Shown: piece by piece, positions 1 through 45,145 of the stretch
Layout of the letters: each line of letters starts with the position of its first letter
Position numbering within the stretch: position 1 is the stretch's first letter
NCBI RefSeq assembly: GCF_001647275.1
Contig: NZ_LRMM01000037.1
Span: 1-45,145 of the forward strand
Length of the DNA: 45,145 nt
Direction of reading: 5' to 3'
Source: Rufibacter ruber
Lineage (GTDB): Bacteria > Bacteroidota > Bacteroidia > Cytophagales > Hymenobacteraceae
Notes under the pieces: model-generated
What the model was told of the DNA's origin: nothing
Databases searched by the model: none
Seen by the model: only the letters and a program-made list of their open reading frames with translations
Made by a program: the position numbers and the translations under genes

Positions 1-46
1 GGCCAACTTGCAACAGCAAAAACAGAAAACCCCACCACCCACCACT

Positions 47-2083
47 ATGGAAAAAAAGCCCAACCGCCTCGCCCGTGAATCCAGCCCTTACCTGCTGCAG
101 CACGCCTACAATCCTGTAGATTGGTACCCCTGGGGCCCAGAGGCGCTGCAGAAAGCCCAGGAAGAGCAGAAACCTATCCTGGTGAGCATTGGCTATGCCG
201 CCTGCCACTGGTGCCATGTGATGGAGCACCAGAGCTTTGAGAACGAACAGATTGCCCAGGTCATGAACCAGCACTTTGTCTGCATCAAAGTAGACCGCGA
301 AGAACGCCCAGACGTGGACCAGGTGTACATGGACGCCCTGCACGCCATGGGCCTGCAGGGGGGGTGGCCCCTCAACGTATTCCTGAACCCAGAGGCCAAG
401 CCTTTTTACGGCGGCACGTATTTCCCGCCCCAGAACTGGGTACAGCTGCTCCAGAACATTGCAGAGGCCTACCGCCAGAACCGTACAGAGCTGGACCAGT
501 CGGCTGATCAGTTTGCCCAGCACCTGAACCGCAGTACACTCTCCCAATTTGGGCTGCAGCAAAGCAACCCAGACTTCAACCCAGATGACTTTGGGCAGCT
601 GTACCAGCGCCTGAAAGCCAGGTTTGACATTAAACGGGGCGGTACCATGCAGGCGCCCAAGTTTCCCATGCCCAGCATCTGGATGTTCCTGCTGCGCTAC
701 TACTACCACACCCAAGACACCGCCGCCCTGGAACAGTTGAACCTCACGCTGGAAGAAATGGCCTTCGGCGGAATATATGACCAGATTGGCGGCGGCTTCG
801 CCCGGTATTCAACTGATGAGGAGTGGCTGGTGCCGCATTTTGAGAAAATGCTGTATGACAACGGCCAGCTCATCAGTCTCTATGCAGAGGCGTATCAGGC
901 AACGCGCAATGACCTGTACAAAGAGGTGGTGCTGGAAACCATTGCCTTTGTTGAACGTGACCTCACCCGCCCAGACGGTGGCTTTTATTCGTCTTTAGAC
1001 GCTGACAGTGAAGGCGAGGAAGGGAAATTCTATGTCTTCACCCAAACCGAGCTGGAGGAGGTTCTGGGCGAAGAGGCCGCCTTGGCCAGCAGGTACTACA
1101 ATGCCACCGCCCAGGGCAACTGGGAGCACGGCGTCAATATCCTGCACCGCAGACAAACAGATGACGCCTTTGCCGCAGATCAGGGGTTAACACCCCAGGA
1201 GCTGAAGGAACATGTGCAGAACTGGAAAGACCGGCTCCTGCAGGCCCGCAGCCAACGCGTGCACCCGGGCCTGGATGATAAAATTCTCACGTCCTGGAAC
1301 GCGCTTCTCTTAAAGGGGCTTACAGATGCCTACAAGGCATTGAATGAGCCTACCATACTCGAACTGGCCTGTACCAACGCCCGTTTCCTGCTCCAGAACC
1401 TCAAAACCGGGAACAAGCTGTACCACACCTACAAAGAAGGGAAAGCCACTGTTGACGGGTTCCTGGAAGACTACGCCCTGCTCATTCAGGCGCTGATTGG
1501 CCTCTACCAGTGCACCTTTGATGAAAACTGGCTCAGGGAGGCCAAAAAGCTCACCCAGCACACACTGCAAAACTTTTATGGCCCGGCAGAAGATCTTTTC
1601 TTCTTCACCAGCGCTGAGAGCGAAGCCCTCATTGCCCGCAAGAAAGAAATCATGGACAATGTCATACCGGCCTCTAACTCTGTGATGGCGACCAATCTGC
1701 ACTGGCTGGGGCTGTATTTTGGCAATGACCAATACACCTCGCTCTCAGAGAAGATGCTGGCAAAGGTGCGGGATCTGGTGGTGCAGGAGCCTGCCCATTT
1801 GGCCAATTGGGCTTCACTTTACTTCCTCAAGCTTAAACCAAGTGCAGAGGTTGCTGTCATAGGGCCAGACGCCCACCAGGAACGGCGCCTTCTCCAGCAA
1901 CACTTTCTGCCCAACGCCCTGCTGGCAGGGACAGCAGAACCGCAGGACTCTGTGCTTCCCCTGCTAGAAGGCAGAACCGCGCTCAACGGCCAAACCACCT
2001 TCTATGTCTGCTACAACCACGCCTGCCAGCTGCCGGTGCACTCAGTGGCTGAAGCGCTGGACCAACTCAAATCGCAAAAATAA
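47..2083 (+). CDS. DUF255 / thioredoxin domain-containing protein (YyaL/SPATA20 family)
   Basis: This is a 678-residue cytosolic protein. It combines an N-terminal thioredoxin-like DUF255 domain (about residues 5-165) with a C-terminal six-hairpin glycosidase-like fold typical of the YyaL/SPATA20 family. The opening motif [20 protein letters not shown] and the CHWCHVM motif (C53-H-W-C56) are family hallmarks, as are the later [15 protein letters not shown] and [11 protein letters not shown] stretches. The length matches the family. I chose the ATG at 47 because the family begins right there; an in-frame TTG at 8 would add only 13 low-complexity residues. The physiological substrate is not established; a redox or sugar-related role is inferred from the folds. 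The gene stands alone, and no terminator was recognised in the AT-rich spacer behind it. Confidence 0.93.
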
Positions 2084-2280
2084 GTTTAGAACTTTAAAAA
2101 GAACTTAGTATAAAGATAATAACAAAATAAGCCAAAACAGGCAAAAAACCAGCTTTTACCACCATCGCCACTTGCCCTGCACTTGCACTTTTAAAATAAA
2201 CTCCCGAACTTCGATAAACAATAGGAATGACACGTTGAATTTCCTGTTGAAGAGTTCAACATCTATTAAACCCTTTAGAA
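2084..2280. other. AT-rich spacer, probable promoter region
   Basis: There is no open frame of note here. The sequence is AT-rich and lies between the DUF255 gene and the small exported protein, so it probably carries the promoter of the latter. I could not place a confident Bacteroidota -33/-7 pair. Confidence 0.3.
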
Positions 2281-2760
2281 GTGAAGAAGTTATTATTAGT
2301 TGGTGGGTTTTGGTTGGCTTGCGCCGCAACCACCTTTGCGCAAGATGGAAGTAACTACTGGGCCCGTTTGAACAAGAACCACCCAGAGGCTACCATTGAG
2401 ACAATTTTGAACTCCAAGCCGGCTACTGCCGCCGTGGGAGCCGAGGTGGAAGCTACCGCTGGCTATCGCCTGAACATGATCTATGACGGTCAGTTTAGAG
2501 CAGTGTCTGCCCCTAACGTGAAGCTCATGGAGGCGCTGGGCATGAAGCACCGCGAGATCAAAGGTTACCGGTATGAGCTGCTGTTTAAATACAACGGGCA
2601 GGAGTTCTGGTTGCCCGTGCAAACTGACCTGGTGGAGCAACTTCAGCTTGAACTGAGAAAAGATGAGCCTGTTCTGCTGTATACCACCGTGTTACAGGCC
2701 CAAAACGCTGGAGCTGCCCACAAAGCGCTGCTGGTGGAAGACTTTAGAGTGAACAACTAA
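2281..2760 (+). CDS. Small exported protein of unknown function
   Basis: The product is 159 residues and starts at GTG with a clear signal peptide: a short Lys pair, a hydrophobic core LLLVGGFWLACAAT, and a likely cleavage after TFAQ. The mature part is about 135 residues, alpha/beta in character, without cysteines and without a family I can name. The GTG start is preferred because it is the only one that gives an intact signal peptide. The 197-bp AT-rich spacer in front probably holds the promoter. It is followed after about 150 bp by priA. The periplasmic location is inferred from the signal sequence; the function is unknown. Confidence 0.75.
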   Translation: MKKLLLVGGFWLACAATTFAQDGSNYWARLNKNHPEATIETILNSKPATAAVGAEVEATAGYRLNMIYDGQFRAVSAPNVKLMEALGMKHREIKGYRYELLFKYNGQEFWLPVQTDLVEQLQLELRKDEPVLLYTTVLQAQNAGAAHKALLVEDFRVNN

Positions 2761-2864
2761 GACAGGCTAAGCGCTGGGTTTTATGGCCTACCCCTACCCA
2801 AGCAGATTCTGACGGTACCTGCCACCAGCCCGAAAGACTATTTTTAAACCTGCGCAAGTCAAAG

Positions 2865-2906
2865 TTTCCGTTTCCGGCCTGTTTTTCCGAAATTTGGCCT
2901 AAACTG
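2865..2906. repeat. H40 hairpin repeat, degenerate copy
   Basis: This stretch resembles the H40 consensus (TTTCCGTTTCCGGCCTGTTTTT, then GGCCTAAACTG), but the right arm is decayed. It lies between the small exported protein and priA, ending a few bases before the priA TTG start. Confidence 0.4.
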
Positions 2907-2912
2907 CCCGCT

Positions 2913-5447
2913 TTGACTCCTGAACTAGAATTCAATATACCTGCTGATGACGTCCCTGAACGGGTTACTCTGTTCGCGGACGTCATTTTGCCGTTACCCC
3001 TGCCCAAACTCTTCACTTACCGCATTCCGCATGAAATGGGCGATGAGGTGCTGGTGGGCGCGCGGGTACTGGTGCAGTTCGGGGCCAAGAAGGTGCTGAG
3101 TTGTGTGGTGGCGCGGGTGCATGAGAACCCGCCTAAAGAATACCAGGCCAAATACCTGCTGGAGGTCATTGACGAAAAACCGGTGGTGACCGCCCCGCAG
3201 CTGCGTCTCTTCAACTGGATGGCTGAGTACTACCTCTGCACCCTGGGTGAAGTCATCAACGCCGCCCTCCCCTCGGCCTTAAAGCTCAGCAGCGAATCTA
3301 AAATTCAGCTGCACCCGCAGTTTCATCAGGAAACCAATGAGTGGCCGTTAACCGCCCACGAGGAGAAAATCATTTTCGCCCTCCGGCAGAAACCGCACCT
3401 CACCTTTACTGAGGTGGGCCAGCTGCTGCAACTCACCAGTTTCCATAAAATCATCAAGTCGCTGCTTCTCAAAGACATCATCATTATCTATGAGGAGATT
3501 GCGGAGAAGTACGCGCCCAAAGTAGTGAAGAAAGTCCGGCTGGCGCCCATGTTCACCACAGATGAAGCCACCCTGGAAGAACTCTTTAACCAACTGGCGG
3601 CCAAACCCAAGCAGCTGGATGTGCTGCTCAAGTACGTACAGCTCGTTCCGCTTCTGCAAGAACTGGCCGCCAATGAAGAAGGGATAGAGAAAAACCTGCT
3701 CACCTCCAACCCGCACCTCTCGCTTTCTGCAATCAACACGCTGCTGAAGAACGGCGTGCTGGAGCAGTTTGACCGGGTGGTAAGCCGTTTCCCCCTCGCA
3801 GAAGGCCGGGGCCCTTATCTGGCCACTGAACTCTCTGCAGACCAGGCGGCGGCCCGGGACCAGGTGCTGGATTTCTTTGGGGAGAAAGACACCGTACTGC
3901 TGCACGGCATTACGGGGAGCGGCAAAACCGAAGTCTACATTGACCTCATTCAAAAAGCGGTAGACGCCGGGGGCCAGGTGCTGTACCTGCTCCCGGAGAT
4001 TGCCCTCACCGCCCAGATTGTGACCCGCCTCAAACGCGTGTTTGGTGACAGGTTGGGCGTGTACCACTCCAAGTTTTCAGACAATGAGCGGGTAGAAGTC
4101 TGGAACGGCATCTTGTCAGGCCGGTTTCAGGTGGTGGTGGGCGTGCGCTCCAGTGTATTCCTGCCGTTCCATTCACTCTCCCTCCTGATAGTGGACGAGG
4201 AGCATGAGCCCTCTTACAAGCAGCATGATCCCGCCCCCCGCTACAACGCCCGCGAGGTAGCCTTGATGATGGCGCAGTTCCACAGTGCCAAGGTGTTGCT
4301 GGGTTCGGCCACGCCGTCTATAGAAAGCTATTACCATTGCCTGAGCGGCCGCTGGGGTCTGGTGAACCTGCTGGTGCGGTATGGGGAAGCCACCTTGCCC
4401 ACCGTAGAACTGGTAGACACCCGGCAGGAGAGCCTGCGCAAGAATATGCTCAGTCACTTTTCGCAGCGGCTGGTGCATGACATTGAAGACACGCTGCACC
4501 GCAAAGAGCAGGTCATTCTGTTTCAGAACCGCCGTGGCTACGCCCCGTTCATTGACTGCAATGACTGTGCCTGGATTCCCAAGTGCCGTAACTGCGCGGT
4601 GAGCCTCTCCTACCACAAGTTCTCCAATGAGCTGCGCTGCCATTACTGCGGCTATACTGAACGCAAACCCAATGACTGCCCCGCCTGCGGCTCTACCATG
4701 CTCAAAACGGTGGGCTTCGGGACTGAGAAGATTGAAGATGAGCTGAAGCTGCTGCTGCCTGAGGCAAGAATCCAGCGCATGGACCTGGACACCACCAAAC
4801 GCAAGAACAGCCACCAGCAGATCATTGAAGACTTTGAGCTGCAGCGCACTGACATTCTGGTGGGCACCCAAATGGTGACCAAAGGCCTGGACTTTGAGCA
4901 CGTGAGCCTGGTAGGCATCTTGAGCGCCGACAGCATCATTCACTACCCAGACTTTAGGGCGCATGAGCGGGCGTATCAGCTGTTTGTGCAGGTGAGCGGC
5001 CGCGCCGGCCGAAAGGGCAACAAAGGCAAAGTGCTTATTCAGACGGCCAACCCCAACCAGCCCATTTTCCAGCGGGTGATTGAGAATGACTATCAGGGGC
5101 TGTACGAGCAGGAGATTGCCGAGCGGCAAAAGTTCAGGTACCCGCCGTTTGTGCGCATGATTAGGCTTACCGTGAAACACCCTGAAGCCCGTCCCTGTGA
5201 AAACGCCGCCATTCTCCTGGCCAAGGACCTGGTAGACCGCTTAGGCAGAACCGGGGTTTTAGGCCCAGAGGCGCCGCATATCTTCAAGATCAGGAACCAG
5301 TTTCTGCAAGAAATCCATGTGAAACTGGACCGCGAGAGCGGTAATCTCAAGTACTCTAAATCGCAGATTCAGGAAGCGGTGTTTCACCTGCTGCAGAACA
5401 AAGATTTTAAGCAGTTGCGGGTTGTGGTAGATGTGGATCCCAATTAA
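2913..5447 (+). CDS. priA: Primosomal protein N' (replication restart helicase PriA)
   Basis: This 844-residue 3'-5' superfamily 2 DNA helicase reloads the replisome at stalled forks. The order is an N-terminal 3'-DNA-binding domain (LPLPLPKLFTYRIP near residue 30), a winged helix, then the helicase. The helicase shows Walker A GITGSGKTEVY (about 332-342) and Walker B DEEH (about 427-430). Next comes the zinc module with paired cysteines CNDCAWIPKCRNC and CHYCGY...CPACGS (about 549-592), inside the second RecA lobe with GTQMVTKGLDF and QVSGRAGR. The start is set at TTG 2913 because the DNA-binding domain begins soon after and the first in-frame ATG would cut into it. It is monocistronic here. 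Length and motif order are normal for PriA. Confidence 0.96.
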   Translation: MTPELEFNIPADDVPERVTLFADVILPLPLPKLFTYRIPHEMGDEVLVGARVLVQFGAKKVLSCVVARVHENPPKEYQAKYLLEVIDEKPVVTAPQLRLFNWMAEYYLCTLGEVINAALPSALKLSSESKIQLHPQFHQETNEWPLTAHEEKIIFALRQKPHLTFTEVGQLLQLTSFHKIIKSLLLKDIIIIYEEIAEKYAPKVVKKVRLAPMFTTDEATLEELFNQLAAKPKQLDVLLKYVQLVPLLQELAANEEGIEKNLLTSNPHLSLSAINTLLKNGVLEQFDRVVSRFPLAEGRGPYLATELSADQAAARDQVLDFFGEKDTVLLHGITGSGKTEVYIDLIQKAVDAGGQVLYLLPEIALTAQIVTRLKRVFGDRLGVYHSKFSDNERVEVWNGILSGRFQVVVGVRSSVFLPFHSLSLLIVDEEHEPSYKQHDPAPRYNAREVALMMAQFHSAKVLLGSATPSIESYYHCLSGRWGLVNLLVRYGEATLPTVELVDTRQESLRKNMLSHFSQRLVHDIEDTLHRKEQVILFQNRRGYAPFIDCNDCAWIPKCRNCAVSLSYHKFSNELRCHYCGYTERKPNDCPACGSTMLKTVGFGTEKIEDELKLLLPEARIQRMDLDTTKRKNSHQQIIEDFELQRTDILVGTQMVTKGLDFEHVSLVGILSADSIIHYPDFRAHERAYQLFVQVSGRAGRKGNKGKVLIQTANPNQPIFQRVIENDYQGLYEQEIAERQKFRYPPFVRMIRLTVKHPEARPCENAAILLAKDLVDRLGRTGVLGPEAPHIFKIRNQFLQEIHVKLDRESGNLKYSKSQIQEAVFHLLQNKDFKQLRVVVDVDPN

Positions 5448-5570
5448 AGTCTTTCTTTTTTCTTTGAGCAGAACGCTTTGTGCCTACAGGAATGGGTACC
5501 GCTTGTGGCGGTGTGGTTCTGTTTACCGTTAAAAATATATGGAAGTGGCTGCCGTTTCTGTTGAAATGCC

Positions 5571-5712
5571 TGGTTTGCTGTTCCCTTGGCTTTGCCGTTT
5601 GCCCCAGTGCGAAATCACTTTACTGTTTCATCTTTTGGAATGTGTGGTTTGCTGTTCCCCTGGCTTTGGCGCTTGCTCCGGTGCCTCACCCACTGCGTTG
5701 TTTCATCTTTTC
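5571..5712. repeat. Diverged tandem repeat, two ~67-bp units
   Basis: Units at 5571-5637 and 5645-5712 share TGGTTTGCTGTTCCC, GGCTTTG and TTTCATCTTTT with scattered substitutions (period about 74 bp). A third relative lies at about 14584-14649, in front of the second structured element. Confidence 0.7.
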
Positions 5713-5945
5713 CGGTAAGCGCTCACGGCCGCGGGGCCCCGTCCTGGCGGTGAGCACTGCTGTTAAAACTACGCCTTTGGCGTTGCCGCTGAAGCGGCAC
5801 CGTATTAACAGAGGCGCTCACCCCCAGGACTGGTTTCGGTTCCTTCACTGATCAGCTTGTCTGGTTATGTCTGCCTCTGCAGGTAACCGTTGCTGATCCG
5901 CTAGCCTGTGGCGAGCCCGTGCTGCGCACATCAGCCAGGGGCATG
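5713..5945. repeat. Structured dispersed element, copy A
   Basis: It is nearly identical to 14646-14878 apart from loops and spacers. A long fold is visible: GGTGAGC (5749-5755) pairs with GCTCACC (5816-5822), and CTGTTAA (5760-5766) with TTAACAG (5805-5811). Inside are two hairpins, ACGCC/GGCGT (5771-5783) and TGCCGC/GCGGCA (5784-5799). An upstream GCTCAC (5721-5726) can compete for the GTGAGC strand. Strand and function are unknown; it could act as RNA or as a DNA cruciform. Confidence 0.65.
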
Positions 5946-6006
5946 GGTGGTGGAATGTCTGTGGCAGACTGTTAGTGGCAAATTGATAGGGGCTGCTGTA
6001 GCTGCT

Positions 6007-6030
6007 GGCGCGAGTCTCCAGACTCGTGCC
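6007..6030. repeat. REP-like palindrome, AGTCT subtype
   Basis: GGCGCG and CGTGCC flank a perfect AGTCT-CC-AGACT stem. The same outer frame is used by the GAAGT-subtype palindromes that border the RAYT gene. A relative is at 15107-15130. Confidence 0.65.
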
Positions 6031-6249
6031 TGGTGATGATGGGTAGTCTCTGACTGCCCTCGCTGCCGGGCAGCGACAATGCGCAGTGTTGGTTTACCCG
6101 TGCTGAAATTCTTGAACTCCCGCTGGCGCAGGCTTGCAGCTCTTATTTTCTTTTGCTGGTCTTATATTAGTAGATAACTGTTTGGGAGTTGCTGGTGACC
6201 TGGTTCAGGTCTGCGATCTGGGCCTGCCTCACACTTCTTCGCCCCCTAT

Positions 6250-6272
6250 GGCGCGGAAGTTACTTCCGTGGC
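6250..6272. repeat. REP palindrome, GAAGT subtype
   Basis: The sequence CTATGGCGCGGAAGT is followed by TACTTCCGTG, matching the palindromes at both ends of the RAYT gene except for the last bases (GTGGC instead of GTGCC). Confidence 0.75.
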
Positions 6273-6417
6273 TTTTGAATAATGCCCCTGAAGAAGCGAC
6301 GGGGTGATATCTTTAAAAACAGACCAGAAGGCGGCAAATCAAGACACCAGATCTATTAATTTTTCGCATTTTTATACCACTTTACTTCCTGCCTTTGAAA
6401 ACCTAAAAGAGAAAGCT

Positions 6418-6801
6418 ATGCCTCATGTACCCGTTCCAGAAGGCTATCAAACGGTAATGCCTTATTTAATTGTTCCCAACGCCGCCCAATTCTTGGAATT
6501 CCTGAAGAATGTCTTTCAGGCCGAAGAAAAGTTGAAGCATCTGCGGGAAGACGGCCAGATCATGCATGCCGAAGTGACCCTAGGCGGCAGTACCCTCATG
6601 TTAGCAGAAGCCTCTGACCAATGGTCTGCCCAACCCGCCGGGCTTTACCTTCACGTGGCAAACGCAGATGAATCATATCAGAAAGCCTTGGCTGCAGGAG
6701 CCACGTCAGTTATGGAAGTGAGTGACCAGAGCTACGGCCGGAGCGGCGGAGTAAAAGACCCGCACGGCAACACGTGGTGGGTGGTTTCTCCGCTGGCATA
6801 G
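6418..6801 (+). CDS. VOC family protein (PhnB/glyoxalase-bleomycin resistance-like)
   Basis: This 127-residue single vicinal-oxygen-chelate domain protein starts with PEGYQTVMPYLIVPNAAQFLEF and ends with DPHGNTWWVVSP, both typical of the PhnB-like branch. Two beta-alpha-beta-beta-beta halves can be followed, with HAEVTLGGSTLMLAEA in the first and GLYLHVANADESYQKALAAGA in the second. The ATG at 6418 is preferred; the frame extends upstream to 6304, but those residues do not resemble the family. Members bind metal or small ligands and include lyases, dioxygenases and drug-binding proteins; the substrate cannot be read from the sequence. A strong hairpin follows the stop, so the gene is probably monocistronic. 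Confidence 0.85.
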   Translation: MPHVPVPEGYQTVMPYLIVPNAAQFLEFLKNVFQAEEKLKHLREDGQIMHAEVTLGGSTLMLAEASDQWSAQPAGLYLHVANADESYQKALAAGATSVMEVSDQSYGRSGGVKDPHGNTWWVVSPLA

Positions 6802-6812
6802 GCACGGGCAAT

Positions 6813-6855
6813 AAAGCAGCAGAAATATAGTTTTATTCTATATTTCTGCTGCTTT
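6813..6855. terminator. Perfect 18-bp hairpin between the VOC gene and lepB
   Basis: The arm AAAGCAGCAGAAATATAG (6813-6830), a 7-nt loop and the exact complement (6838-6855) form a strong hairpin 11 bp after the VOC stop. No long U-tract follows on the + strand, so it is either a terminator or an mRNA 3' stabiliser. Confidence 0.7.
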
Positions 6856-6876
6856 ACAACCTGTTCGCCACCAACT

Positions 6877-7980
6877 ATGAAACTCAGATTCTGGAAAGGC
6901 AAAAAGCCATCGGCCGGCCCGGCCACAAAGAAAAGCGCGGCCCGTGAATGGGCAGATGCCGTGATGTTTGCCGTGGTATGCGCCACGCTCATCAGGTGGC
7001 TCACGTTTGAGGCTTTTGCCATTCCCAGTTCTTCTATGGAGAAGTCACTGCTCACCGGCGACTATCTCTTTGTAAGCAAATTGCACTACGGTCCCCGCAC
7101 GCCCATTACCCCGCTGCAGGTACCGCTCACGCACCAAACCCTTTGGGGAACCAACCTGGCGTCGTTCTCAGACCTGGTGCAACTTCCGGCTTACCGCTTT
7201 CCCGGGTTTTCTGAGGTGCAGCACCATGACCCGGTGGTGTTCAACCACCCAGAGGAAGTGGAGCGGCCCGTTGACCTGAAAACCTACCTGATCAAGCGTT
7301 GCATTGCCGTAGCCGGTGACACCCTGGAAATCAAACACGGACAGGTGTACCTCAACGGAAAACTGTCTCCGGCTCCGGAAAAGCTCCAGTTCAGCTATTT
7401 TGTACAAACAAAGGAATACGTGCAGGAGGCGTTCTTCCGGAAGCACAACATTACCGATGTGGTACCGGTGCAGGGCGGTTATATCCTGCACACCCTCCCA
7501 AAGACGGCTGCCCTGCTCAAAACGTTTGATTTCATTCAGGCAGTTACCCCGCTCACAGCCGCCGCCGGTGAGGCTGACCCGCGCGTGTTTCCGCAGGCGC
7601 CAGAACATTACGCCTGGAACCAGGACAATTTTGGGCCACTGTACATCCCTAAGGCAGGCGCAACGGTGGCCCTTACCCCAGAGACACTGCCGCTTTATGA
7701 GAAGATCATTCGCAGGTACGAGCACAATGAGCATCTGGAGGTCAAAAATGGCCGACTGTTTCAGAAGGGCAAAGCCCTTACCCACTACACCTTCAAGCAG
7801 AACTACTATTTCATGATGGGAGACAACCGCCACAATTCCAATGACTCGCGTTTCTGGGGCTATGTGCCCGAAGAATACGTGGTAGGCAAAGCGGTCATGG
7901 TGTGGCTGTCTACAGACTCCCTGGCCTCCTCCTTCACAGACAAAGTCAGGTGGAGCCGGTTGTTCTCTGCCATCAAATAG
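6877..7980 (+). CDS. lepB: Signal peptidase I
   Basis: This is a 367-residue membrane serine protease that removes signal peptides of exported proteins. An N-terminal transmembrane helix (about 24-44) is followed by box B IPSSSMEKSL, with the probable nucleophile S53 before Met. The general-base lysine is K140 in LIKRCIAVAGDTLEI, and box E GDNRHNSNDSRFWGYVP lies near the C-terminus. The protein is longer than E. coli-type enzymes of other phyla because of a large insert between the lysine and box E, which is usual in Bacteroidota. The start ATG 6877 gives a short basic cytosolic segment before the helix. A hairpin terminator (7995-8033) and an H40 repeat follow. Confidence 0.95.
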   Translation: MKLRFWKGKKPSAGPATKKSAAREWADAVMFAVVCATLIRWLTFEAFAIPSSSMEKSLLTGDYLFVSKLHYGPRTPITPLQVPLTHQTLWGTNLASFSDLVQLPAYRFPGFSEVQHHDPVVFNHPEEVERPVDLKTYLIKRCIAVAGDTLEIKHGQVYLNGKLSPAPEKLQFSYFVQTKEYVQEAFFRKHNITDVVPVQGGYILHTLPKTAALLKTFDFIQAVTPLTAAAGEADPRVFPQAPEHYAWNQDNFGPLYIPKAGATVALTPETLPLYEKIIRRYEHNEHLEVKNGRLFQKGKALTHYTFKQNYYFMMGDNRHNSNDSRFWGYVPEEYVVGKAVMVWLSTDSLASSFTDKVRWSRLFSAIK

Positions 7981-7994
7981 CTTCTCTGCTGCTA

Positions 7995-8033
7995 CAGCCC
8001 GCGGCAGCCAAATGCGTTGGGTGCCGCGGGCTG
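7995..8033 (+). terminator. lepB intrinsic terminator
   Basis: A perfect 12-bp stem CAGCCCGCGGCA / TGCCGCGGGCTG with a 15-nt loop starts 15 bp after the lepB stop and is followed by a T-rich tract that belongs to the next H40 repeat. Confidence 0.75.
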
Positions 8034-8040
8034 ATTCGCT

Positions 8041-8076
8041 GTTTTTGGCCTACTTTTCTAAAAACAAGCCAAAAAC
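8041..8076. repeat. H40 hairpin repeat
   Basis: Arms GTTTTTGGCC and aaGCCAAAAAC form an imperfect hairpin. It sits between the lepB terminator and the DUF5655 pseudogene. The equivalent hairpin also precedes the intact DUF5655 gene (20463-20503). Confidence 0.7.
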
Positions 8077-8080
8077 GCAC

Positions 8081-8478
8081 ATGTAGACCTTCCCTGCCTG
8101 CCCACAGCAATGCTTGCGCACCATCCCACTCCAGCCTGGACAAAACGGTAGAAGAATTTCTGCGGGCCAAGTCTGCGCATACGGTAGGGTTGTTCCAGCT
8201 TTTTCTGGGGTAGTACCGCACCATTGGCGATTTTACGCTGCACCCCACCAAGTCTATGATTTCCCTGGCCGGGAACACAGGTTCTGCTCCCTCATCAGGT
8301 CAGGGAAAAACTTTGTTGACGTGGTGCTGCCGTTTGACCGCCTGCTCCCTCAGGATAACCTCTGCTTCCATAAGATGGGCCCCTTTCTGGAGCGCGCACC
8401 TTCCACCACCACTGCCGCCTCTACCAAAAAGAAGACATCTCTAAAGAGTTGCCAAGGTACATGCGGCTGGTAGATGAA
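8081..8478 (+). pseudogene. Decayed DUF5655 gene
   Basis: The DNA aligns along its whole length with the intact gene at 20515-20940. The counterpart of the start is ATG 8081, but codon 2 is TAG where the intact gene has TGG. Several indels then shift the frame, so homologous peptides appear in pieces: SSLDKTVEEFLRAKSAHTVG, YRTIGDF-like DNA, MISLAGNTG, and FHKMG-like DNA. The end near AAGGTACATGCGGCTGGTAGATG matches the C-terminal region. Both loci have an H40 hairpin immediately upstream, so the duplication included flanking DNA or both loci were targeted alike. Confidence 0.85.
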
Positions 8479-8557
8479 CGGGACGCCAGCCAAGCCCCCA
8501 ACGCGATGCCAGGGCAGAATACCTGACCTATCGCTTAGCTCATCCTGACAGATTATA

Positions 8558-8590
8558 GAAATCCCGCACCTACATTAGCTGCGGGATTTC
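8558..8590 (+). terminator. Intrinsic terminator downstream of the DUF5655 remnant
   Basis: An 11-bp perfect stem GAAATCCCGCA / TGCGGGATTTC runs directly into the left arm of an H40 repeat (TGTTTTCGG). Confidence 0.7.
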
Positions 8591-8632
8591 TGTTTTCGGC
8601 CTGTTTTTCATAAAACAGCCCAAAAACAGAAA
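8587..8632. repeat. H40 hairpin repeat
   Basis: Left arm CTGTTTTCGGCCTGTTTT, a 4-nt loop and right arm AAAACAGCCCAAAAACAG make a near-perfect 18-bp hairpin, fused end-to-end with the terminator at 8558-8590. Confidence 0.85.
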
Positions 8633-8698
8633 GTTAGCCCTTAACATCCCCGTCCTTCTAAAACGCTCCCCACCTGAGGAATTTCTTTCACACTGAAA

Positions 8699-8738
8699 AT
8701 AACTTAAAAATAAGTTGCATAACTTAAAATTAAGTTAT
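8699..8738 (+). promoter_or_regulatory. Two tandem dyad operators for the BlaI-type repressor
   Basis: The first site is AACTTA-AAAA-TAAGTT (8701-8716). The second, with 9-bp arms ATAACTTAA / TTAAGTTAT around a 2-bp centre, is at 8719-8738. The centres are about 20 bp apart (two helical turns), and the pair lies 30-70 bp before the blaI-like start. This is the expected layout for autorepression by a dimeric BlaI/MecI protein. That these bind the adjacent regulator is inference. Confidence 0.7.
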
Positions 8739-8767
8739 ACGTTTATACAACCACCAGCCATTTAGAA

Positions 8768-9148
8768 ATGAAAGAGTTAACCAAAGCAGAGGAACAGGTC
8801 ATGCACATCTTCTGGAAGATTGGAAAAGGCTTTGTGAAAGATGTGATAGAGCAGTTCCCAGAGCCAAAGCCTATATATAATTCGGTCTCCACTATTGTGC
8901 GAATTCTGGAGAAGAAGGGGTTTGTAGGCTACACCGCTTACGGAAAAACCCATGAGTACTACCCCCTCATCAAGAAAAGCGACTACCAGAAGTTCTTTCT
9001 CAAAAACTTTGTAAGCGGCTACTTTGGCGGGTCCTTTAAACGCATGGTCTCTTTTTTCGCTCAGGAAGAGGAGTTAGATGTAAAGGAACTGGAGGAACTG
9101 GTGAACTATGTAAAAAAGAATTCTACCCCAGAAGATCATGACCAATAG
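8768..9148 (+). CDS. BlaI/MecI/CopY family transcriptional repressor
   Basis: This is a 126-residue winged-helix repressor. The N-terminus MKELTKAEEQVMHIFWKIG and the recognition region YNSVSTIVRILEKKGFVGY are typical of the penicillinase-repressor family; the C-terminal half is a helical dimerisation arm ending in an acidic/lysine tail. It overlaps the start of the M56 protease gene by 11 bp, giving the classic repressor-sensor protease pair. Two palindromes upstream suggest autoregulation. In Bacteroidota such pairs usually do not control beta-lactamases; no target gene outside the operon can be seen here. Confidence 0.93.
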   Translation: MKELTKAEEQVMHIFWKIGKGFVKDVIEQFPEPKPIYNSVSTIVRILEKKGFVGYTAYGKTHEYYPLIKKSDYQKFFLKNFVSGYFGGSFKRMVSFFAQEEELDVKELEELVNYVKKNSTPEDHDQ

Positions 9149-10502
9149 CCTGCTTGCCTATTCTCTGGAATCTGGCGCCTGCCTACTCGCCTTCTTTCTC
9201 TTCTTTCACCTGGTTCTGAGGCAGGAGACGTGTTTTGGGTTTAATCGTGCGTATTTATTAGCCGCCACGGTCCTCTCCCTGTTCCTGCCCCTTTTACAGA
9301 TTCCGGTACAAGTAGCTGCCATAGCCCCATTATCAGCACTGGTGGCGGCACCTACGGCCGTTCTCATCAAGGTACCTGTTGCAGATGCCGCGGCCTCTCA
9401 ACATGAGTGGTTCCACTGGTCCGGTCTACTAGGGCTTTTGTATGTTGGCGGCTTCAGCTATACAGCCTATAGGTTTCTACGTCAGTTACTGCTCTTCAGG
9501 GCCCTCAAGGTGCAACACCAGGCTACTGCCGAAACCCGTGATGGCATCACCTATATTCCCACGCAGGGGGCTTGGCCTACGTTCTCTTTCTTCCGCTGCA
9601 TTTTCTGGGACAACACCCTCTCCCTGAGTGCAGCAGACCAGGAGCGCATTTTGCAGCATGAGCGGGTTCACGTGAGGCAGGGGCACAGCTATGATCTGCT
9701 TTTTATGGAGGTCCTGTGCATTTTATTCTGGTTCAACCCCCTTCTCCCGGTATACAGAAAAGCCCTGGTTGCCGTGCATGAATTTATGGCAGATGCCCAG
9801 GTAGTTACCACCGGTGACCGGAAAACCTATGGGCTCCTGCTCGCCAATCAAGTCTTGCAAGCCTCTTCTATCACCATAGGTCATTTCTTTAATAAATCAC
9901 TCACTCTAAAACGTATTCACATGATTCACCAAACCAACCGCCGCACCCCCAAAATGAAACAGCTTCTGGCCCTTCCGCTGGTGGCCCTGCTGGTGCTCTC
10001 GCTCTCGTCCTACCAATTGCATCTGCAAGCCTCTGCTGAACCACAAGCCGCCACCAGGGAGCACACTCCCAAAGACCAGAACTCCAGGGAGCCCCAGTTC
10101 CCGGGTGGAAAGAACGAGCTGTACAAGTTTTTAGCCAATAACATCAGAATTCCTTCGGTTGCACAGAAGAACAATGAGTATGGCAGCGTGTTCATTCAGT
10201 TAACCATTGACAAGAATGGCAACCCCGGCAACATGAAGGTATTGCAGGCCAGCCACCCTTCCTTAGAAAAAGAGATTGTAAGGGTAGTCAATAAAATGCC
10301 CGCGTGGGAAACCAATGGCACCACCTCCCCCACTACCTTTGTATTCCCCTTCTCTATCCTGATTGACGGGTTCAAGAATGACAAGACCAAAATGACGCAG
10401 GATCATCAGCAATCTCTTGCCAAGGTCTCATCTCAACTAAAAGGGAAACCAGTGCATCTGATGGAGTCTGTGGTAGTGGTGGGTTACGGCCCTATGCATT
10501 AA
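9138..10502 (+). CDS. M56 family metallopeptidase (BlaR1-like) with TonB-like C-terminal domain
   Basis: This 454-residue membrane protein has four N-terminal helices. The cytosolic zinc-protease loop carries HERVH (about 174-178) and a downstream VAVHEFMADAQV. A further helix around residue 280 follows. The periplasmic part (about 315-420) reads FPGGKNELYKFLANNIRIP...GSVFIQLTIDKNGNPGNMKVLQ, a TonB C-terminal-like fold. The last residues MESVVVVGYGPMH resemble the VVVVGYG signature of SusC/TonB-dependent receptor plug regions. The likely role is cleavage of the BlaI-type repressor on sensing a periplasmic signal. It is translationally coupled to the repressor gene (ATGACCAATAG overlap). A long hairpin closes the operon. 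Confidence 0.9.
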   Translation: MTNSLLAYSLESGACLLAFFLFFHLVLRQETCFGFNRAYLLAATVLSLFLPLLQIPVQVAAIAPLSALVAAPTAVLIKVPVADAAASQHEWFHWSGLLGLLYVGGFSYTAYRFLRQLLLFRALKVQHQATAETRDGITYIPTQGAWPTFSFFRCIFWDNTLSLSAADQERILQHERVHVRQGHSYDLLFMEVLCILFWFNPLLPVYRKALVAVHEFMADAQVVTTGDRKTYGLLLANQVLQASSITIGHFFNKSLTLKRIHMIHQTNRRTPKMKQLLALPLVALLVLSLSSYQLHLQASAEPQAATREHTPKDQNSREPQFPGGKNELYKFLANNIRIPSVAQKNNEYGSVFIQLTIDKNGNPGNMKVLQASHPSLEKEIVRVVNKMPAWETNGTTSPTTFVFPFSILIDGFKNDKTKMTQDHQQSLAKVSSQLKGKPVHLMESVVVVGYGPMH

Positions 10503-10507
10503 CTGCT

Positions 10508-10577
10508 TTCAGAAGGTCCTATACAGGAACAGCCCTGCTTTATCTCTAAAGCAGCTGTCTGTATAGGACTTCTGAAG
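10508..10577 (+). terminator. Long hairpin terminator of the BlaI/M56 operon
   Basis: TTCAGAAG(G)TCCTATACAG pairs with CTGTATAGGACTTCTGAA, and an inner CTGCTTTA/TAAAGCAG stem closes on TCTC. There are two small bulges. It begins 6 bp after the M56 stop. Confidence 0.75.
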
Positions 10578-10610
10578 CACAAAAGCTGTGTCAACTAGTG
10601 GTGCGCACAA

Positions 10611-10656
10611 ATCCTGTTTTCGGCCTGTTTTTCATAAAACAGCCCAAAAGCAGGAT
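10611..10656. repeat. H40 hairpin repeat
   Basis: ATCCTGTTTTCGGCCTGTTTT and its near complement ending in GCAGGAT form an H40 copy with extended outer pairing. It lies between the convergent M56 and usp genes, just after the M56 terminator and 7 bp from the usp stop. Confidence 0.85.
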
Positions 10657-10662
10657 TACGCC

Positions 10663-11559
10663 TTACCCCACGGTTGCTTCAGCTGCCTCAGAGGCATGGG
10701 AATGGCTGGAGGTGTTGCAGTGGGTACAGCCTCCTGAACAGGCGGTTCTGCGGGCCTGGTACAGGTTTAGCAGCGGCGTGTGCAAATGGTAGGCGCTGGT
10801 TTTGCGGTAGCGGCCGGAGAAATACTGGTGCAGCAGGTGCGTGTCACGGGTGGCCATTACAAACAGGTCCGGGATACGCGGGGCCGCAAAGTCGTTCAGG
10901 CCTTCCAGCAGGTCCTCTTCTTCCAGACAGGTGATAGAGCAGTGGGCGTACTCCAGCTCCTGCTTCACTTTTTCGCTGGCTTTCTGCACCTGGCAGAAAC
11001 TCACACCGTCTAATTTGCTGTGCAGGTGCAGCAATGACAGGTGCGCCTGAAAGCGCTGGGCCAACCGCTGCACCGTTTGCATCACGCTGGCGTCTGTGTC
11101 AGTGACATCCAGGGTGAAGACAATTTCTTTGAGGGGGGTAAATGTTGCTTTCTCTGGCACCAGCAGCACAGGGCAGGCAACCAGTTCCGGCAGGGCCACC
11201 ACCTCCCCTTCGGTCAGGGTCTGCAATAAATAATCGGCGGGAGACAGGACTAAGCTGGTCCCTACTTCTTCTGCGGCTGAACGCAGGTTTTCCCTAAGGT
11301 TGCCTTCCTTCAGCACACATTCAATAACAGGGTCTACGCCGGTACCGGTAACATAACTAGAGGCGTAGCGTTCAGCAAACGACCTTAGCCTCAGAAGCAG
11401 GTGGCTTTTAAAGGTTGGGGTAAGCTTGAGGGAGCCGCTGCAGTGCAACAAGGTGATATCAGCACCTACCTTGCCGGCAAACTGATAGGCATACCGTAGA
11501 GCGGTCACGCAGCCGTCTGTAAAATTAAACGGAAGCAGGATTCTTGGTGAGGTTTTCAT
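10663..11559 (-). CDS. Universal stress protein, tandem UspA domains
   Basis: This is a 298-residue cytosolic protein with two UspA-like halves. The first starts MKTSPRILLPFNFTDGCVTALRYAYQFAGKVGADITLLHCSG and the second ATFTPLKEIVFTLDVTDTDASVMQTVQRLAQRF. The second half ends with LFVMATRDTHLLHQYFSGRYRKTSAYHLHTPLL, a degenerate form of the family's nucleotide-loop region. The C-terminal tail is Cys/His-rich (CSGGCTHCNTSSHSH). It is the last gene of the ccoG-fixH-safE-usp block, 27 bp after safE, so it is probably cotranscribed with the cbb3 assembly genes. Usp genes often accompany low-oxygen regulons, and the FNR-like box upstream of ccoG would fit that. Confidence 0.9.
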   Translation of the reverse strand: MKTSPRILLPFNFTDGCVTALRYAYQFAGKVGADITLLHCSGSLKLTPTFKSHLLLRLRSFAERYASSYVTGTGVDPVIECVLKEGNLRENLRSAAEEVGTSLVLSPADYLLQTLTEGEVVALPELVACPVLLVPEKATFTPLKEIVFTLDVTDTDASVMQTVQRLAQRFQAHLSLLHLHSKLDGVSFCQVQKASEKVKQELEYAHCSITCLEEEDLLEGLNDFAAPRIPDLFVMATRDTHLLHQYFSGRYRKTSAYHLHTPLLNLYQARRTACSGGCTHCNTSSHSHASEAAEATVG

Positions 11560-11586
11560 GTGCTTGTTGGTTAACGTTTGGGTATC

Positions 11587-12294
11587 TTATGAAGGAACAT
11601 GGCACACAGGCGCCTCTTGCTCCGTAGTTACTAGCTTAGGACTCAGATACGGCACCCCTAAATTGAGGCCTCTCAAAATGAACAGCACGGCCAGGCACCC
11701 CGCCACGTAGGGCACGGCATTGCGCATGAGCGCCCGCCACCTGGGCTGAATAATTTTACCGGAAAGGGACACCAGCCACATTAGCGGCAGCGTTCCCAGC
11801 CCAAACATGGCCATGTACAGCACAGCCCCGCCTACGTTTTGCGCACTTACCGCCCCCGCCAACGCAAAATACACCATGCCGCAGGGCAGCAGACCGTTGA
11901 GCAAGCCCACCGTGAACAGCGCCTTTGGCGAAGGGTTTTGAAACTGTTTGCCAATGGCTTTCCGGAGGGCGTTCCACCAGCGGTCAGTACCCAGTTTCTG
12001 GCCCAGGGTACCGGTATTCAATCTTGGTAACAGCACCAGGGCCAACATCAGGACCCCAGACACAATAGAGATGGTTTGTTGCCAGCCCGCCAGCTGCAGC
12101 GTGCGGCCCAGCAGCCCCGCTACCAGGCCCAGGCTGGTGTAAGTAGTTACACGGCCCAGGTTGTACAGGAGCCGGCCTCCCACAAAAGAAGCGCCGGTAC
12201 CCCTGCCAACAGGCAGCGCCATGGCTATGGGGCCGCACATCCCCACGCAATGGAAACTACTGATAAAACCTATGATTGCACCCGCCCACCACAT
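11587..12294 (-). CDS. Sulfite exporter TauE/SafE family protein of the cbb3 locus
   Basis: This is a 235-residue polytopic membrane protein of the COG2836 type that commonly accompanies cbb3 oxidase genes. The N-terminus GFISSFHCVGMCGPIAMALP carries the conserved His/Cys-containing helix, and GLLNGLLPCGMVYFALAGAV is the second diagnostic helix with its Pro-Cys-Gly. About six transmembrane segments can be traced. The CxxC-like positions have led to proposals of copper handling for oxidase maturation; that role is inferred from context. It begins 4 bp after fixH, so the genes form one transcript. Confidence 0.9.
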   Translation of the reverse strand: MWWAGAIIGFISSFHCVGMCGPIAMALPVGRGTGASFVGGRLLYNLGRVTTYTSLGLVAGLLGRTLQLAGWQQTISIVSGVLMLALVLLPRLNTGTLGQKLGTDRWWNALRKAIGKQFQNPSPKALFTVGLLNGLLPCGMVYFALAGAVSAQNVGGAVLYMAMFGLGTLPLMWLVSLSGKIIQPRWRALMRNAVPYVAGCLAVLFILRGLNLGVPYLSPKLVTTEQEAPVCHVPS

Positions 12295-12298
12295 GGTA

Positions 12299-12772
12299 TT
12301 AGAGTGTTACGTCCTGTGCCTGGTAATATTCCTTCCCGTTCAGCTTGCCGGTCACCTGCACCCGCCAATGGCCTTTGGCCAGGCTGGCGGTATTGATGTT
12401 CTGCAGGCCTTCTGGCGTCAACTCCAGTTTCAGGACCACATCCAGTTTCTCATCAGAGGGTCTGAAGAGGTGCACTATGCCTTCGGCTTTAGCCAACTCT
12501 TTGGGGAACTGGATTACCAGTTGTTCTGCCATTTCGGCAGACACTATATGGATGGGCTGCTCCAGTTGCTGGGTTTCCTGCAGCTGCTTCATGCGTTGGC
12601 TATAGGCCAGCTCTTCTGCATAGTAGTCTTTGCTCACCAGGTTCACCTCACTCTGCATGGCCCCGTAGACCATAAAGCCAATGTAAGAGCCAAACAGTAT
12701 GAAGGCGGTGATGATGATGTAGGGCAGCAGGGAGAATTGCTTAACAGGGGTGGTGGTAGTATGGATAGACAT
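12299..12772 (-). CDS. fixH: FixH/CcoH family protein
   Basis: This 157-residue membrane-anchored protein assists cbb3 oxidase assembly. A single N-terminal helix (about 15-38, LLPYIIITAFILFGSYIGFMVYGAM) is followed by the family segment NLVSKDYYAEELAYSQRMKQLQETQQLE and a periplasmic beta-sandwich ending GHWRVQVTGKLNGKEYYQAQDVTL. It sits between ccoG and the TauE/SafE gene, the standard order in Bacteroidota cbb3 loci. About 94 bp separate it from ccoG without a visible terminator. Confidence 0.93.
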   Translation of the reverse strand: MSIHTTTTPVKQFSLLPYIIITAFILFGSYIGFMVYGAMQSEVNLVSKDYYAEELAYSQRMKQLQETQQLEQPIHIVSAEMAEQLVIQFPKELAKAEGIVHLFRPSDEKLDVVLKLELTPEGLQNINTASLAKGHWRVQVTGKLNGKEYYQAQDVTL

Positions 12773-12866
12773 GGTAGTTTCTTATTTTGGGTTGATGGTT
12801 TTTGGTGAGTGAGGGTGAGACGCCGGTTGCCAGTCATTCTCCCCGTCACTCTTTCTCAAAATATAT

Positions 12867-14267
12867 TTAGTGGCCGGGCCCCAGGAACTTGGTTTTCTCA
12901 GTGGCAATGAGTTTGTCACCGCTGTAGACACCAATTTCTACTTTAGAGGAGGCTGAGGCTAGTTCTTTCTTAGGAATTTCTACAAAGAAGACACCTTCTG
13001 TCAAGCCTTGCTTAGGAAGCACCAGCTCATTGCGCACCACTTTGATAGAACCTTCAGAAGAAAGGAGTTTGAGGCTTACCGGCAGCTCTTCATCGGTTTT
13101 GTTGATGAGCGTAATGTGGTAGAGGTTGGTCACGGTGCCTTTGTCCGTCTCCTGGTAGAGCATGCCCGGCGTGCGCAGAATGGTGGCGTCAATGTTGCTG
13201 CGGGTAATCAGCAACGTGGTGAACGCGCCCACCAGCACCACCAGCACGGCTGTGTAAGACTTCATACGGGTAGTGAATTTCCAGGCTTTCTTCTCCGCTA
13301 TACTTTCCTCTGTAGCCACTTTGATAAGGCCGTGCGGCTTGTTCACCAGGTCCATGATGGAGTTACAGATGTCTATACAGGCGGTGCAGTTAATACACTC
13401 CATCTGCTGGGCACCGTTTCTGATATCAATGCCGGTGGGGCATACCTGCACGCACTGATGGCAGTCAATACAGTCACCCTCAGTCCGGACCTGGTTCTTG
13501 CGGAGCTTGCCTCTGGGTTCACCGCGCTCGTAGTCATAGGCTACGGTTAAACTCTGCTTGTCCAGCATGACGCCTTGCAGCCTTCCGTAGGGGCAGACAA
13601 TGGTACACACCTGCTCTCTAAAGCGGGCAAATACCCCGTAGAACACGCCGGTGAACAGAATCAAAGAGAAAAGTCCGCCTAAATGGTTGGCCGGGGAATC
13701 TGTGACTATTTTCCAGAGTTCCTCTACCCCAATGATGTAGGCCAGAAAGGTATGGGCAATCACAAAAGATACCAGCACGAACAGGGTGTGTTTGGCGGTC
13801 TTTTTCCAGAGTTTGTTCCAGTTCAGGGGCGATTTGTCTAAGGCTTTCTGCTGGGGGGCATCTCCTTCAATCCAGTATTCTATGCGCCGGAACACCATTT
13901 CCATGAAAATGGTCTGGGGGCACACCCAACCGCAGAACACCCGCCCGTACACCACGGTGAACAGGATGATGAACATGATAAAGGCCATGAACCCGATGAG
14001 CAGGATAAAGAAATCCTGCGGCCAGAAGATCATGCCGAACAGGACAAACTTACGGGCCGGAATATTGAAGAGCAACAACGGCAGCCCGTTCACTTTCATG
14101 AAAGGTCCCGTGAAGAGCAGGGTCAGGAGCGCGTAGCTCACATACTTGCGGTACTGGTACAATTTCCCGCTGGGCTTCTTAGGGTAAAGCCAAACCCGTT
14201 TTCCGTCTTTGTCAACGGTAGAGAGCGTGTCTCTAAAGGTTTCTGGATCTGTTAATAATGTACTCAT
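12867..14267 (-). CDS. ccoG: Cytochrome c oxidase accessory protein CcoG (FixG/RdxA)
   Basis: This is a 466-residue inner-membrane ferredoxin-like protein implicated in copper reduction for cbb3 oxidase assembly. Several transmembrane helices carry CGWVCPQTIFMEMVFRRIEYWIEGD and VCPYGRLQGVMLDKQSL. Two 4Fe-4S motifs follow: CIDCHQCVQVCP and CINCTACIDIC. After the last helix comes a periplasmic Ig-like FixG C-terminal domain (from about residue 350). It is the first gene of the ccoG-fixH-safE-usp block; an FNR/CRP-like palindrome lies about 138 bp upstream of its start. Confidence 0.95.
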   Translation of the reverse strand: MSTLLTDPETFRDTLSTVDKDGKRVWLYPKKPSGKLYQYRKYVSYALLTLLFTGPFMKVNGLPLLLFNIPARKFVLFGMIFWPQDFFILLIGFMAFIMFIILFTVVYGRVFCGWVCPQTIFMEMVFRRIEYWIEGDAPQQKALDKSPLNWNKLWKKTAKHTLFVLVSFVIAHTFLAYIIGVEELWKIVTDSPANHLGGLFSLILFTGVFYGVFARFREQVCTIVCPYGRLQGVMLDKQSLTVAYDYERGEPRGKLRKNQVRTEGDCIDCHQCVQVCPTGIDIRNGAQQMECINCTACIDICNSIMDLVNKPHGLIKVATEESIAEKKAWKFTTRMKSYTAVLVVLVGAFTTLLITRSNIDATILRTPGMLYQETDKGTVTNLYHITLINKTDEELPVSLKLLSSEGSIKVVRNELVLPKQGLTEGVFFVEIPKKELASASSKVEIGVYSGDKLIATEKTKFLGPGH

Positions 14268-14352
14268 GGTCTCATACCGGTTGTGCGCCCGGCAGCGAGA
14301 GGGGGTTCTCGTAATTTGGCGGAAGGTGTCTCCTTTGCTCCGAATTACGATG

Positions 14353-14360
14353 TAAAATTA
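14353..14360 (-). promoter_or_regulatory. Possible -7 element for ccoG
   Basis: On the minus strand the sequence TAATTTTA resembles the Bacteroidota -7 consensus TAnnTTTG (last base differs). It lies about 50 bp downstream of the FNR-like box. This is weak evidence on its own. Confidence 0.3.
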
Positions 14361-14404
14361 CCGGTCTCCTCTGCGGTTCACGAGTTCATGGGTCATTGGC
14401 GAAA

Positions 14405-14418
14405 ATGATCTTCGTCAG
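14405..14418 (-). promoter_or_regulatory. FNR/CRP-like box upstream of ccoG
   Basis: ATGATCTTCGTCAG fits the core TGAY-N4-RTCA. It is matched, including neighbouring bases (preceding A-run, following TTT), by ATGACGTGCGTCAG at 19687-19700 upstream of ccoS. Both lie 125-140 bp before the first gene of a cco block. Binding by an FNR/CRP-family oxygen regulator is inferred. Confidence 0.5.
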
Positions 14419-14583
14419 TTTTTCCTTCTCATATCTATTTGCCCAGCCCAACAGGGGGAGTCTGGCTTTGAGGTCTTCTGATTTGGAACAGCAAGCAGTT
14501 AGCTGTTCTTTTTGACTTCCTGCTGATTAGAAAGTGGGCTGTTGTTCGCTTGCTTGTTTCTACTGCAGTGACAGTGCGTAGTC

Positions 14584-14649
14584 CGCTGCTCCCTTGGGTC
14601 TCCCGTTTGCTGCGGTGCCTCACTCACTGTACTGTTTCATCTTTTCCGG
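14584..14649. repeat. Third relative of the ~67-bp unit
   Basis: CGCTGCTCCCTTGGG...TTTGCTGCGGTGCC...TTTCATCTTTTCC aligns with the units at 5571-5637 and 5645-5712 and again directly precedes a structured element. Confidence 0.6.
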
Positions 14650-14878
14650 TAAGCGCTCACGGCCGCGGGGCCCCGTCCTGGCGGTGAGCACTGCTGTTAA
14701 AACTAGGCCCTCCGGCCTTGCCGCCGGAGCGGCACCGTATTAACAGAGGCGCTCACCGCCACAACTGGTTTCGGTTCCTTTGCTATTACTGCCTTACTTA
14801 CTCTGTCTGCCTCTGCAGGTAACCGTTGCTGTTCCGCTAGCCTATGGCGAGCCCGTGCTGCGCACATCAGCCAGGGGC
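14646..14878. repeat. Structured dispersed element, copy B
   Basis: Pairings as in copy A: GGTGAGC (14683-14689) with GCTCACC (14751-14757), CTGTTAA (14694-14700) with TTAACAG (14740-14746). The inner hairpins are AGGCC/GGCCT (14705-14718) and TGCCGC/GCGGCA (14719-14734). Relative to copy A, one pair of the first hairpin changed from C-G to G-C and both loops changed, while the stems stayed intact. Confidence 0.65.
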
Positions 14879-14994
14879 AGAAGTGCTAATTAACAGAGGT
14901 GGCACCAGCAGAAGTGTTGATTGTTCATTGTTGTTTGTTTACTTTTTGCTGCTTATTTGCCGCTTTCTCTGGTTCAGGTTTCCAACTTGGACCT

Positions 14995-15030
14995 ATAATG
15001 GCGGAAGCTTTCAGCTTCCATGAGGCGGCA
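14995..15030. repeat. 36-bp REP-like insertion with GGAAGCT palindrome
   Basis: It contains ATGGCGGAAGCT-TTC-AGCTTCCATGAGGC. The DNA on both sides (TGGTTCAGGT...CCT and GCCTCACA...) is contiguous in copy A at 6201-6231, so this is a clean insertion in copy B or deletion from copy A. Confidence 0.65.
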
Positions 15031-15055
15031 GCCTCACATTACCTCTGCCCTCTAT

Positions 15056-15078
15056 GGCGCGGAAGTTACTTCCGTGCC
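15056..15078. repeat. REP palindrome, GAAGT subtype
   Basis: CTATGGCGCGGAAGT followed by TACTTCCGTGCCTT is identical over its whole length to the palindromes bordering the RAYT gene. Confidence 0.8.
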
Positions 15079-15106
15079 TTCTAACGCTACCTGATACTCC
15101 CGCGCT

Positions 15107-15130
15107 GGCGTGAGTATCCAGACTCGTGCC
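15107..15130. repeat. REP-like palindrome, AGTCT subtype
   Basis: GGCGTGAGTATCCAGACTCGTGCC-like sequence (written here as GGCGTG, AGTAT, CC, AGACT, CGTGCC) matches 6007-6030 with two changes. A shared block with CTGCCCTCGC follows in both places. Confidence 0.6.
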
Positions 15131-15264
15131 TACAGCTGACGGGCGTCTCTGGCTGCCCTCGCGGCGCGGCAGCGAGACCAGGCATAGCTTTTTCATTAGT
15201 ACTAAAGTGCCTAGGGCGAAAAGAAAGGACTCAAGACTCAAGACTCAGGACTCACTTCAATACT

Positions 15265-15349
15265 CCCCCTTTGAAGGGGGTGAAGGGGGATGTTTACACA
15301 AGCAGATCCACGCTTACCCCCCCCAACCTCCTCGGAGGGGTTGGGGGGG
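15265..15349. repeat. C/G-rich palindromic intergenic repeats
   Basis: CCCCCTTTGAAGGGGG (15265-15280) and a second hairpin with C-run, AACCTCCTCGGAGGGGTT and G-run (15317-15349) lie 36 bp apart. Relatives occur at 19818-19834 (with the same following GGGGATGTTTAC) and 20333-20356. Confidence 0.65.
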
Positions 15350-15492
15350 TAGTACTTTTGCCACCACTTTACCGTCTACTCATATGACCTCACCCTGTCT
15401 TCCAGACCTGCGGGTGTCAGCGCCAATTACCTTTACTATTAGAACCGCAGCCCCTCTTCCTACCCTTCTCCCTGGGGGATCAGGAACACCGC

Positions 15493-15540
15493 TTTTGCGT
15501 TTTGGAGCTGTTTTCCCTAAAACAGGCCAGAAACAGAAAT
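15493..15540. repeat. H40 hairpin repeat
   Basis: GCGTTTTGGAGCTGTTTT and AAAACAGGCCAGAAACAG form an imperfect hairpin, about 35 bp beyond the ccoP terminator on the minus strand. Confidence 0.7.
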
Positions 15541-15573
15541 ACCCTCCCACCATTCTCCCAGACAAACAACTAA

Positions 15574-15600
15574 AAGCCCCTGCCTTACAGACAGGGGCTT
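15574..15600 (-). terminator. Intrinsic terminator of the ccoS-ccoNO-ccoQ-ccoP transcript
   Basis: A 9-bp perfect stem AAGCCCCTG / CAGGGGCTT with a 9-nt loop is followed on the minus strand by TTTAG. It lies 48 bp past the ccoP stop. Confidence 0.75.
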
Positions 15601-15647
15601 CTATAAAAGAGACGTAATAAAGGGTTGTAATGTACTTTAGAGGTTCT

Positions 15648-16856
15648 CTATTTCTTAGGCACGTATTTCTCGCCTTGCGGGGCTTTTGCGTTGGCCGGGT
15701 TGCTGCCTTTCAAACTCAGAATGTAGCTGGAAACTTCCAGGATCTGGTCATCGCTCAGCTTTTTCTGCCAGGCTACCATGCCTTTGCTGGTCACGCCGTA
15801 CTTCACTACCTTGAAGACATCGTTCACATCGCCGCCGTGCAGCCAGAATTCGTCTGTCAGGTTAGGACCAACTACCCCTTGGCCCTCCTGACCGTGGCAG
15901 GCGGCGCAGTTCTGGATGAAGGCGGCTTTTCCGGCTTCCAGTTTCGCAGACTCTGTGAGAGCGGTGAAGTTGGTTACCTCGTTCACGTTCCCCTCTTCGC
16001 CACCAGATGGGTTCAACAGGGCGGCTTGCTGTACCTCGGCCTCGTACTCGGCGAGCTGCAGGTTACCGCTGCTAAACACGTGGTAATGCAGCAAGTACGC
16101 TACCCCAAACACAATGGTCACATAGAAGGTGTATTTCCACCAAGGTGGCAGGTCGTTGTCAAACTCATGTATACCGTCATAGCTGTGGTCTTCCATGAGG
16201 ATGTCTTTGTGCTTGCCGGTAATGGTAGACGTGTCACCGCGCAGCAAGGCAATGAAACGGGCCATGGCGGTATTGCGCAGGGCGGGCTTGTCATACATGT
16301 GAGACAGCAACGGAAGCGCCTGCACAAAGGTCATTACCAGGAACACCAGCACCATCACCAACAGGAACCCGATCAGCACCACCAGCAGCTGGGTAGCGGG
16401 CGGAATGGCTTTCCAGTTAAAACTGGCCGCGGCCGGAGTTGCCCCGTCTGTCTTAGTAGGGTCAGTAGGTGCAACCTCTACCTTGGCTTCTGCGGGCTTG
16501 TCGCTTTCTTCTTTGACATAGGCGATCACGTCTTTGATGTCACCGTCTGAGAGCGCACCTTCAAAGCTAGTCATCTGGGTTTTCCCAAATTTCTCAAAGA
16601 TCTCTACCGCCTGTTTGTCACCAGAGGCAATCATTTTGGTGGAGTTCTTCACAAAGCTGGTGATCCATTTCTCATCGCGGCGTTTGTGCACGTCTTTGAG
16701 GGCAGGGCCCACCACCTGCTCCTGCACACTGTGGCAGGCGGCGCAGTTGGCGTCAAAGATAGACTTGCCTTTTACGGCATCCTGGGCGGCGGCGGGTTGT
16801 AGCCCTGTTCCCGCTACCAATGCCGCGGCGGCCAGGGAAAGTATCAATCGTTTCAT
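15648..16856 (-). CDS. ccoP: cbb3-type cytochrome c oxidase subunit III (CcoP), with extra N-terminal cytochrome c domain
   Basis: This 402-residue protein begins with a cleavable-type signal peptide (to about AAAQ, residue 25). A first cytochrome c domain has CAACH at 38-42, and a low-complexity linker (120-145) follows. A membrane helix (155-178), the CcoP signature EFDNDLPPWWKYTF (231-244) and a second helix come next. A second cytochrome c domain has CAACH at 317-321, with GVVGPNL. It passes electrons to the CcoN-CcoO core. Classical CcoP has both hemes after the membrane anchor, so one heme domain in front of the anchor is a rearranged layout. It overlaps ccoQ by 4 bp and ends before a terminator. 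Confidence 0.92.
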   Translation of the reverse strand: MKRLILSLAAAALVAGTGLQPAAAQDAVKGKSIFDANCAACHSVQEQVVGPALKDVHKRRDEKWITSFVKNSTKMIASGDKQAVEIFEKFGKTQMTSFEGALSDGDIKDVIAYVKEESDKPAEAKVEVAPTDPTKTDGATPAAASFNWKAIPPATQLLVVLIGFLLVMVLVFLVMTFVQALPLLSHMYDKPALRNTAMARFIALLRGDTSTITGKHKDILMEDHSYDGIHEFDNDLPPWWKYTFYVTIVFGVAYLLHYHVFSSGNLQLAEYEAEVQQAALLNPSGGEEGNVNEVTNFTALTESAKLEAGKAAFIQNCAACHGQEGQGVVGPNLTDEFWLHGGDVNDVFKVVKYGVTSKGMVAWQKKLSDDQILEVSSYILSLKGSNPANAKAPQGEKYVPKK

Positions 16857-17047
16857 GACCGTGGGTTTAAAGGGTGGTCAAATCCATTATCATTCTGCAG
16901 GGGCATGGCTTTCATGCTCTGGATATGCTCTTTCTTTTCTACCACCACGTAGGCAATCAACCCAAGGAAGAAGAAGAAGAAGATAAGGAACGAGATGATT
17001 GGGTAAATCTCAATTCCGTCTATGGACTGTAATATTTCTTTATACAT
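16853..17047 (-). CDS. ccoQ: cbb3-type cytochrome c oxidase subunit CcoQ (FixQ)
   Basis: This 64-residue single-pass membrane protein has one hydrophobic helix (about 16-39, IISFLIFFFFFLGLIAYVVV) and a short polar tail with EKKEHIQSMKAMPLQND. The size and position between ccoNO and ccoP identify it. It stabilises the oxidase complex in other bacteria. The stop overlaps the ccoP start (ATGA type), so the two are translationally coupled. A 23-bp stem-loop separates it from ccoNO. Confidence 0.85.
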   Translation of the reverse strand: MYKEILQSIDGIEIYPIISFLIFFFFFLGLIAYVVVEKKEHIQSMKAMPLQNDNGFDHPLNPRS

Positions 17048-17064
17048 GGCTCTTATTAGTTGTC

Positions 17065-17182
17065 AGTTATTGGTTGTTGGTTGTTAGATTTTCAGACTAC
17101 TCCTCTCCTGCTTTATTGCTTGTAAGGAGCACCTTCCTGTAAACTATGTTGTCCAAAAACTAACAACCAACAACTATTAACT
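17065..17182 (-). other. Large stem-loop between ccoNO and ccoQ
   Basis: The segment 17065-17087 (ending TTGTTGGTTGTTAG) pairs with 17160-17182 (starting CTAACAACCAACAA) at 21 of 23 positions, enclosing about 72 nt. The distal arm overlaps the ccoNO stop codon. It could stabilise or separate parts of the polycistronic mRNA, or be an inserted repeat. Confidence 0.6.
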
Positions 17183-19366
17183 ACTTTTCTTCTTTCACTT
17201 TAATGTCTGTACCCAGGCGTTGCAGATAGGCAATGAGGGCCACAATCTCTTTCTCAGGCTTCACCTCAATGTTCTCCTTTTTAAGCTCAGCGGCGATTTC
17301 TTTGGCCTGACGGGCTAAGTCTTCGTTCGCTTTTTGGGCGTAGCCGGGAGCGTATGGAGTACCTAAGCTGGTCAGGGTTTCAATCTTGGCCTGGGTGTCG
17401 CTCACGTCCAGGTCTTTCTCCAGCAACCATGGGTAGGCGGGCATGATAGAACCCGGAGACATAGAGGTTGGGTCCAACATGTGGTGGTAGTGCCAGCTGT
17501 GCGGGTACTTCCCTCCTACCCGGTGCAAGTCTGGCCCGGTACGCTTAGAGCCCCACAGGAACGGACGGTCATACACAAACTCGCCGGCTTTAGAGTACTC
17601 ACCGTAGCGCTCAGTTTCAGAGCGGAACGGCCGCACCATCTGAGAGTGACAGTTCACGCAGCCTTCTTTGATGTAGACATCGCGGCCCTGCAGCTCAAGG
17701 GCGGTGTAAGGTTTCACGCTGGCAATAGTAGGCACGTTAGACTCTACCAGGAACGTTGGGATCATCTCTACCAGACCACCAATCAAGATGGCAACCGTGG
17801 CGAATACGGCCATTTGTACCGGTCTGCGCTCAATCATGCGGTGCCAGTGGCCTCCGGTGTGCTCACCCGTGTTTTTGATCACGGCGGCTGGCATTAACGG
17901 GGCAGCCTGGGCTTCTTCATTGGCTAAGAGAGAACCGCTTTTCACGGTTTTCACAATGTTGTAGATCATCAGGAACACGCCACCTAAGTAGAGTACCCCG
18001 CCAATACCGCGCAGGTAGTACATAGGCACAATCTGCAGCACGGTCTCCAGGAAGTTAGAATACTGGAGCAGACCTTCATTGTTGAACTGTTTCCACATCA
18101 AACCTTGGGTGAAACCCGCCCAGTACATAGGCACGGCGTAGAACAGGATACCCAGCGTGCCTAACCAGAAGTGCCAGTTGGCCAGTTTTTTAGAGTACAG
18201 CTCGGTTCTGAAGATGCGGGGCAACAGCCAGTACAGGATACCAAAGGTCAGGAAGCCGTTCCAGCCCAGGGCGCCTACGTGTACGTGGGCTACTATCCAG
18301 TCAGTGTAGTGGGCAATGGCGTTTACGTTCTTCAAAGAAAGCATAGGGCCTTCAAACGTTGCCATACCGTAGGCGGTGATGGCTACCACCATAAACTTCA
18401 ACACTGGCTCAGTGCGTACTTTGTCCCAGGCACCGCGCAGGGTCAACAGACCGTTGATCATACCACCCCAGCTAGGGGCAATCAGCATCACAGAGAATAC
18501 TACCCCCAGTGACTGCGCCCAGTCTGGCAGGGCGGTGTACAGCAAGTGGTGCGGACCGGCCCAGATGTAGATGAAGATCAAAGACCAGAAGTGGATAATT
18601 GACAGACGGTACGAGTATACCGGACGGCCAGCCGCTTTAGGCAGGAAGTAGTACATCATACCCAGGTACGGCGTGGTCAGGAAGAACGCAACCGCGTTGT
18701 GGCCATACCACCACTGCACCAGCGCATCCTGCACCCCGGCGTAGCCAGAGTAGCTTTTCATGAACGTTACCGGAATCTCGTATGAGTTTACAATGTGCAG
18801 TACCGCAACGGTCAGGAACGTGGCAATGTAGAACCAGATCCCCACGTACATGTGCGCTCGCGGCGTTTGATAATGGTCCCGAACATGTTCCAGCCAAACA
18901 CCACCCATACCAGCGTAATGGCAATGTCAATGGGCCATTCCAGCTCAGCGTACTCTTTTGAGGTAGTAATCCCCAACGGAAGGGTAATCACCGCAGAGAC
19001 AATAATCAGCTGCCAGGCCCAGAAGTGAATCTTACTCAGTGTGTCTGAGTACATTCTGGTCTTGCAGAGGCGCTGCAGTGAGTAGTACACGCCCATGAAG
19101 ATACCGTTGCCCACAAACGCGAAGATCACGGCATTGGTGTGCAGCGGACGGACCCGCCCGAAGGTGGTGTACTCAGTGCCCATGTTAAGCTCAGGGCGTG
19201 CCAGCTGGAACGCAATGATCACTCCTATGAGCATGCCCGCCACGCCCCAGAACAGGGTGGCATAGGCGAAATCCCTGACAATCTTGTTGTCATAGTAGAA
19301 TGTTTCTACGGTGCGGACGCTGGATTTTAGCGCTTCGCCCGGAGCTTTTAGAACCTCAGCTAGCAT
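17181..19366 (-). CDS. ccoNO: cbb3-type cytochrome c oxidase subunit I/II fusion (CcoN-CcoO), frameshifted
   Basis: This is the catalytic heme-copper subunit fused to the monoheme cytochrome subunit, as in many Bacteroidota. Two overlapping frames (18812-19366 and 17181-18908) together give about 728 residues. The first holds [13 protein letters not shown] with the heme ligand H76 and runs to [10 protein letters not shown]. The second resumes at [13 protein letters not shown] and contains [19 protein letters not shown], and the CcoO part with [27 protein letters not shown]. Restoring one base near 18854 joins them seamlessly, so neither frame alone makes a full subunit. The gene overlaps ccoS by 11 bp. 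Either the strain carries a real lesion or the assembly has an error. Confidence 0.9.
18851..18858 (-). other. Apparent 1-base deletion in ccoN
   Basis: On the minus strand the sequence reads CGCGAGCGC-ACATG where CGCGAGCGC-CACATG would encode the RERHMYV expected at this point. It is not in a long homopolymer. Confidence 0.75.
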
Positions 19367-19562
19367 GTGCGGTGTCCTCCATTGGTTTAGTAGATATTGA
19401 AGTAATGGGTTGTTTTTTGGTTAATTCGTTGTCAAAGAGAATGCGCACCGAGGGGGTGTAATCGTCCTCGTACTGGCCGGAGCGCACCGCCCACAGGAAT
19501 GCCCCCAGAAACAGGATGGCCACCAGCAGACTGATGCAGATGAGTAAAAAGATAATGTTCAT
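19356..19562 (-). CDS. ccoS: cbb3-type cytochrome oxidase assembly protein CcoS
   Basis: This 68-residue protein has an N-terminal helix (about 2-25, IIFLLICISLLVAILFLGAFLWAV) followed by the family motif RSGQYEDDYTPSVRILFD. CcoS is needed for cofactor insertion into cbb3 oxidase. It leads the ccoS-ccoNO-ccoQ-ccoP transcript and overlaps ccoNO by 11 bp. The copper-ATPase gene ccoI that often precedes it is not in this window; upstream are repeats only. An FNR/CRP-like box is centred about 131 bp before the start. Confidence 0.9.
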   Translation of the reverse strand: MNIIFLLICISLLVAILFLGAFLWAVRSGQYEDDYTPSVRILFDNELTKKQPITSISTKPMEDTAHAS

Positions 19563-19656
19563 GGCTGCGCCGATTTTTTCTCTCCTGAAACAGGCGGCGG
19601 CGGAAAAAGAAGTGAACTCAACCCCTTACGCGCTTACCTTGCCCTTTCAGTTGATA

Positions 19657-19664
19657 CAAAGGTC
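19657..19664 (-). promoter_or_regulatory. Possible -7 element for the ccoS transcript
   Basis: On the minus strand GACCTTTG differs from the Bacteroidota -7 consensus TAnnTTTG at one position. If used, the FNR-like box would be centred about 40-44 bp upstream of the transcription start, the usual place for FNR activation. Confidence 0.35.
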
Positions 19665-19686
19665 AGGAGATACGGGAGGGAAAAAG

Positions 19687-19700
19687 ATGACGTGCGTCAG
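19687..19700 (-). promoter_or_regulatory. FNR/CRP-like box upstream of ccoS
   Basis: ATGACGTGCGTCAG contains the perfect dyad TGACG-TG-CGTCA and has the FNR geometry TGAY-N4-RTCA. Its counterpart is at 14405-14418 before ccoG. Confidence 0.55.
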
Positions 19701-19817
19701 TTTAGCCAGTGATTGATGTCAGAGAAGGCGGTTTAAAGGCTGTATAACACGTTTTTATGTACTCTAAGCGTTGATTCCTTCTCCCTTCACATTGAAAGCA
19801 TGCTTACTTTAGTTGAT

Positions 19818-19834
19818 CCCCCCTTTGAAGGGGG
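19818..19834. repeat. C/G-rich palindrome
   Basis: CCCCCCTTTGAAGGGGG, followed by GGGGATGTTTAC as at 15285-15297. Confidence 0.6.
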
Positions 19835-19901
19835 CGAAGGGGATGTTTACTCAGGAGGGCACGCATTGCTGAGATTCTGTTTGCTGAACATTCCTATATC
19901 T

Positions 19902-19931
19902 GTAGAGACCAGGCACCGCCTTGTCTCTTAC
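19902..19931. repeat. GTAGAGAC palindrome, copy 1
   Basis: AGAGAC-c-AGGC-acc-GCCT-t-GTCTCT forms a nested dyad. ACGCATTGCTGA occurs on both sides (19861-19872 and 19930-19941), resembling a duplicated target. Confidence 0.6.
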
Positions 19932-20002
19932 GCATTGCTGAACGTTTCCCGACCATCAGCGAATTGCTTTTGCACCCACCGCTGTTCTTGCCCAACCTCC
20001 AT

Positions 20003-20294
20003 CTGAACTGCTTTCTGCCCCTGTTTGTCACGTTGATCCTTGATGCTCAACCTAACCAAAAGAATCAAGAAGCCTCAAACTCGCTGCCGCTCAAACAGGC
20101 TTCCCTTCATTAATTTCGTACCTGGCAACCGCTATCTGTTTCGTCGCCAACGCGGCCATTGCTGATTTGCACCGCCTGTCTGTGCTCCCGCTAAGCACCT
20201 CGGCGCCTACGGCTTCTGCGTTGCCCGCTCCCGCAGGAAATGAAAAGGAGGTGTGCGTTTTTGGCTTGTTTTCAGGAAAATAGCCCGGAAACGC
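20003..20294 (-). repeat. 290-bp dispersed element, copy 1 (minus orientation)
   Basis: On the minus strand it starts with an H40 hairpin and continues CTGCGGGAGCGGGC...GCTTAGCGGG...AATCAGCAATGGCCGC...TTGATTCTTTTGGTTA...GATCAACGTGACAAAC. The same order occurs at 41674-41917 on the plus strand, with one block about 48 bp shorter there. A 70-residue frame through it looks like chance or gene debris. Confidence 0.7.
20255..20294. repeat. H40 hairpin repeat
   Basis: GCGTTTTTGGCTTGTTTT, loop, AAAATAGCCCGGAAACGC. It forms one end of the 290-bp element. Confidence 0.7.
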
Positions 20295-20332
20295 TGTAGC
20301 CATTGCTAACTCTTCCTACTCGTGCAGATACT

Positions 20333-20356
20333 CCCCTCCCTCTGAGGGGTTGGGGT
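20333..20356. repeat. C/G-rich palindromic repeat
   Basis: CCCCTCCCTCTGAGGGG followed by TTGGGG, related to 15317-15349. Confidence 0.5.
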
Positions 20357-20408
20357 GGGTTCTACACATAGCTGATATTTTGCTTCCGCTTACGCGTAGA
20401 CTGCCCCA

Positions 20409-20436
20409 AAGAGACGAGGCGGTGCCTGGTCTCTAC
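20409..20436. repeat. GTAGAGAC palindrome, copy 2 (inverted)
   Basis: Reverse complement of copy 1 with one change in 27 positions (GCCTCGTCTCTT against GCCTTGTCTCTT). The two copies face each other about 480 bp apart around the 290-bp element. Confidence 0.6.
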
Positions 20437-20462
20437 AAAAACCAACCGCCGCATTTGTGCAT

Positions 20463-20503
20463 TTTCTGTTTTTCGCCTATTTTCCTGAAAACAAGCCGAA
20501 AAC
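20463..20503. repeat. H40 hairpin repeat upstream of the DUF5655 gene
   Basis: CTGTTTTTCGCCTATTTT and AAAACAAGCCGAAAACG. It ends 11 bp before the ATG; a homologous hairpin is in the same place before the pseudogene at 8081. Confidence 0.75.
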
Positions 20504-20514
20504 GCCCGCCGCCC

Positions 20515-20940
20515 ATGTGGACCTGCCCCACCTGCACCCAATCTTTCCTGCGTACGCACCAGTCCCACTCTTGCCTGGACAAAACCGAGGCCGATTTCCT
20601 GCGCGGCAAATCTGACGTAACCGTGGGGCTGTACCACCATTTCCTGGCGCAGTACCGCACCATAGGCGATTTCAAGATTCACCCGGCCAAAACCATGATC
20701 TCCCTGGCCAAGAACACGCGCTTCTGCTCAGTGCACCAGTTCGGGCGAAACTTTCTGGACGTGTGCCTCCCGCTGGACCGGGTGTATGACCAAACGCTCT
20801 GCTTCCACAAAATTGGCCACCTGGGTGACCGGCTCATCAACCACTTCGTGCGCTTCTATGACAAAGAAGATTTGAATGAGGAAGTGCTGCATTATATGCG
20901 GCTGGCGTATGCCTTGGATGCGGTGAAGGGAAGGAAGTAG
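20515..20940 (+). CDS. DUF5655 domain-containing protein
   Basis: This 141-residue protein has an N-terminal mini zinc-ribbon-like motif, W-x-C-x-x-C ... HSC (MWTCPTCTQSFLRTHQSHSC). A DUF5655 domain follows (about 25-135): FLRGKSDVTVGLYHHFLAQYRTIGDFKIHPAKTMISLAKNTRFCSV. The domain is found in nucleic-acid- or metabolism-associated small proteins, but its activity is not known to me. The ATG at 20515 is chosen because the open frame upstream runs through the H40 repeat. A decayed paralogue lies at 8081-8478. A RAYT element follows 37 bp downstream. Confidence 0.85.
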   Translation: MWTCPTCTQSFLRTHQSHSCLDKTEADFLRGKSDVTVGLYHHFLAQYRTIGDFKIHPAKTMISLAKNTRFCSVHQFGRNFLDVCLPLDRVYDQTLCFHKIGHLGDRLINHFVRFYDKEDLNEEVLHYMRLAYALDAVKGRK

Positions 20941-20976
20941 GTTAAAAAAGTTAGAGAATAAAAAAAGTAATTAATT

Positions 20977-21005
20977 CTATGGCGCGGAAGTTACTTCCGT
21001 GCCTT
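20977..21005. repeat. REP palindrome, left end of the RAYT element
   Basis: CTATGGCGCGGAAGT followed by TACTTCCGTGCCTT, 29 bp, identical in inverted orientation to 21588-21616. It ends 27 bp before the RAYT start codon. Confidence 0.85.
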
Positions 21006-21032
21006 TCTCCCCGTAGCAGGTAGTTCTAGAGT

Positions 21033-21584
21033 ATGAGTGAGAAGTACAAAGCCAACAATCCAGACAAGATATATTTTGTCACCTTCGCGGTGGTTCAATG
21101 GGTGGATGCTTTTACGCGGCGGGAGTACAAAGATATACTTGTAGACAGCCTGCAGTACTGCCAAAAAGAAAAAGGATTAATCATTTATGCGTGGTGTATC
21201 ATGACTAATCACCTGCACCTTGCTCTAGGCACAGATGGTAAGTTGCCACTGGCAGACATCATGCGCGATTTCAAAAAATTCACCTCCGTGTCTCTGGTGC
21301 GGGCTATTCAAGAAAATAGTCAGGAGAGTAGAAAAGAATGGCTATTGTCGCTCTTTCAAACTGCCGCAGCAGGAAGCACCAAGCATCAAAAGTACCAATT
21401 CTGGCAGAGTCAATACCACCCGGTAGAGTTAACCAGCAATGGCCAGCAGCAACGGTGCCTTGAGTATATACATCAGAATCCCGTAGTGGCAGGTATTGTA
21501 AACACGGCCGAAGCTTTTCTATACAGTAGTGCCACTGACTACGCAGGCGGGAAAGGGTTAATAGAAATAACCTTTATGGAATAA
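21033..21584 (+). CDS. REP-associated tyrosine transposase (RAYT, IS200-like Y1 HUH family)
   Basis: This 183-residue single-strand transposase is of the TnpA-REP type. The N-terminal IYFVTFAVVQWVDAFTRREY, the HUH motif NHLHL (H60, H62) in AWCIMTNHLHLAL, and the C-terminal YIHQNPVVAGIV are family features. The candidate nucleophilic tyrosine is Y128 in FWQSQYHPVEL; Y145 is the alternative. Such enzymes act on short palindromic REP sequences. Identical palindromes border the gene in inverted orientation, and solo copies of the same palindrome occur at 6250 and 15056 with a decayed one at 41608. The gene is full length and looks intact. Confidence 0.92.
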   Translation: MSEKYKANNPDKIYFVTFAVVQWVDAFTRREYKDILVDSLQYCQKEKGLIIYAWCIMTNHLHLALGTDGKLPLADIMRDFKKFTSVSLVRAIQENSQESRKEWLLSLFQTAAAGSTKHQKYQFWQSQYHPVELTSNGQQQRCLEYIHQNPVVAGIVNTAEAFLYSSATDYAGGKGLIEITFME

Positions 21585-21587
21585 AAG

Positions 21588-21616
21588 AAGGCACGGAAGT
21601 AACTTCCGCGCCATAG
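21588..21616. repeat. REP palindrome, right end of the RAYT element
   Basis: Exact 29-bp inverted copy of 20977-21005, beginning 3 bp after the RAYT stop codon. Confidence 0.85.
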
Positions 21617-21637
21617 AAAAGAAGTGTTAGTAAGGGG

Positions 21638-21680
21638 AAAAGGTCAGACTAGAAGAAAACCATCCTTAGCCTGACCTTTT
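21638..21680. terminator. Bidirectional terminator between the RAYT and HsdR-N genes
   Basis: AAAAGGTCAG (21638-21647) pairs exactly with CTGACCTTTT (21671-21680), and most of the next few bases also pair. A and T runs at the two ends suit termination from both sides. Confidence 0.65.
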
Positions 21681-21709
21681 CTAAATTCTGCTGTTATGCT
21701 TTATAAAAC

Positions 21710-22807
21710 TCAATTCAAGGAAACAGTTTTCAAGTCATAACTCAAAGCGGTATTTAAAAGCTGCTCTGCGTGAGTAAAAATATCATCTAGACTCTGCAAC
21801 TCATGTTTAGACTCCTTCTTGGCTTCATCAAACAAGGTAATGGTTTTCTTTGCGCCTTCCAGGTTCAAACGGCAAATGGGTTTCCGGTTATTATCGTCCA
21901 GTAGAATACCGAAATAACTCTGCGTATCACGGTGGTGTATCCTATTCGCATCAACCTTACCTCTGAGAATAGAACGGATTATATAAAAGGCCTCTTTCTC
22001 CATCTCAGTGGTGGTTACTTTACTGGCTGCTTCTGCATTCACCGGCTGCACAGTGGTCTCTTCTTCAACCCGCGACTGAACAAAGTTTCTATCTTCCTCT
22101 GAGGCAAGGGCAGATTTCAACCGGTCGCTTATCATCTCGCTTATAAGGCCGTGGATAGACTTTTTCACCAGTCCCGTAAACTGTTCCAGCACTATAGCGG
22201 TCATGGCACCAGAGACAATCTGCCGGGCGAAATGCTTTACAAAAACATCAGTGGGATTAGCCATTTCCTCCAGCATGATGCGCTTGATTTCTTTAGCGTA
22301 TTTCAATTCTGTGGCTGAACTTAAAATGTTCTCCACGCTGAATTGAGATTTGTGGTATTTCTTTAATTCAAAGATGGCCTGTTCACTTACCTCTGTGATG
22401 TTGAATTCCCAGAAAGGTTTATCGTCCATCTTGTTGGGCTCTACCAAATCTGTGTAAAACCGATAGACAATCCCGTTGGTGAGTATGCCAAAGCGGGCCG
22501 AAGTCACATGGAAATAGCGGTGCAACTGGGAGTTGTGGACATCAAGTTTCTCCTTCCAGTGCTTACACTCCATAATAATGGTTGGAGCACCGTCTTTGAA
22601 AATACAGTAATCAACCTTTTCGCCTTTCTTGATTCCAATGTCAGCAATATATTCAGGCACCACTTCCATGGGATTGAACACATCATAGCCTAATGCTGAG
22701 ATAAACGGCATCACAAAGGCCATTTTGGTAGCTTCTTCTGTTTGAATTGATTCCTGCAGGCGGGACACCTTCTCCCCCAGCGCTTTGATTACATCTTGAA
22801 AATCCAT
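21710..22807 (-). CDS. Orphan HsdR N-terminal-type restriction endonuclease-like protein
   Basis: This 365-residue protein has a type I restriction subunit R N-terminal-like nuclease fold in its first ~150 residues. The PD-(D/E)xK core is visible as VDYCIF (D66) and IIMECKHWKE (E80-x-K82), followed by QLHRYFHVTSARFGILTNGIVYRFYTDL. The rest is helical with a second module, AFYIIRSILRGKVDANRIHHRDTQSYFGILLDDNNRKPICRL. There is no helicase domain and no adjacent hsdM or hsdS, so it is not a complete restriction system. A defence or DNA-repair role is possible but unproven. It is divergent from the membrane-protein gene, with an AT-rich 137-bp promoter region between them. Confidence 0.82.
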   Translation of the reverse strand: MDFQDVIKALGEKVSRLQESIQTEEATKMAFVMPFISALGYDVFNPMEVVPEYIADIGIKKGEKVDYCIFKDGAPTIIMECKHWKEKLDVHNSQLHRYFHVTSARFGILTNGIVYRFYTDLVEPNKMDDKPFWEFNITEVSEQAIFELKKYHKSQFSVENILSSATELKYAKEIKRIMLEEMANPTDVFVKHFARQIVSGAMTAIVLEQFTGLVKKSIHGLISEMISDRLKSALASEEDRNFVQSRVEEETTVQPVNAEAASKVTTTEMEKEAFYIIRSILRGKVDANRIHHRDTQSYFGILLDDNNRKPICRLNLEGAKKTITLFDEAKKESKHELQSLDDIFTHAEQLLNTALSYDLKTVSLN

Positions 22808-22944
22808 GATTGTATTGTTAAGATTAGTGTATATTATGTATATTAGAAAAGGTAAATATTTTTATTTAAATATCAACTACTTGATTATCAATATTTAGAC
22901 CTTAACTCATAAATCAGTATAAATGCTGAATCTTAACAGTAGGA
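22808..22944. other. AT-rich divergent promoter region
   Basis: The sequence is strongly AT-rich between divergent genes and presumably holds both promoters. No operator-like palindrome was clear. Confidence 0.4.
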
Positions 22945-23610
22945 ATGTTAGATAGAAACCCCTCTCGCCCCCTCCTCAACTCCTCCACCGTCTTCTCCCT
23001 CACCCTGCTGGTGCTGGGGCTCACGGTGCTGGGCGTGTACCTTTTCGGGCTTGGGCGCCACCACACGTTTTTCCAGAACTCGCTGCTCTCTACTACCCTG
23101 CTGAGTGTGGTGTTCTTCGGGTTTGTGAGCGTGGGGCTGTACCGCGGCATCAAGCTCAGAGACACCTTGGGCAAGGTCACCGACAGAATCCCGTTCAGGC
23201 GCAAGAAACAGAACGGTGACCGAAGCAGCCTGCTTAACCTGGGCGATTTCTTCTCCGGTTTTTCAAACAAAAGTTCTTCGGGCTCTACTGACAGCAGCTT
23301 TGACGTGGGCGACTTGGGCGGGGATGAAGGCTGCCTGGCCGGAATTCTGGCGGTCTTGGCCTGGGTGGCGGCTGCCGTTGTACTAAGCGTAGTGCTGTGG
23401 CTCTTCGGCGAAGTGTTGCTGGTGGCGCTGTTCGCGTTTATGGCTATGCTGTACTGGATTTTCTACCGGGCGCTGCGGCTGGTGTTTCGGCACAGCCACC
23501 AGACCAGGGGCCGCGGGTGGGCCAGCTTGGGCTACGGGCTGGTGTACACCCTGCTCTACAACAGCTGGATCTACGGCATTTACCTGCTCCTGGCGTACTG
23601 GCGGAAATAA
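22945..23610 (+). CDS. Membrane protein of unknown function
   Basis: This 221-residue protein has two N-terminal hydrophobic helices (VFSLTLLVLGLTVLGVYLFGL and LLSTTLLSVVFFGFVSVGLY). A soluble, Ser/Gly/Asp-rich middle follows (about 85-130, SSSGSTDSSFDVGDLGGDEG). Two or three further helices close the protein (LAGILAVLAWVAAAVVLSVVLWLFGEVLLVALFAFMAMLYWIF, and the C-terminal YNSWIYGIYLLLAYW). No family was recognised. The start ATG at 22945 gives a short cytosolic lead. An H40 hairpin begins immediately after the stop codon and may be its transcription end. Confidence 0.75.
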   Translation: MLDRNPSRPLLNSSTVFSLTLLVLGLTVLGVYLFGLGRHHTFFQNSLLSTTLLSVVFFGFVSVGLYRGIKLRDTLGKVTDRIPFRRKKQNGDRSSLLNLGDFFSGFSNKSSSGSTDSSFDVGDLGGDEGCLAGILAVLAWVAAAVVLSVVLWLFGEVLLVALFAFMAMLYWIFYRALRLVFRHSHQTRGRGWASLGYGLVYTLLYNSWIYGIYLLLAYWRK

Positions 23611-23654
23611 ATGCGTTTTCGGCCTGTTTTTCTGAAAACAGCCCGAAAACGCAT
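23611..23654. repeat. H40 hairpin repeat
   Basis: ATGCGTTTTCGGCCTGTTTT, loop TCTG, AAAACAGCCCGAAAACGCAT: 20-bp arms with one mismatch. It starts directly after the membrane-protein stop, so it is likely to serve as the terminator. Confidence 0.85.
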
Positions 23655-23708
23655 CTCCCTCTAATTTATTTTACCACATCAACCTGTTTGCTTGGGGCCC
23701 TGCTCCCC

Positions 23709-25217
23709 TTACTGCTTCACCAACCGGGTTACCTTACGGGTGTTCTCACTGATCCAGAGCACATGGTACAGCCCCGGAGCCAGCGTTTTGGCAGGTACCA
23801 GGGTGGCGGTGGTGCCTGCCACCACGTTTTGCTGCCGCACCAGCCTGCCGTGTGCATCTAAAACCTGTAACTGCTCCTGCCCGGTGGCCAGGCCGTGGGT
23901 GAAGGTAAAGTCTTTGGTAACGGGGTTGGGAGACGCGGTACCGCCCGCCGTAGCCTTGGCCTCTACACTGATCACGCGGCTGTACTCAAATTTGCCGTCT
24001 ACATCTACCTGTTTGAGGCGGTAATAGGTAATTCCTGTTCTGGGGGTAGGGTCAGTGAAACGGTACCTGGCCAGTGTAGTGGAGTTTCCGGCGCCTTTTA
24101 CCTCGCCTATATACTGAAAGCTTTTCCCGTCAGTGCCCGCCTCAACCTCAAAATGGTCATTCATGGTTTCTGAGGCGGTTTGCCAATACAACTGCGACAG
24201 GCCTTTCTCCTGCCGCCCGCTGAACCCGGAAAAAGTCACCGGCAGCGGCCCCACCACAGAGGGGTCAACGGCGGTGTTATACGCTACAAAGGCCAGGTCA
24301 CTGTTCCCGCTCAGGGTGATCTCAAAACGGCTGATCTGGGTGTAATTGGCCTGCGTTATACCAAACACACTAAAGTCTGCCGCCCAAAGCCTGACGCTCC
24401 GCTGCCCGTTGGTAAAGGAGGTCTGCAGCGTCATGGGGTTTTGGCTGGCCTCGTAGAAATCTGCCTGCCAGTTGCCCACCGCCGGTATGTTGGTGGCATC
24501 AAACACAATACTGACAGAGGTTCCCACCTGGTTGTTGTTGGCGTCAAAGAACTTGTACACATCTGATCTGGTAGGGTCTGGGTCAGCAATCTGGGTCACC
24601 AGAACATCTGGCATGCCGTCTCCAATGGTCTCCTTCACAATCTGCGTAAACGGAAAGGTAAGCCTGCCGGCGGGGAGGTTGGCCACCCCGGTGCCAATGT
24701 CTAACCCTGAGAGCCCGTCTGTGAGGTAGCGGGCCATGTCTCTGGCTGGCGCCGGATTACTGGCCCCCGCATGAACGCCATCATACAGCTGCCCCAGCGC
24801 CACCTTGGTATTTGAAACGGGCGCAGGCAAGGTACTTACAGGAATAGCCTGGTACTGCCCCGGGATAAACACCACGCCGTTAGCGGTGAGTTTGGCATCA
24901 TTGGCCCCCGTTGAATAGGTGACTCCGTTGTAGGTGTACGCGAGCAGGTTGTGGCTGTTATCAGGTTTTACCGGGTTAATACTCCCTACCCCAGACCGCC
25001 AAAAGCCGTTGTAGTCAGTGATGATGGCGTTCACGGCATAGGGTGACTGGGCGCTCACCACTGAAGTAGTCAGGCAGGCCGTGCCCAAGGCAAGGGCAGA
25101 CAGAAATGGTTTCACCGGTTTAAGACGGGAGACGAAGGAGGCTCTGGCAGTTTCCAGCCGGGACCCAGGTGACAGCACCTGAATAAAAGACAAGAATACG
25201 GGGGACAAGGGTTTCAT
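23709..25217 (-). CDS. Exported protein with type IX secretion C-terminal sorting domain
   Basis: This is a 502-residue predicted surface or secreted protein. The signal peptide core FLSALALGTACLTTSVVSAQ lies at about residues 38-57, behind an unusually long N-terminal lead, so translation may really begin further in. The mature part is beta-rich without catalytic motifs I can name. A stretch SGRQEKGLSQLYWQTASETMNDHFEVEAGTDGKSF...TYYRLKQVDVDG is the common module preceding T9SS tails. The final ~75 residues (ASPNPVTKDFTF...GLYHVLWISENTRKVTRLVKQ) are a typical T9SS type A sorting domain. An AT-rich leader of about 280 bp lies upstream. Confidence 0.85.
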   Translation of the reverse strand: MKPLSPVFLSFIQVLSPGSRLETARASFVSRLKPVKPFLSALALGTACLTTSVVSAQSPYAVNAIITDYNGFWRSGVGSINPVKPDNSHNLLAYTYNGVTYSTGANDAKLTANGVVFIPGQYQAIPVSTLPAPVSNTKVALGQLYDGVHAGASNPAPARDMARYLTDGLSGLDIGTGVANLPAGRLTFPFTQIVKETIGDGMPDVLVTQIADPDPTRSDVYKFFDANNNQVGTSVSIVFDATNIPAVGNWQADFYEASQNPMTLQTSFTNGQRSVRLWAADFSVFGITQANYTQISRFEITLSGNSDLAFVAYNTAVDPSVVGPLPVTFSGFSGRQEKGLSQLYWQTASETMNDHFEVEAGTDGKSFQYIGEVKGAGNSTTLARYRFTDPTPRTGITYYRLKQVDVDGKFEYSRVISVEAKATAGGTASPNPVTKDFTFTHGLATGQEQLQVLDAHGRLVRQQNVVAGTTATLVPAKTLAPGLYHVLWISENTRKVTRLVKQ

Positions 25218-26132
25218 TTTTTTGGAATAGGTGTATTATTATAAGACAATTTCAGCTGATATAAACACTAATAAATTTTTTATCGAAATTATGAATACTA
25301 CAGCACCTATCTCCCCGTTATCTTTTATTATCTCTCCTCTGGCACTGCCTCTTATCAAATATAGAAACATTAAAATAGCCAAATCACCAAAGGTTACTTA
25401 AATTCTATCTTTATTAGAAAATTTAAATTTTTTCAAACATTAACACCAAGGTCTATAGAATGATTCTAACCAGTATATCCCCCTAAAAAGAAATAGACGC
25501 TTGCGGCTGCCCCAACCCTAGATTCCTAAGGCGTGAGCGTCTGCCTTAGCCCCCCGTTTATGCCGCACCCAGGCTTTACTTTTCACCTATACGCCCCTGC
25601 TTTCAGCAGCTAGGCAGGCTTGGTTACTTCAGTAACGGGAAACGTCTCAGCAGCCAGGTGCAGCTTTTTCTGTTTTCGCTGTTTTTCAGAAAACAGGCCG
25701 AAAACGGAAACACCGCCCCCCGCAGAAGTTGGCTTCTGCCCGGGCAATTCATCAGGCAGCAGGTTTCACTTAGCCGTGTGTCCAGATCAGAGCATTAAGT
25801 AAGAAGAGAGGGGGAAACCTTGCCGGGGCAATGGCTAAGCGAATAGCCCCAGGAACCAGCCACGGGAGAGCGAGCCGCCTGCCTCTGCGGCACAGGGCAG
25901 TTAGACAATGAATTGAAAACGCAGCCTAGCTCCTGAACACTTTCCTGCCCGCTGGGTAACCCACCGGTGGGGCTGCTGCCTTTTTTGGCGAGGGCAGCTG
26001 TGGTCCATTGAACCAGGTTTACAGTTTATAAGCTACTTTTGCTATTTCAGCCCCAAAACAGAAGGCTGGCCGTGATGTGGCTGGCAAATGCCGGCGCCAG
26101 TGGTGCAAGAAAAACGGCACGCAACCTCTTGC
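25218..26132. other. Non-coding spacer
   Basis: The first 280 bp are AT-rich and probably contain the promoter of the T9SS-cargo gene. The remainder is GC-richer, holds one H40 copy, and shows no supported gene; a 60-codon frame at 25620-25802 only reads through the repeat. Confidence 0.6.
25665..25710. repeat. H40 hairpin repeat
   Basis: TTTCTGTTTTCGCTGTTTT, loop, AAAACAGGCCGAAAACGGAAA; two bases are missing from the left arm. Confidence 0.75.
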
Positions 26133-26381
26133 TTAGCAGTCACAGGTAAAGTCGCGGCTGTTGAATTTGTCTGAGGCCACATCGCCCACTTTTACGAGCT
26201 GGGCAAAGGGAATTTCCTGGCCGGTTACCAGCTCCAGGTGCAGTTGCCCCTCCTTCTCCCCCACTTTTTTGATCATAGTGGTCACGGTCAGAAACTCATG
26301 CAGCTCGGTCTGGTACTGTATCTTCAGGAATTTCTTTTTCTGCACAGCCTCGTTTACAGCCGTCAATAAATGCTCGTCCAT
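26133..26381 (-). CDS. Small conserved-looking protein of unknown function
   Basis: This 82-residue protein reads MDEHLLTAVNEAVQKKKFLK, followed by a beta-rich core (IQYQTELHEFLTVTTMIKKV, QLHLELVTGQEIPFAQLVKVGD) and the ending FNSRDFTCDC. The pattern of an N-terminal helix plus a small beta-barrel, with a ligand-like CDC end, recalls small Rof/Sm-like or WYL-like modules; this is only a resemblance. It is divergent from the VLRF1-like gene, 220 bp away, and has no other neighbour on its strand within 900 bp. Confidence 0.65.
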   Translation of the reverse strand: MDEHLLTAVNEAVQKKKFLKIQYQTELHEFLTVTTMIKKVGEKEGQLHLELVTGQEIPFAQLVKVGDVASDKFNSRDFTCDC

Positions 26382-26601
26382 GGCGTTTGGGTTAGACTAA
26401 AGGTATACGAACTGCCCATAATTGGTTTCCCTCCTGCGCCTGTTTACGTTCTTGTTCCGTACGTAAACCAAGAAACGCGGGACGTTCTGCCGCAACGGGC
26501 AGCGCAGCAGGTAAATGTAGACTCGTTTTCAAAGACTTCATGACGCTACCTCAAAAACATTTTCTTTATTTCGCGGGGCCGCAGGGGCCCGTACCACACT
26601 T

Positions 26602-27327
26602 ATGAACCGTTTCCTTCCCAGACATGCCGCCCAGGATCTGCTCCAGCACCTGTCCACCGCTGCCCACCAGCAGACGTATGACTTTGAAAAACACAGAGTC
26701 ACGCTGCTAGACCAGGCCGGGAATGAGCTGGTGCATTTCAGGCTCCCCCTGGTGGTGCCACCGCCCGTCTCCTCCCCGGCGGGCCTTTCGCCTGAAAAAA
26801 TAAACTACGTGGTGCTGCTGATTCAGGCAGGAAACTGTGCCATGGGTTACTTTGAAGACGGCGTTAACCTCCACCACAAGGTGTTCCGGTCTTACATGGT
26901 GCGCAAGAAGCAGGGCAAGAGCCAGATCAAGTACCTCAAGACCAAAGGCAAGTCCCGGGCCGGGTCCCGGGTACGGCTGGGGGAGACCGAGGAATTCTTC
27001 GCCAATATCAACGGCCGGTTACAGGAGTACTTTCAGGAGCACACGGTACACCGCATTGCCCTTAGCTGTTCAAAGACGCTGTGGCCTTACCTGTTTGAGG
27101 CAGAGGTTTCCACGCCGTTTGACAAGCGGGATGAACGCCTTTTCAAAATCCCGAAGCACGTGCACACGCCCATCTTTGAGGTGCTGCAAGACGTGAACCG
27201 CTTCCTGCTACGGGGCGAACTGATCTATGAGCCGCCCCAACAGCCCCTGGTAGAGGAACTGCTTGCCACCCTTCCCCACTGGAAAGACTACAACTCCGTA
27301 GCCGAGGAGGATCACAGCACGCCCTAG
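26602..27327 (+). CDS. Vms1/ANKZF1-like (VLRF1-type) peptidyl-tRNA hydrolase / release-factor-like protein
   Basis: This 241-residue protein resembles the eRF1-domain-2-like catalytic module of Vms1/ANKZF1, which cleaves peptidyl-tRNA on stalled large ribosomal subunits. The diagnostic run is HHKVFRSYMVRKKQGKSQ (91-108), matching the eukaryotic pattern HK-x-F-x-x-Y-x-V-R-x-K-x-G-x-x-Q, with Q108 in the place of the catalytic glutamine. It is followed by KGKSRAGSRVRLGETEEFF (115-133), matching the SAGSxLRRYNE segment. The preceding VVLLIQAGNCAMGYF and the following VHRIALSCSKTLWPYLF are typical beta strands of the fold. Bacteroidota are reported to have a VLRF1 branch. The assignment rests on motifs alone. 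The gene appears monocistronic. Confidence 0.65.
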   Translation: MNRFLPRHAAQDLLQHLSTAAHQQTYDFEKHRVTLLDQAGNELVHFRLPLVVPPPVSSPAGLSPEKINYVVLLIQAGNCAMGYFEDGVNLHHKVFRSYMVRKKQGKSQIKYLKTKGKSRAGSRVRLGETEEFFANINGRLQEYFQEHTVHRIALSCSKTLWPYLFEAEVSTPFDKRDERLFKIPKHVHTPIFEVLQDVNRFLLRGELIYEPPQQPLVEELLATLPHWKDYNSVAEEDHSTP

Positions 27328-27615
27328 CGTTTTCCAGAGAGTTCTCCTATTTGGGAAAGTAGGTCCTACCCCAGAAGGCTACGCGCTGGGCTTTTGCCTA
27401 AAGGGTTATCTAAATTCACCTTTTACCTTCTTTAAGTCCTAAAAAACCCCAACTACAACCTGTCATTTCACAGATCTGCCTTAAAAAATAGTAATTTTAG
27501 CTAAAAGACTGTATTTTAGCGCTTCCCCTACTATTTTCTGACAGGTACCTGCTTTTCTGACCGGCTTGCTTTTTACAGCCTATGTGTCTGAGCGGCAGGC
27601 TATAGAAACGAAACC
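27328..27615. other. Spacer before the histidine kinase
   Basis: This 288-bp stretch has no gene. It presumably carries the promoter of the kinase gene; I saw no clear hairpin. Confidence 0.3.
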
Positions 27616-29835
27616 ATGGATGATTTAACTGGTCAGGTACCAGCGGGGCGAAGAATACCAATTTCTTACCAGAATTTTCTGGCACTTACTTCTCATTTTC
27701 ACTGCGTTTTTGATAATCAGGGCAGGTTTGTTTTTGCCAGCGCCGCCAGTTTTGGGCTGCTGGGCTACCAGCCGGAGGAGCTTACGGGTAAACCCCTTTC
27801 TGATTTTCTACACGCCAGAAACCAGGCAGACCAACAGCAGGAGACGCCCACTTTCTCCCGGTTGGGAGAGCCGGTAGAAACCCAGAACCACTACCTCAGA
27901 AAAGACGGCCACCTGGTGCAGCTGCACTGGAGCTCCCGGTATGTAGAGCAAGAGCAACGCACGTACGCCGTGGCCCGGCCATGCTCCCCACCAGACACGG
28001 CCGTCCTCTCCTTTCAGACAACTGAAGCCAGATACCGCGCGCTGCTAGACAATGGCTATGACATGGTGAACATTGTCACAGCCGAAGGGGAATATACTTT
28101 TGTCAGTGAATCTGTCACCAGAATCCTGGGCCACCGCCAGGAAGACCTGCTTGGCAAGAATGGGTTTGCGTACATTCACCCAGATGACCTGCCCCGGGTA
28201 CTAGCCTTCTTCCAGAGCCAGCTCCACGGCGACCAGACCCCCTCAGCCCCTTTCCGGTTCAGGGCCGCAGACGGCTCCTGGCGCTGGCTGGAGACCACCG
28301 TGACCAACCAGCTGCAGAACCCGGCCATACAGGGCGTGGTGCTCAAGTCACGGGACATGACAGACCAGATCTTGGCTGAACAGTGCCGGCATGCGGAGAA
28401 ACAGCGGTATGAGTCTCTGTTCAAATACCACCCAGATGCTGTTTTCTCCCTCAACCGCGAAGGCTATATACAGGAAGTGAACCACATGGGGTGCCAGTTG
28501 CTTCGGCAGCCAGAAGAAAAGATCCTGCAGAAGCATTTCACCAGGTTTCTGCACGCCCGGCAGCTGGAGCATTGCCTGAACCTCTTTAAGATAAGCATCA
28601 CGGGCACCGCCCAATACCTAGACACCGTTTACCTGACCAAATCTGAAGTCCGGGTAGATGTGAGCCTTACCCTTATCCCCATTCACGTAGACGGGCAAAT
28701 AGAAGGGGTCTACACCATTGTGCGGGATGTGTCTGAGATCAAAAAGAATGAACGTGAACTCCAGAAGCTCTCACAGGTAGCCAGCAAGGTGAAAAACGTC
28801 ATTCTGGTCACAGACAAGCACGGCAAAATTGAATGGGCCAATGAAGCCTTCACCCATGAGTCTGGGTACACCCTGGAAGAAGTGCAGGGCAAATGGCCCG
28901 CAGAGGTTCTGAGCGGCCCAGAAACGGAGATGCAAGCCCACCGCCGCATAGCCGAAAAGGTGAATATCAAAAAAGAGATGGCCCGTGAGGAGCTGCTCCG
29001 CTACAACAAAGACGGCAGCCTCACCTGGATTCACCTGGAGCTGACGCCCATCTTAGACGAGCAAGGTGACCTGCAGCGGGTAGTCTCGGTCACCACTGAC
29101 ATCACTGAAATCAAAACGGCCCAACAGGAAAACCTGAGACTCACAGAAGACCTTTTGCGCCAGAACCGGGACCTGCACCAGTTTGGGTATATTGTGTCCC
29201 ATAACCTACGCTCCCCGGTAGCCAACATTCTGGGGCTGGTTTACCTGCTGTCCCAAAGTGCGGCCAACCCCACCGCCTCAGAAAAGGTCATCAAGAACCT
29301 GCAGGGGGCCGCACAGCACCTAGACACCGTGATCAGAGACCTTAACCAGATTCTGACCGTACGCCAGGAGATTGTAGAACTGAAAGAGGAAATCAACCTT
29401 GCCACCGAGGTGGAGAATATCCTCAACAGCATTCACCAGCAGCTGGAGGCCTGCGGGGCAACAGCTACGGTAAACCTCACCGGCGGACAACATATCTTTG
29501 CCGTGCGCAGCTATGTTACCAGCATTCTGCAGAACCTGCTCACCAACGCCATCAGGTACCGCTCCCCAGACAGAAAACCTGAGATCCAGATTTATACTGA
29601 AACCGAAGGTGAATTCCTCTGCCTGTCTGTCAAAGACAACGGGCTGGGCATAGACCTGCCCAAAGAGAAAGACAATATTTTCAAGCTCTACAAACGGTTC
29701 CACTTCCATATTCAAGGCAAAGGCCTGGGGCTGCATCTGGTAAAAACGCAGGTAGAGGCCATGGGCGGAAAGATCACCGTAGAAAGTGTTTTGCGGGAAG
29801 GCACCACGTTCAAGGTCTGGTTCAAGCAGGCGTAA
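27616..29835 (+). CDS. Multi-PAS sensor histidine kinase
   Basis: This is a 739-residue soluble sensor kinase without transmembrane helices. Four PAS domains are visible: about 20-130 (FDNQGRFVFASAASFGLLGYQPEEL), 137-255 (NIVTAEGEYTFVSESVTRILGHRQEDLLGK), 262-378 (FSLNREGYIQEVNHMGCQLLRQ) and 385-500 (LVTDKHGKIEWANEAFTHESGYTLEE). The phosphoacceptor His is H529 in FGYIVSHNLRSPVANILGL. The HATPase domain shows NLLTNAIRYRSP, DNGLGIDL and GKGLGLHLVK. A response regulator is not adjacent, so it is an orphan kinase here. The signal is unknown; cytosolic PAS tandems often sense redox state, light or ligands. Confidence 0.92.
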   Translation: MDDLTGQVPAGRRIPISYQNFLALTSHFHCVFDNQGRFVFASAASFGLLGYQPEELTGKPLSDFLHARNQADQQQETPTFSRLGEPVETQNHYLRKDGHLVQLHWSSRYVEQEQRTYAVARPCSPPDTAVLSFQTTEARYRALLDNGYDMVNIVTAEGEYTFVSESVTRILGHRQEDLLGKNGFAYIHPDDLPRVLAFFQSQLHGDQTPSAPFRFRAADGSWRWLETTVTNQLQNPAIQGVVLKSRDMTDQILAEQCRHAEKQRYESLFKYHPDAVFSLNREGYIQEVNHMGCQLLRQPEEKILQKHFTRFLHARQLEHCLNLFKISITGTAQYLDTVYLTKSEVRVDVSLTLIPIHVDGQIEGVYTIVRDVSEIKKNERELQKLSQVASKVKNVILVTDKHGKIEWANEAFTHESGYTLEEVQGKWPAEVLSGPETEMQAHRRIAEKVNIKKEMAREELLRYNKDGSLTWIHLELTPILDEQGDLQRVVSVTTDITEIKTAQQENLRLTEDLLRQNRDLHQFGYIVSHNLRSPVANILGLVYLLSQSAANPTASEKVIKNLQGAAQHLDTVIRDLNQILTVRQEIVELKEEINLATEVENILNSIHQQLEACGATATVNLTGGQHIFAVRSYVTSILQNLLTNAIRYRSPDRKPEIQIYTETEGEFLCLSVKDNGLGIDLPKEKDNIFKLYKRFHFHIQGKGLGLHLVKTQVEAMGGKITVESVLREGTTFKVWFKQA

Positions 29836-29841
29836 GACCAT

Positions 29842-29885
29842 TCTTGTTTGCGGGTCTGATTTTTCTGAAAACAGCGAAAAACAGA
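29842..29885. repeat. H40 hairpin repeat, degenerate
   Basis: TCTTGTTTGCGGGTCTGATTTT and GAAAACAGCGAAAAACAGA, 7 bp after the kinase stop codon. Confidence 0.55.
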
Positions 29886-30229
29886 ATCTTTTGCCGGCGC
29901 CAGCGGAGCATCACTACCACCTTTGCTTACCAGAAAGTGCAGGCGGGAGGGCTATTGGTGCAAGAGAGACAGCAGAGCAGCAATACCCGGCAACGCAGGA
30001 GTGTGACCAGGTAAGCGGCTCAAAATTTGATTGAAAGCAGGCTTTTGGCGCAATTGGGTGCAAGGGTCTCCGTTTTTAGGCTGTTTTCAGAAAATCAGCC
30101 CGAAAACAGACCCTGATCTCCCCATAACAGCACAACCGGCCACGCATGCGCCAGATGGGAAAAACCTGAACAGCTTGCCGGTGAGGAGTGCTTGTAACGC
30201 CAGTTCTTTTGGCAACACCAAAGACCCTC
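29886..30229. other. Non-coding spacer between convergent genes
   Basis: Besides one H40 copy no feature is supported. Short frames here are chance. Confidence 0.5.
30064..30113. repeat. H40 hairpin repeat with extended outer stem
   Basis: GGGTCT at the left and AGACCC at the right extend the usual arms (CGTTTTTAGGCTGTTTT / AAAATCAGCCCGAAAACAG). It lies downstream of the CDF gene. Confidence 0.75.
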
Positions 30230-31204
30230 TTACACAAGGTCTCCCCCGGCCCCCGGCTCATCTGGCAAGTCACGCACAGGCATGATCACGATCTCCTGAA
30301 TGCGCCAGTGCAAGTTTTCCAGCTCTTCAGAGAGCTGCTCCAGGCGCGCCACCAGCCCTGTTTCTTCTGAGGGGACCACATAGGCTTCACCCAGGTAAAT
30401 ATGGCCTTCCTCCCGCATTCTAAAGCTGAACTTCTGTATCCAGGGCTGGTGCTTCAGGATTGCCTGCACCTGGTGCAGTAAAGGGTCTGTCTTTTGGTCA
30501 TCTACGGTTTTGGGCTGTTCATCCATCAGGTCAAAAACCGCCTGTTTCAGGTTGGAGTAGCCGTCTTTCAGAATGTCAAAGGCAATCACCAGTGCTGCTA
30601 CCGCGTCTGCCCACCACCAGCCCAGGCCAATTCCCAGAACACCCAGAATGGCCGCCGAAGCAGTCATCCAATCAGCTTTGTTCATCTCGGCGTCTGTGTA
30701 GAGGTTCTTCTCGTGCAGTTTTTTCGCCAGAGGCAGTTTCATGCGCCCCAGGATCATGGCCGGAAACGTACCGTACAGCATAGCCGCAATCATTAGATAA
30801 CCCAACCAGACCTCCTGCCCAAAAATCACTTTAATGCCAATGGTGGGGTGTTCCTGCTTAATGAGTGTGGCCGTAGAATCAAAAATCAGAAAAGCCCCCA
30901 CCGCAAACAGAGCCACCGCGCTGCACAGGTAGGCAATGCTCACCACCCGGTGATAACCGTAGGGGAAGTCTTTGTTAGGCTTTTTGTGAAACACCCGCGA
31001 GGCTATGAGAAAAGACAGGGAAGGCGTTAAACTCAGCATATCTTCAAACCAGGCGGTTTTCATGGCCTGCGAGTTGCCCATGGTAAGGTACACCACCGCG
31101 GCCGTTGACAGCAGGTAGGCCACCGTGATCCACTCCAGCTTTTTGGCTTTTTCAAAAACCGGCTTCAGTTCTGCGGGGTATTCAAAGTTATCTATGGGTC
31201 TCAT
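30230..31204 (-). CDS. Cation diffusion facilitator family transporter
   Basis: This 324-residue inner-membrane metal exporter has about six helices: WITVAYLLSTAAVVYLTM, LSLTPSLSFLIASRVF, VVSIAYLCSAVALFAVGAFLIF, GYLMIAAMLYGTFPAMIL, TASAAILGVLGIGLGWWWADAVAALVIAF. A cytosolic C-terminal domain follows (LLHQVQAILKHQPWIQKFSFRMREEGHIYLGEAYVV). The usual metal-site motif HxxxD of helix 5 appears as NKADW, and WWADAVA of helix 6 is kept, so the metal specificity may differ from Zn/Cd types. Its start overlaps the end of the solute-binding lipoprotein gene by 17 bp, so the two are one operon. An H40 repeat lies downstream. Confidence 0.9.
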   Translation of the reverse strand: MRPIDNFEYPAELKPVFEKAKKLEWITVAYLLSTAAVVYLTMGNSQAMKTAWFEDMLSLTPSLSFLIASRVFHKKPNKDFPYGYHRVVSIAYLCSAVALFAVGAFLIFDSTATLIKQEHPTIGIKVIFGQEVWLGYLMIAAMLYGTFPAMILGRMKLPLAKKLHEKNLYTDAEMNKADWMTASAAILGVLGIGLGWWWADAVAALVIAFDILKDGYSNLKQAVFDLMDEQPKTVDDQKTDPLLHQVQAILKHQPWIQKFSFRMREEGHIYLGEAYVVPSEETGLVARLEQLSEELENLHWRIQEIVIMPVRDLPDEPGAGGDLV

Positions 31205-31673
31205 GGCGCCACTGTGCTTCTATGGATTGTTTCTGCCCGTGCAGGAAAGACTCTAATGCCACTACAAACGCATTTTCACCTTTTATCACCCCCATGACAT
31301 GCTTCTTCTGGCCTACTTCTGCGTAAGGGCGGGTAAAGGCTATTTTCTTCTTCCAGGGGGTGTCATCTGTGGTGCCGGCAATGACCAGGTGCAACTGCTG
31401 CTGCTCCAGTTTCTCAAACAGGTTCTGCTCTGTGTCGTTCACCCACTGCACCCGGGCATTTACAGACCGCGCAAAGCCCTGGACCAGCGCCGCCTCCACC
31501 CCGGTTGGCACTCCCATCTGGCCCATGACCCAGGGCTTGTTTTGTGAGTACCCTACTTTCAACGTGCCATTTGTCACCTGCCGGAGCGTCTTCTCCGGAT
31601 CTTTGGGGAACTGCCCGCAGCTACTCAGATTAACCAGGCAGCAAAAGAGACCTACTAACTTCAATTGTTTCAT
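31188..31673 (-). CDS. Half-size solute-binding lipoprotein (SBP_bac_3-like)
   Basis: This 161-residue protein has a lipoprotein signal (MKQLKLVGLFCCLVNLSSC, lipid-modified C19). It then shows the first lobe of a family 3 solute-binding protein: TLKVGYSQNKPWVMGQMGVPTGVEAALVQGFARSVNARVQWVNDTEQNLFEKLEQQQLHLVIAGTTDDTPWKKKIAFTRPYAEVG. Complete family members have about 230-270 residues with a second lobe; here the frame ends after FTRPYAEVGQKKHVMGV and a short helix. It overlaps the CDF transporter by 17 bp, suggesting a shared function rather than an ABC importer, whose permease is absent. Confidence 0.8.
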   Translation of the reverse strand: MKQLKLVGLFCCLVNLSSCGQFPKDPEKTLRQVTNGTLKVGYSQNKPWVMGQMGVPTGVEAALVQGFARSVNARVQWVNDTEQNLFEKLEQQQLHLVIAGTTDDTPWKKKIAFTRPYAEVGQKKHVMGVIKGENAFVVALESFLHGQKQSIEAQWRHETHR

Positions 31674-31895
31674 GGGCAGAGAGAACAGGTTCTAGTGGGG
31701 GGGCGTTGCACAGCATCGCTCCGTTCAAAATACCCCTAGTACGCAGACCATTTATGCTGAGTTAATACAAATGGGAACGCAGCTATTGCTTGGCCATGCT
31801 CCCCGTCTTACCACCTCAGCAAAATGCAACTCTAAGCCCCTAATCCCGTTTGATCCTTCTATAGAAGTTTTACAGAAGTAATATTCTACCTACAA
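31674..31895. other. Divergent promoter region
   Basis: This 222-bp stretch lies between the divergent lipoprotein and Lys/Ala-rich genes. No confident promoter or operator was placed. Confidence 0.3.
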
Positions 31896-32186
31896 ATGAA
31901 AAAACTGAAATTAGTAGCAGCGTTGGCGGTAGCCGCCATGTTGCAGATACCTACGGTTCACGCCTACAACGGTGTGGGACAAGACACTACCCGTACCACC
32001 AACAAAGCCCGGGCAAAGCAAGGGGTGAACGAAGTGGGGCACGGCACCAAAGAAGTGGGAAAAGGCACGAAGAACCTGGCCGTGAGTGGAGCCAAAGCCA
32101 CTGCCAAAGGGGCCAAGAAAGCAGGTAAAGCTGTGAAAAAAACCACCAAAAAGGGAGTGGAGAAAGTAAAAGGCACAGATGAATAA
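31896..32186 (+). CDS. Small exported Lys/Ala-rich protein
   Basis: This 96-residue protein has a signal peptide (MKKLKLVAALAVAAMLQIPTVHA). The highly basic mature part is made of short Lys/Gly/Ala/Thr repeats (KEVGKGTKNLAVSGAKATAKGAKKAGKAVKKTTKKGVEKVKG), histone-H1-like in composition but directed out of the cytoplasm. The repeats suggest an amphipathic or disordered polycation. No family name can be given. A very strong 27-bp hairpin and an H40 copy follow. The start is fixed by the signal peptide. Confidence 0.75.
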   Translation: MKKLKLVAALAVAAMLQIPTVHAYNGVGQDTTRTTNKARAKQGVNEVGHGTKEVGKGTKNLAVSGAKATAKGAKKAGKAVKKTTKKGVEKVKGTDE

Positions 32187-32192
32187 GCCTTT

Positions 32193-32253
32193 CCTATACT
32201 GTCATAAAAAAAGCGCTACCCACATAGTAGCGCTTTTTTTATGACAGTATAGG
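32193..32253. terminator. Perfect 27-bp bidirectional terminator
   Basis: The arms 32193-32219 and 32227-32253 are exactly complementary, with AAAAAAAGCGCTAC / GTAGCGCTTTTTTT at the core and a 7-nt loop. Runs of A and T inside the stem suit termination from both strands. It lies between the convergent Lys/Ala-rich and HAD genes. Confidence 0.85.
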
Positions 32254-32264
32254 AGACCAGGTTT

Positions 32265-32304
32265 CTGTTTTTGGGCTGTTTTTCAGAAAACAGCCCAAAA
32301 ACAG
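32265..32304. repeat. H40 hairpin repeat, perfect copy
   Basis: CTGTTTTTGGGCTGTTTT, loop TCAG, AAAACAGCCCAAAAACAG: 18 of 18 pairs. Compared with 42078-42117, arm position 8 is T-A instead of C-G, a complementary change. Confidence 0.9.
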
Positions 32305-32320
32305 GATTGCTGGGCGTATG

Positions 32321-33121
32321 TCAGGCGGTTACCACCTGCTGCAAAATAGCAAGCACGCCGTTCTCATCATTGCTTTGGGTCTGGAAACGGGCCACCTCTT
32401 TGATCTCTGGGTGGGCATTGGCCATGGCGAAGCTGTAGTGCACTTTTTGCAGTAGTTGGCGGTCATTCAGGAAATCGCCAAAGGCCATGGACTCTTTGCC
32501 GGTCACCCCAAACTGCTTCTGTATTATTTCCATGGCGTGGCCCTTGTTGGCCAGCCGGTGGCAGAGGTCCAGCCAGATTTTGCCGGAAACCGTGACTTGC
32601 AGGTACTCCCGCTCCTCCTGGAAATAGGTGTTGCTGTTTTCTTCAGCACCCGCCAGGTCACAGATGGCTATTTTCAGAAACTGGTCATCTGTGACCTGAA
32701 GCAGGTCTTCTACCACCTGCACCTCATCATAATACAACTCCACCTGTTCCAGAAAGGCCGGATGGCTGCTGTCTACGTACGCCGTTTTCTTGCCGCAGAG
32801 TACAATATGGGTGTCTGGTACAGATTTAGCCTTCTGCAGCAGAGCGGGCACTTGCTCCGGCTCCAGGGCCTGCACGAGAATCTCCTGGCCCTGGTACATC
32901 ACATAACTTCCGTTTTCGGCCATGAAGATGATTTCATCTTTGATAGGCTGGAAAAGGTTTAGCAGGTTATGGTATTGCCTTCCGCTGGCGGCGGCAAACA
33001 GAATGCCTTTCTCTTTCAACGCACGGTAGACCGGGTAAAAAGTATCACTCAACTGGTGCTGAGAATTCAGCAGGGTGCCGTCCATGTCAGAGGCTATGAG
33101 TTTGATGTTGGAGAAATCCAT
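32321..33121 (-). CDS. HAD family hydrolase, Cof type
   Basis: This 266-residue cytosolic phosphatase is of the Cof/type IIB subfamily. Motif I is DMDGTLLNS (near residue 12), motif II AAASGRQ, motif III a lysine before TGKES, and motif IV GDFLND. A type IIB cap domain lies between (about 85-190), with TDDQFLKIAICDL and SGKIWLDLCHRLANKGHAMEIIQKQFGV. Members dephosphorylate sugar phosphates, flavins or pyridoxal phosphate; the substrate cannot be told. corA lies 52 bp upstream on the same strand, so the pair may be cotranscribed. Confidence 0.92.
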   Translation of the reverse strand: MDFSNIKLIASDMDGTLLNSQHQLSDTFYPVYRALKEKGILFAAASGRQYHNLLNLFQPIKDEIIFMAENGSYVMYQGQEILVQALEPEQVPALLQKAKSVPDTHIVLCGKKTAYVDSSHPAFLEQVELYYDEVQVVEDLLQVTDDQFLKIAICDLAGAEENSNTYFQEEREYLQVTVSGKIWLDLCHRLANKGHAMEIIQKQFGVTGKESMAFGDFLNDRQLLQKVHYSFAMANAHPEIKEVARFQTQSNDENGVLAILQQVVTA

Positions 33122-33173
33122 GCAAGGTGGTTTTGGGAAAAAAGTGTGGAGGGCAGCACTGCGCGTTTTACGG

Positions 33174-34124
33174 CTACAGCCATTTCTTGCGCTTGAAATA
33201 CCATAGAAAGCCCATGCTGGACAGCAACATGACCACTAGCGCAAACGGGTAACCAAACAGCCACTCCAGTTCAGGCATGAATTTGAAGTTCATGCCGTAG
33301 ATGCTGGCAATGAGGGTGGGCGGCATGAACACCACCGTCACCACGGTAAAGATCTTGATGACCTGGTTCTGCTCAATGTTCACTAACCCCAGGAACGTAT
33401 TCTGCAGGTATTCCAGCCGCTCAAAACTGAACTGCGTGTGCTGCAGCAGAGAGTTAATGTCTTTGATCACAATGCGCAGGCGCTCCTTCTCAGGCTCCTC
33501 TACACTGAACGACCGCAGCAGGGAAGACACCAGGCGCTGCTTGTCAACAATACTCTCCCTTATCTGGATGGTGTTTTCCTGCAGCTCTGTAATCCTGATC
33601 AGCACCTCTTCTTCAATTGACTTCTGCTTCACCAGCCGCTTACTGATCACGTTGGTATTGCGGGTGAGGAGCTCAATAAAGTCTGCGTCATTGTCAATCT
33701 GGGTTTCCAGGAGCAGCAGCCAGATCTGGATGGCTTTGATGGTAGTGCCCTTGAAGGTTTTCATCTTGCGCACCGTCTCACCAAAAGATTTCATCTCCGT
33801 ACGGCGCAGGGTGAACAGGATCTCGTCTTTGAGAATGAATGAAACCTGCCGGGTCATGTACCCGCCGTCCTGGTGCATGACAAAGGCTGCGTTGGCCTCA
33901 AACACGCTGTCGTCTTCAAAGTAACGGGAGCTGCTCTCAATCTCGGCGGCCTCCTGCTGGGTGAAGAACTCTATCCCGAACTCCTCCTCTACCCGCCGCT
34001 GCTCATGGTCTGAGGGTGATTGCAGGTCTATCCAGATAATGCGGCCGTTCCCTTCTGCCTGAAAATTCTCAGGGTTCTTCTCCCAATGCAGTTCACCTTT
34101 CTCTAAATAGAAACTTCTGATCAT
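33174..34124 (-). CDS. corA: Magnesium/cobalt transporter CorA
   Basis: This 316-residue pentameric channel subunit has a long cytosolic N-terminal domain rich in coiled helices (LVKQKSIEEEVLIRITELQENTIQIRESIVDKQRLVSSLL). Two C-terminal transmembrane helices are separated by the signature loop GMNFKFMPELEW, and the tail is basic (YFKRKKWL). The length and the GMN motif define the family. It stands upstream of the HAD gene. The 150 bp in front of its start contain nested inverted repeats that could be a leader structure or a miniature transposable element. Confidence 0.94.
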   Translation of the reverse strand: MIRSFYLEKGELHWEKNPENFQAEGNGRIIWIDLQSPSDHEQRRVEEEFGIEFFTQQEAAEIESSSRYFEDDSVFEANAAFVMHQDGGYMTRQVSFILKDEILFTLRRTEMKSFGETVRKMKTFKGTTIKAIQIWLLLLETQIDNDADFIELLTRNTNVISKRLVKQKSIEEEVLIRITELQENTIQIRESIVDKQRLVSSLLRSFSVEEPEKERLRIVIKDINSLLQHTQFSFERLEYLQNTFLGLVNIEQNQVIKIFTVVTVVFMPPTLIASIYGMNFKFMPELEWLFGYPFALVVMLLSSMGFLWYFKRKKWL

Positions 34125-34541
34125 GTGCCGTTGCGTTTGCCTGCTCTTCTCAGAGCGTGTTTAAAATTCTGCTTACGTGCTGCAAAAAGCTATTCGCCCT
34201 TTATCACCTGTGTAGCACCGCTACACACCACTATTACCACTCTGGCAGAACCCCACTCTTGCCGTTATAGCTTTTGAACCCCAAAATTAAACATGCCCTA
34301 ACCCATTTTTAAGCTTTGTCAGCGTTTTAACGCCCTTCAGACAAAACTAAAACCTGCTACTACTTCTACTGCCGCCTGAACTGCAAACCTAGTGAATTTA
34401 TTTTGTTAGCACCCTCTGCAGGGGCAATTCAGGAAATTGGACCCCGGCGGCGCCCTGGCTTTCAAACATACCAAATGCGCAGAATTTTTATACTAAATTC
34501 ACGGCTCAGGCAGTTACACTACGAACCACCATTCGCACTAC
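34125..34541. other. Spacer with nested inverted repeats
   Basis: No gene is supported. AGAGCGTGTTTAAAATT (34152-34168) is an imperfect inverted match to 34285-34299. Inside lie AAAAAGCTAT (34184-34193) / ATAGCTTTT (34267-34275) and the hairpin GTGTAGC-ACC-GCTACAC (34210-34226). The rest is AT-rich and probably holds the promoter for the gene at 34542. Confidence 0.5.
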
Positions 34542-35144
34542 ATGTTACGCATCATTTTAAGTTTATTTTTACTAGCCGCGGGGCTTTCCGGCTTTGCCCA
34601 GACAGCCATACCGGTTAAAGGCACTTACCTGGCGGGGCATTATTATGACAGAAGCGGCCAGCGGGTAGACGGGCTCTTAAGCCATGCCTTTACCCAACCG
34701 GTAAAGGGAGCCCCCGCCAACTATCTTTACTTTAAACCCACGCCAGAGGCGAAAGAGCAAAAACTGACCGTACAAGAGGTGCAGGCCTTTGTAATAGGCC
34801 AGGACAGCTTTACCGTGAAGAGGGATTTCAGCATAAACAACCATGACCAGCTCCCAGAAGACTTTATGCGGGTGGTAAAATCTGGCCCCTTAAGTTACTA
34901 TCTGCACTACGCTACCGCAAACACGCCCAGAAGGCGAAACGTACTGACGCATTTTGTAGAAAAAGAGGGAGAGCTTTACAGAATGGCCATTCCCAAGAAT
35001 TTCAATGAGCAGATAATGGCCTTGGTCTCTGACAACAAAGTAATTCTCAAGAAGGTAAAGTCAAAGGAGTACCAGTTTAAAGACCTGCAACTACTCATTG
35101 ACGAGTACAACCTGAGCAAATCCCCCTCACCTGCCAAACTTTAA
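34542..35144 (+). CDS. Exported protein of unknown function
   Basis: This 200-residue protein has a signal peptide (MLRIILSLFLLAAGLSGFAQ, cleavage expected after FAQ). The mature domain is beta-rich, with KGTYLAGHYYDRSGQRVDGLL near its start and a Lys-rich helical end (KVKSKEYQFKDLQLLIDEYNLSKS). No cysteines, lipobox or known motif are present. The composition suits a periplasmic protein common in Bacteroidota, but I cannot name a family. It is monocistronic, closed by a terminator at 35161-35199, and convergent with the M48-like gene. Confidence 0.75.
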   Translation: MLRIILSLFLLAAGLSGFAQTAIPVKGTYLAGHYYDRSGQRVDGLLSHAFTQPVKGAPANYLYFKPTPEAKEQKLTVQEVQAFVIGQDSFTVKRDFSINNHDQLPEDFMRVVKSGPLSYYLHYATANTPRRRNVLTHFVEKEGELYRMAIPKNFNEQIMALVSDNKVILKKVKSKEYQFKDLQLLIDEYNLSKSPSPAKL

Positions 35145-35160
35145 CATGACGCTTGGCTAC

Positions 35161-35199
35161 AAAGCAGAACGCCAGCCCTCCGGGGCTGCGTTCTGCTTT
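35161..35199. terminator. Hairpin terminator between convergent genes
   Basis: AAAGCAGAACG(C)CAGCCC pairs with GGGCTGCGTTCTGCTTT (17 pairs, one bulged C). It can serve the + strand gene ending at 35144 and the - strand gene ending at 35217. Confidence 0.75.
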
Positions 35200-35216
35200 C
35201 ATATGATGGCAAAAGG

Positions 35217-36134
35217 CTAGGTGGTGGTTAACACGCCTACCCGCTCCCCGTCCTCATTCAGGAGAAGGCCGTTGGTGTTCACAAACAAGTCTGAGAAGTA
35301 GCGGCTTTCCAGCACATAAGGATAGTTGCGGTTATTGGTTTTCTGCAGCTTGCCAATCACCTCAATGCCGTCTTCGGTCTCCCGCACCAGGTTGAATTGC
35401 GTGGTTACGTAAATACGCTCCTGCGGCGCACTGACCAATTTCACCTGACGCAAAATGTACTGCGCCGGCATTCTGGAAACAGAGCGTCTGGCCGTGGTGG
35501 TCACCGGTGTCTCCCGCATGGCTGAGGTAGATGCCGCCGCTACGGTTCGGCTTGGTGTTCCGGCTTTGGCGCTGGCTACTATTTGGTCCTGGGCATTGCC
35601 CCAACCCTTGCTGATAGCGGCTAATCTATTCTTTTTGCCTGGGTGGGTGTAGGAGTCACGCTCCTCTGCCAACAGTCTGATGGCGGCCTGGGCCTCGCTG
35701 AGGCTGGCCCCCATCTTGCGCAACACAAACCCCGAGAACTCGTCTGCCTCCAGTTCATCTTGCAGGTTGCTGCCGCCTTTAGAAAGGGTGTGGCCGTTGA
35801 GGTGGTGGCCAATTTCGTGGGCCAGAATGCTAATGCCTGCCCAGTCTGTGCGCAGTGCGTTGTTCACCTGGCTCAGGAACTGCTCATTGTATAAGATATA
35901 GCGCTTGCCGTTCAGAATAACCGCGGCGGCGTTGGGCACGTTGGCCGCCCGTACCTCAAAGCGGGCTTTTAGCCCCACCACGTCAATGATCTCTGAGATC
36001 ACGTCTCGGCCAGAGGCCGCTGGGGCAACGTACGCTCTTTCTGCCACAGTGCCGGCGGCAGCCTGCCCCGGCAGCACCACCGAAGAACCGACCATCACAA
36101 AACCAGTGAGGATTGATAAAAGAACTTTTTTCAT
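35217..36134 (-). CDS. Exported M48-like zinc metallopeptidase
   Basis: This 305-residue protein starts at ATG 36134, which gives a proper signal peptide (MKKVLLSILTGFVMVGSSVV...GQAAAG); the open frame runs 17 codons further upstream without family-like sequence. The catalytic motif is HEIGHHLNGH (H106-E107-x-x-H110), with a probable third ligand E127 in DELEADEFSGF (ExxAD pattern). The active-site domain covers about residues 45-175. The C-terminal part is unrelated to known proteases and ends in a beta-rich domain (YILRQVKLVSAPQERIYVTTQFNLV). It is likely to act in the periplasm or at the surface. Confidence 0.85.
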   Translation of the reverse strand: MKKVLLSILTGFVMVGSSVVLPGQAAAGTVAERAYVAPAASGRDVISEIIDVVGLKARFEVRAANVPNAAAVILNGKRYILYNEQFLSQVNNALRTDWAGISILAHEIGHHLNGHTLSKGGSNLQDELEADEFSGFVLRKMGASLSEAQAAIRLLAEERDSYTHPGKKNRLAAISKGWGNAQDQIVASAKAGTPSRTVAAASTSAMRETPVTTTARRSVSRMPAQYILRQVKLVSAPQERIYVTTQFNLVRETEDGIEVIGKLQKTNNRNYPYVLESRYFSDLFVNTNGLLLNEDGERVGVLTTT

Positions 36135-36512
36135 ATGCTTTCCCATGTATATAGTAAAAACAGAAGATACCGCCAATTGATTCAACGTGTCAACTGCTCT
36201 TTCATTGCTTTCTATTCTATAGCAAGTTCTCTGCCAGTTTTTTATAACCGTACCGGCAACCTGCCCGGCCGAAGGAATGAGTGAAACTATTTTTTTAGTT
36301 CCCCTCTGCTACCAAAAAAACCCTGTGGCTGATTACCACAGGGCCTTCTGGATGGGCAGGTTTGAAATAGATTCTTTGTGCTGCCAATGTTCTTGCAAGG
36401 TACCTGATGCTATGCCTTTATAGCCTTTGGGGCGCTACTGCCAGGCTCAAAAAATGCTTCATGGGAATACCTCAGCCTGCTAAGCTAACACATCTAACCT
36501 TGAGCCATGCTC
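36135..36512. other. Spacer with one terminator
   Basis: It has an AT-rich promoter-like part next to the peptidase gene and the minus-strand terminator at 36313-36343. Nothing else was recognised. Confidence 0.45.
36313..36343 (-). terminator. Intrinsic terminator with U-run
   Basis: An 8-bp stem CCCTGTGG / CCACAGGG with a 7-nt loop is followed on the minus strand by TTTTTTT. It is about 170 bp beyond the stop of the hydrophilic-protein gene at 36513. Confidence 0.75.
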
Positions 36513-36794
36513 TTAGTAGTTGTTCTCCTGGTTGGCGTCACCGTCATTGAGGTCGCGCTCATCTATGCTGTTCTGCGAGGCGGTTTTCTCTGTGCCGGTA
36601 AAATTCACGTCCTGTTTGGTGGAATCATAGCCGGTCATGGATTTTTTGTACGAGTCATTGTCACTCATACTGTCTTTATCCTGCTCAGACTGCATGCCCT
36701 GGTTGGTGTTGTTCACTGAGAAGTTTCCCCCATTGGCGTTTGGGGTCTGGTTTTCGTCTTCAGAATGGCTGGTGTTGTTTATTTTGTCTGGCAT
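36513..36794 (-). CDS. Small hydrophilic, disordered protein
   Basis: This 93-residue protein is made almost only of Asn, Asp, Ser, Glu, Gln, Lys, Thr and Gly (PDKINNTSHSEDENQTPNANGG..., ...DERDLNDGDANQENNY). There are no hydrophobic helices or cysteines, so it is expected to be disordered. ATG 36794 is chosen over the upstream frame extension, which has different composition. A similar but unrelated-in-sequence protein is at 42168-42725. Hydrophilin-like stress proteins are one possibility. The presence of a downstream terminator supports a real gene. Confidence 0.6.
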   Translation of the reverse strand: MPDKINNTSHSEDENQTPNANGGNFSVNNTNQGMQSEQDKDSMSDNDSYKKSMTGYDSTKQDVNFTGTEKTASQNSIDERDLNDGDANQENNY

Positions 36795-36906
36795 AACCTT
36801 CGTTGCTTTAAGTACTACATCTGCCCTCACTGGCGGGGGCTACTTCTTGTACTGCTCCCAAAGCAAAAAGTTATTCCATCTGTTGGCTCACCCCGCTGAG
36901 AAATGC

Positions 36907-37266
36907 CTATGAGGTCACCTTCCGTTCAATGTCACTCAACAGCTGCAGGAGTTTCTGCGCCGTGTCATCAATAAGGTCCAGACCACCCAGCGCCTGCTCC
37001 TGCTCACCGGCCTGGTACTGCTGCCACAGCCGGCGGGCAATGGTGTGCATGTCCTGGTGTACTTTTTCCAGCTCTTTCACTTCGGGCAGGTGCCCTAACC
37101 GCGGCAGGGCAACCGTATAGATCCATTGCCCCAGGGAGCACTTGGTGGTGGAGATAACCGGCTCAATGTCAATGTTGGCCCCATACAGCATGGCTCTGAT
37201 TTTTGATTTAAAGAGCACATGTTTGATGCGCGCCTGCTCAAAGTCAAATTTACCTATGCTTTCCAA
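36907..37266 (-). CDS. Free-standing CZB (chemoreceptor zinc-binding) domain protein
   Basis: This 119-residue helical-bundle protein has the conserved three-His, one-Cys zinc site: H16 in ARIKHVLFKSKIRAMLYG, C43 in STTKCSLGQWIYT, and H70/H74 in KVHQDMH. CZB domains usually sit at the C-terminus of chemoreceptors or diguanylate cyclases and sense zinc or oxidants such as hypochlorous acid. Here the domain is the whole protein, so it must signal through a separate partner. The gene is 112 bp upstream of the hydrophilic-protein gene on the same strand and may be cotranscribed with it. Confidence 0.85.
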   Translation of the reverse strand: MESIGKFDFEQARIKHVLFKSKIRAMLYGANIDIEPVISTTKCSLGQWIYTVALPRLGHLPEVKELEKVHQDMHTIARRLWQQYQAGEQEQALGGLDLIDDTAQKLLQLLSDIERKVTS

Positions 37267-37444
37267 AATATGGTTCTTTTCTAATGGTCTGATGGGGGCA
37301 CAAAGTTAACAGGTTCCCATACATCTAACTCATAAAGCCATAAATAGAAACAAAAGTTTAACAAGAAGGAATTTAATTTTGACAAGGAACTGAGAACCAC
37401 CCCATATTGAAAACCGCCTCTGGCTATTCCCTGGCGGGCATGAT

Positions 37445-37486
37445 CTTGTTTTGGAGCTGTTTTTGAGAAAACAGCCTGAAAACGCA
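37445..37486. repeat. H40 hairpin repeat
   Basis: CTTGTTTTGGAGCTGTTTT, loop TGAG, AAAACAGCCTGAAAACG. Confidence 0.75.
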
Positions 37487-37684
37487 ACGTCAGCAGGTAG
37501 TCTGGCAGCGCCAGGTGACCGGTAGCCGCAGTGCCCCCAACCACCCCGGCCTAGTTGCCATCTTCCAGCTGTTACGGCTGCCCCTTGTTCTATACCTTCT
37601 TTGGCAAAACTGGGCACCCTCTGTTTTTACGCGCATGAAAACCCGCACATAGACTACAACCTGATGCTGCCCCACCCAACTAAA

Positions 37685-37734
37685 ATTCCTGTTTCCGGGC
37701 TTGATTTTTGGGAAAACAGCCCGGAAAAGGAATT
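37685..37734. repeat. H40 hairpin repeat with compensated arms
   Basis: Outer ATTCC/GGAAT and inner TTTCCGGGCT/AGCCCGGAAA pair well although the sequence differs from the consensus CTGTTTTCGGG. It lies about 54 bp downstream of the SDR stop on the minus strand. Confidence 0.75.
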
Positions 37735-37787
37735 ACTGCAAATGCCTTTCGGCCTGAATGGAGAGCGCGCTGAACGGTAAAGTACGG

Positions 37788-38810
37788 TTACAGCTCATTG
37801 TTCTCCCTAGCCGCCTTCTGGTTTGGCGCGTTCAAGGGTGACTGGGTGAGTTTGGTTTCGCTTTCATAGCCGCGCACGGTTTCTTTGCCCACCCCGCCCG
37901 GACCGGGGAGAAAGGCGTTTACAAACCCCATCAAGTCAGTTACCACCCCCGGGAAAAGCCCGTGTACCAGGCTGGCCAGCTTGGCGTTCAACCCCAGGGT
38001 GACCTCTGCTTTGCCGTAGCGGCAGGCATCCATGATCTGGCGGGCGGCGTTGTCTGCGGCCAGGGAAATCATAGGGTTGGCGTCTAGCAGCGCAAAAGCG
38101 GTGTACTCCTTTTCGTTCTGCCCTTTCAGAAAGGCGTTGCGGGCGCTGCCCGTGCGCATGAGCCCGGGGTTTACCGTGGTTACGTAGATGCCGTCTTTCA
38201 GCAACTCAGACCGGAATCCCTCAGACATGCCCACCAGCGCAAACTTGCTGCCGCTGTAGGGCACCAGGTGGGGCACGCTGATCTTTCCGCCAATAGAGGC
38301 GATGTTCACAATACGGCCTTCCCCGCGGGCTTTCATTTCTGGGATCACCTCCAGCATGGTGTAGAGCGAGGCCCAGTAGTGTACCTTCATGGCCTGCTCA
38401 AAATCCTCTACCGTCATCTCCTCCAGCGGACCGGCGGCAATAATGCCGGCATTGTTGACCAGCACCTCCACGGGCCCCAGCCGGTCTTTGATCTCAGCAA
38501 TCATGCGCTTCACCTGCGCCTGGTCACTCACATCACAGTTGAAAGACAAGACCGTGGCCCCGCCGTTTCTCAGCTCCTCACAGGCTGCCTCCAGCTGGTG
38601 CTCTGTGCGGGAGCAGATGGCAATATTGGCACCCTGTTCGGCAAACATTCTGGCCAGCACCAGCCCTAACCCGCGGCTGCCCCCGGTGATGAGCACCGTG
38701 CGGTCTTTAAACGCGAATTCCCTTTTTTTGCGGGAGAAGGAGCGCAGGGCTAACACGGCCCCCAGGCCAGCGCCGGCCAAAAGCAGGTTTTTCTTGGTTC
38801 TATTTTCCAT
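37788..38810 (-). CDS. SDR family NAD(P)-dependent oxidoreductase, membrane-anchored
   Basis: This 340-residue protein has an N-terminal hydrophobic segment (LLLAGAGLGAVLALRSF, 9-25) that may anchor it to the membrane. A classical short-chain dehydrogenase follows: TGGSRGLG (42-49) for the dinucleotide, NNAG (119-122), S172, and Y185-x-x-x-K189 (PYSGSKF). R68 in ICSRTE after strand 2 suggests NADPH preference. A C-terminal extension (PGPGGVGKETVRGYESETKLTQSPLNAPNQ) goes beyond the usual ~250 residues. The substrate is unknown. The gene begins 4 bp after ligD, so they share a transcript. Confidence 0.92.
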   Translation of the reverse strand: MENRTKKNLLLAGAGLGAVLALRSFSRKKREFAFKDRTVLITGGSRGLGLVLARMFAEQGANIAICSRTEHQLEAACEELRNGGATVLSFNCDVSDQAQVKRMIAEIKDRLGPVEVLVNNAGIIAAGPLEEMTVEDFEQAMKVHYWASLYTMLEVIPEMKARGEGRIVNIASIGGKISVPHLVPYSGSKFALVGMSEGFRSELLKDGIYVTTVNPGLMRTGSARNAFLKGQNEKEYTAFALLDANPMISLAADNAARQIMDACRYGKAEVTLGLNAKLASLVHGLFPGVVTDLMGFVNAFLPGPGGVGKETVRGYESETKLTQSPLNAPNQKAARENNEL

Positions 38811-38814
38811 GGTT

Positions 38815-41364
38815 CTATTTTTTCAGTTTCTTCAGGTATGCCGCCACGTCAATTCCTTTGCCCAGCACGGGTTTGAAAAGATCGCCCAGCTGTTGCACGC
38901 GCTGCGGCACGTTCTTTATAGTAAACTGTGATGGGTGCAATCCAGTTGTCACTTCCTCCCACTTTAATGGGGTGGAGACGGTGGCCCCTGGCCTTGGCCG
39001 AACGCAATACGGTGCGGCAATGGTCTGGGCAATGGCGTTCTGCAGGTAGTCCAGGTACACCTGGTTTCTTCTTTCCTTGGGGCTGCGCTCCAGACTGGTG
39101 AGGGTGGGGAGCTTTGCCTGCACCTGCTGCGCCAGCAACAGGGCCAGTTCTTTTACCTGCTCAAACGGCCACTTCGCCCCCAGCGGCACGTACAGGTGCA
39201 TGCCTGTGGCACCAGAGGTTTTGGCATATACCGGCATCTCCAGCGCATCCAGCACCTGCTTGGCCGCCAACGCAACCTCTACCACCTGGTCATAAGTGTT
39301 CTCACCGGGGTCCAGGTCCAGCACCAGGTAGTCTGGCTTGTCTAAGTGCGGCAGGCGGGAGTTCCAGGGGTTGAGCTGAATGCAGCCCAGGTTGTTGAGG
39401 TAGGCCAGCGTTGCCTGATCCTGGCAGACCAGGTAGTCTACGTCTTTGCCCGTAGACTCGGCTTTGATAGAAGCCACCTGCACCCACGCTGGTGCATGGT
39501 CTCCCGCGTCTTTCTGGAAGAAGCCGGGTCTGGTAATACCGTTGGGGAAGCGCAGCAGCGACTCAGGCCGGTCTTTCAGATATGGCAGAATTACCTCAGC
39601 CATGGTCTGGTAGTACTGCACCAGCTCCAGCTTGGTGATGCCTTCCTCTGGCCAATAGAGCTTGTCTGGGTGTGTAACCGGTACCTGCTGCCCGTTTAGC
39701 TCCAGCACCGTGGTGTCTTTTTCCTTCTTCTGCTTTGGGGCTGTTTTGGCTTTTCCAGCCCCTGAACGGGAAGGCGCCTCCCGCTGCTGATCCTCTTGCG
39801 GAGGGACCGCCTGTTCATGCACCACCTCTTGGGCCTTTTTGTCAACCCGCAGCCCTTTGAAGATGGCCTGGCGCATCTGCCCGTCAGTGGTCCACTCTGC
39901 AAATGACAGTTCACAGACCAGTTCTGGTTTTACCCACGTCACGTTCCGGTTCAGCGCCACCTTCTGGTTGAACGGAGATTTTTCCTGTACCAGCGGCTCC
40001 AGCTTCTCTATCAGTTCCTGCAGGCTTTTCTTGTTGAAACCGCTTCCGGCCTGGCCCACGTACTTGAGTTCTTTGCCCTCATACACGCCCAGCACCAGCG
40101 CCCCCAGGTGCTGGCGGCTGCCCTGCGGCTCTGTGAACCCGGCAATCACGGCCTCCTGCCGCAGGTGCGTCTTGATCTTAAGCCACTCCTGCGACCGCTT
40201 GCCGTCATAGTATCTGCTCTGGGCGGCTTTGGCCATAATGCCTTCCCACTGGTTTTTCTGCGCCTCTTTGAAGAATTTGGTGCCATTGCCTACGCGGTGG
40301 TCACTGTAGCGCAGCGGGTCTTTGGCTTTGGAGAGCACCTGGGCCAGCTTTTCCTTCCGCTCCAGCAGGGGCAGCGCCCGCAGGTCTTCGCCGTTGAGGT
40401 ACAGCAGGTCAAAGATGTAGTAGTACAGATGTTCTGAGGGTGTGTTCTGGTAATTCTGCAGCGCCTGGAAATCAGCCCTGTTTTTCTTGTCCAGCACCAC
40501 CAGCTCGCCGTCAAACACGGCCTGGTGCGGCAGCTGCGCCAGCGCCTCTGCCACCGGTCTGTATTTCGCATTGAACGACTTGCCGTTGCGGGAGTAAAGC
40601 TGCACCTGTCCGTTTTCTACTTCGGCCACGGCGCGGTAACCGTCCCACTTCACCTCAAAGAGCCAGTCTGGGTCATCAAAGGGGCCGTTGGTGAGTTTGG
40701 CGGTCATGGGGGAAATGTGCTTCGGCAGGGCTGCTGGCTTTCCTTTTACTCCTTTTTTTTCGGCGGCCGCCGAAGCGCTTTTTTTGGCAGTGGGTTGGGC
40801 GGGGGCTTTCTGTGGGGCGGCGGTGTCTGTGAAGTCTTCCGCGTCATACGGCTCATGCACGGCGTGGGCATCGTCTTTCTTGAGCAGGAGCCACGCGTCT
40901 TTCTGGCGGCCTTTCATTTTCACCAGCGTAAACTCGCCCTGCAGCTTTTTGCCTTCCAGCACAAAGTGCAGGCCCCCGGCCTTGAGCTCTTGCAGCATCT
41001 GCTGCTCGCCCTTGGCGCGGTTGGCGGTGCCCACGGCGTGGAACGTGCCCTGGTCCCAGATCTCTACGTGCCCGGCCCCATAGTTTCCCTCAGGAATGTC
41101 ACCCTCAAAGGTGCGGTAGCTGTAGGGGTGGTCTTCTACCTCAACCGCCAGCCGTTTGTCTGCCGGGTTCAATGACGGCCCTTTGGGTACCGCCCAGCTT
41201 TTAAGCACGCCCTCCAGTTCCAGCCTGAAATCATAGTGCAGCCGGGAGGCCTGGTGCCGGTGCACCACAAAACGCAATGCGCCCTTTCGCCTGGCTTCTT
41301 TGCCCTCAGGCTCCGGGGTCTGGTCAAAGTGGCGTTTCTGGTTATATTCTTCTAATGGATTCAT
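38815..41364 (-). CDS. ligD: DNA ligase D (bacterial NHEJ ligase/polymerase/3'-phosphoesterase)
   Basis: This 849-residue non-homologous end-joining enzyme has the order phosphoesterase - ligase - polymerase. The first domain (about 1-175) begins NQKRHFDQTPEPEG and has RFVVHRHQASRLHYDFRLELEG. The ATP-dependent ligase has its adenylated lysine in FEVKWDGYRA (K239) and runs to about 500. A Lys/Ala/Gln-rich linker follows. The primase-like polymerase (about 560-849) shows THPDKLYWPEEGITK and the metal-binding DLDPGE. ATG 41364 is chosen because the phosphoesterase starts right there; the open frame continues upstream through an H40 repeat. No Ku gene lies nearby. The SDR gene follows after 4 bp. 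Confidence 0.95.
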   Translation of the reverse strand: MNPLEEYNQKRHFDQTPEPEGKEARRKGALRFVVHRHQASRLHYDFRLELEGVLKSWAVPKGPSLNPADKRLAVEVEDHPYSYRTFEGDIPEGNYGAGHVEIWDQGTFHAVGTANRAKGEQQMLQELKAGGLHFVLEGKKLQGEFTLVKMKGRQKDAWLLLKKDDAHAVHEPYDAEDFTDTAAPQKAPAQPTAKKSASAAAEKKGVKGKPAALPKHISPMTAKLTNGPFDDPDWLFEVKWDGYRAVAEVENGQVQLYSRNGKSFNAKYRPVAEALAQLPHQAVFDGELVVLDKKNRADFQALQNYQNTPSEHLYYYIFDLLYLNGEDLRALPLLERKEKLAQVLSKAKDPLRYSDHRVGNGTKFFKEAQKNQWEGIMAKAAQSRYYDGKRSQEWLKIKTHLRQEAVIAGFTEPQGSRQHLGALVLGVYEGKELKYVGQAGSGFNKKSLQELIEKLEPLVQEKSPFNQKVALNRNVTWVKPELVCELSFAEWTTDGQMRQAIFKGLRVDKKAQEVVHEQAVPPQEDQQREAPSRSGAGKAKTAPKQKKEKDTTVLELNGQQVPVTHPDKLYWPEEGITKLELVQYYQTMAEVILPYLKDRPESLLRFPNGITRPGFFQKDAGDHAPAWVQVASIKAESTGKDVDYLVCQDQATLAYLNNLGCIQLNPWNSRLPHLDKPDYLVLDLDPGENTYDQVVEVALAAKQVLDALEMPVYAKTSGATGMHLYVPLGAKWPFEQVKELALLLAQQVQAKLPTLTSLERSPKERRNQVYLDYLQNAIAQTIAAPYCVRPRPGATVSTPLKWEEVTTGLHPSQFTIKNVPQRVQQLGDLFKPVLGKGIDVAAYLKKLKK

Positions 41365-41460
41365 AGCAGTGTTTGTTAGCAGAGGTAGGGGGCAGGCATG
41401 CCCGGCCTCTCCCTCACCATTTTTCAGCCTTTTACGGAAGAACGGGCCCAGATGCTGTAC

Positions 41461-41501
41461 GCTGTTTTTGGCGTGTTTTGAGAAAAACGGCTCCAAAACA
41501 G
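41461..41501. repeat. H40 hairpin repeat
   Basis: GCTGTTTTTGGCGTGTTTT, loop, AAAACGGCTCCAAAACAG; several mismatches. Confidence 0.7.
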
Positions 41502-41607
41502 GAATGATCACCCGTACAGGCGGCACAGCAGAGGCGGCAGGCATAGGAAACAGGCATTTGAAAAGGAGGACTTGCTGTCAGCATAGCGCACAGGTACCTG
41601 CCTTGAA

Positions 41608-41630
41608 GGCACAGACGTACCTCCCGCGCC
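41608..41630. repeat. REP palindrome, decayed, inverted orientation
   Basis: GGCACAGACGTACCTCC and CGCGCCATAG match the right-end RAYT palindrome with several substitutions in the stem. Confidence 0.6.
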
Positions 41631-41673
41631 ATAGAGAACATTTTATACCACAGCCATATAGCAGAGGCTACTC

Positions 41674-41714
41674 TTTGCGTTTTGGGGCTGTTTCCAGGAA
41701 AACAGCCCACGCAA
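41674..41714. repeat. H40 hairpin repeat
   Basis: TTTGCGTTTTGGGGCTGTTT, loop, AAAACAGCCC then ACGCAA: part of the right arm is deleted. Confidence 0.65.
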
Positions 41715-41917
41715 CCCACCTCACCTGCGGGAGCGGGCGAAGGGAAAGCCGAAGGCGCCTGGGAGCTTAGCGGGGGCCCGGGCAGACGGAGGAAGTCAGC
41801 AATGGCCGCCGCAGCGATGGAACCGCGGGGGCAGCGAGTCAGGGGCGGCTTGATTCTTTTAGTTACGTTGAGCAGCAAAGATCAACCTGACAAACGTGGG
41901 CAGAAGGAAAGTGCAGC
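41674..41917 (+). repeat. 250-bp dispersed element, copy 2
   Basis: It starts with an H40 hairpin and shares CTGCGGGAGCGGGC, GCTTAGCGGG, TCAGCAATGGCCGC, TTGATTCTTTTAGTTA and GATCAACCTGACAAAC in the same order with the reverse strand of 20003-20294, but lacks about 48 bp of that copy. Confidence 0.7.
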
Positions 41918-42077
41918 TTGTGGTTTGGCAGGAACGGGAGGGGGAGCATCTGCTCTTCGTAATCTGGGGCGATGGAAATTCCCACCATCTGCAGGAGAGA
42001 AATGACCAAAGCGTAGCCCCTCCCCAGAGCCTCTCCCAAGAGGGGGGGGTGATCAGAAAATCTAACAACTGCAGTTT

Positions 42078-42117
42078 CTGTTTTCGGGCTGTTTTTAAGA
42101 AAACAGCCCGAAAACAG
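42078..42117. repeat. H40 hairpin repeat, perfect copy
   Basis: CTGTTTTCGGGCTGTTTT, loop TAAG, AAAACAGCCCGAAAACAG: all 18 pairs intact. It touches the terminator at 42116-42150. Confidence 0.9.
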
Positions 42118-42150
42118 AAGCGCCTGACTCCAGGTGAGTCAGGCGCTTCT
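42116..42150 (-). terminator. Terminator of the hydrophilic-protein gene
   Basis: A 15-bp perfect stem AGAAGCGCCTGACTC / GAGTCAGGCGCTTCT with a 5-nt loop, 18 bp past the stop codon on the minus strand, running into the T-rich H40 arm. Confidence 0.8.
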
Positions 42151-42167
42151 TTTACTTGCAAGTTACT

Positions 42168-42725
42168 TTATTGGCTGTTTCTGGAACCTCGGCCTGCCAC
42201 ATTGGGGTCACCGTTGTCATCACGGCCGCCTTTGGCGCCGGGGGAGTAGTTCTGATCATCAGGGTCACCGCCGTGGCCGGCATGCCCGCTGCTTCTGCCG
42301 CCGCCGGTGCCGTCATTGCCGTTGTGGTTGCCTTTGAAACCGCTGTGGCTGTCTCCCAGGCCGCCGGCGTGGGTGCCATACCCGGTGTCTTTGTCACTTT
42401 CTGCGTCATGCTTTGACTGGCCCTGGTGCTCATTGGGGGTCTTGCCCAGCATCTGGGTGCGTTCCCCGTAGCCTCCGCCCTGGCGGCCTAAGATGTCACC
42501 GCCCCCGTTCCTGTCATCATGCGCCTGGCCATCATCCAGACGGCCGCCGGCATCATTGACGTCACGGTTGCCGTCTTTGTCATAGTTGGCGGTGTTGCCG
42601 CCGTCTGCCTTGGTGCCGTAGTTATGTTCTGCGAAGGTGCCGTCTCCACGGTTTCCGTCCTGGCTATTGTTGCTGCCACTGCCGCTCATCTGCGGCGTGT
42701 CTTGGTTTTTATTTTCCTCTGCCAT
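42168..42725 (-). CDS. Hydrophilic, Gly/Asp/Asn-rich disordered protein
   Basis: This 185-residue protein has Gly, Asp, Asn, Ser, His and Gln making up most of the sequence (GGRLDDGQAHDDRNGGGDILGRQGGGYG, GHAGHGGDPDDQNYSPGAKGGRDDNGDPN). There is no signal peptide, membrane segment or cysteine. Such composition fits hydrophilins/LEA-like desiccation or osmotic stress proteins, but no conserved LEA or GsiB repeat is visible. The start ATG 42725 begins the hydrophilic region (MAEENKNQDTPQ). The close perfect terminator supports expression as a single gene. Confidence 0.7.
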   Translation of the reverse strand: MAEENKNQDTPQMSGSGSNNSQDGNRGDGTFAEHNYGTKADGGNTANYDKDGNRDVNDAGGRLDDGQAHDDRNGGGDILGRQGGGYGERTQMLGKTPNEHQGQSKHDAESDKDTGYGTHAGGLGDSHSGFKGNHNGNDGTGGGRSSGHAGHGGDPDDQNYSPGAKGGRDDNGDPNVAGRGSRNSQ

Positions 42726-42804
42726 GGTATCTCAGGTTATAGAATGAAACATCAATTCTTGTGTTACCTGTTTACGGGAGAGAGACGGCAGAGTTAATAG
42801 CCTT

Positions 42805-45057
42805 CTACTTCTTAGGTGACATAGACGGCGGATAGGCTGCCGGCGAGGCTCCCCAGGTTTTATTGGGCGAAGGCCCCATGACAAATTTCAGCTGCCCGCC
42901 CTGCATCACTTCCTGGTGGGTGATGTACGTGCGCCGGAGCGGCTGCCGGTTCAGAAAAACCTGCTGCACATACTTATGCTCAAGGCTGTTGTTTTCAGTG
43001 GTGATCTGGAAGGTTTTGCCCTGGCCCACCTGAATGCGCGCCTCTTTCACCAGCGGGCTCCCCAGCACGTACTTCCCGTCGGCTGGGTTCACGGGATAAA
43101 AGCCCAAGGCGCTGAACACGTACCACGCACTCATCTGACCGCAGTCTTCATTGCCAGACAGGCCGTCTGGGTGGTTGAAGTACATTTTCTGCAGGATCTC
43201 CCGCACCTTTTCCTGTGTTTTCCAGGGTTTACCGGCGTAGTTGTACAGGTAAGCAATGTGGTGGCTGGGCTCGTTGCCGTGGGCGTATTGGCCTATCAAC
43301 CCCGAGATGTCTGGTGACACGTTTGCACCGGTCATTTTAGAGGAAACCTTGAAGGTGGAATCCAGGTGCTGCACAAACCTGGCCTCAGACCCAAACAAGT
43401 TAACCAGCCCCTGCACATCATGCGGTACAAACCAGCTGTGTTGCCACGCGGTGCCCTCAATGTACATGCCCTCCTCGCCGTGTTCAGAATAGAAGGGGTC
43501 AAACGGCGTTTTCCAGGAGCCGTCTGCGTTTTTGCCGCGCATAAACAGGGTCTGGGGGTCAAACAAGTTCTGGTAGGCGGCTGCGCGTTGGGAGAAGGCC
43601 TGGTAATCTTTTGCCTTTCCCAGCTTTTGGGCCACCTGCGCAATGCACCAGTCATCATAGGCGTACTCCAGCGTCTTGGTCACAGACTGGCCTCCTTTGT
43701 CAGCGGGGATAAAGCCGTAGGTGCGGTAGACATCTGTGCTTCTGATGTTCTGGGCAGCGCTGGCCAGCATGGCCTGGTAGAGGGTTTCCTGGTTTTCCTG
43801 GGGTACATGGCCTTTGAGCAGGGCATCTGCCAGAACGGGTACGGCGTGGTAGCCGGTCATGGTGTTGGTTTCATTGGCAGCCAGCTCCCAGACCGGCAAC
43901 AGCCCCATTTCCTGAAAGCCCGCCAGCAGTGAACGCACCATGTCTGGCACCCGCTGGGGCTGGGTGATGGTGTACAGCGGGTGCGCCGCCCTGAACGTGT
44001 CCCAGAGGGAGAAGACGGTGTAGCGGTTAAAGTTGGCGGTTCTAACCTGGTCTTTCCCGCCTTTGTACTGCCCCTTCAGGTCTGAGAACAGAGTAGGTGC
44101 CAGGTTGGTGTGGTAGAGCGCCGAATAAAAGATAGTGTCCTGCCCCGGCTGCAGAAACGTGGCGGTGATTTTCTGCAGTTCCCGCTCCCATTTTGTGTTG
44201 GCGGCCTGCGCCACAGCATTGAAATCCCAGGAAGGCAGCTCCTGCTGCAGGTTCTGTAAGGCCCCGGCTTCACTGGCGCTGGAGAGGGCCACCTTGAGCA
44301 GCAACGGTTTTTCGCCCGGGGCGAACCAGAAGGCCGCCCGCGTTCTGGTGCCACTCACCTCTTTCCCGGCAACGGCCGAGCCCTCCTGGTACAGCACTGC
44401 TTTCTGGACAGGCTGGGAGAAGGCGGCCGCAAAGTACACCCACTGCTGGTTGGCCCACCCTGTAGACTTGCGCAGGCCGGTGATCAGGGTGTCATTGACC
44501 TGGGTGATGCGGGTCTGGCTGGGGCGGTCCCAGTTGATACTGAAACCCAGATCCAGTGAGACCGCTTTGACAGAGTCTCTGGGAAAGGTGTACTGGTGCA
44601 ACCCGGCCCGTTCTGTGGCGGTCAGGGCTACTTCTATCTGGTTGTCCAGCTTGACCCGGTACAGTCCTGCGGTGGCTGTCTCCTGCTGGTGGCTGAACTT
44701 CTGGCGCTCCTTTCGGCCCACGGCCGAGGCATAATACGGCATCACTGAGATATCACAGTAGTCGCCAATGCCCGTCCCGCTCAGGTGCGTGTGGCTGAAG
44801 CCTGCAATGAGGCTGTCTGAGTAATGGTAGCCGGAGCACCAGTCCCAGCCCTGGGTGCCGTTGTCTGGGCTCAACTGCACCATGCCAAACGGCACGGTTG
44901 CCCCCGGATACGTATGGCCGTGCCCGCCGGTGCCAATGAACGGGTTCACCAAAGCGGTTACCCCGCCCTTGCCCGCAGTGGCGCCTGGTTGTTTCACGGC
45001 GCAGCCGGCCAGGTAAATCAGGAGCAGAAGAATGGGGAGGGCGTATAATCTCTTCAT
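42805..45057 (-). CDS. GH92 family glycosyl hydrolase (alpha-mannosidase-type) lipoprotein
   Basis: This is a 750-residue surface or periplasmic lipoprotein (MKRLYALPILLLLIYLAGC, lipid-modified C19). The start of the catalytic fold is VNPFIGTGGHGHTYPGATVPFGMVQLSPDNG, followed by YHYSDSLIAGFSHTHLSGTG. The C-terminal signature is DGLSGNEDCGQMSAWYVFSALGFYPVNP; the acidic residues in GNEDCGQ belong to the catalytic site of this calcium-dependent, inverting alpha-mannosidase family. Further landmarks are WDTFRAAHPLYTI and GTAWQHSWFVPHD. No SusC/SusD pair or other glycosidase is in the window, so the locus is not visibly a polysaccharide utilisation cluster. Confidence 0.94.
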   Translation of the reverse strand: MKRLYALPILLLLIYLAGCAVKQPGATAGKGGVTALVNPFIGTGGHGHTYPGATVPFGMVQLSPDNGTQGWDWCSGYHYSDSLIAGFSHTHLSGTGIGDYCDISVMPYYASAVGRKERQKFSHQQETATAGLYRVKLDNQIEVALTATERAGLHQYTFPRDSVKAVSLDLGFSINWDRPSQTRITQVNDTLITGLRKSTGWANQQWVYFAAAFSQPVQKAVLYQEGSAVAGKEVSGTRTRAAFWFAPGEKPLLLKVALSSASEAGALQNLQQELPSWDFNAVAQAANTKWERELQKITATFLQPGQDTIFYSALYHTNLAPTLFSDLKGQYKGGKDQVRTANFNRYTVFSLWDTFRAAHPLYTITQPQRVPDMVRSLLAGFQEMGLLPVWELAANETNTMTGYHAVPVLADALLKGHVPQENQETLYQAMLASAAQNIRSTDVYRTYGFIPADKGGQSVTKTLEYAYDDWCIAQVAQKLGKAKDYQAFSQRAAAYQNLFDPQTLFMRGKNADGSWKTPFDPFYSEHGEEGMYIEGTAWQHSWFVPHDVQGLVNLFGSEARFVQHLDSTFKVSSKMTGANVSPDISGLIGQYAHGNEPSHHIAYLYNYAGKPWKTQEKVREILQKMYFNHPDGLSGNEDCGQMSAWYVFSALGFYPVNPADGKYVLGSPLVKEARIQVGQGKTFQITTENNSLEHKYVQQVFLNRQPLRRTYITHQEVMQGGQLKFVMGPSPNKTWGASPAAYPPSMSPKK

Positions 45058-45145
45058 AGGTGGAGCAGAATGCGTGGCAACAAGATAGTAAAAATCAGGA
45101 GCCGTTTGCGCTGTCGTGTCGCTAGTTTTGGCCCAAAAAACCAGG

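Follow-up and report, generated by a model that had tools for sequence, protein, structure and literature searches.

ERIC, BIME and HIP1 are lineage-specific iterated palindromes, the first two intergenic and HIP1 an 8-bp motif lying mostly in genes, and all three differ in sequence and size from the Rufibacter element described here. Repeats of this kind in bacteria are commonly put down to selfish debris or to hairpins formed in RNA. Nearer in form are the REP/RAYT systems: in PMC3733652 the GTAG and CGTC families are described as imperfect palindromes of 20-40 bp that lie between genes in many copies, and the CGTC repeats are said to be without a dedicated transposase. For Neisseria, PMC2397512 gives about 2,000 DNA uptake sequences per genome, enriched between genes, with inverted pairs working as terminators, and dialects of these sequences are reported in PMC3630211. 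The Rufibacter family resembles REP elements in being an imperfect, intergenic 20-40 bp palindrome in many copies, but it carries no conserved foot tetranucleotide (GTAG, CGTC or other) and shows no sign of mobility, the letters of both arms are selected, and its positions are common to species. With uptake sequences it shares about 2,000 copies, intergenic bias, inverted arms and dialects; uptake needs a single 10-12 bp site, whereas the unit here spans about 36 bp and half-sites seldom occur singly. A DNA-uptake reading was dropped because half-sites are almost never alone; nor are single sites common in genes. A literature search of open-licence papers returned nothing on repeats of Rufibacter.

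The window analysed here is the whole 45,145-nucleotide stretch of Rufibacter ruber contig NZ_LRMM01000037.1 (positions 1 to 45,145). The repeated unit, in this and other Rufibacter genomes, is a palindrome of 36-40 bases, intergenic and often at gene ends, with a core of about 36 bp made of a GTTTTNGGSCTGTTTT arm, four central bases and the reverse complement. T-tracts lie about 11 bp apart inside each arm, and beyond d20 no letters are fixed on either side, although T occurs about half the time at d21-22. The first-pass annotation had reported about 17 copies of one hairpin family in the window; gapped local alignment of the consensus along the window recovered exactly 17 places (scores 18-38), against three matches of score 13 each in five dinucleotide-preserving shuffles. 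Sixteen of these are sound members and the one near 2865 is doubtful. The copies and two adjoining hairpins are as follows.

2870..2903, no strand: doubtful listed copy, lowest score (18), in the priA-upstream block
7995..8033, + strand: intrinsic-terminator-like 14-bp hairpin, situated between the end (7980) of a + gene and the nearby copy at 8039
8039..8076, no strand: palindrome copy, score 20, 49 bits; the hairpin 7995-8033 is followed by its outer T-tract
8590..8629, no strand: palindrome copy with stem extension TTT/AAA, score 34
10614..10653, no strand: palindrome copy with stem extension AATC/GATT, score 32, in the convergent gap 10503-10662
15499..15536, no strand: palindrome copy, score 22
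20257..20292, no strand: palindrome copy, score 21
20466..20503, no strand: palindrome copy, score 22
23615..23650, no strand: palindrome copy, score 32, in the convergent gap 23611-23708 (98 bp), with a stem (ATGCG/CGCAT) that starts immediately 3' of the stop codon
25670..25705, no strand: palindrome copy, score 31
29845..29884, no strand: palindrome copy with shifted arms, score 24, missed by the ungapped matrix scan; in a convergent gap, 9 bp past the stop of 27616-29835 (+)
30072..30109, no strand: palindrome copy with stem extension GGGTCT/AGACCC, score 29, in the same convergent gap as 29845..29884
32265..32304, no strand: perfect palindrome copy with T-A at d13, score 36; one of the copies in covariance model R1, which also recovers it
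37447..37483, no strand: palindrome copy, score 29
37689..37727, no strand: palindrome copy with CC/GG outer arms and shifted arms, score 25, missed by the ungapped matrix scan
41462..41501, no strand: palindrome copy, score 21, upstream of the supported ligD start
41679..41708, no strand: weak palindrome copy, score 21, 18.5 bits
42078..42117, no strand: perfect palindrome copy with C-G at d13, score 38, 3' of the - gene 42168-42725
42117..42149, - strand: terminator-like hairpin that adjoins the copy at 42078 and, on the - strand, leads directly into CTGTTTTC

The block at 2865 was set aside because of its lowest score, its poorly pairing arms and its fixed position upstream of priA. It still reaches 25 bits with the pair matrix, lies directly upstream of the priA TTG start and is recognisable in 16/16 genomes, closely alike in 13 and diverged in G006, G012 and G013. 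Several finer observations of the first-pass annotation were borne out: the two perfect copies differ by a complementary pair (T-A in 32265-32304, C-G in 42078-42117), the copy at 37685 has changed both outer arms together, to CC/GG, and the stems at 10611, 23611 and 30064 are extended with paired bases. Its statement that no copy lies inside a supported CDS also stands, the copy at 41462 alone falling within an ORF (38815-41544), yet before the residues that match LigD. No Rfam match reached the gathering score in the window, promoter and terminator consensus scans of positions 1-40000 stayed near shuffled means, and one contig was matched in IMG/VR.

The genome-wide search suggested by that annotation revealed a family confined almost entirely to one genus. 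A degenerate pattern found 2,103 sites in the R. ruber genome and 405-1,993 per genome in 15 other Rufibacter genomes (1,230 in G006), against 0-3 per genome in 104 genomes of five related genera; a covariance-model search scored 150 candidates per genome and thus speaks to presence, not counts. The 15-base arm with at most one mismatch occurs 737+706 times genome-wide, compared with 0 for a reversed control. A recent expansion in this one species, at first read from such exact-arm counts, was wrong: consensus dialects are specific to each genome, and the relatives hold other dialects at similar density, about one copy per 1-2.5 kb in the stretches sampled. Nor was recent identical duplication seen, since all of 200 sampled 40-mers differ (200/200) and flank identity reached at least 0.6 in 2 of 19,900 pairs of sampled copies, although identical cores probably exist elsewhere in the genome, because many genome copies tie in model score. 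Copies inside called genes numbered 4/204 in G000, 9/191 in G006 and G013 together and 29/186 in other relatives, a mixed set that contains the priA block of some genomes; the calls come from a home-made codon-usage caller with a coding fraction of 0.57-0.71 in G000, which misses real genes, the RAYT among them.

Copies have mostly been inherited vertically. Between G006 and G013, 85/93 are common, against 4-16% expected at 30-38% neutral divergence, the pairs having been picked for scoring in both species. Eight G006 copies were without a partner at threshold, one having a weaker copy at the same place; among 14 G013-only copies, 7 have a nearby G006 copy and 7 do not, and by eye most remaining unpartnered copies sit in non-aligning gaps. 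Copies without an aligned partner amounted to 22/78, 35/88 and 36/82 in three orthologue comparisons. No convincing empty site emerged from 736 directional between-species tests, many of which lacked alignable flanks, the one candidate being a poor 71% alignment, and no clear target-site duplication was seen at 82 copies.

These findings bear on an explanation that we regard as unlikely, namely that a transposase (RAYT or another, since lost) spread an old REP/MITE-like, non-autonomous palindrome through the ancestor of the genus, and that the copies later became fixed and partly co-opted at gene ends. Its intergenic, palindromic form with imperfect stems and many hundreds of copies, its sharp genus limit and its genome-specific dialects would all fit such an origin, as would the family members found on both sides of two of the three RAYT-like genes of the genome: at L059 they are centred at 1104 and 1984 around the gene 1252-1800, in a stretch of 3.2 kb that holds 7 members, and at L061 they lie at 1315-1351 and 2101-2139 around the gene 1390-1941. 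Both of these genes were named on PF01797, whereas the one in the window (21033-21584) matches NF047646.1. The initial suggestion of a REP family driven by the window RAYT was rejected, as this gene has its own inverted flanks, CGGAAGTTACTTCCG palindromes with 68 occurrences in the genome, and family members (two) on one side only, the nearer about 530 bp away. The L061 gene is also flanked by its own inverted repeats and the L059 gene adjoined by GGCGCAAGC-type repeats, and G006 has 0 Y1_Tnp matches (E 0.001) yet 1,230 sites. The link of the palindrome family to RAYT genes is weakened, but for the L059 and L061 genes it may hold. Retention and letter constraint far above neutral, together with the missing empty sites and target duplications, likewise argue against this origin.

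The first-pass annotation had proposed that structure rather than sequence is kept, which proved mostly wrong: the core is conserved by letter. In the 85 orthologous G006/G013 pairs, d4, d5 and d14-16 are 97-99% identical while flanks are 65% identical, and in 100 orthologous pairs of the G003 set (100/109 used, with flank identity above 0.5) d4, d5, d15 and d16 are 94-97% identical. An early table with strong core covariation reflected selection bias, being too strong because the copies had been chosen by pairing; a fair measure of covariation in palindromes requires copies that were not picked for their pairing. When half-sites were selected blind to pairing in three data sets, d3-9, d11 and d15-18 were essentially without covariation (|z| at most 2.2, save d16 at 3.0 in one set), leaving it confined to the outer stem, to d13 in two of the three sets and, within one clade, to d12-14. 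Compensatory changes in orthologous core pairs were near chance in sum (17 vs 13.5 and 12 vs 11.4 expected), d8 and d10 nominally exceeding it in one set, and about threefold above it in the outer stem (22 vs 7.9 and 29 vs 9.5). A count on the named structure over 40 copies from 16 genomes gave 82.9% paired against 79.7% in shuffles (0/500 reach it), a modest excess in an alignment that mixes related species and dialects. Both half-sites are needed: those of at least 18 bits were palindromic rather than lone in 354 vs 7 cases in G000, 340 vs 1 in G006+G013 and 156 vs 1 in G003+G002+G014.

Selection on base pairing, as in an RNA 3'-end hairpin acting as terminator or exonuclease barrier, is the reading the annotation had offered, and we consider it improbable. 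The outer-stem compensation speaks for it, as do some T-richness past nested long hairpins (3.1 T in 8 after the end vs 2.2) and the stability excess near gene ends described below; most core positions without covariation speak against it, as do T-A pairs at d15-16 that are almost never swapped for other pairs, the presence of copies in divergent gaps and little strand asymmetry. In 345 tandem copies, sense-strand letter frequencies of the two arms are similar, the largest gaps being d6 T (0.82/0.69) and d22 T (0.51/0.36); G-U is hardly above A-C (482 vs 457; near stops 314 vs 263), and folding the sense or the antisense strand gives equal stability (p=0.53). Locus-specific extensions of at least six consecutive pairs from d19 outward occur in 43/539 copies, about 1.7 being expected. 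Stability exceeded that of chimeric arms for G000 tandem copies lying no more than 110 nt from a stop (p=1e-4, uncorrected) and G013 convergent copies (p=2e-3 for the core, 1e-4 with flanks, uncorrected); far-tandem and divergent copies, G006 cores, G013 tandem cores and G000 convergent cores showed no excess.

Placement is tied to the ends of genes. Among gaps 40-199 bp long, a copy is present in 15/16 convergent, 17/52 tandem and 0/7 divergent cases in G000, in 17/21, 22/59 and 1/5 in G006, and in 14/18, 19/60 and 1/4 in G013. Short convergent gaps thus usually contain a copy, in these three genomes, and short divergent gaps rarely, a contrast clear in two genomes tested and not in a third; G003 and G002 have few convergent gaps of this length and gave no clear contrast (4/7 vs 14/33; 6/9 vs 14/33). 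Long gaps hold copies in every orientation, and 20/44 of all divergent gaps in G000, 27/53 in G006+G013 and 16/20 in others contain one where no called gene ends. The distance from stop to centre peaks at 20-30 nt (71/345 tandem copies). Counts for all divergent gaps, stop-to-centre distance, G-U pairs, hairpin architecture, arm frequency and stem extension pool orthologous copies, so that their significance leans high; the terminator-hairpin count was repeated genome by genome.

Copies also fit neighbouring intrinsic terminators, which in the same genomes share their gene-end positions and in some cases take the element's T-tract right after the hairpin or enclose the element. Among tandem copies 56-110 nt past a stop, a hairpin within 60 nt upstream was present in 11/28 in G000, 6/8 in G006 and 5/11 in G013, and it directly adjoined the arm in 5, 5 and 4 of them, an architecture seen at 42117..42149 and tabulated at other copies too; flank-shuffled controls gave any upstream hairpin in 7/200, 1/89 and 2/93. 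Where a copy comes right behind a stop, it does not qualify as a canonical intrinsic terminator: hardly any such copy has an upstream GC hairpin (0/28, 2/25, 0/20) and downstream T-richness is weak. A terminator runs A-rich, GC stem, T-rich, whereas the element alone is reversed, T-rich 5' and A-rich 3'; if adjacent or surrounding stems are included, some copies do show a GC hairpin followed at once by a U-tract, which the core alone lacks.

The age of the copies, their retention in place between related species and the letter constraint on both arms point to a recognised DNA site. Our tentative preference, held with confidence a little short of even, is for a genus-specific, dyad-symmetric DNA site kept by selection mostly at transcription-unit ends, perhaps as a boundary or as a terminator that works both ways. 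Being symmetric, a single copy would be able to serve transcription coming from either side. At some copies the outer T-tract comes directly after a GC-rich hairpin, in the manner of a U-tract, and in about 8% the core forms the tip of a longer, locus-specific hairpin, on average somewhat T-rich past its end. The element would stop or insulate transcription in both directions, its constant core being read, as double-stranded or extruded DNA, by a putative genus factor.

A chromosome-structure site for a nucleoid protein or gyrase, lying between transcription units and causing termination only incidentally, seems to us as improbable as the RNA hairpin. It would account for copies in long gaps of all orientations, dyad-symmetric letters with T-tracts spaced about 11 bp per arm, and roughly one copy per 1-2.5 kb in sampled stretches; neither the enrichment of copies in short convergent as against short divergent gaps nor the fit to stop codons and hairpins is needed by it. 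More specific than the preferred selected site at transcription-unit ends, and rather unlikely, is a dedicated boundary system in which a putative trans-acting factor reads the 36-bp dyad at hundreds to more than 1,000 gene ends of one genus and stops or insulates transcription on both sides, site and factor changing together between species to give the dialects, and intrinsic terminators having come to use or enclose the site.

Since its sequence is much better preserved than the surrounding DNA, the element looks like a working part of how Rufibacter ends or separates its genes, not junk. If the boundary reading is true, it would represent a lineage-specific way of ending transcription, and the species dialects would allow the co-evolution of a many-copy site and its reader to be tested.

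A consensus scan of the window returned exactly the 17 palindromes named in the first-pass annotation (scores 18-38; maximum over five shuffles, 13). Sixteen of these places stand, and the one at 2865 is doubtful, having the lowest score and lying within a block beside priA that adjoins this gene in 16/16 genomes looked at. That ~50-bp block (window 2860-2912), directly 5' of the priA TTG start, is recognizable in 16/16 genomes and closely alike in 13; it might serve as a leader or regulatory site, or be a gene start that has gone unrecognized. The arms of the copies at 29842 and 37685 are shifted, and an ungapped scan misses both.

Across the window's genome (G000; 5.5 Mb, 166 contigs), 1,443 matches to the 15-base arm were counted when a single mismatch was allowed (control, 0). 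A degenerate pattern, with the most conserved letters alone fixed and up to 2 mismatches allowed (reversed controls, 0-2), identified 2,103 sites in this genome, 405-1,993 in each of 15 other genomes of the genus and only 0-3 in each of 104 genomes from five other genera of the family. A covariance model built from 40 copies reproduced this genus limit: of the 150 candidates scored in each of the 16 genomes of the genus, 139-150 matched, against 0-3 in each of 27 other genomes, in one of which (G022) an E-value of 5e-8 was reached. Because the exact hairpin occurs, among the genome_contigs stretches, only in Rufibacter sediminis H-1 and Rufibacter sp. XAAS-G3-1, the genus carrying the element appears to be Rufibacter. 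An Rfam search of the window yielded no match. The only IMG/VR stretch exactly matching a stricter form of the pattern was 1275-1310 of a 39-kb contig, L102, which may be proviral or derive from a host of the element's genus.

A half-site matrix blind to pairing was used to collect copies: G000 yielded 204 (445 kb searched), two congeners, G006 and G013, together 191 (440 kb) and other genomes 200 (332 kb), and shuffled sequence yielded none. With d denoting the position counted outwards from the palindrome centre, pairing at d3-9, d11 and d15-18 was at the shuffled-partner level within noise (|z| <=2.2), except at d16 in the mixed set (3.0). Pairing excess was found at d13 (z 3.6 in G000, 1.0 in G006 and G013, 4.0 in the others) and in the outer stem (d19-22, z 1.9-4.2 in G000; d20-23, z 3.1-5.9 in G006 and G013). 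The clade of G003, G002 and G014 (273 copies, orthologues counted repeatedly) gave z values of 4.4, 4.7 and 6.5 at d12-14 and 2.1-3.3 at d19-24. Over 40 copies, the paired fraction was 82.9%, versus 79.7% when shuffled, and 0/500 shuffles reached the observed value. At the centre, complementary bases are avoided (d1 z -5.7, -4.8 and -3.5 in the three sets), and CA/TG and AG/CT are preferred. Self-complementary central dinucleotides are scarce among 539 pooled copies (AT 7, GC 22, CG 24, TA 36; CA/TG 195), perhaps owing to the instability of perfect palindromes. The earlier suggestion that structure is kept rather than sequence is for the most part not borne out, given that most core positions lack a pairing excess and both arms are constrained by letter.

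Across 220 kb each, G006 and G013 are collinear, with 81% identity. Of the 93 copies in G006, 85 have an orthologue no more than 400 bp away in G013 (median offset 7 nt; shifted positions 28%), against a neutral expectation of 4-16% of copies above threshold at 30-38% divergence. Identity of these orthologous copies is 97-99% at d4, d5 and d14-16 and 92% at d8, compared with 65% in the flanks, to which d7, d10 and d12 come close. Retention was 56/78 between G003 and G014 (26-37% expected) and 53/88 between G003 and G002 (5-9% expected). Summed over the core, compensatory double changes occur roughly as often as chance predicts (17 vs 13.5 and 12 vs 11.4 expected), although in the G003 set they are nominally above chance at d8 and d10 and conspicuous at d14 (12 vs 1.9). 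At d19-24 they reach ~3 times chance (22 vs 7.9; 29 vs 9.5). No convincing empty site emerged from 736 directional tests, in which copies lacking alignable flanks could not show one; the lone candidate aligned poorly. Judged by eye, a copy lies 3' of priA in 13/15 relatives, some weak or displaced by ~135 nt, and is absent from the window's priA; copies thus turn over at larger distances.

Among G000 gaps of at least 45 bp, a copy is present in 38/43 convergent, 85/149 tandem and 20/44 divergent ones. The difference between short convergent and divergent gaps was significant in G000 (p=3e-5) and G006 (p=0.02) and not in G003, the three genomes tested.

Short gaps (40-199 bp) holding a copy
G000: convergent 15/16, tandem 17/52, divergent 0/7
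G006: convergent 17/21, tandem 22/59, divergent 1/5
G013: convergent 14/18, tandem 19/60, divergent 1/4
G003: convergent 4/7, tandem 14/33, divergent 0/1
G002: convergent 6/9, tandem 14/33, divergent 1/1

The distance from stop codon to palindrome centre peaks at 20-30 nt (71/345) and rises again at 60-80 nt, a group in which the end of a GC hairpin is frequently the start of the arm's T-tract. The window offers two examples of this arrangement:

7995-8033, hairpin, with the copy at 8039
42117-42149, hairpin, with the copy at 42078

Another hairpin (32192-32254; 28-pair score, internal A/T runs) is separated by ~11 bp from the 32265 copy, and a second strong one spans 6812-6856. At least 6 consecutive pairs extend outwards from d19 in 43/539 copies (~1.7 expected), more commonly in convergent gaps (14% vs ~6%, p=0.008), and many such copies resemble terminators whose apex is formed by the element. 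Compared with chimeric arms, real arms give more stable folds in G000 tandem copies within 110 nt of the stop and in G013 convergent copies; when flanks are included, three further near-end sets show a weak excess, and far-tandem and divergent copies show none (all p uncorrected). The sense and antisense strands of copies differ little. At some loci, hairpins may have been added outside the element or be used beside it.

Three genes of the REP-associated tyrosine transposase (RAYT) type bear on the origin of the family:

Window 21033-21584, + strand, RAYT gene (NF047646.1), with its own 31-nt inverted repeats at 20975-21005 and 21588-21618
L061 (elsewhere in G000) 1390-1941, RAYT-like gene, with 71-nt inverted repeats of another sequence and element copies on both sides (1315-1351 and 2101-2139)
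L059 (likewise) 1252-1800, RAYT-like gene, with adjoining GGCGCAAGC-type repeats and seven element copies within 3.2 kb, the nearest two ~130-170 bp from either gene end

The 31-nt repeats contain the palindrome CGGAAGTTACTTCCG, of which the genome has 68 exact instances, with further palindromes of this type at window positions 6254 and 15060; no close element copy flanks the window's RAYT gene. By eye, the repeats beside the L061 and L059 genes share a TGGCGC- or TGGCAC-like foot. As element copies lie on both sides of these two genes, the family may have had a past link to a RAYT. G006 has no Y1_Tnp match but 1,230 element sites, and therefore a RAYT-type gene is not needed to maintain the family. 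DNA uptake sequences are described in PMC2397512 as working as single sites, whereas lone half-sites of the element are almost absent. The element is probably not an uptake sequence, and a RAYT-linked repeat is a less likely reading of it.

With the two arms pooled, dialects of the element are seen to run across each genome; G000 (208 copies) has GTTTTNGGSCTGTTTT, for instance, G012 (11 copies) has CTCATTT as its inner end, and G004 (11 copies) has GTTTWGGGGC. A trans-acting reader would explain such genome-wide dialects, which are not proof of one; we infer both termination by the element and a reader of the site. The element is real, old and genus-wide, is letter-constrained in both arms and prefers the ends of transcription units, and the most economical reading is that it serves as a bidirectional termination or boundary site.
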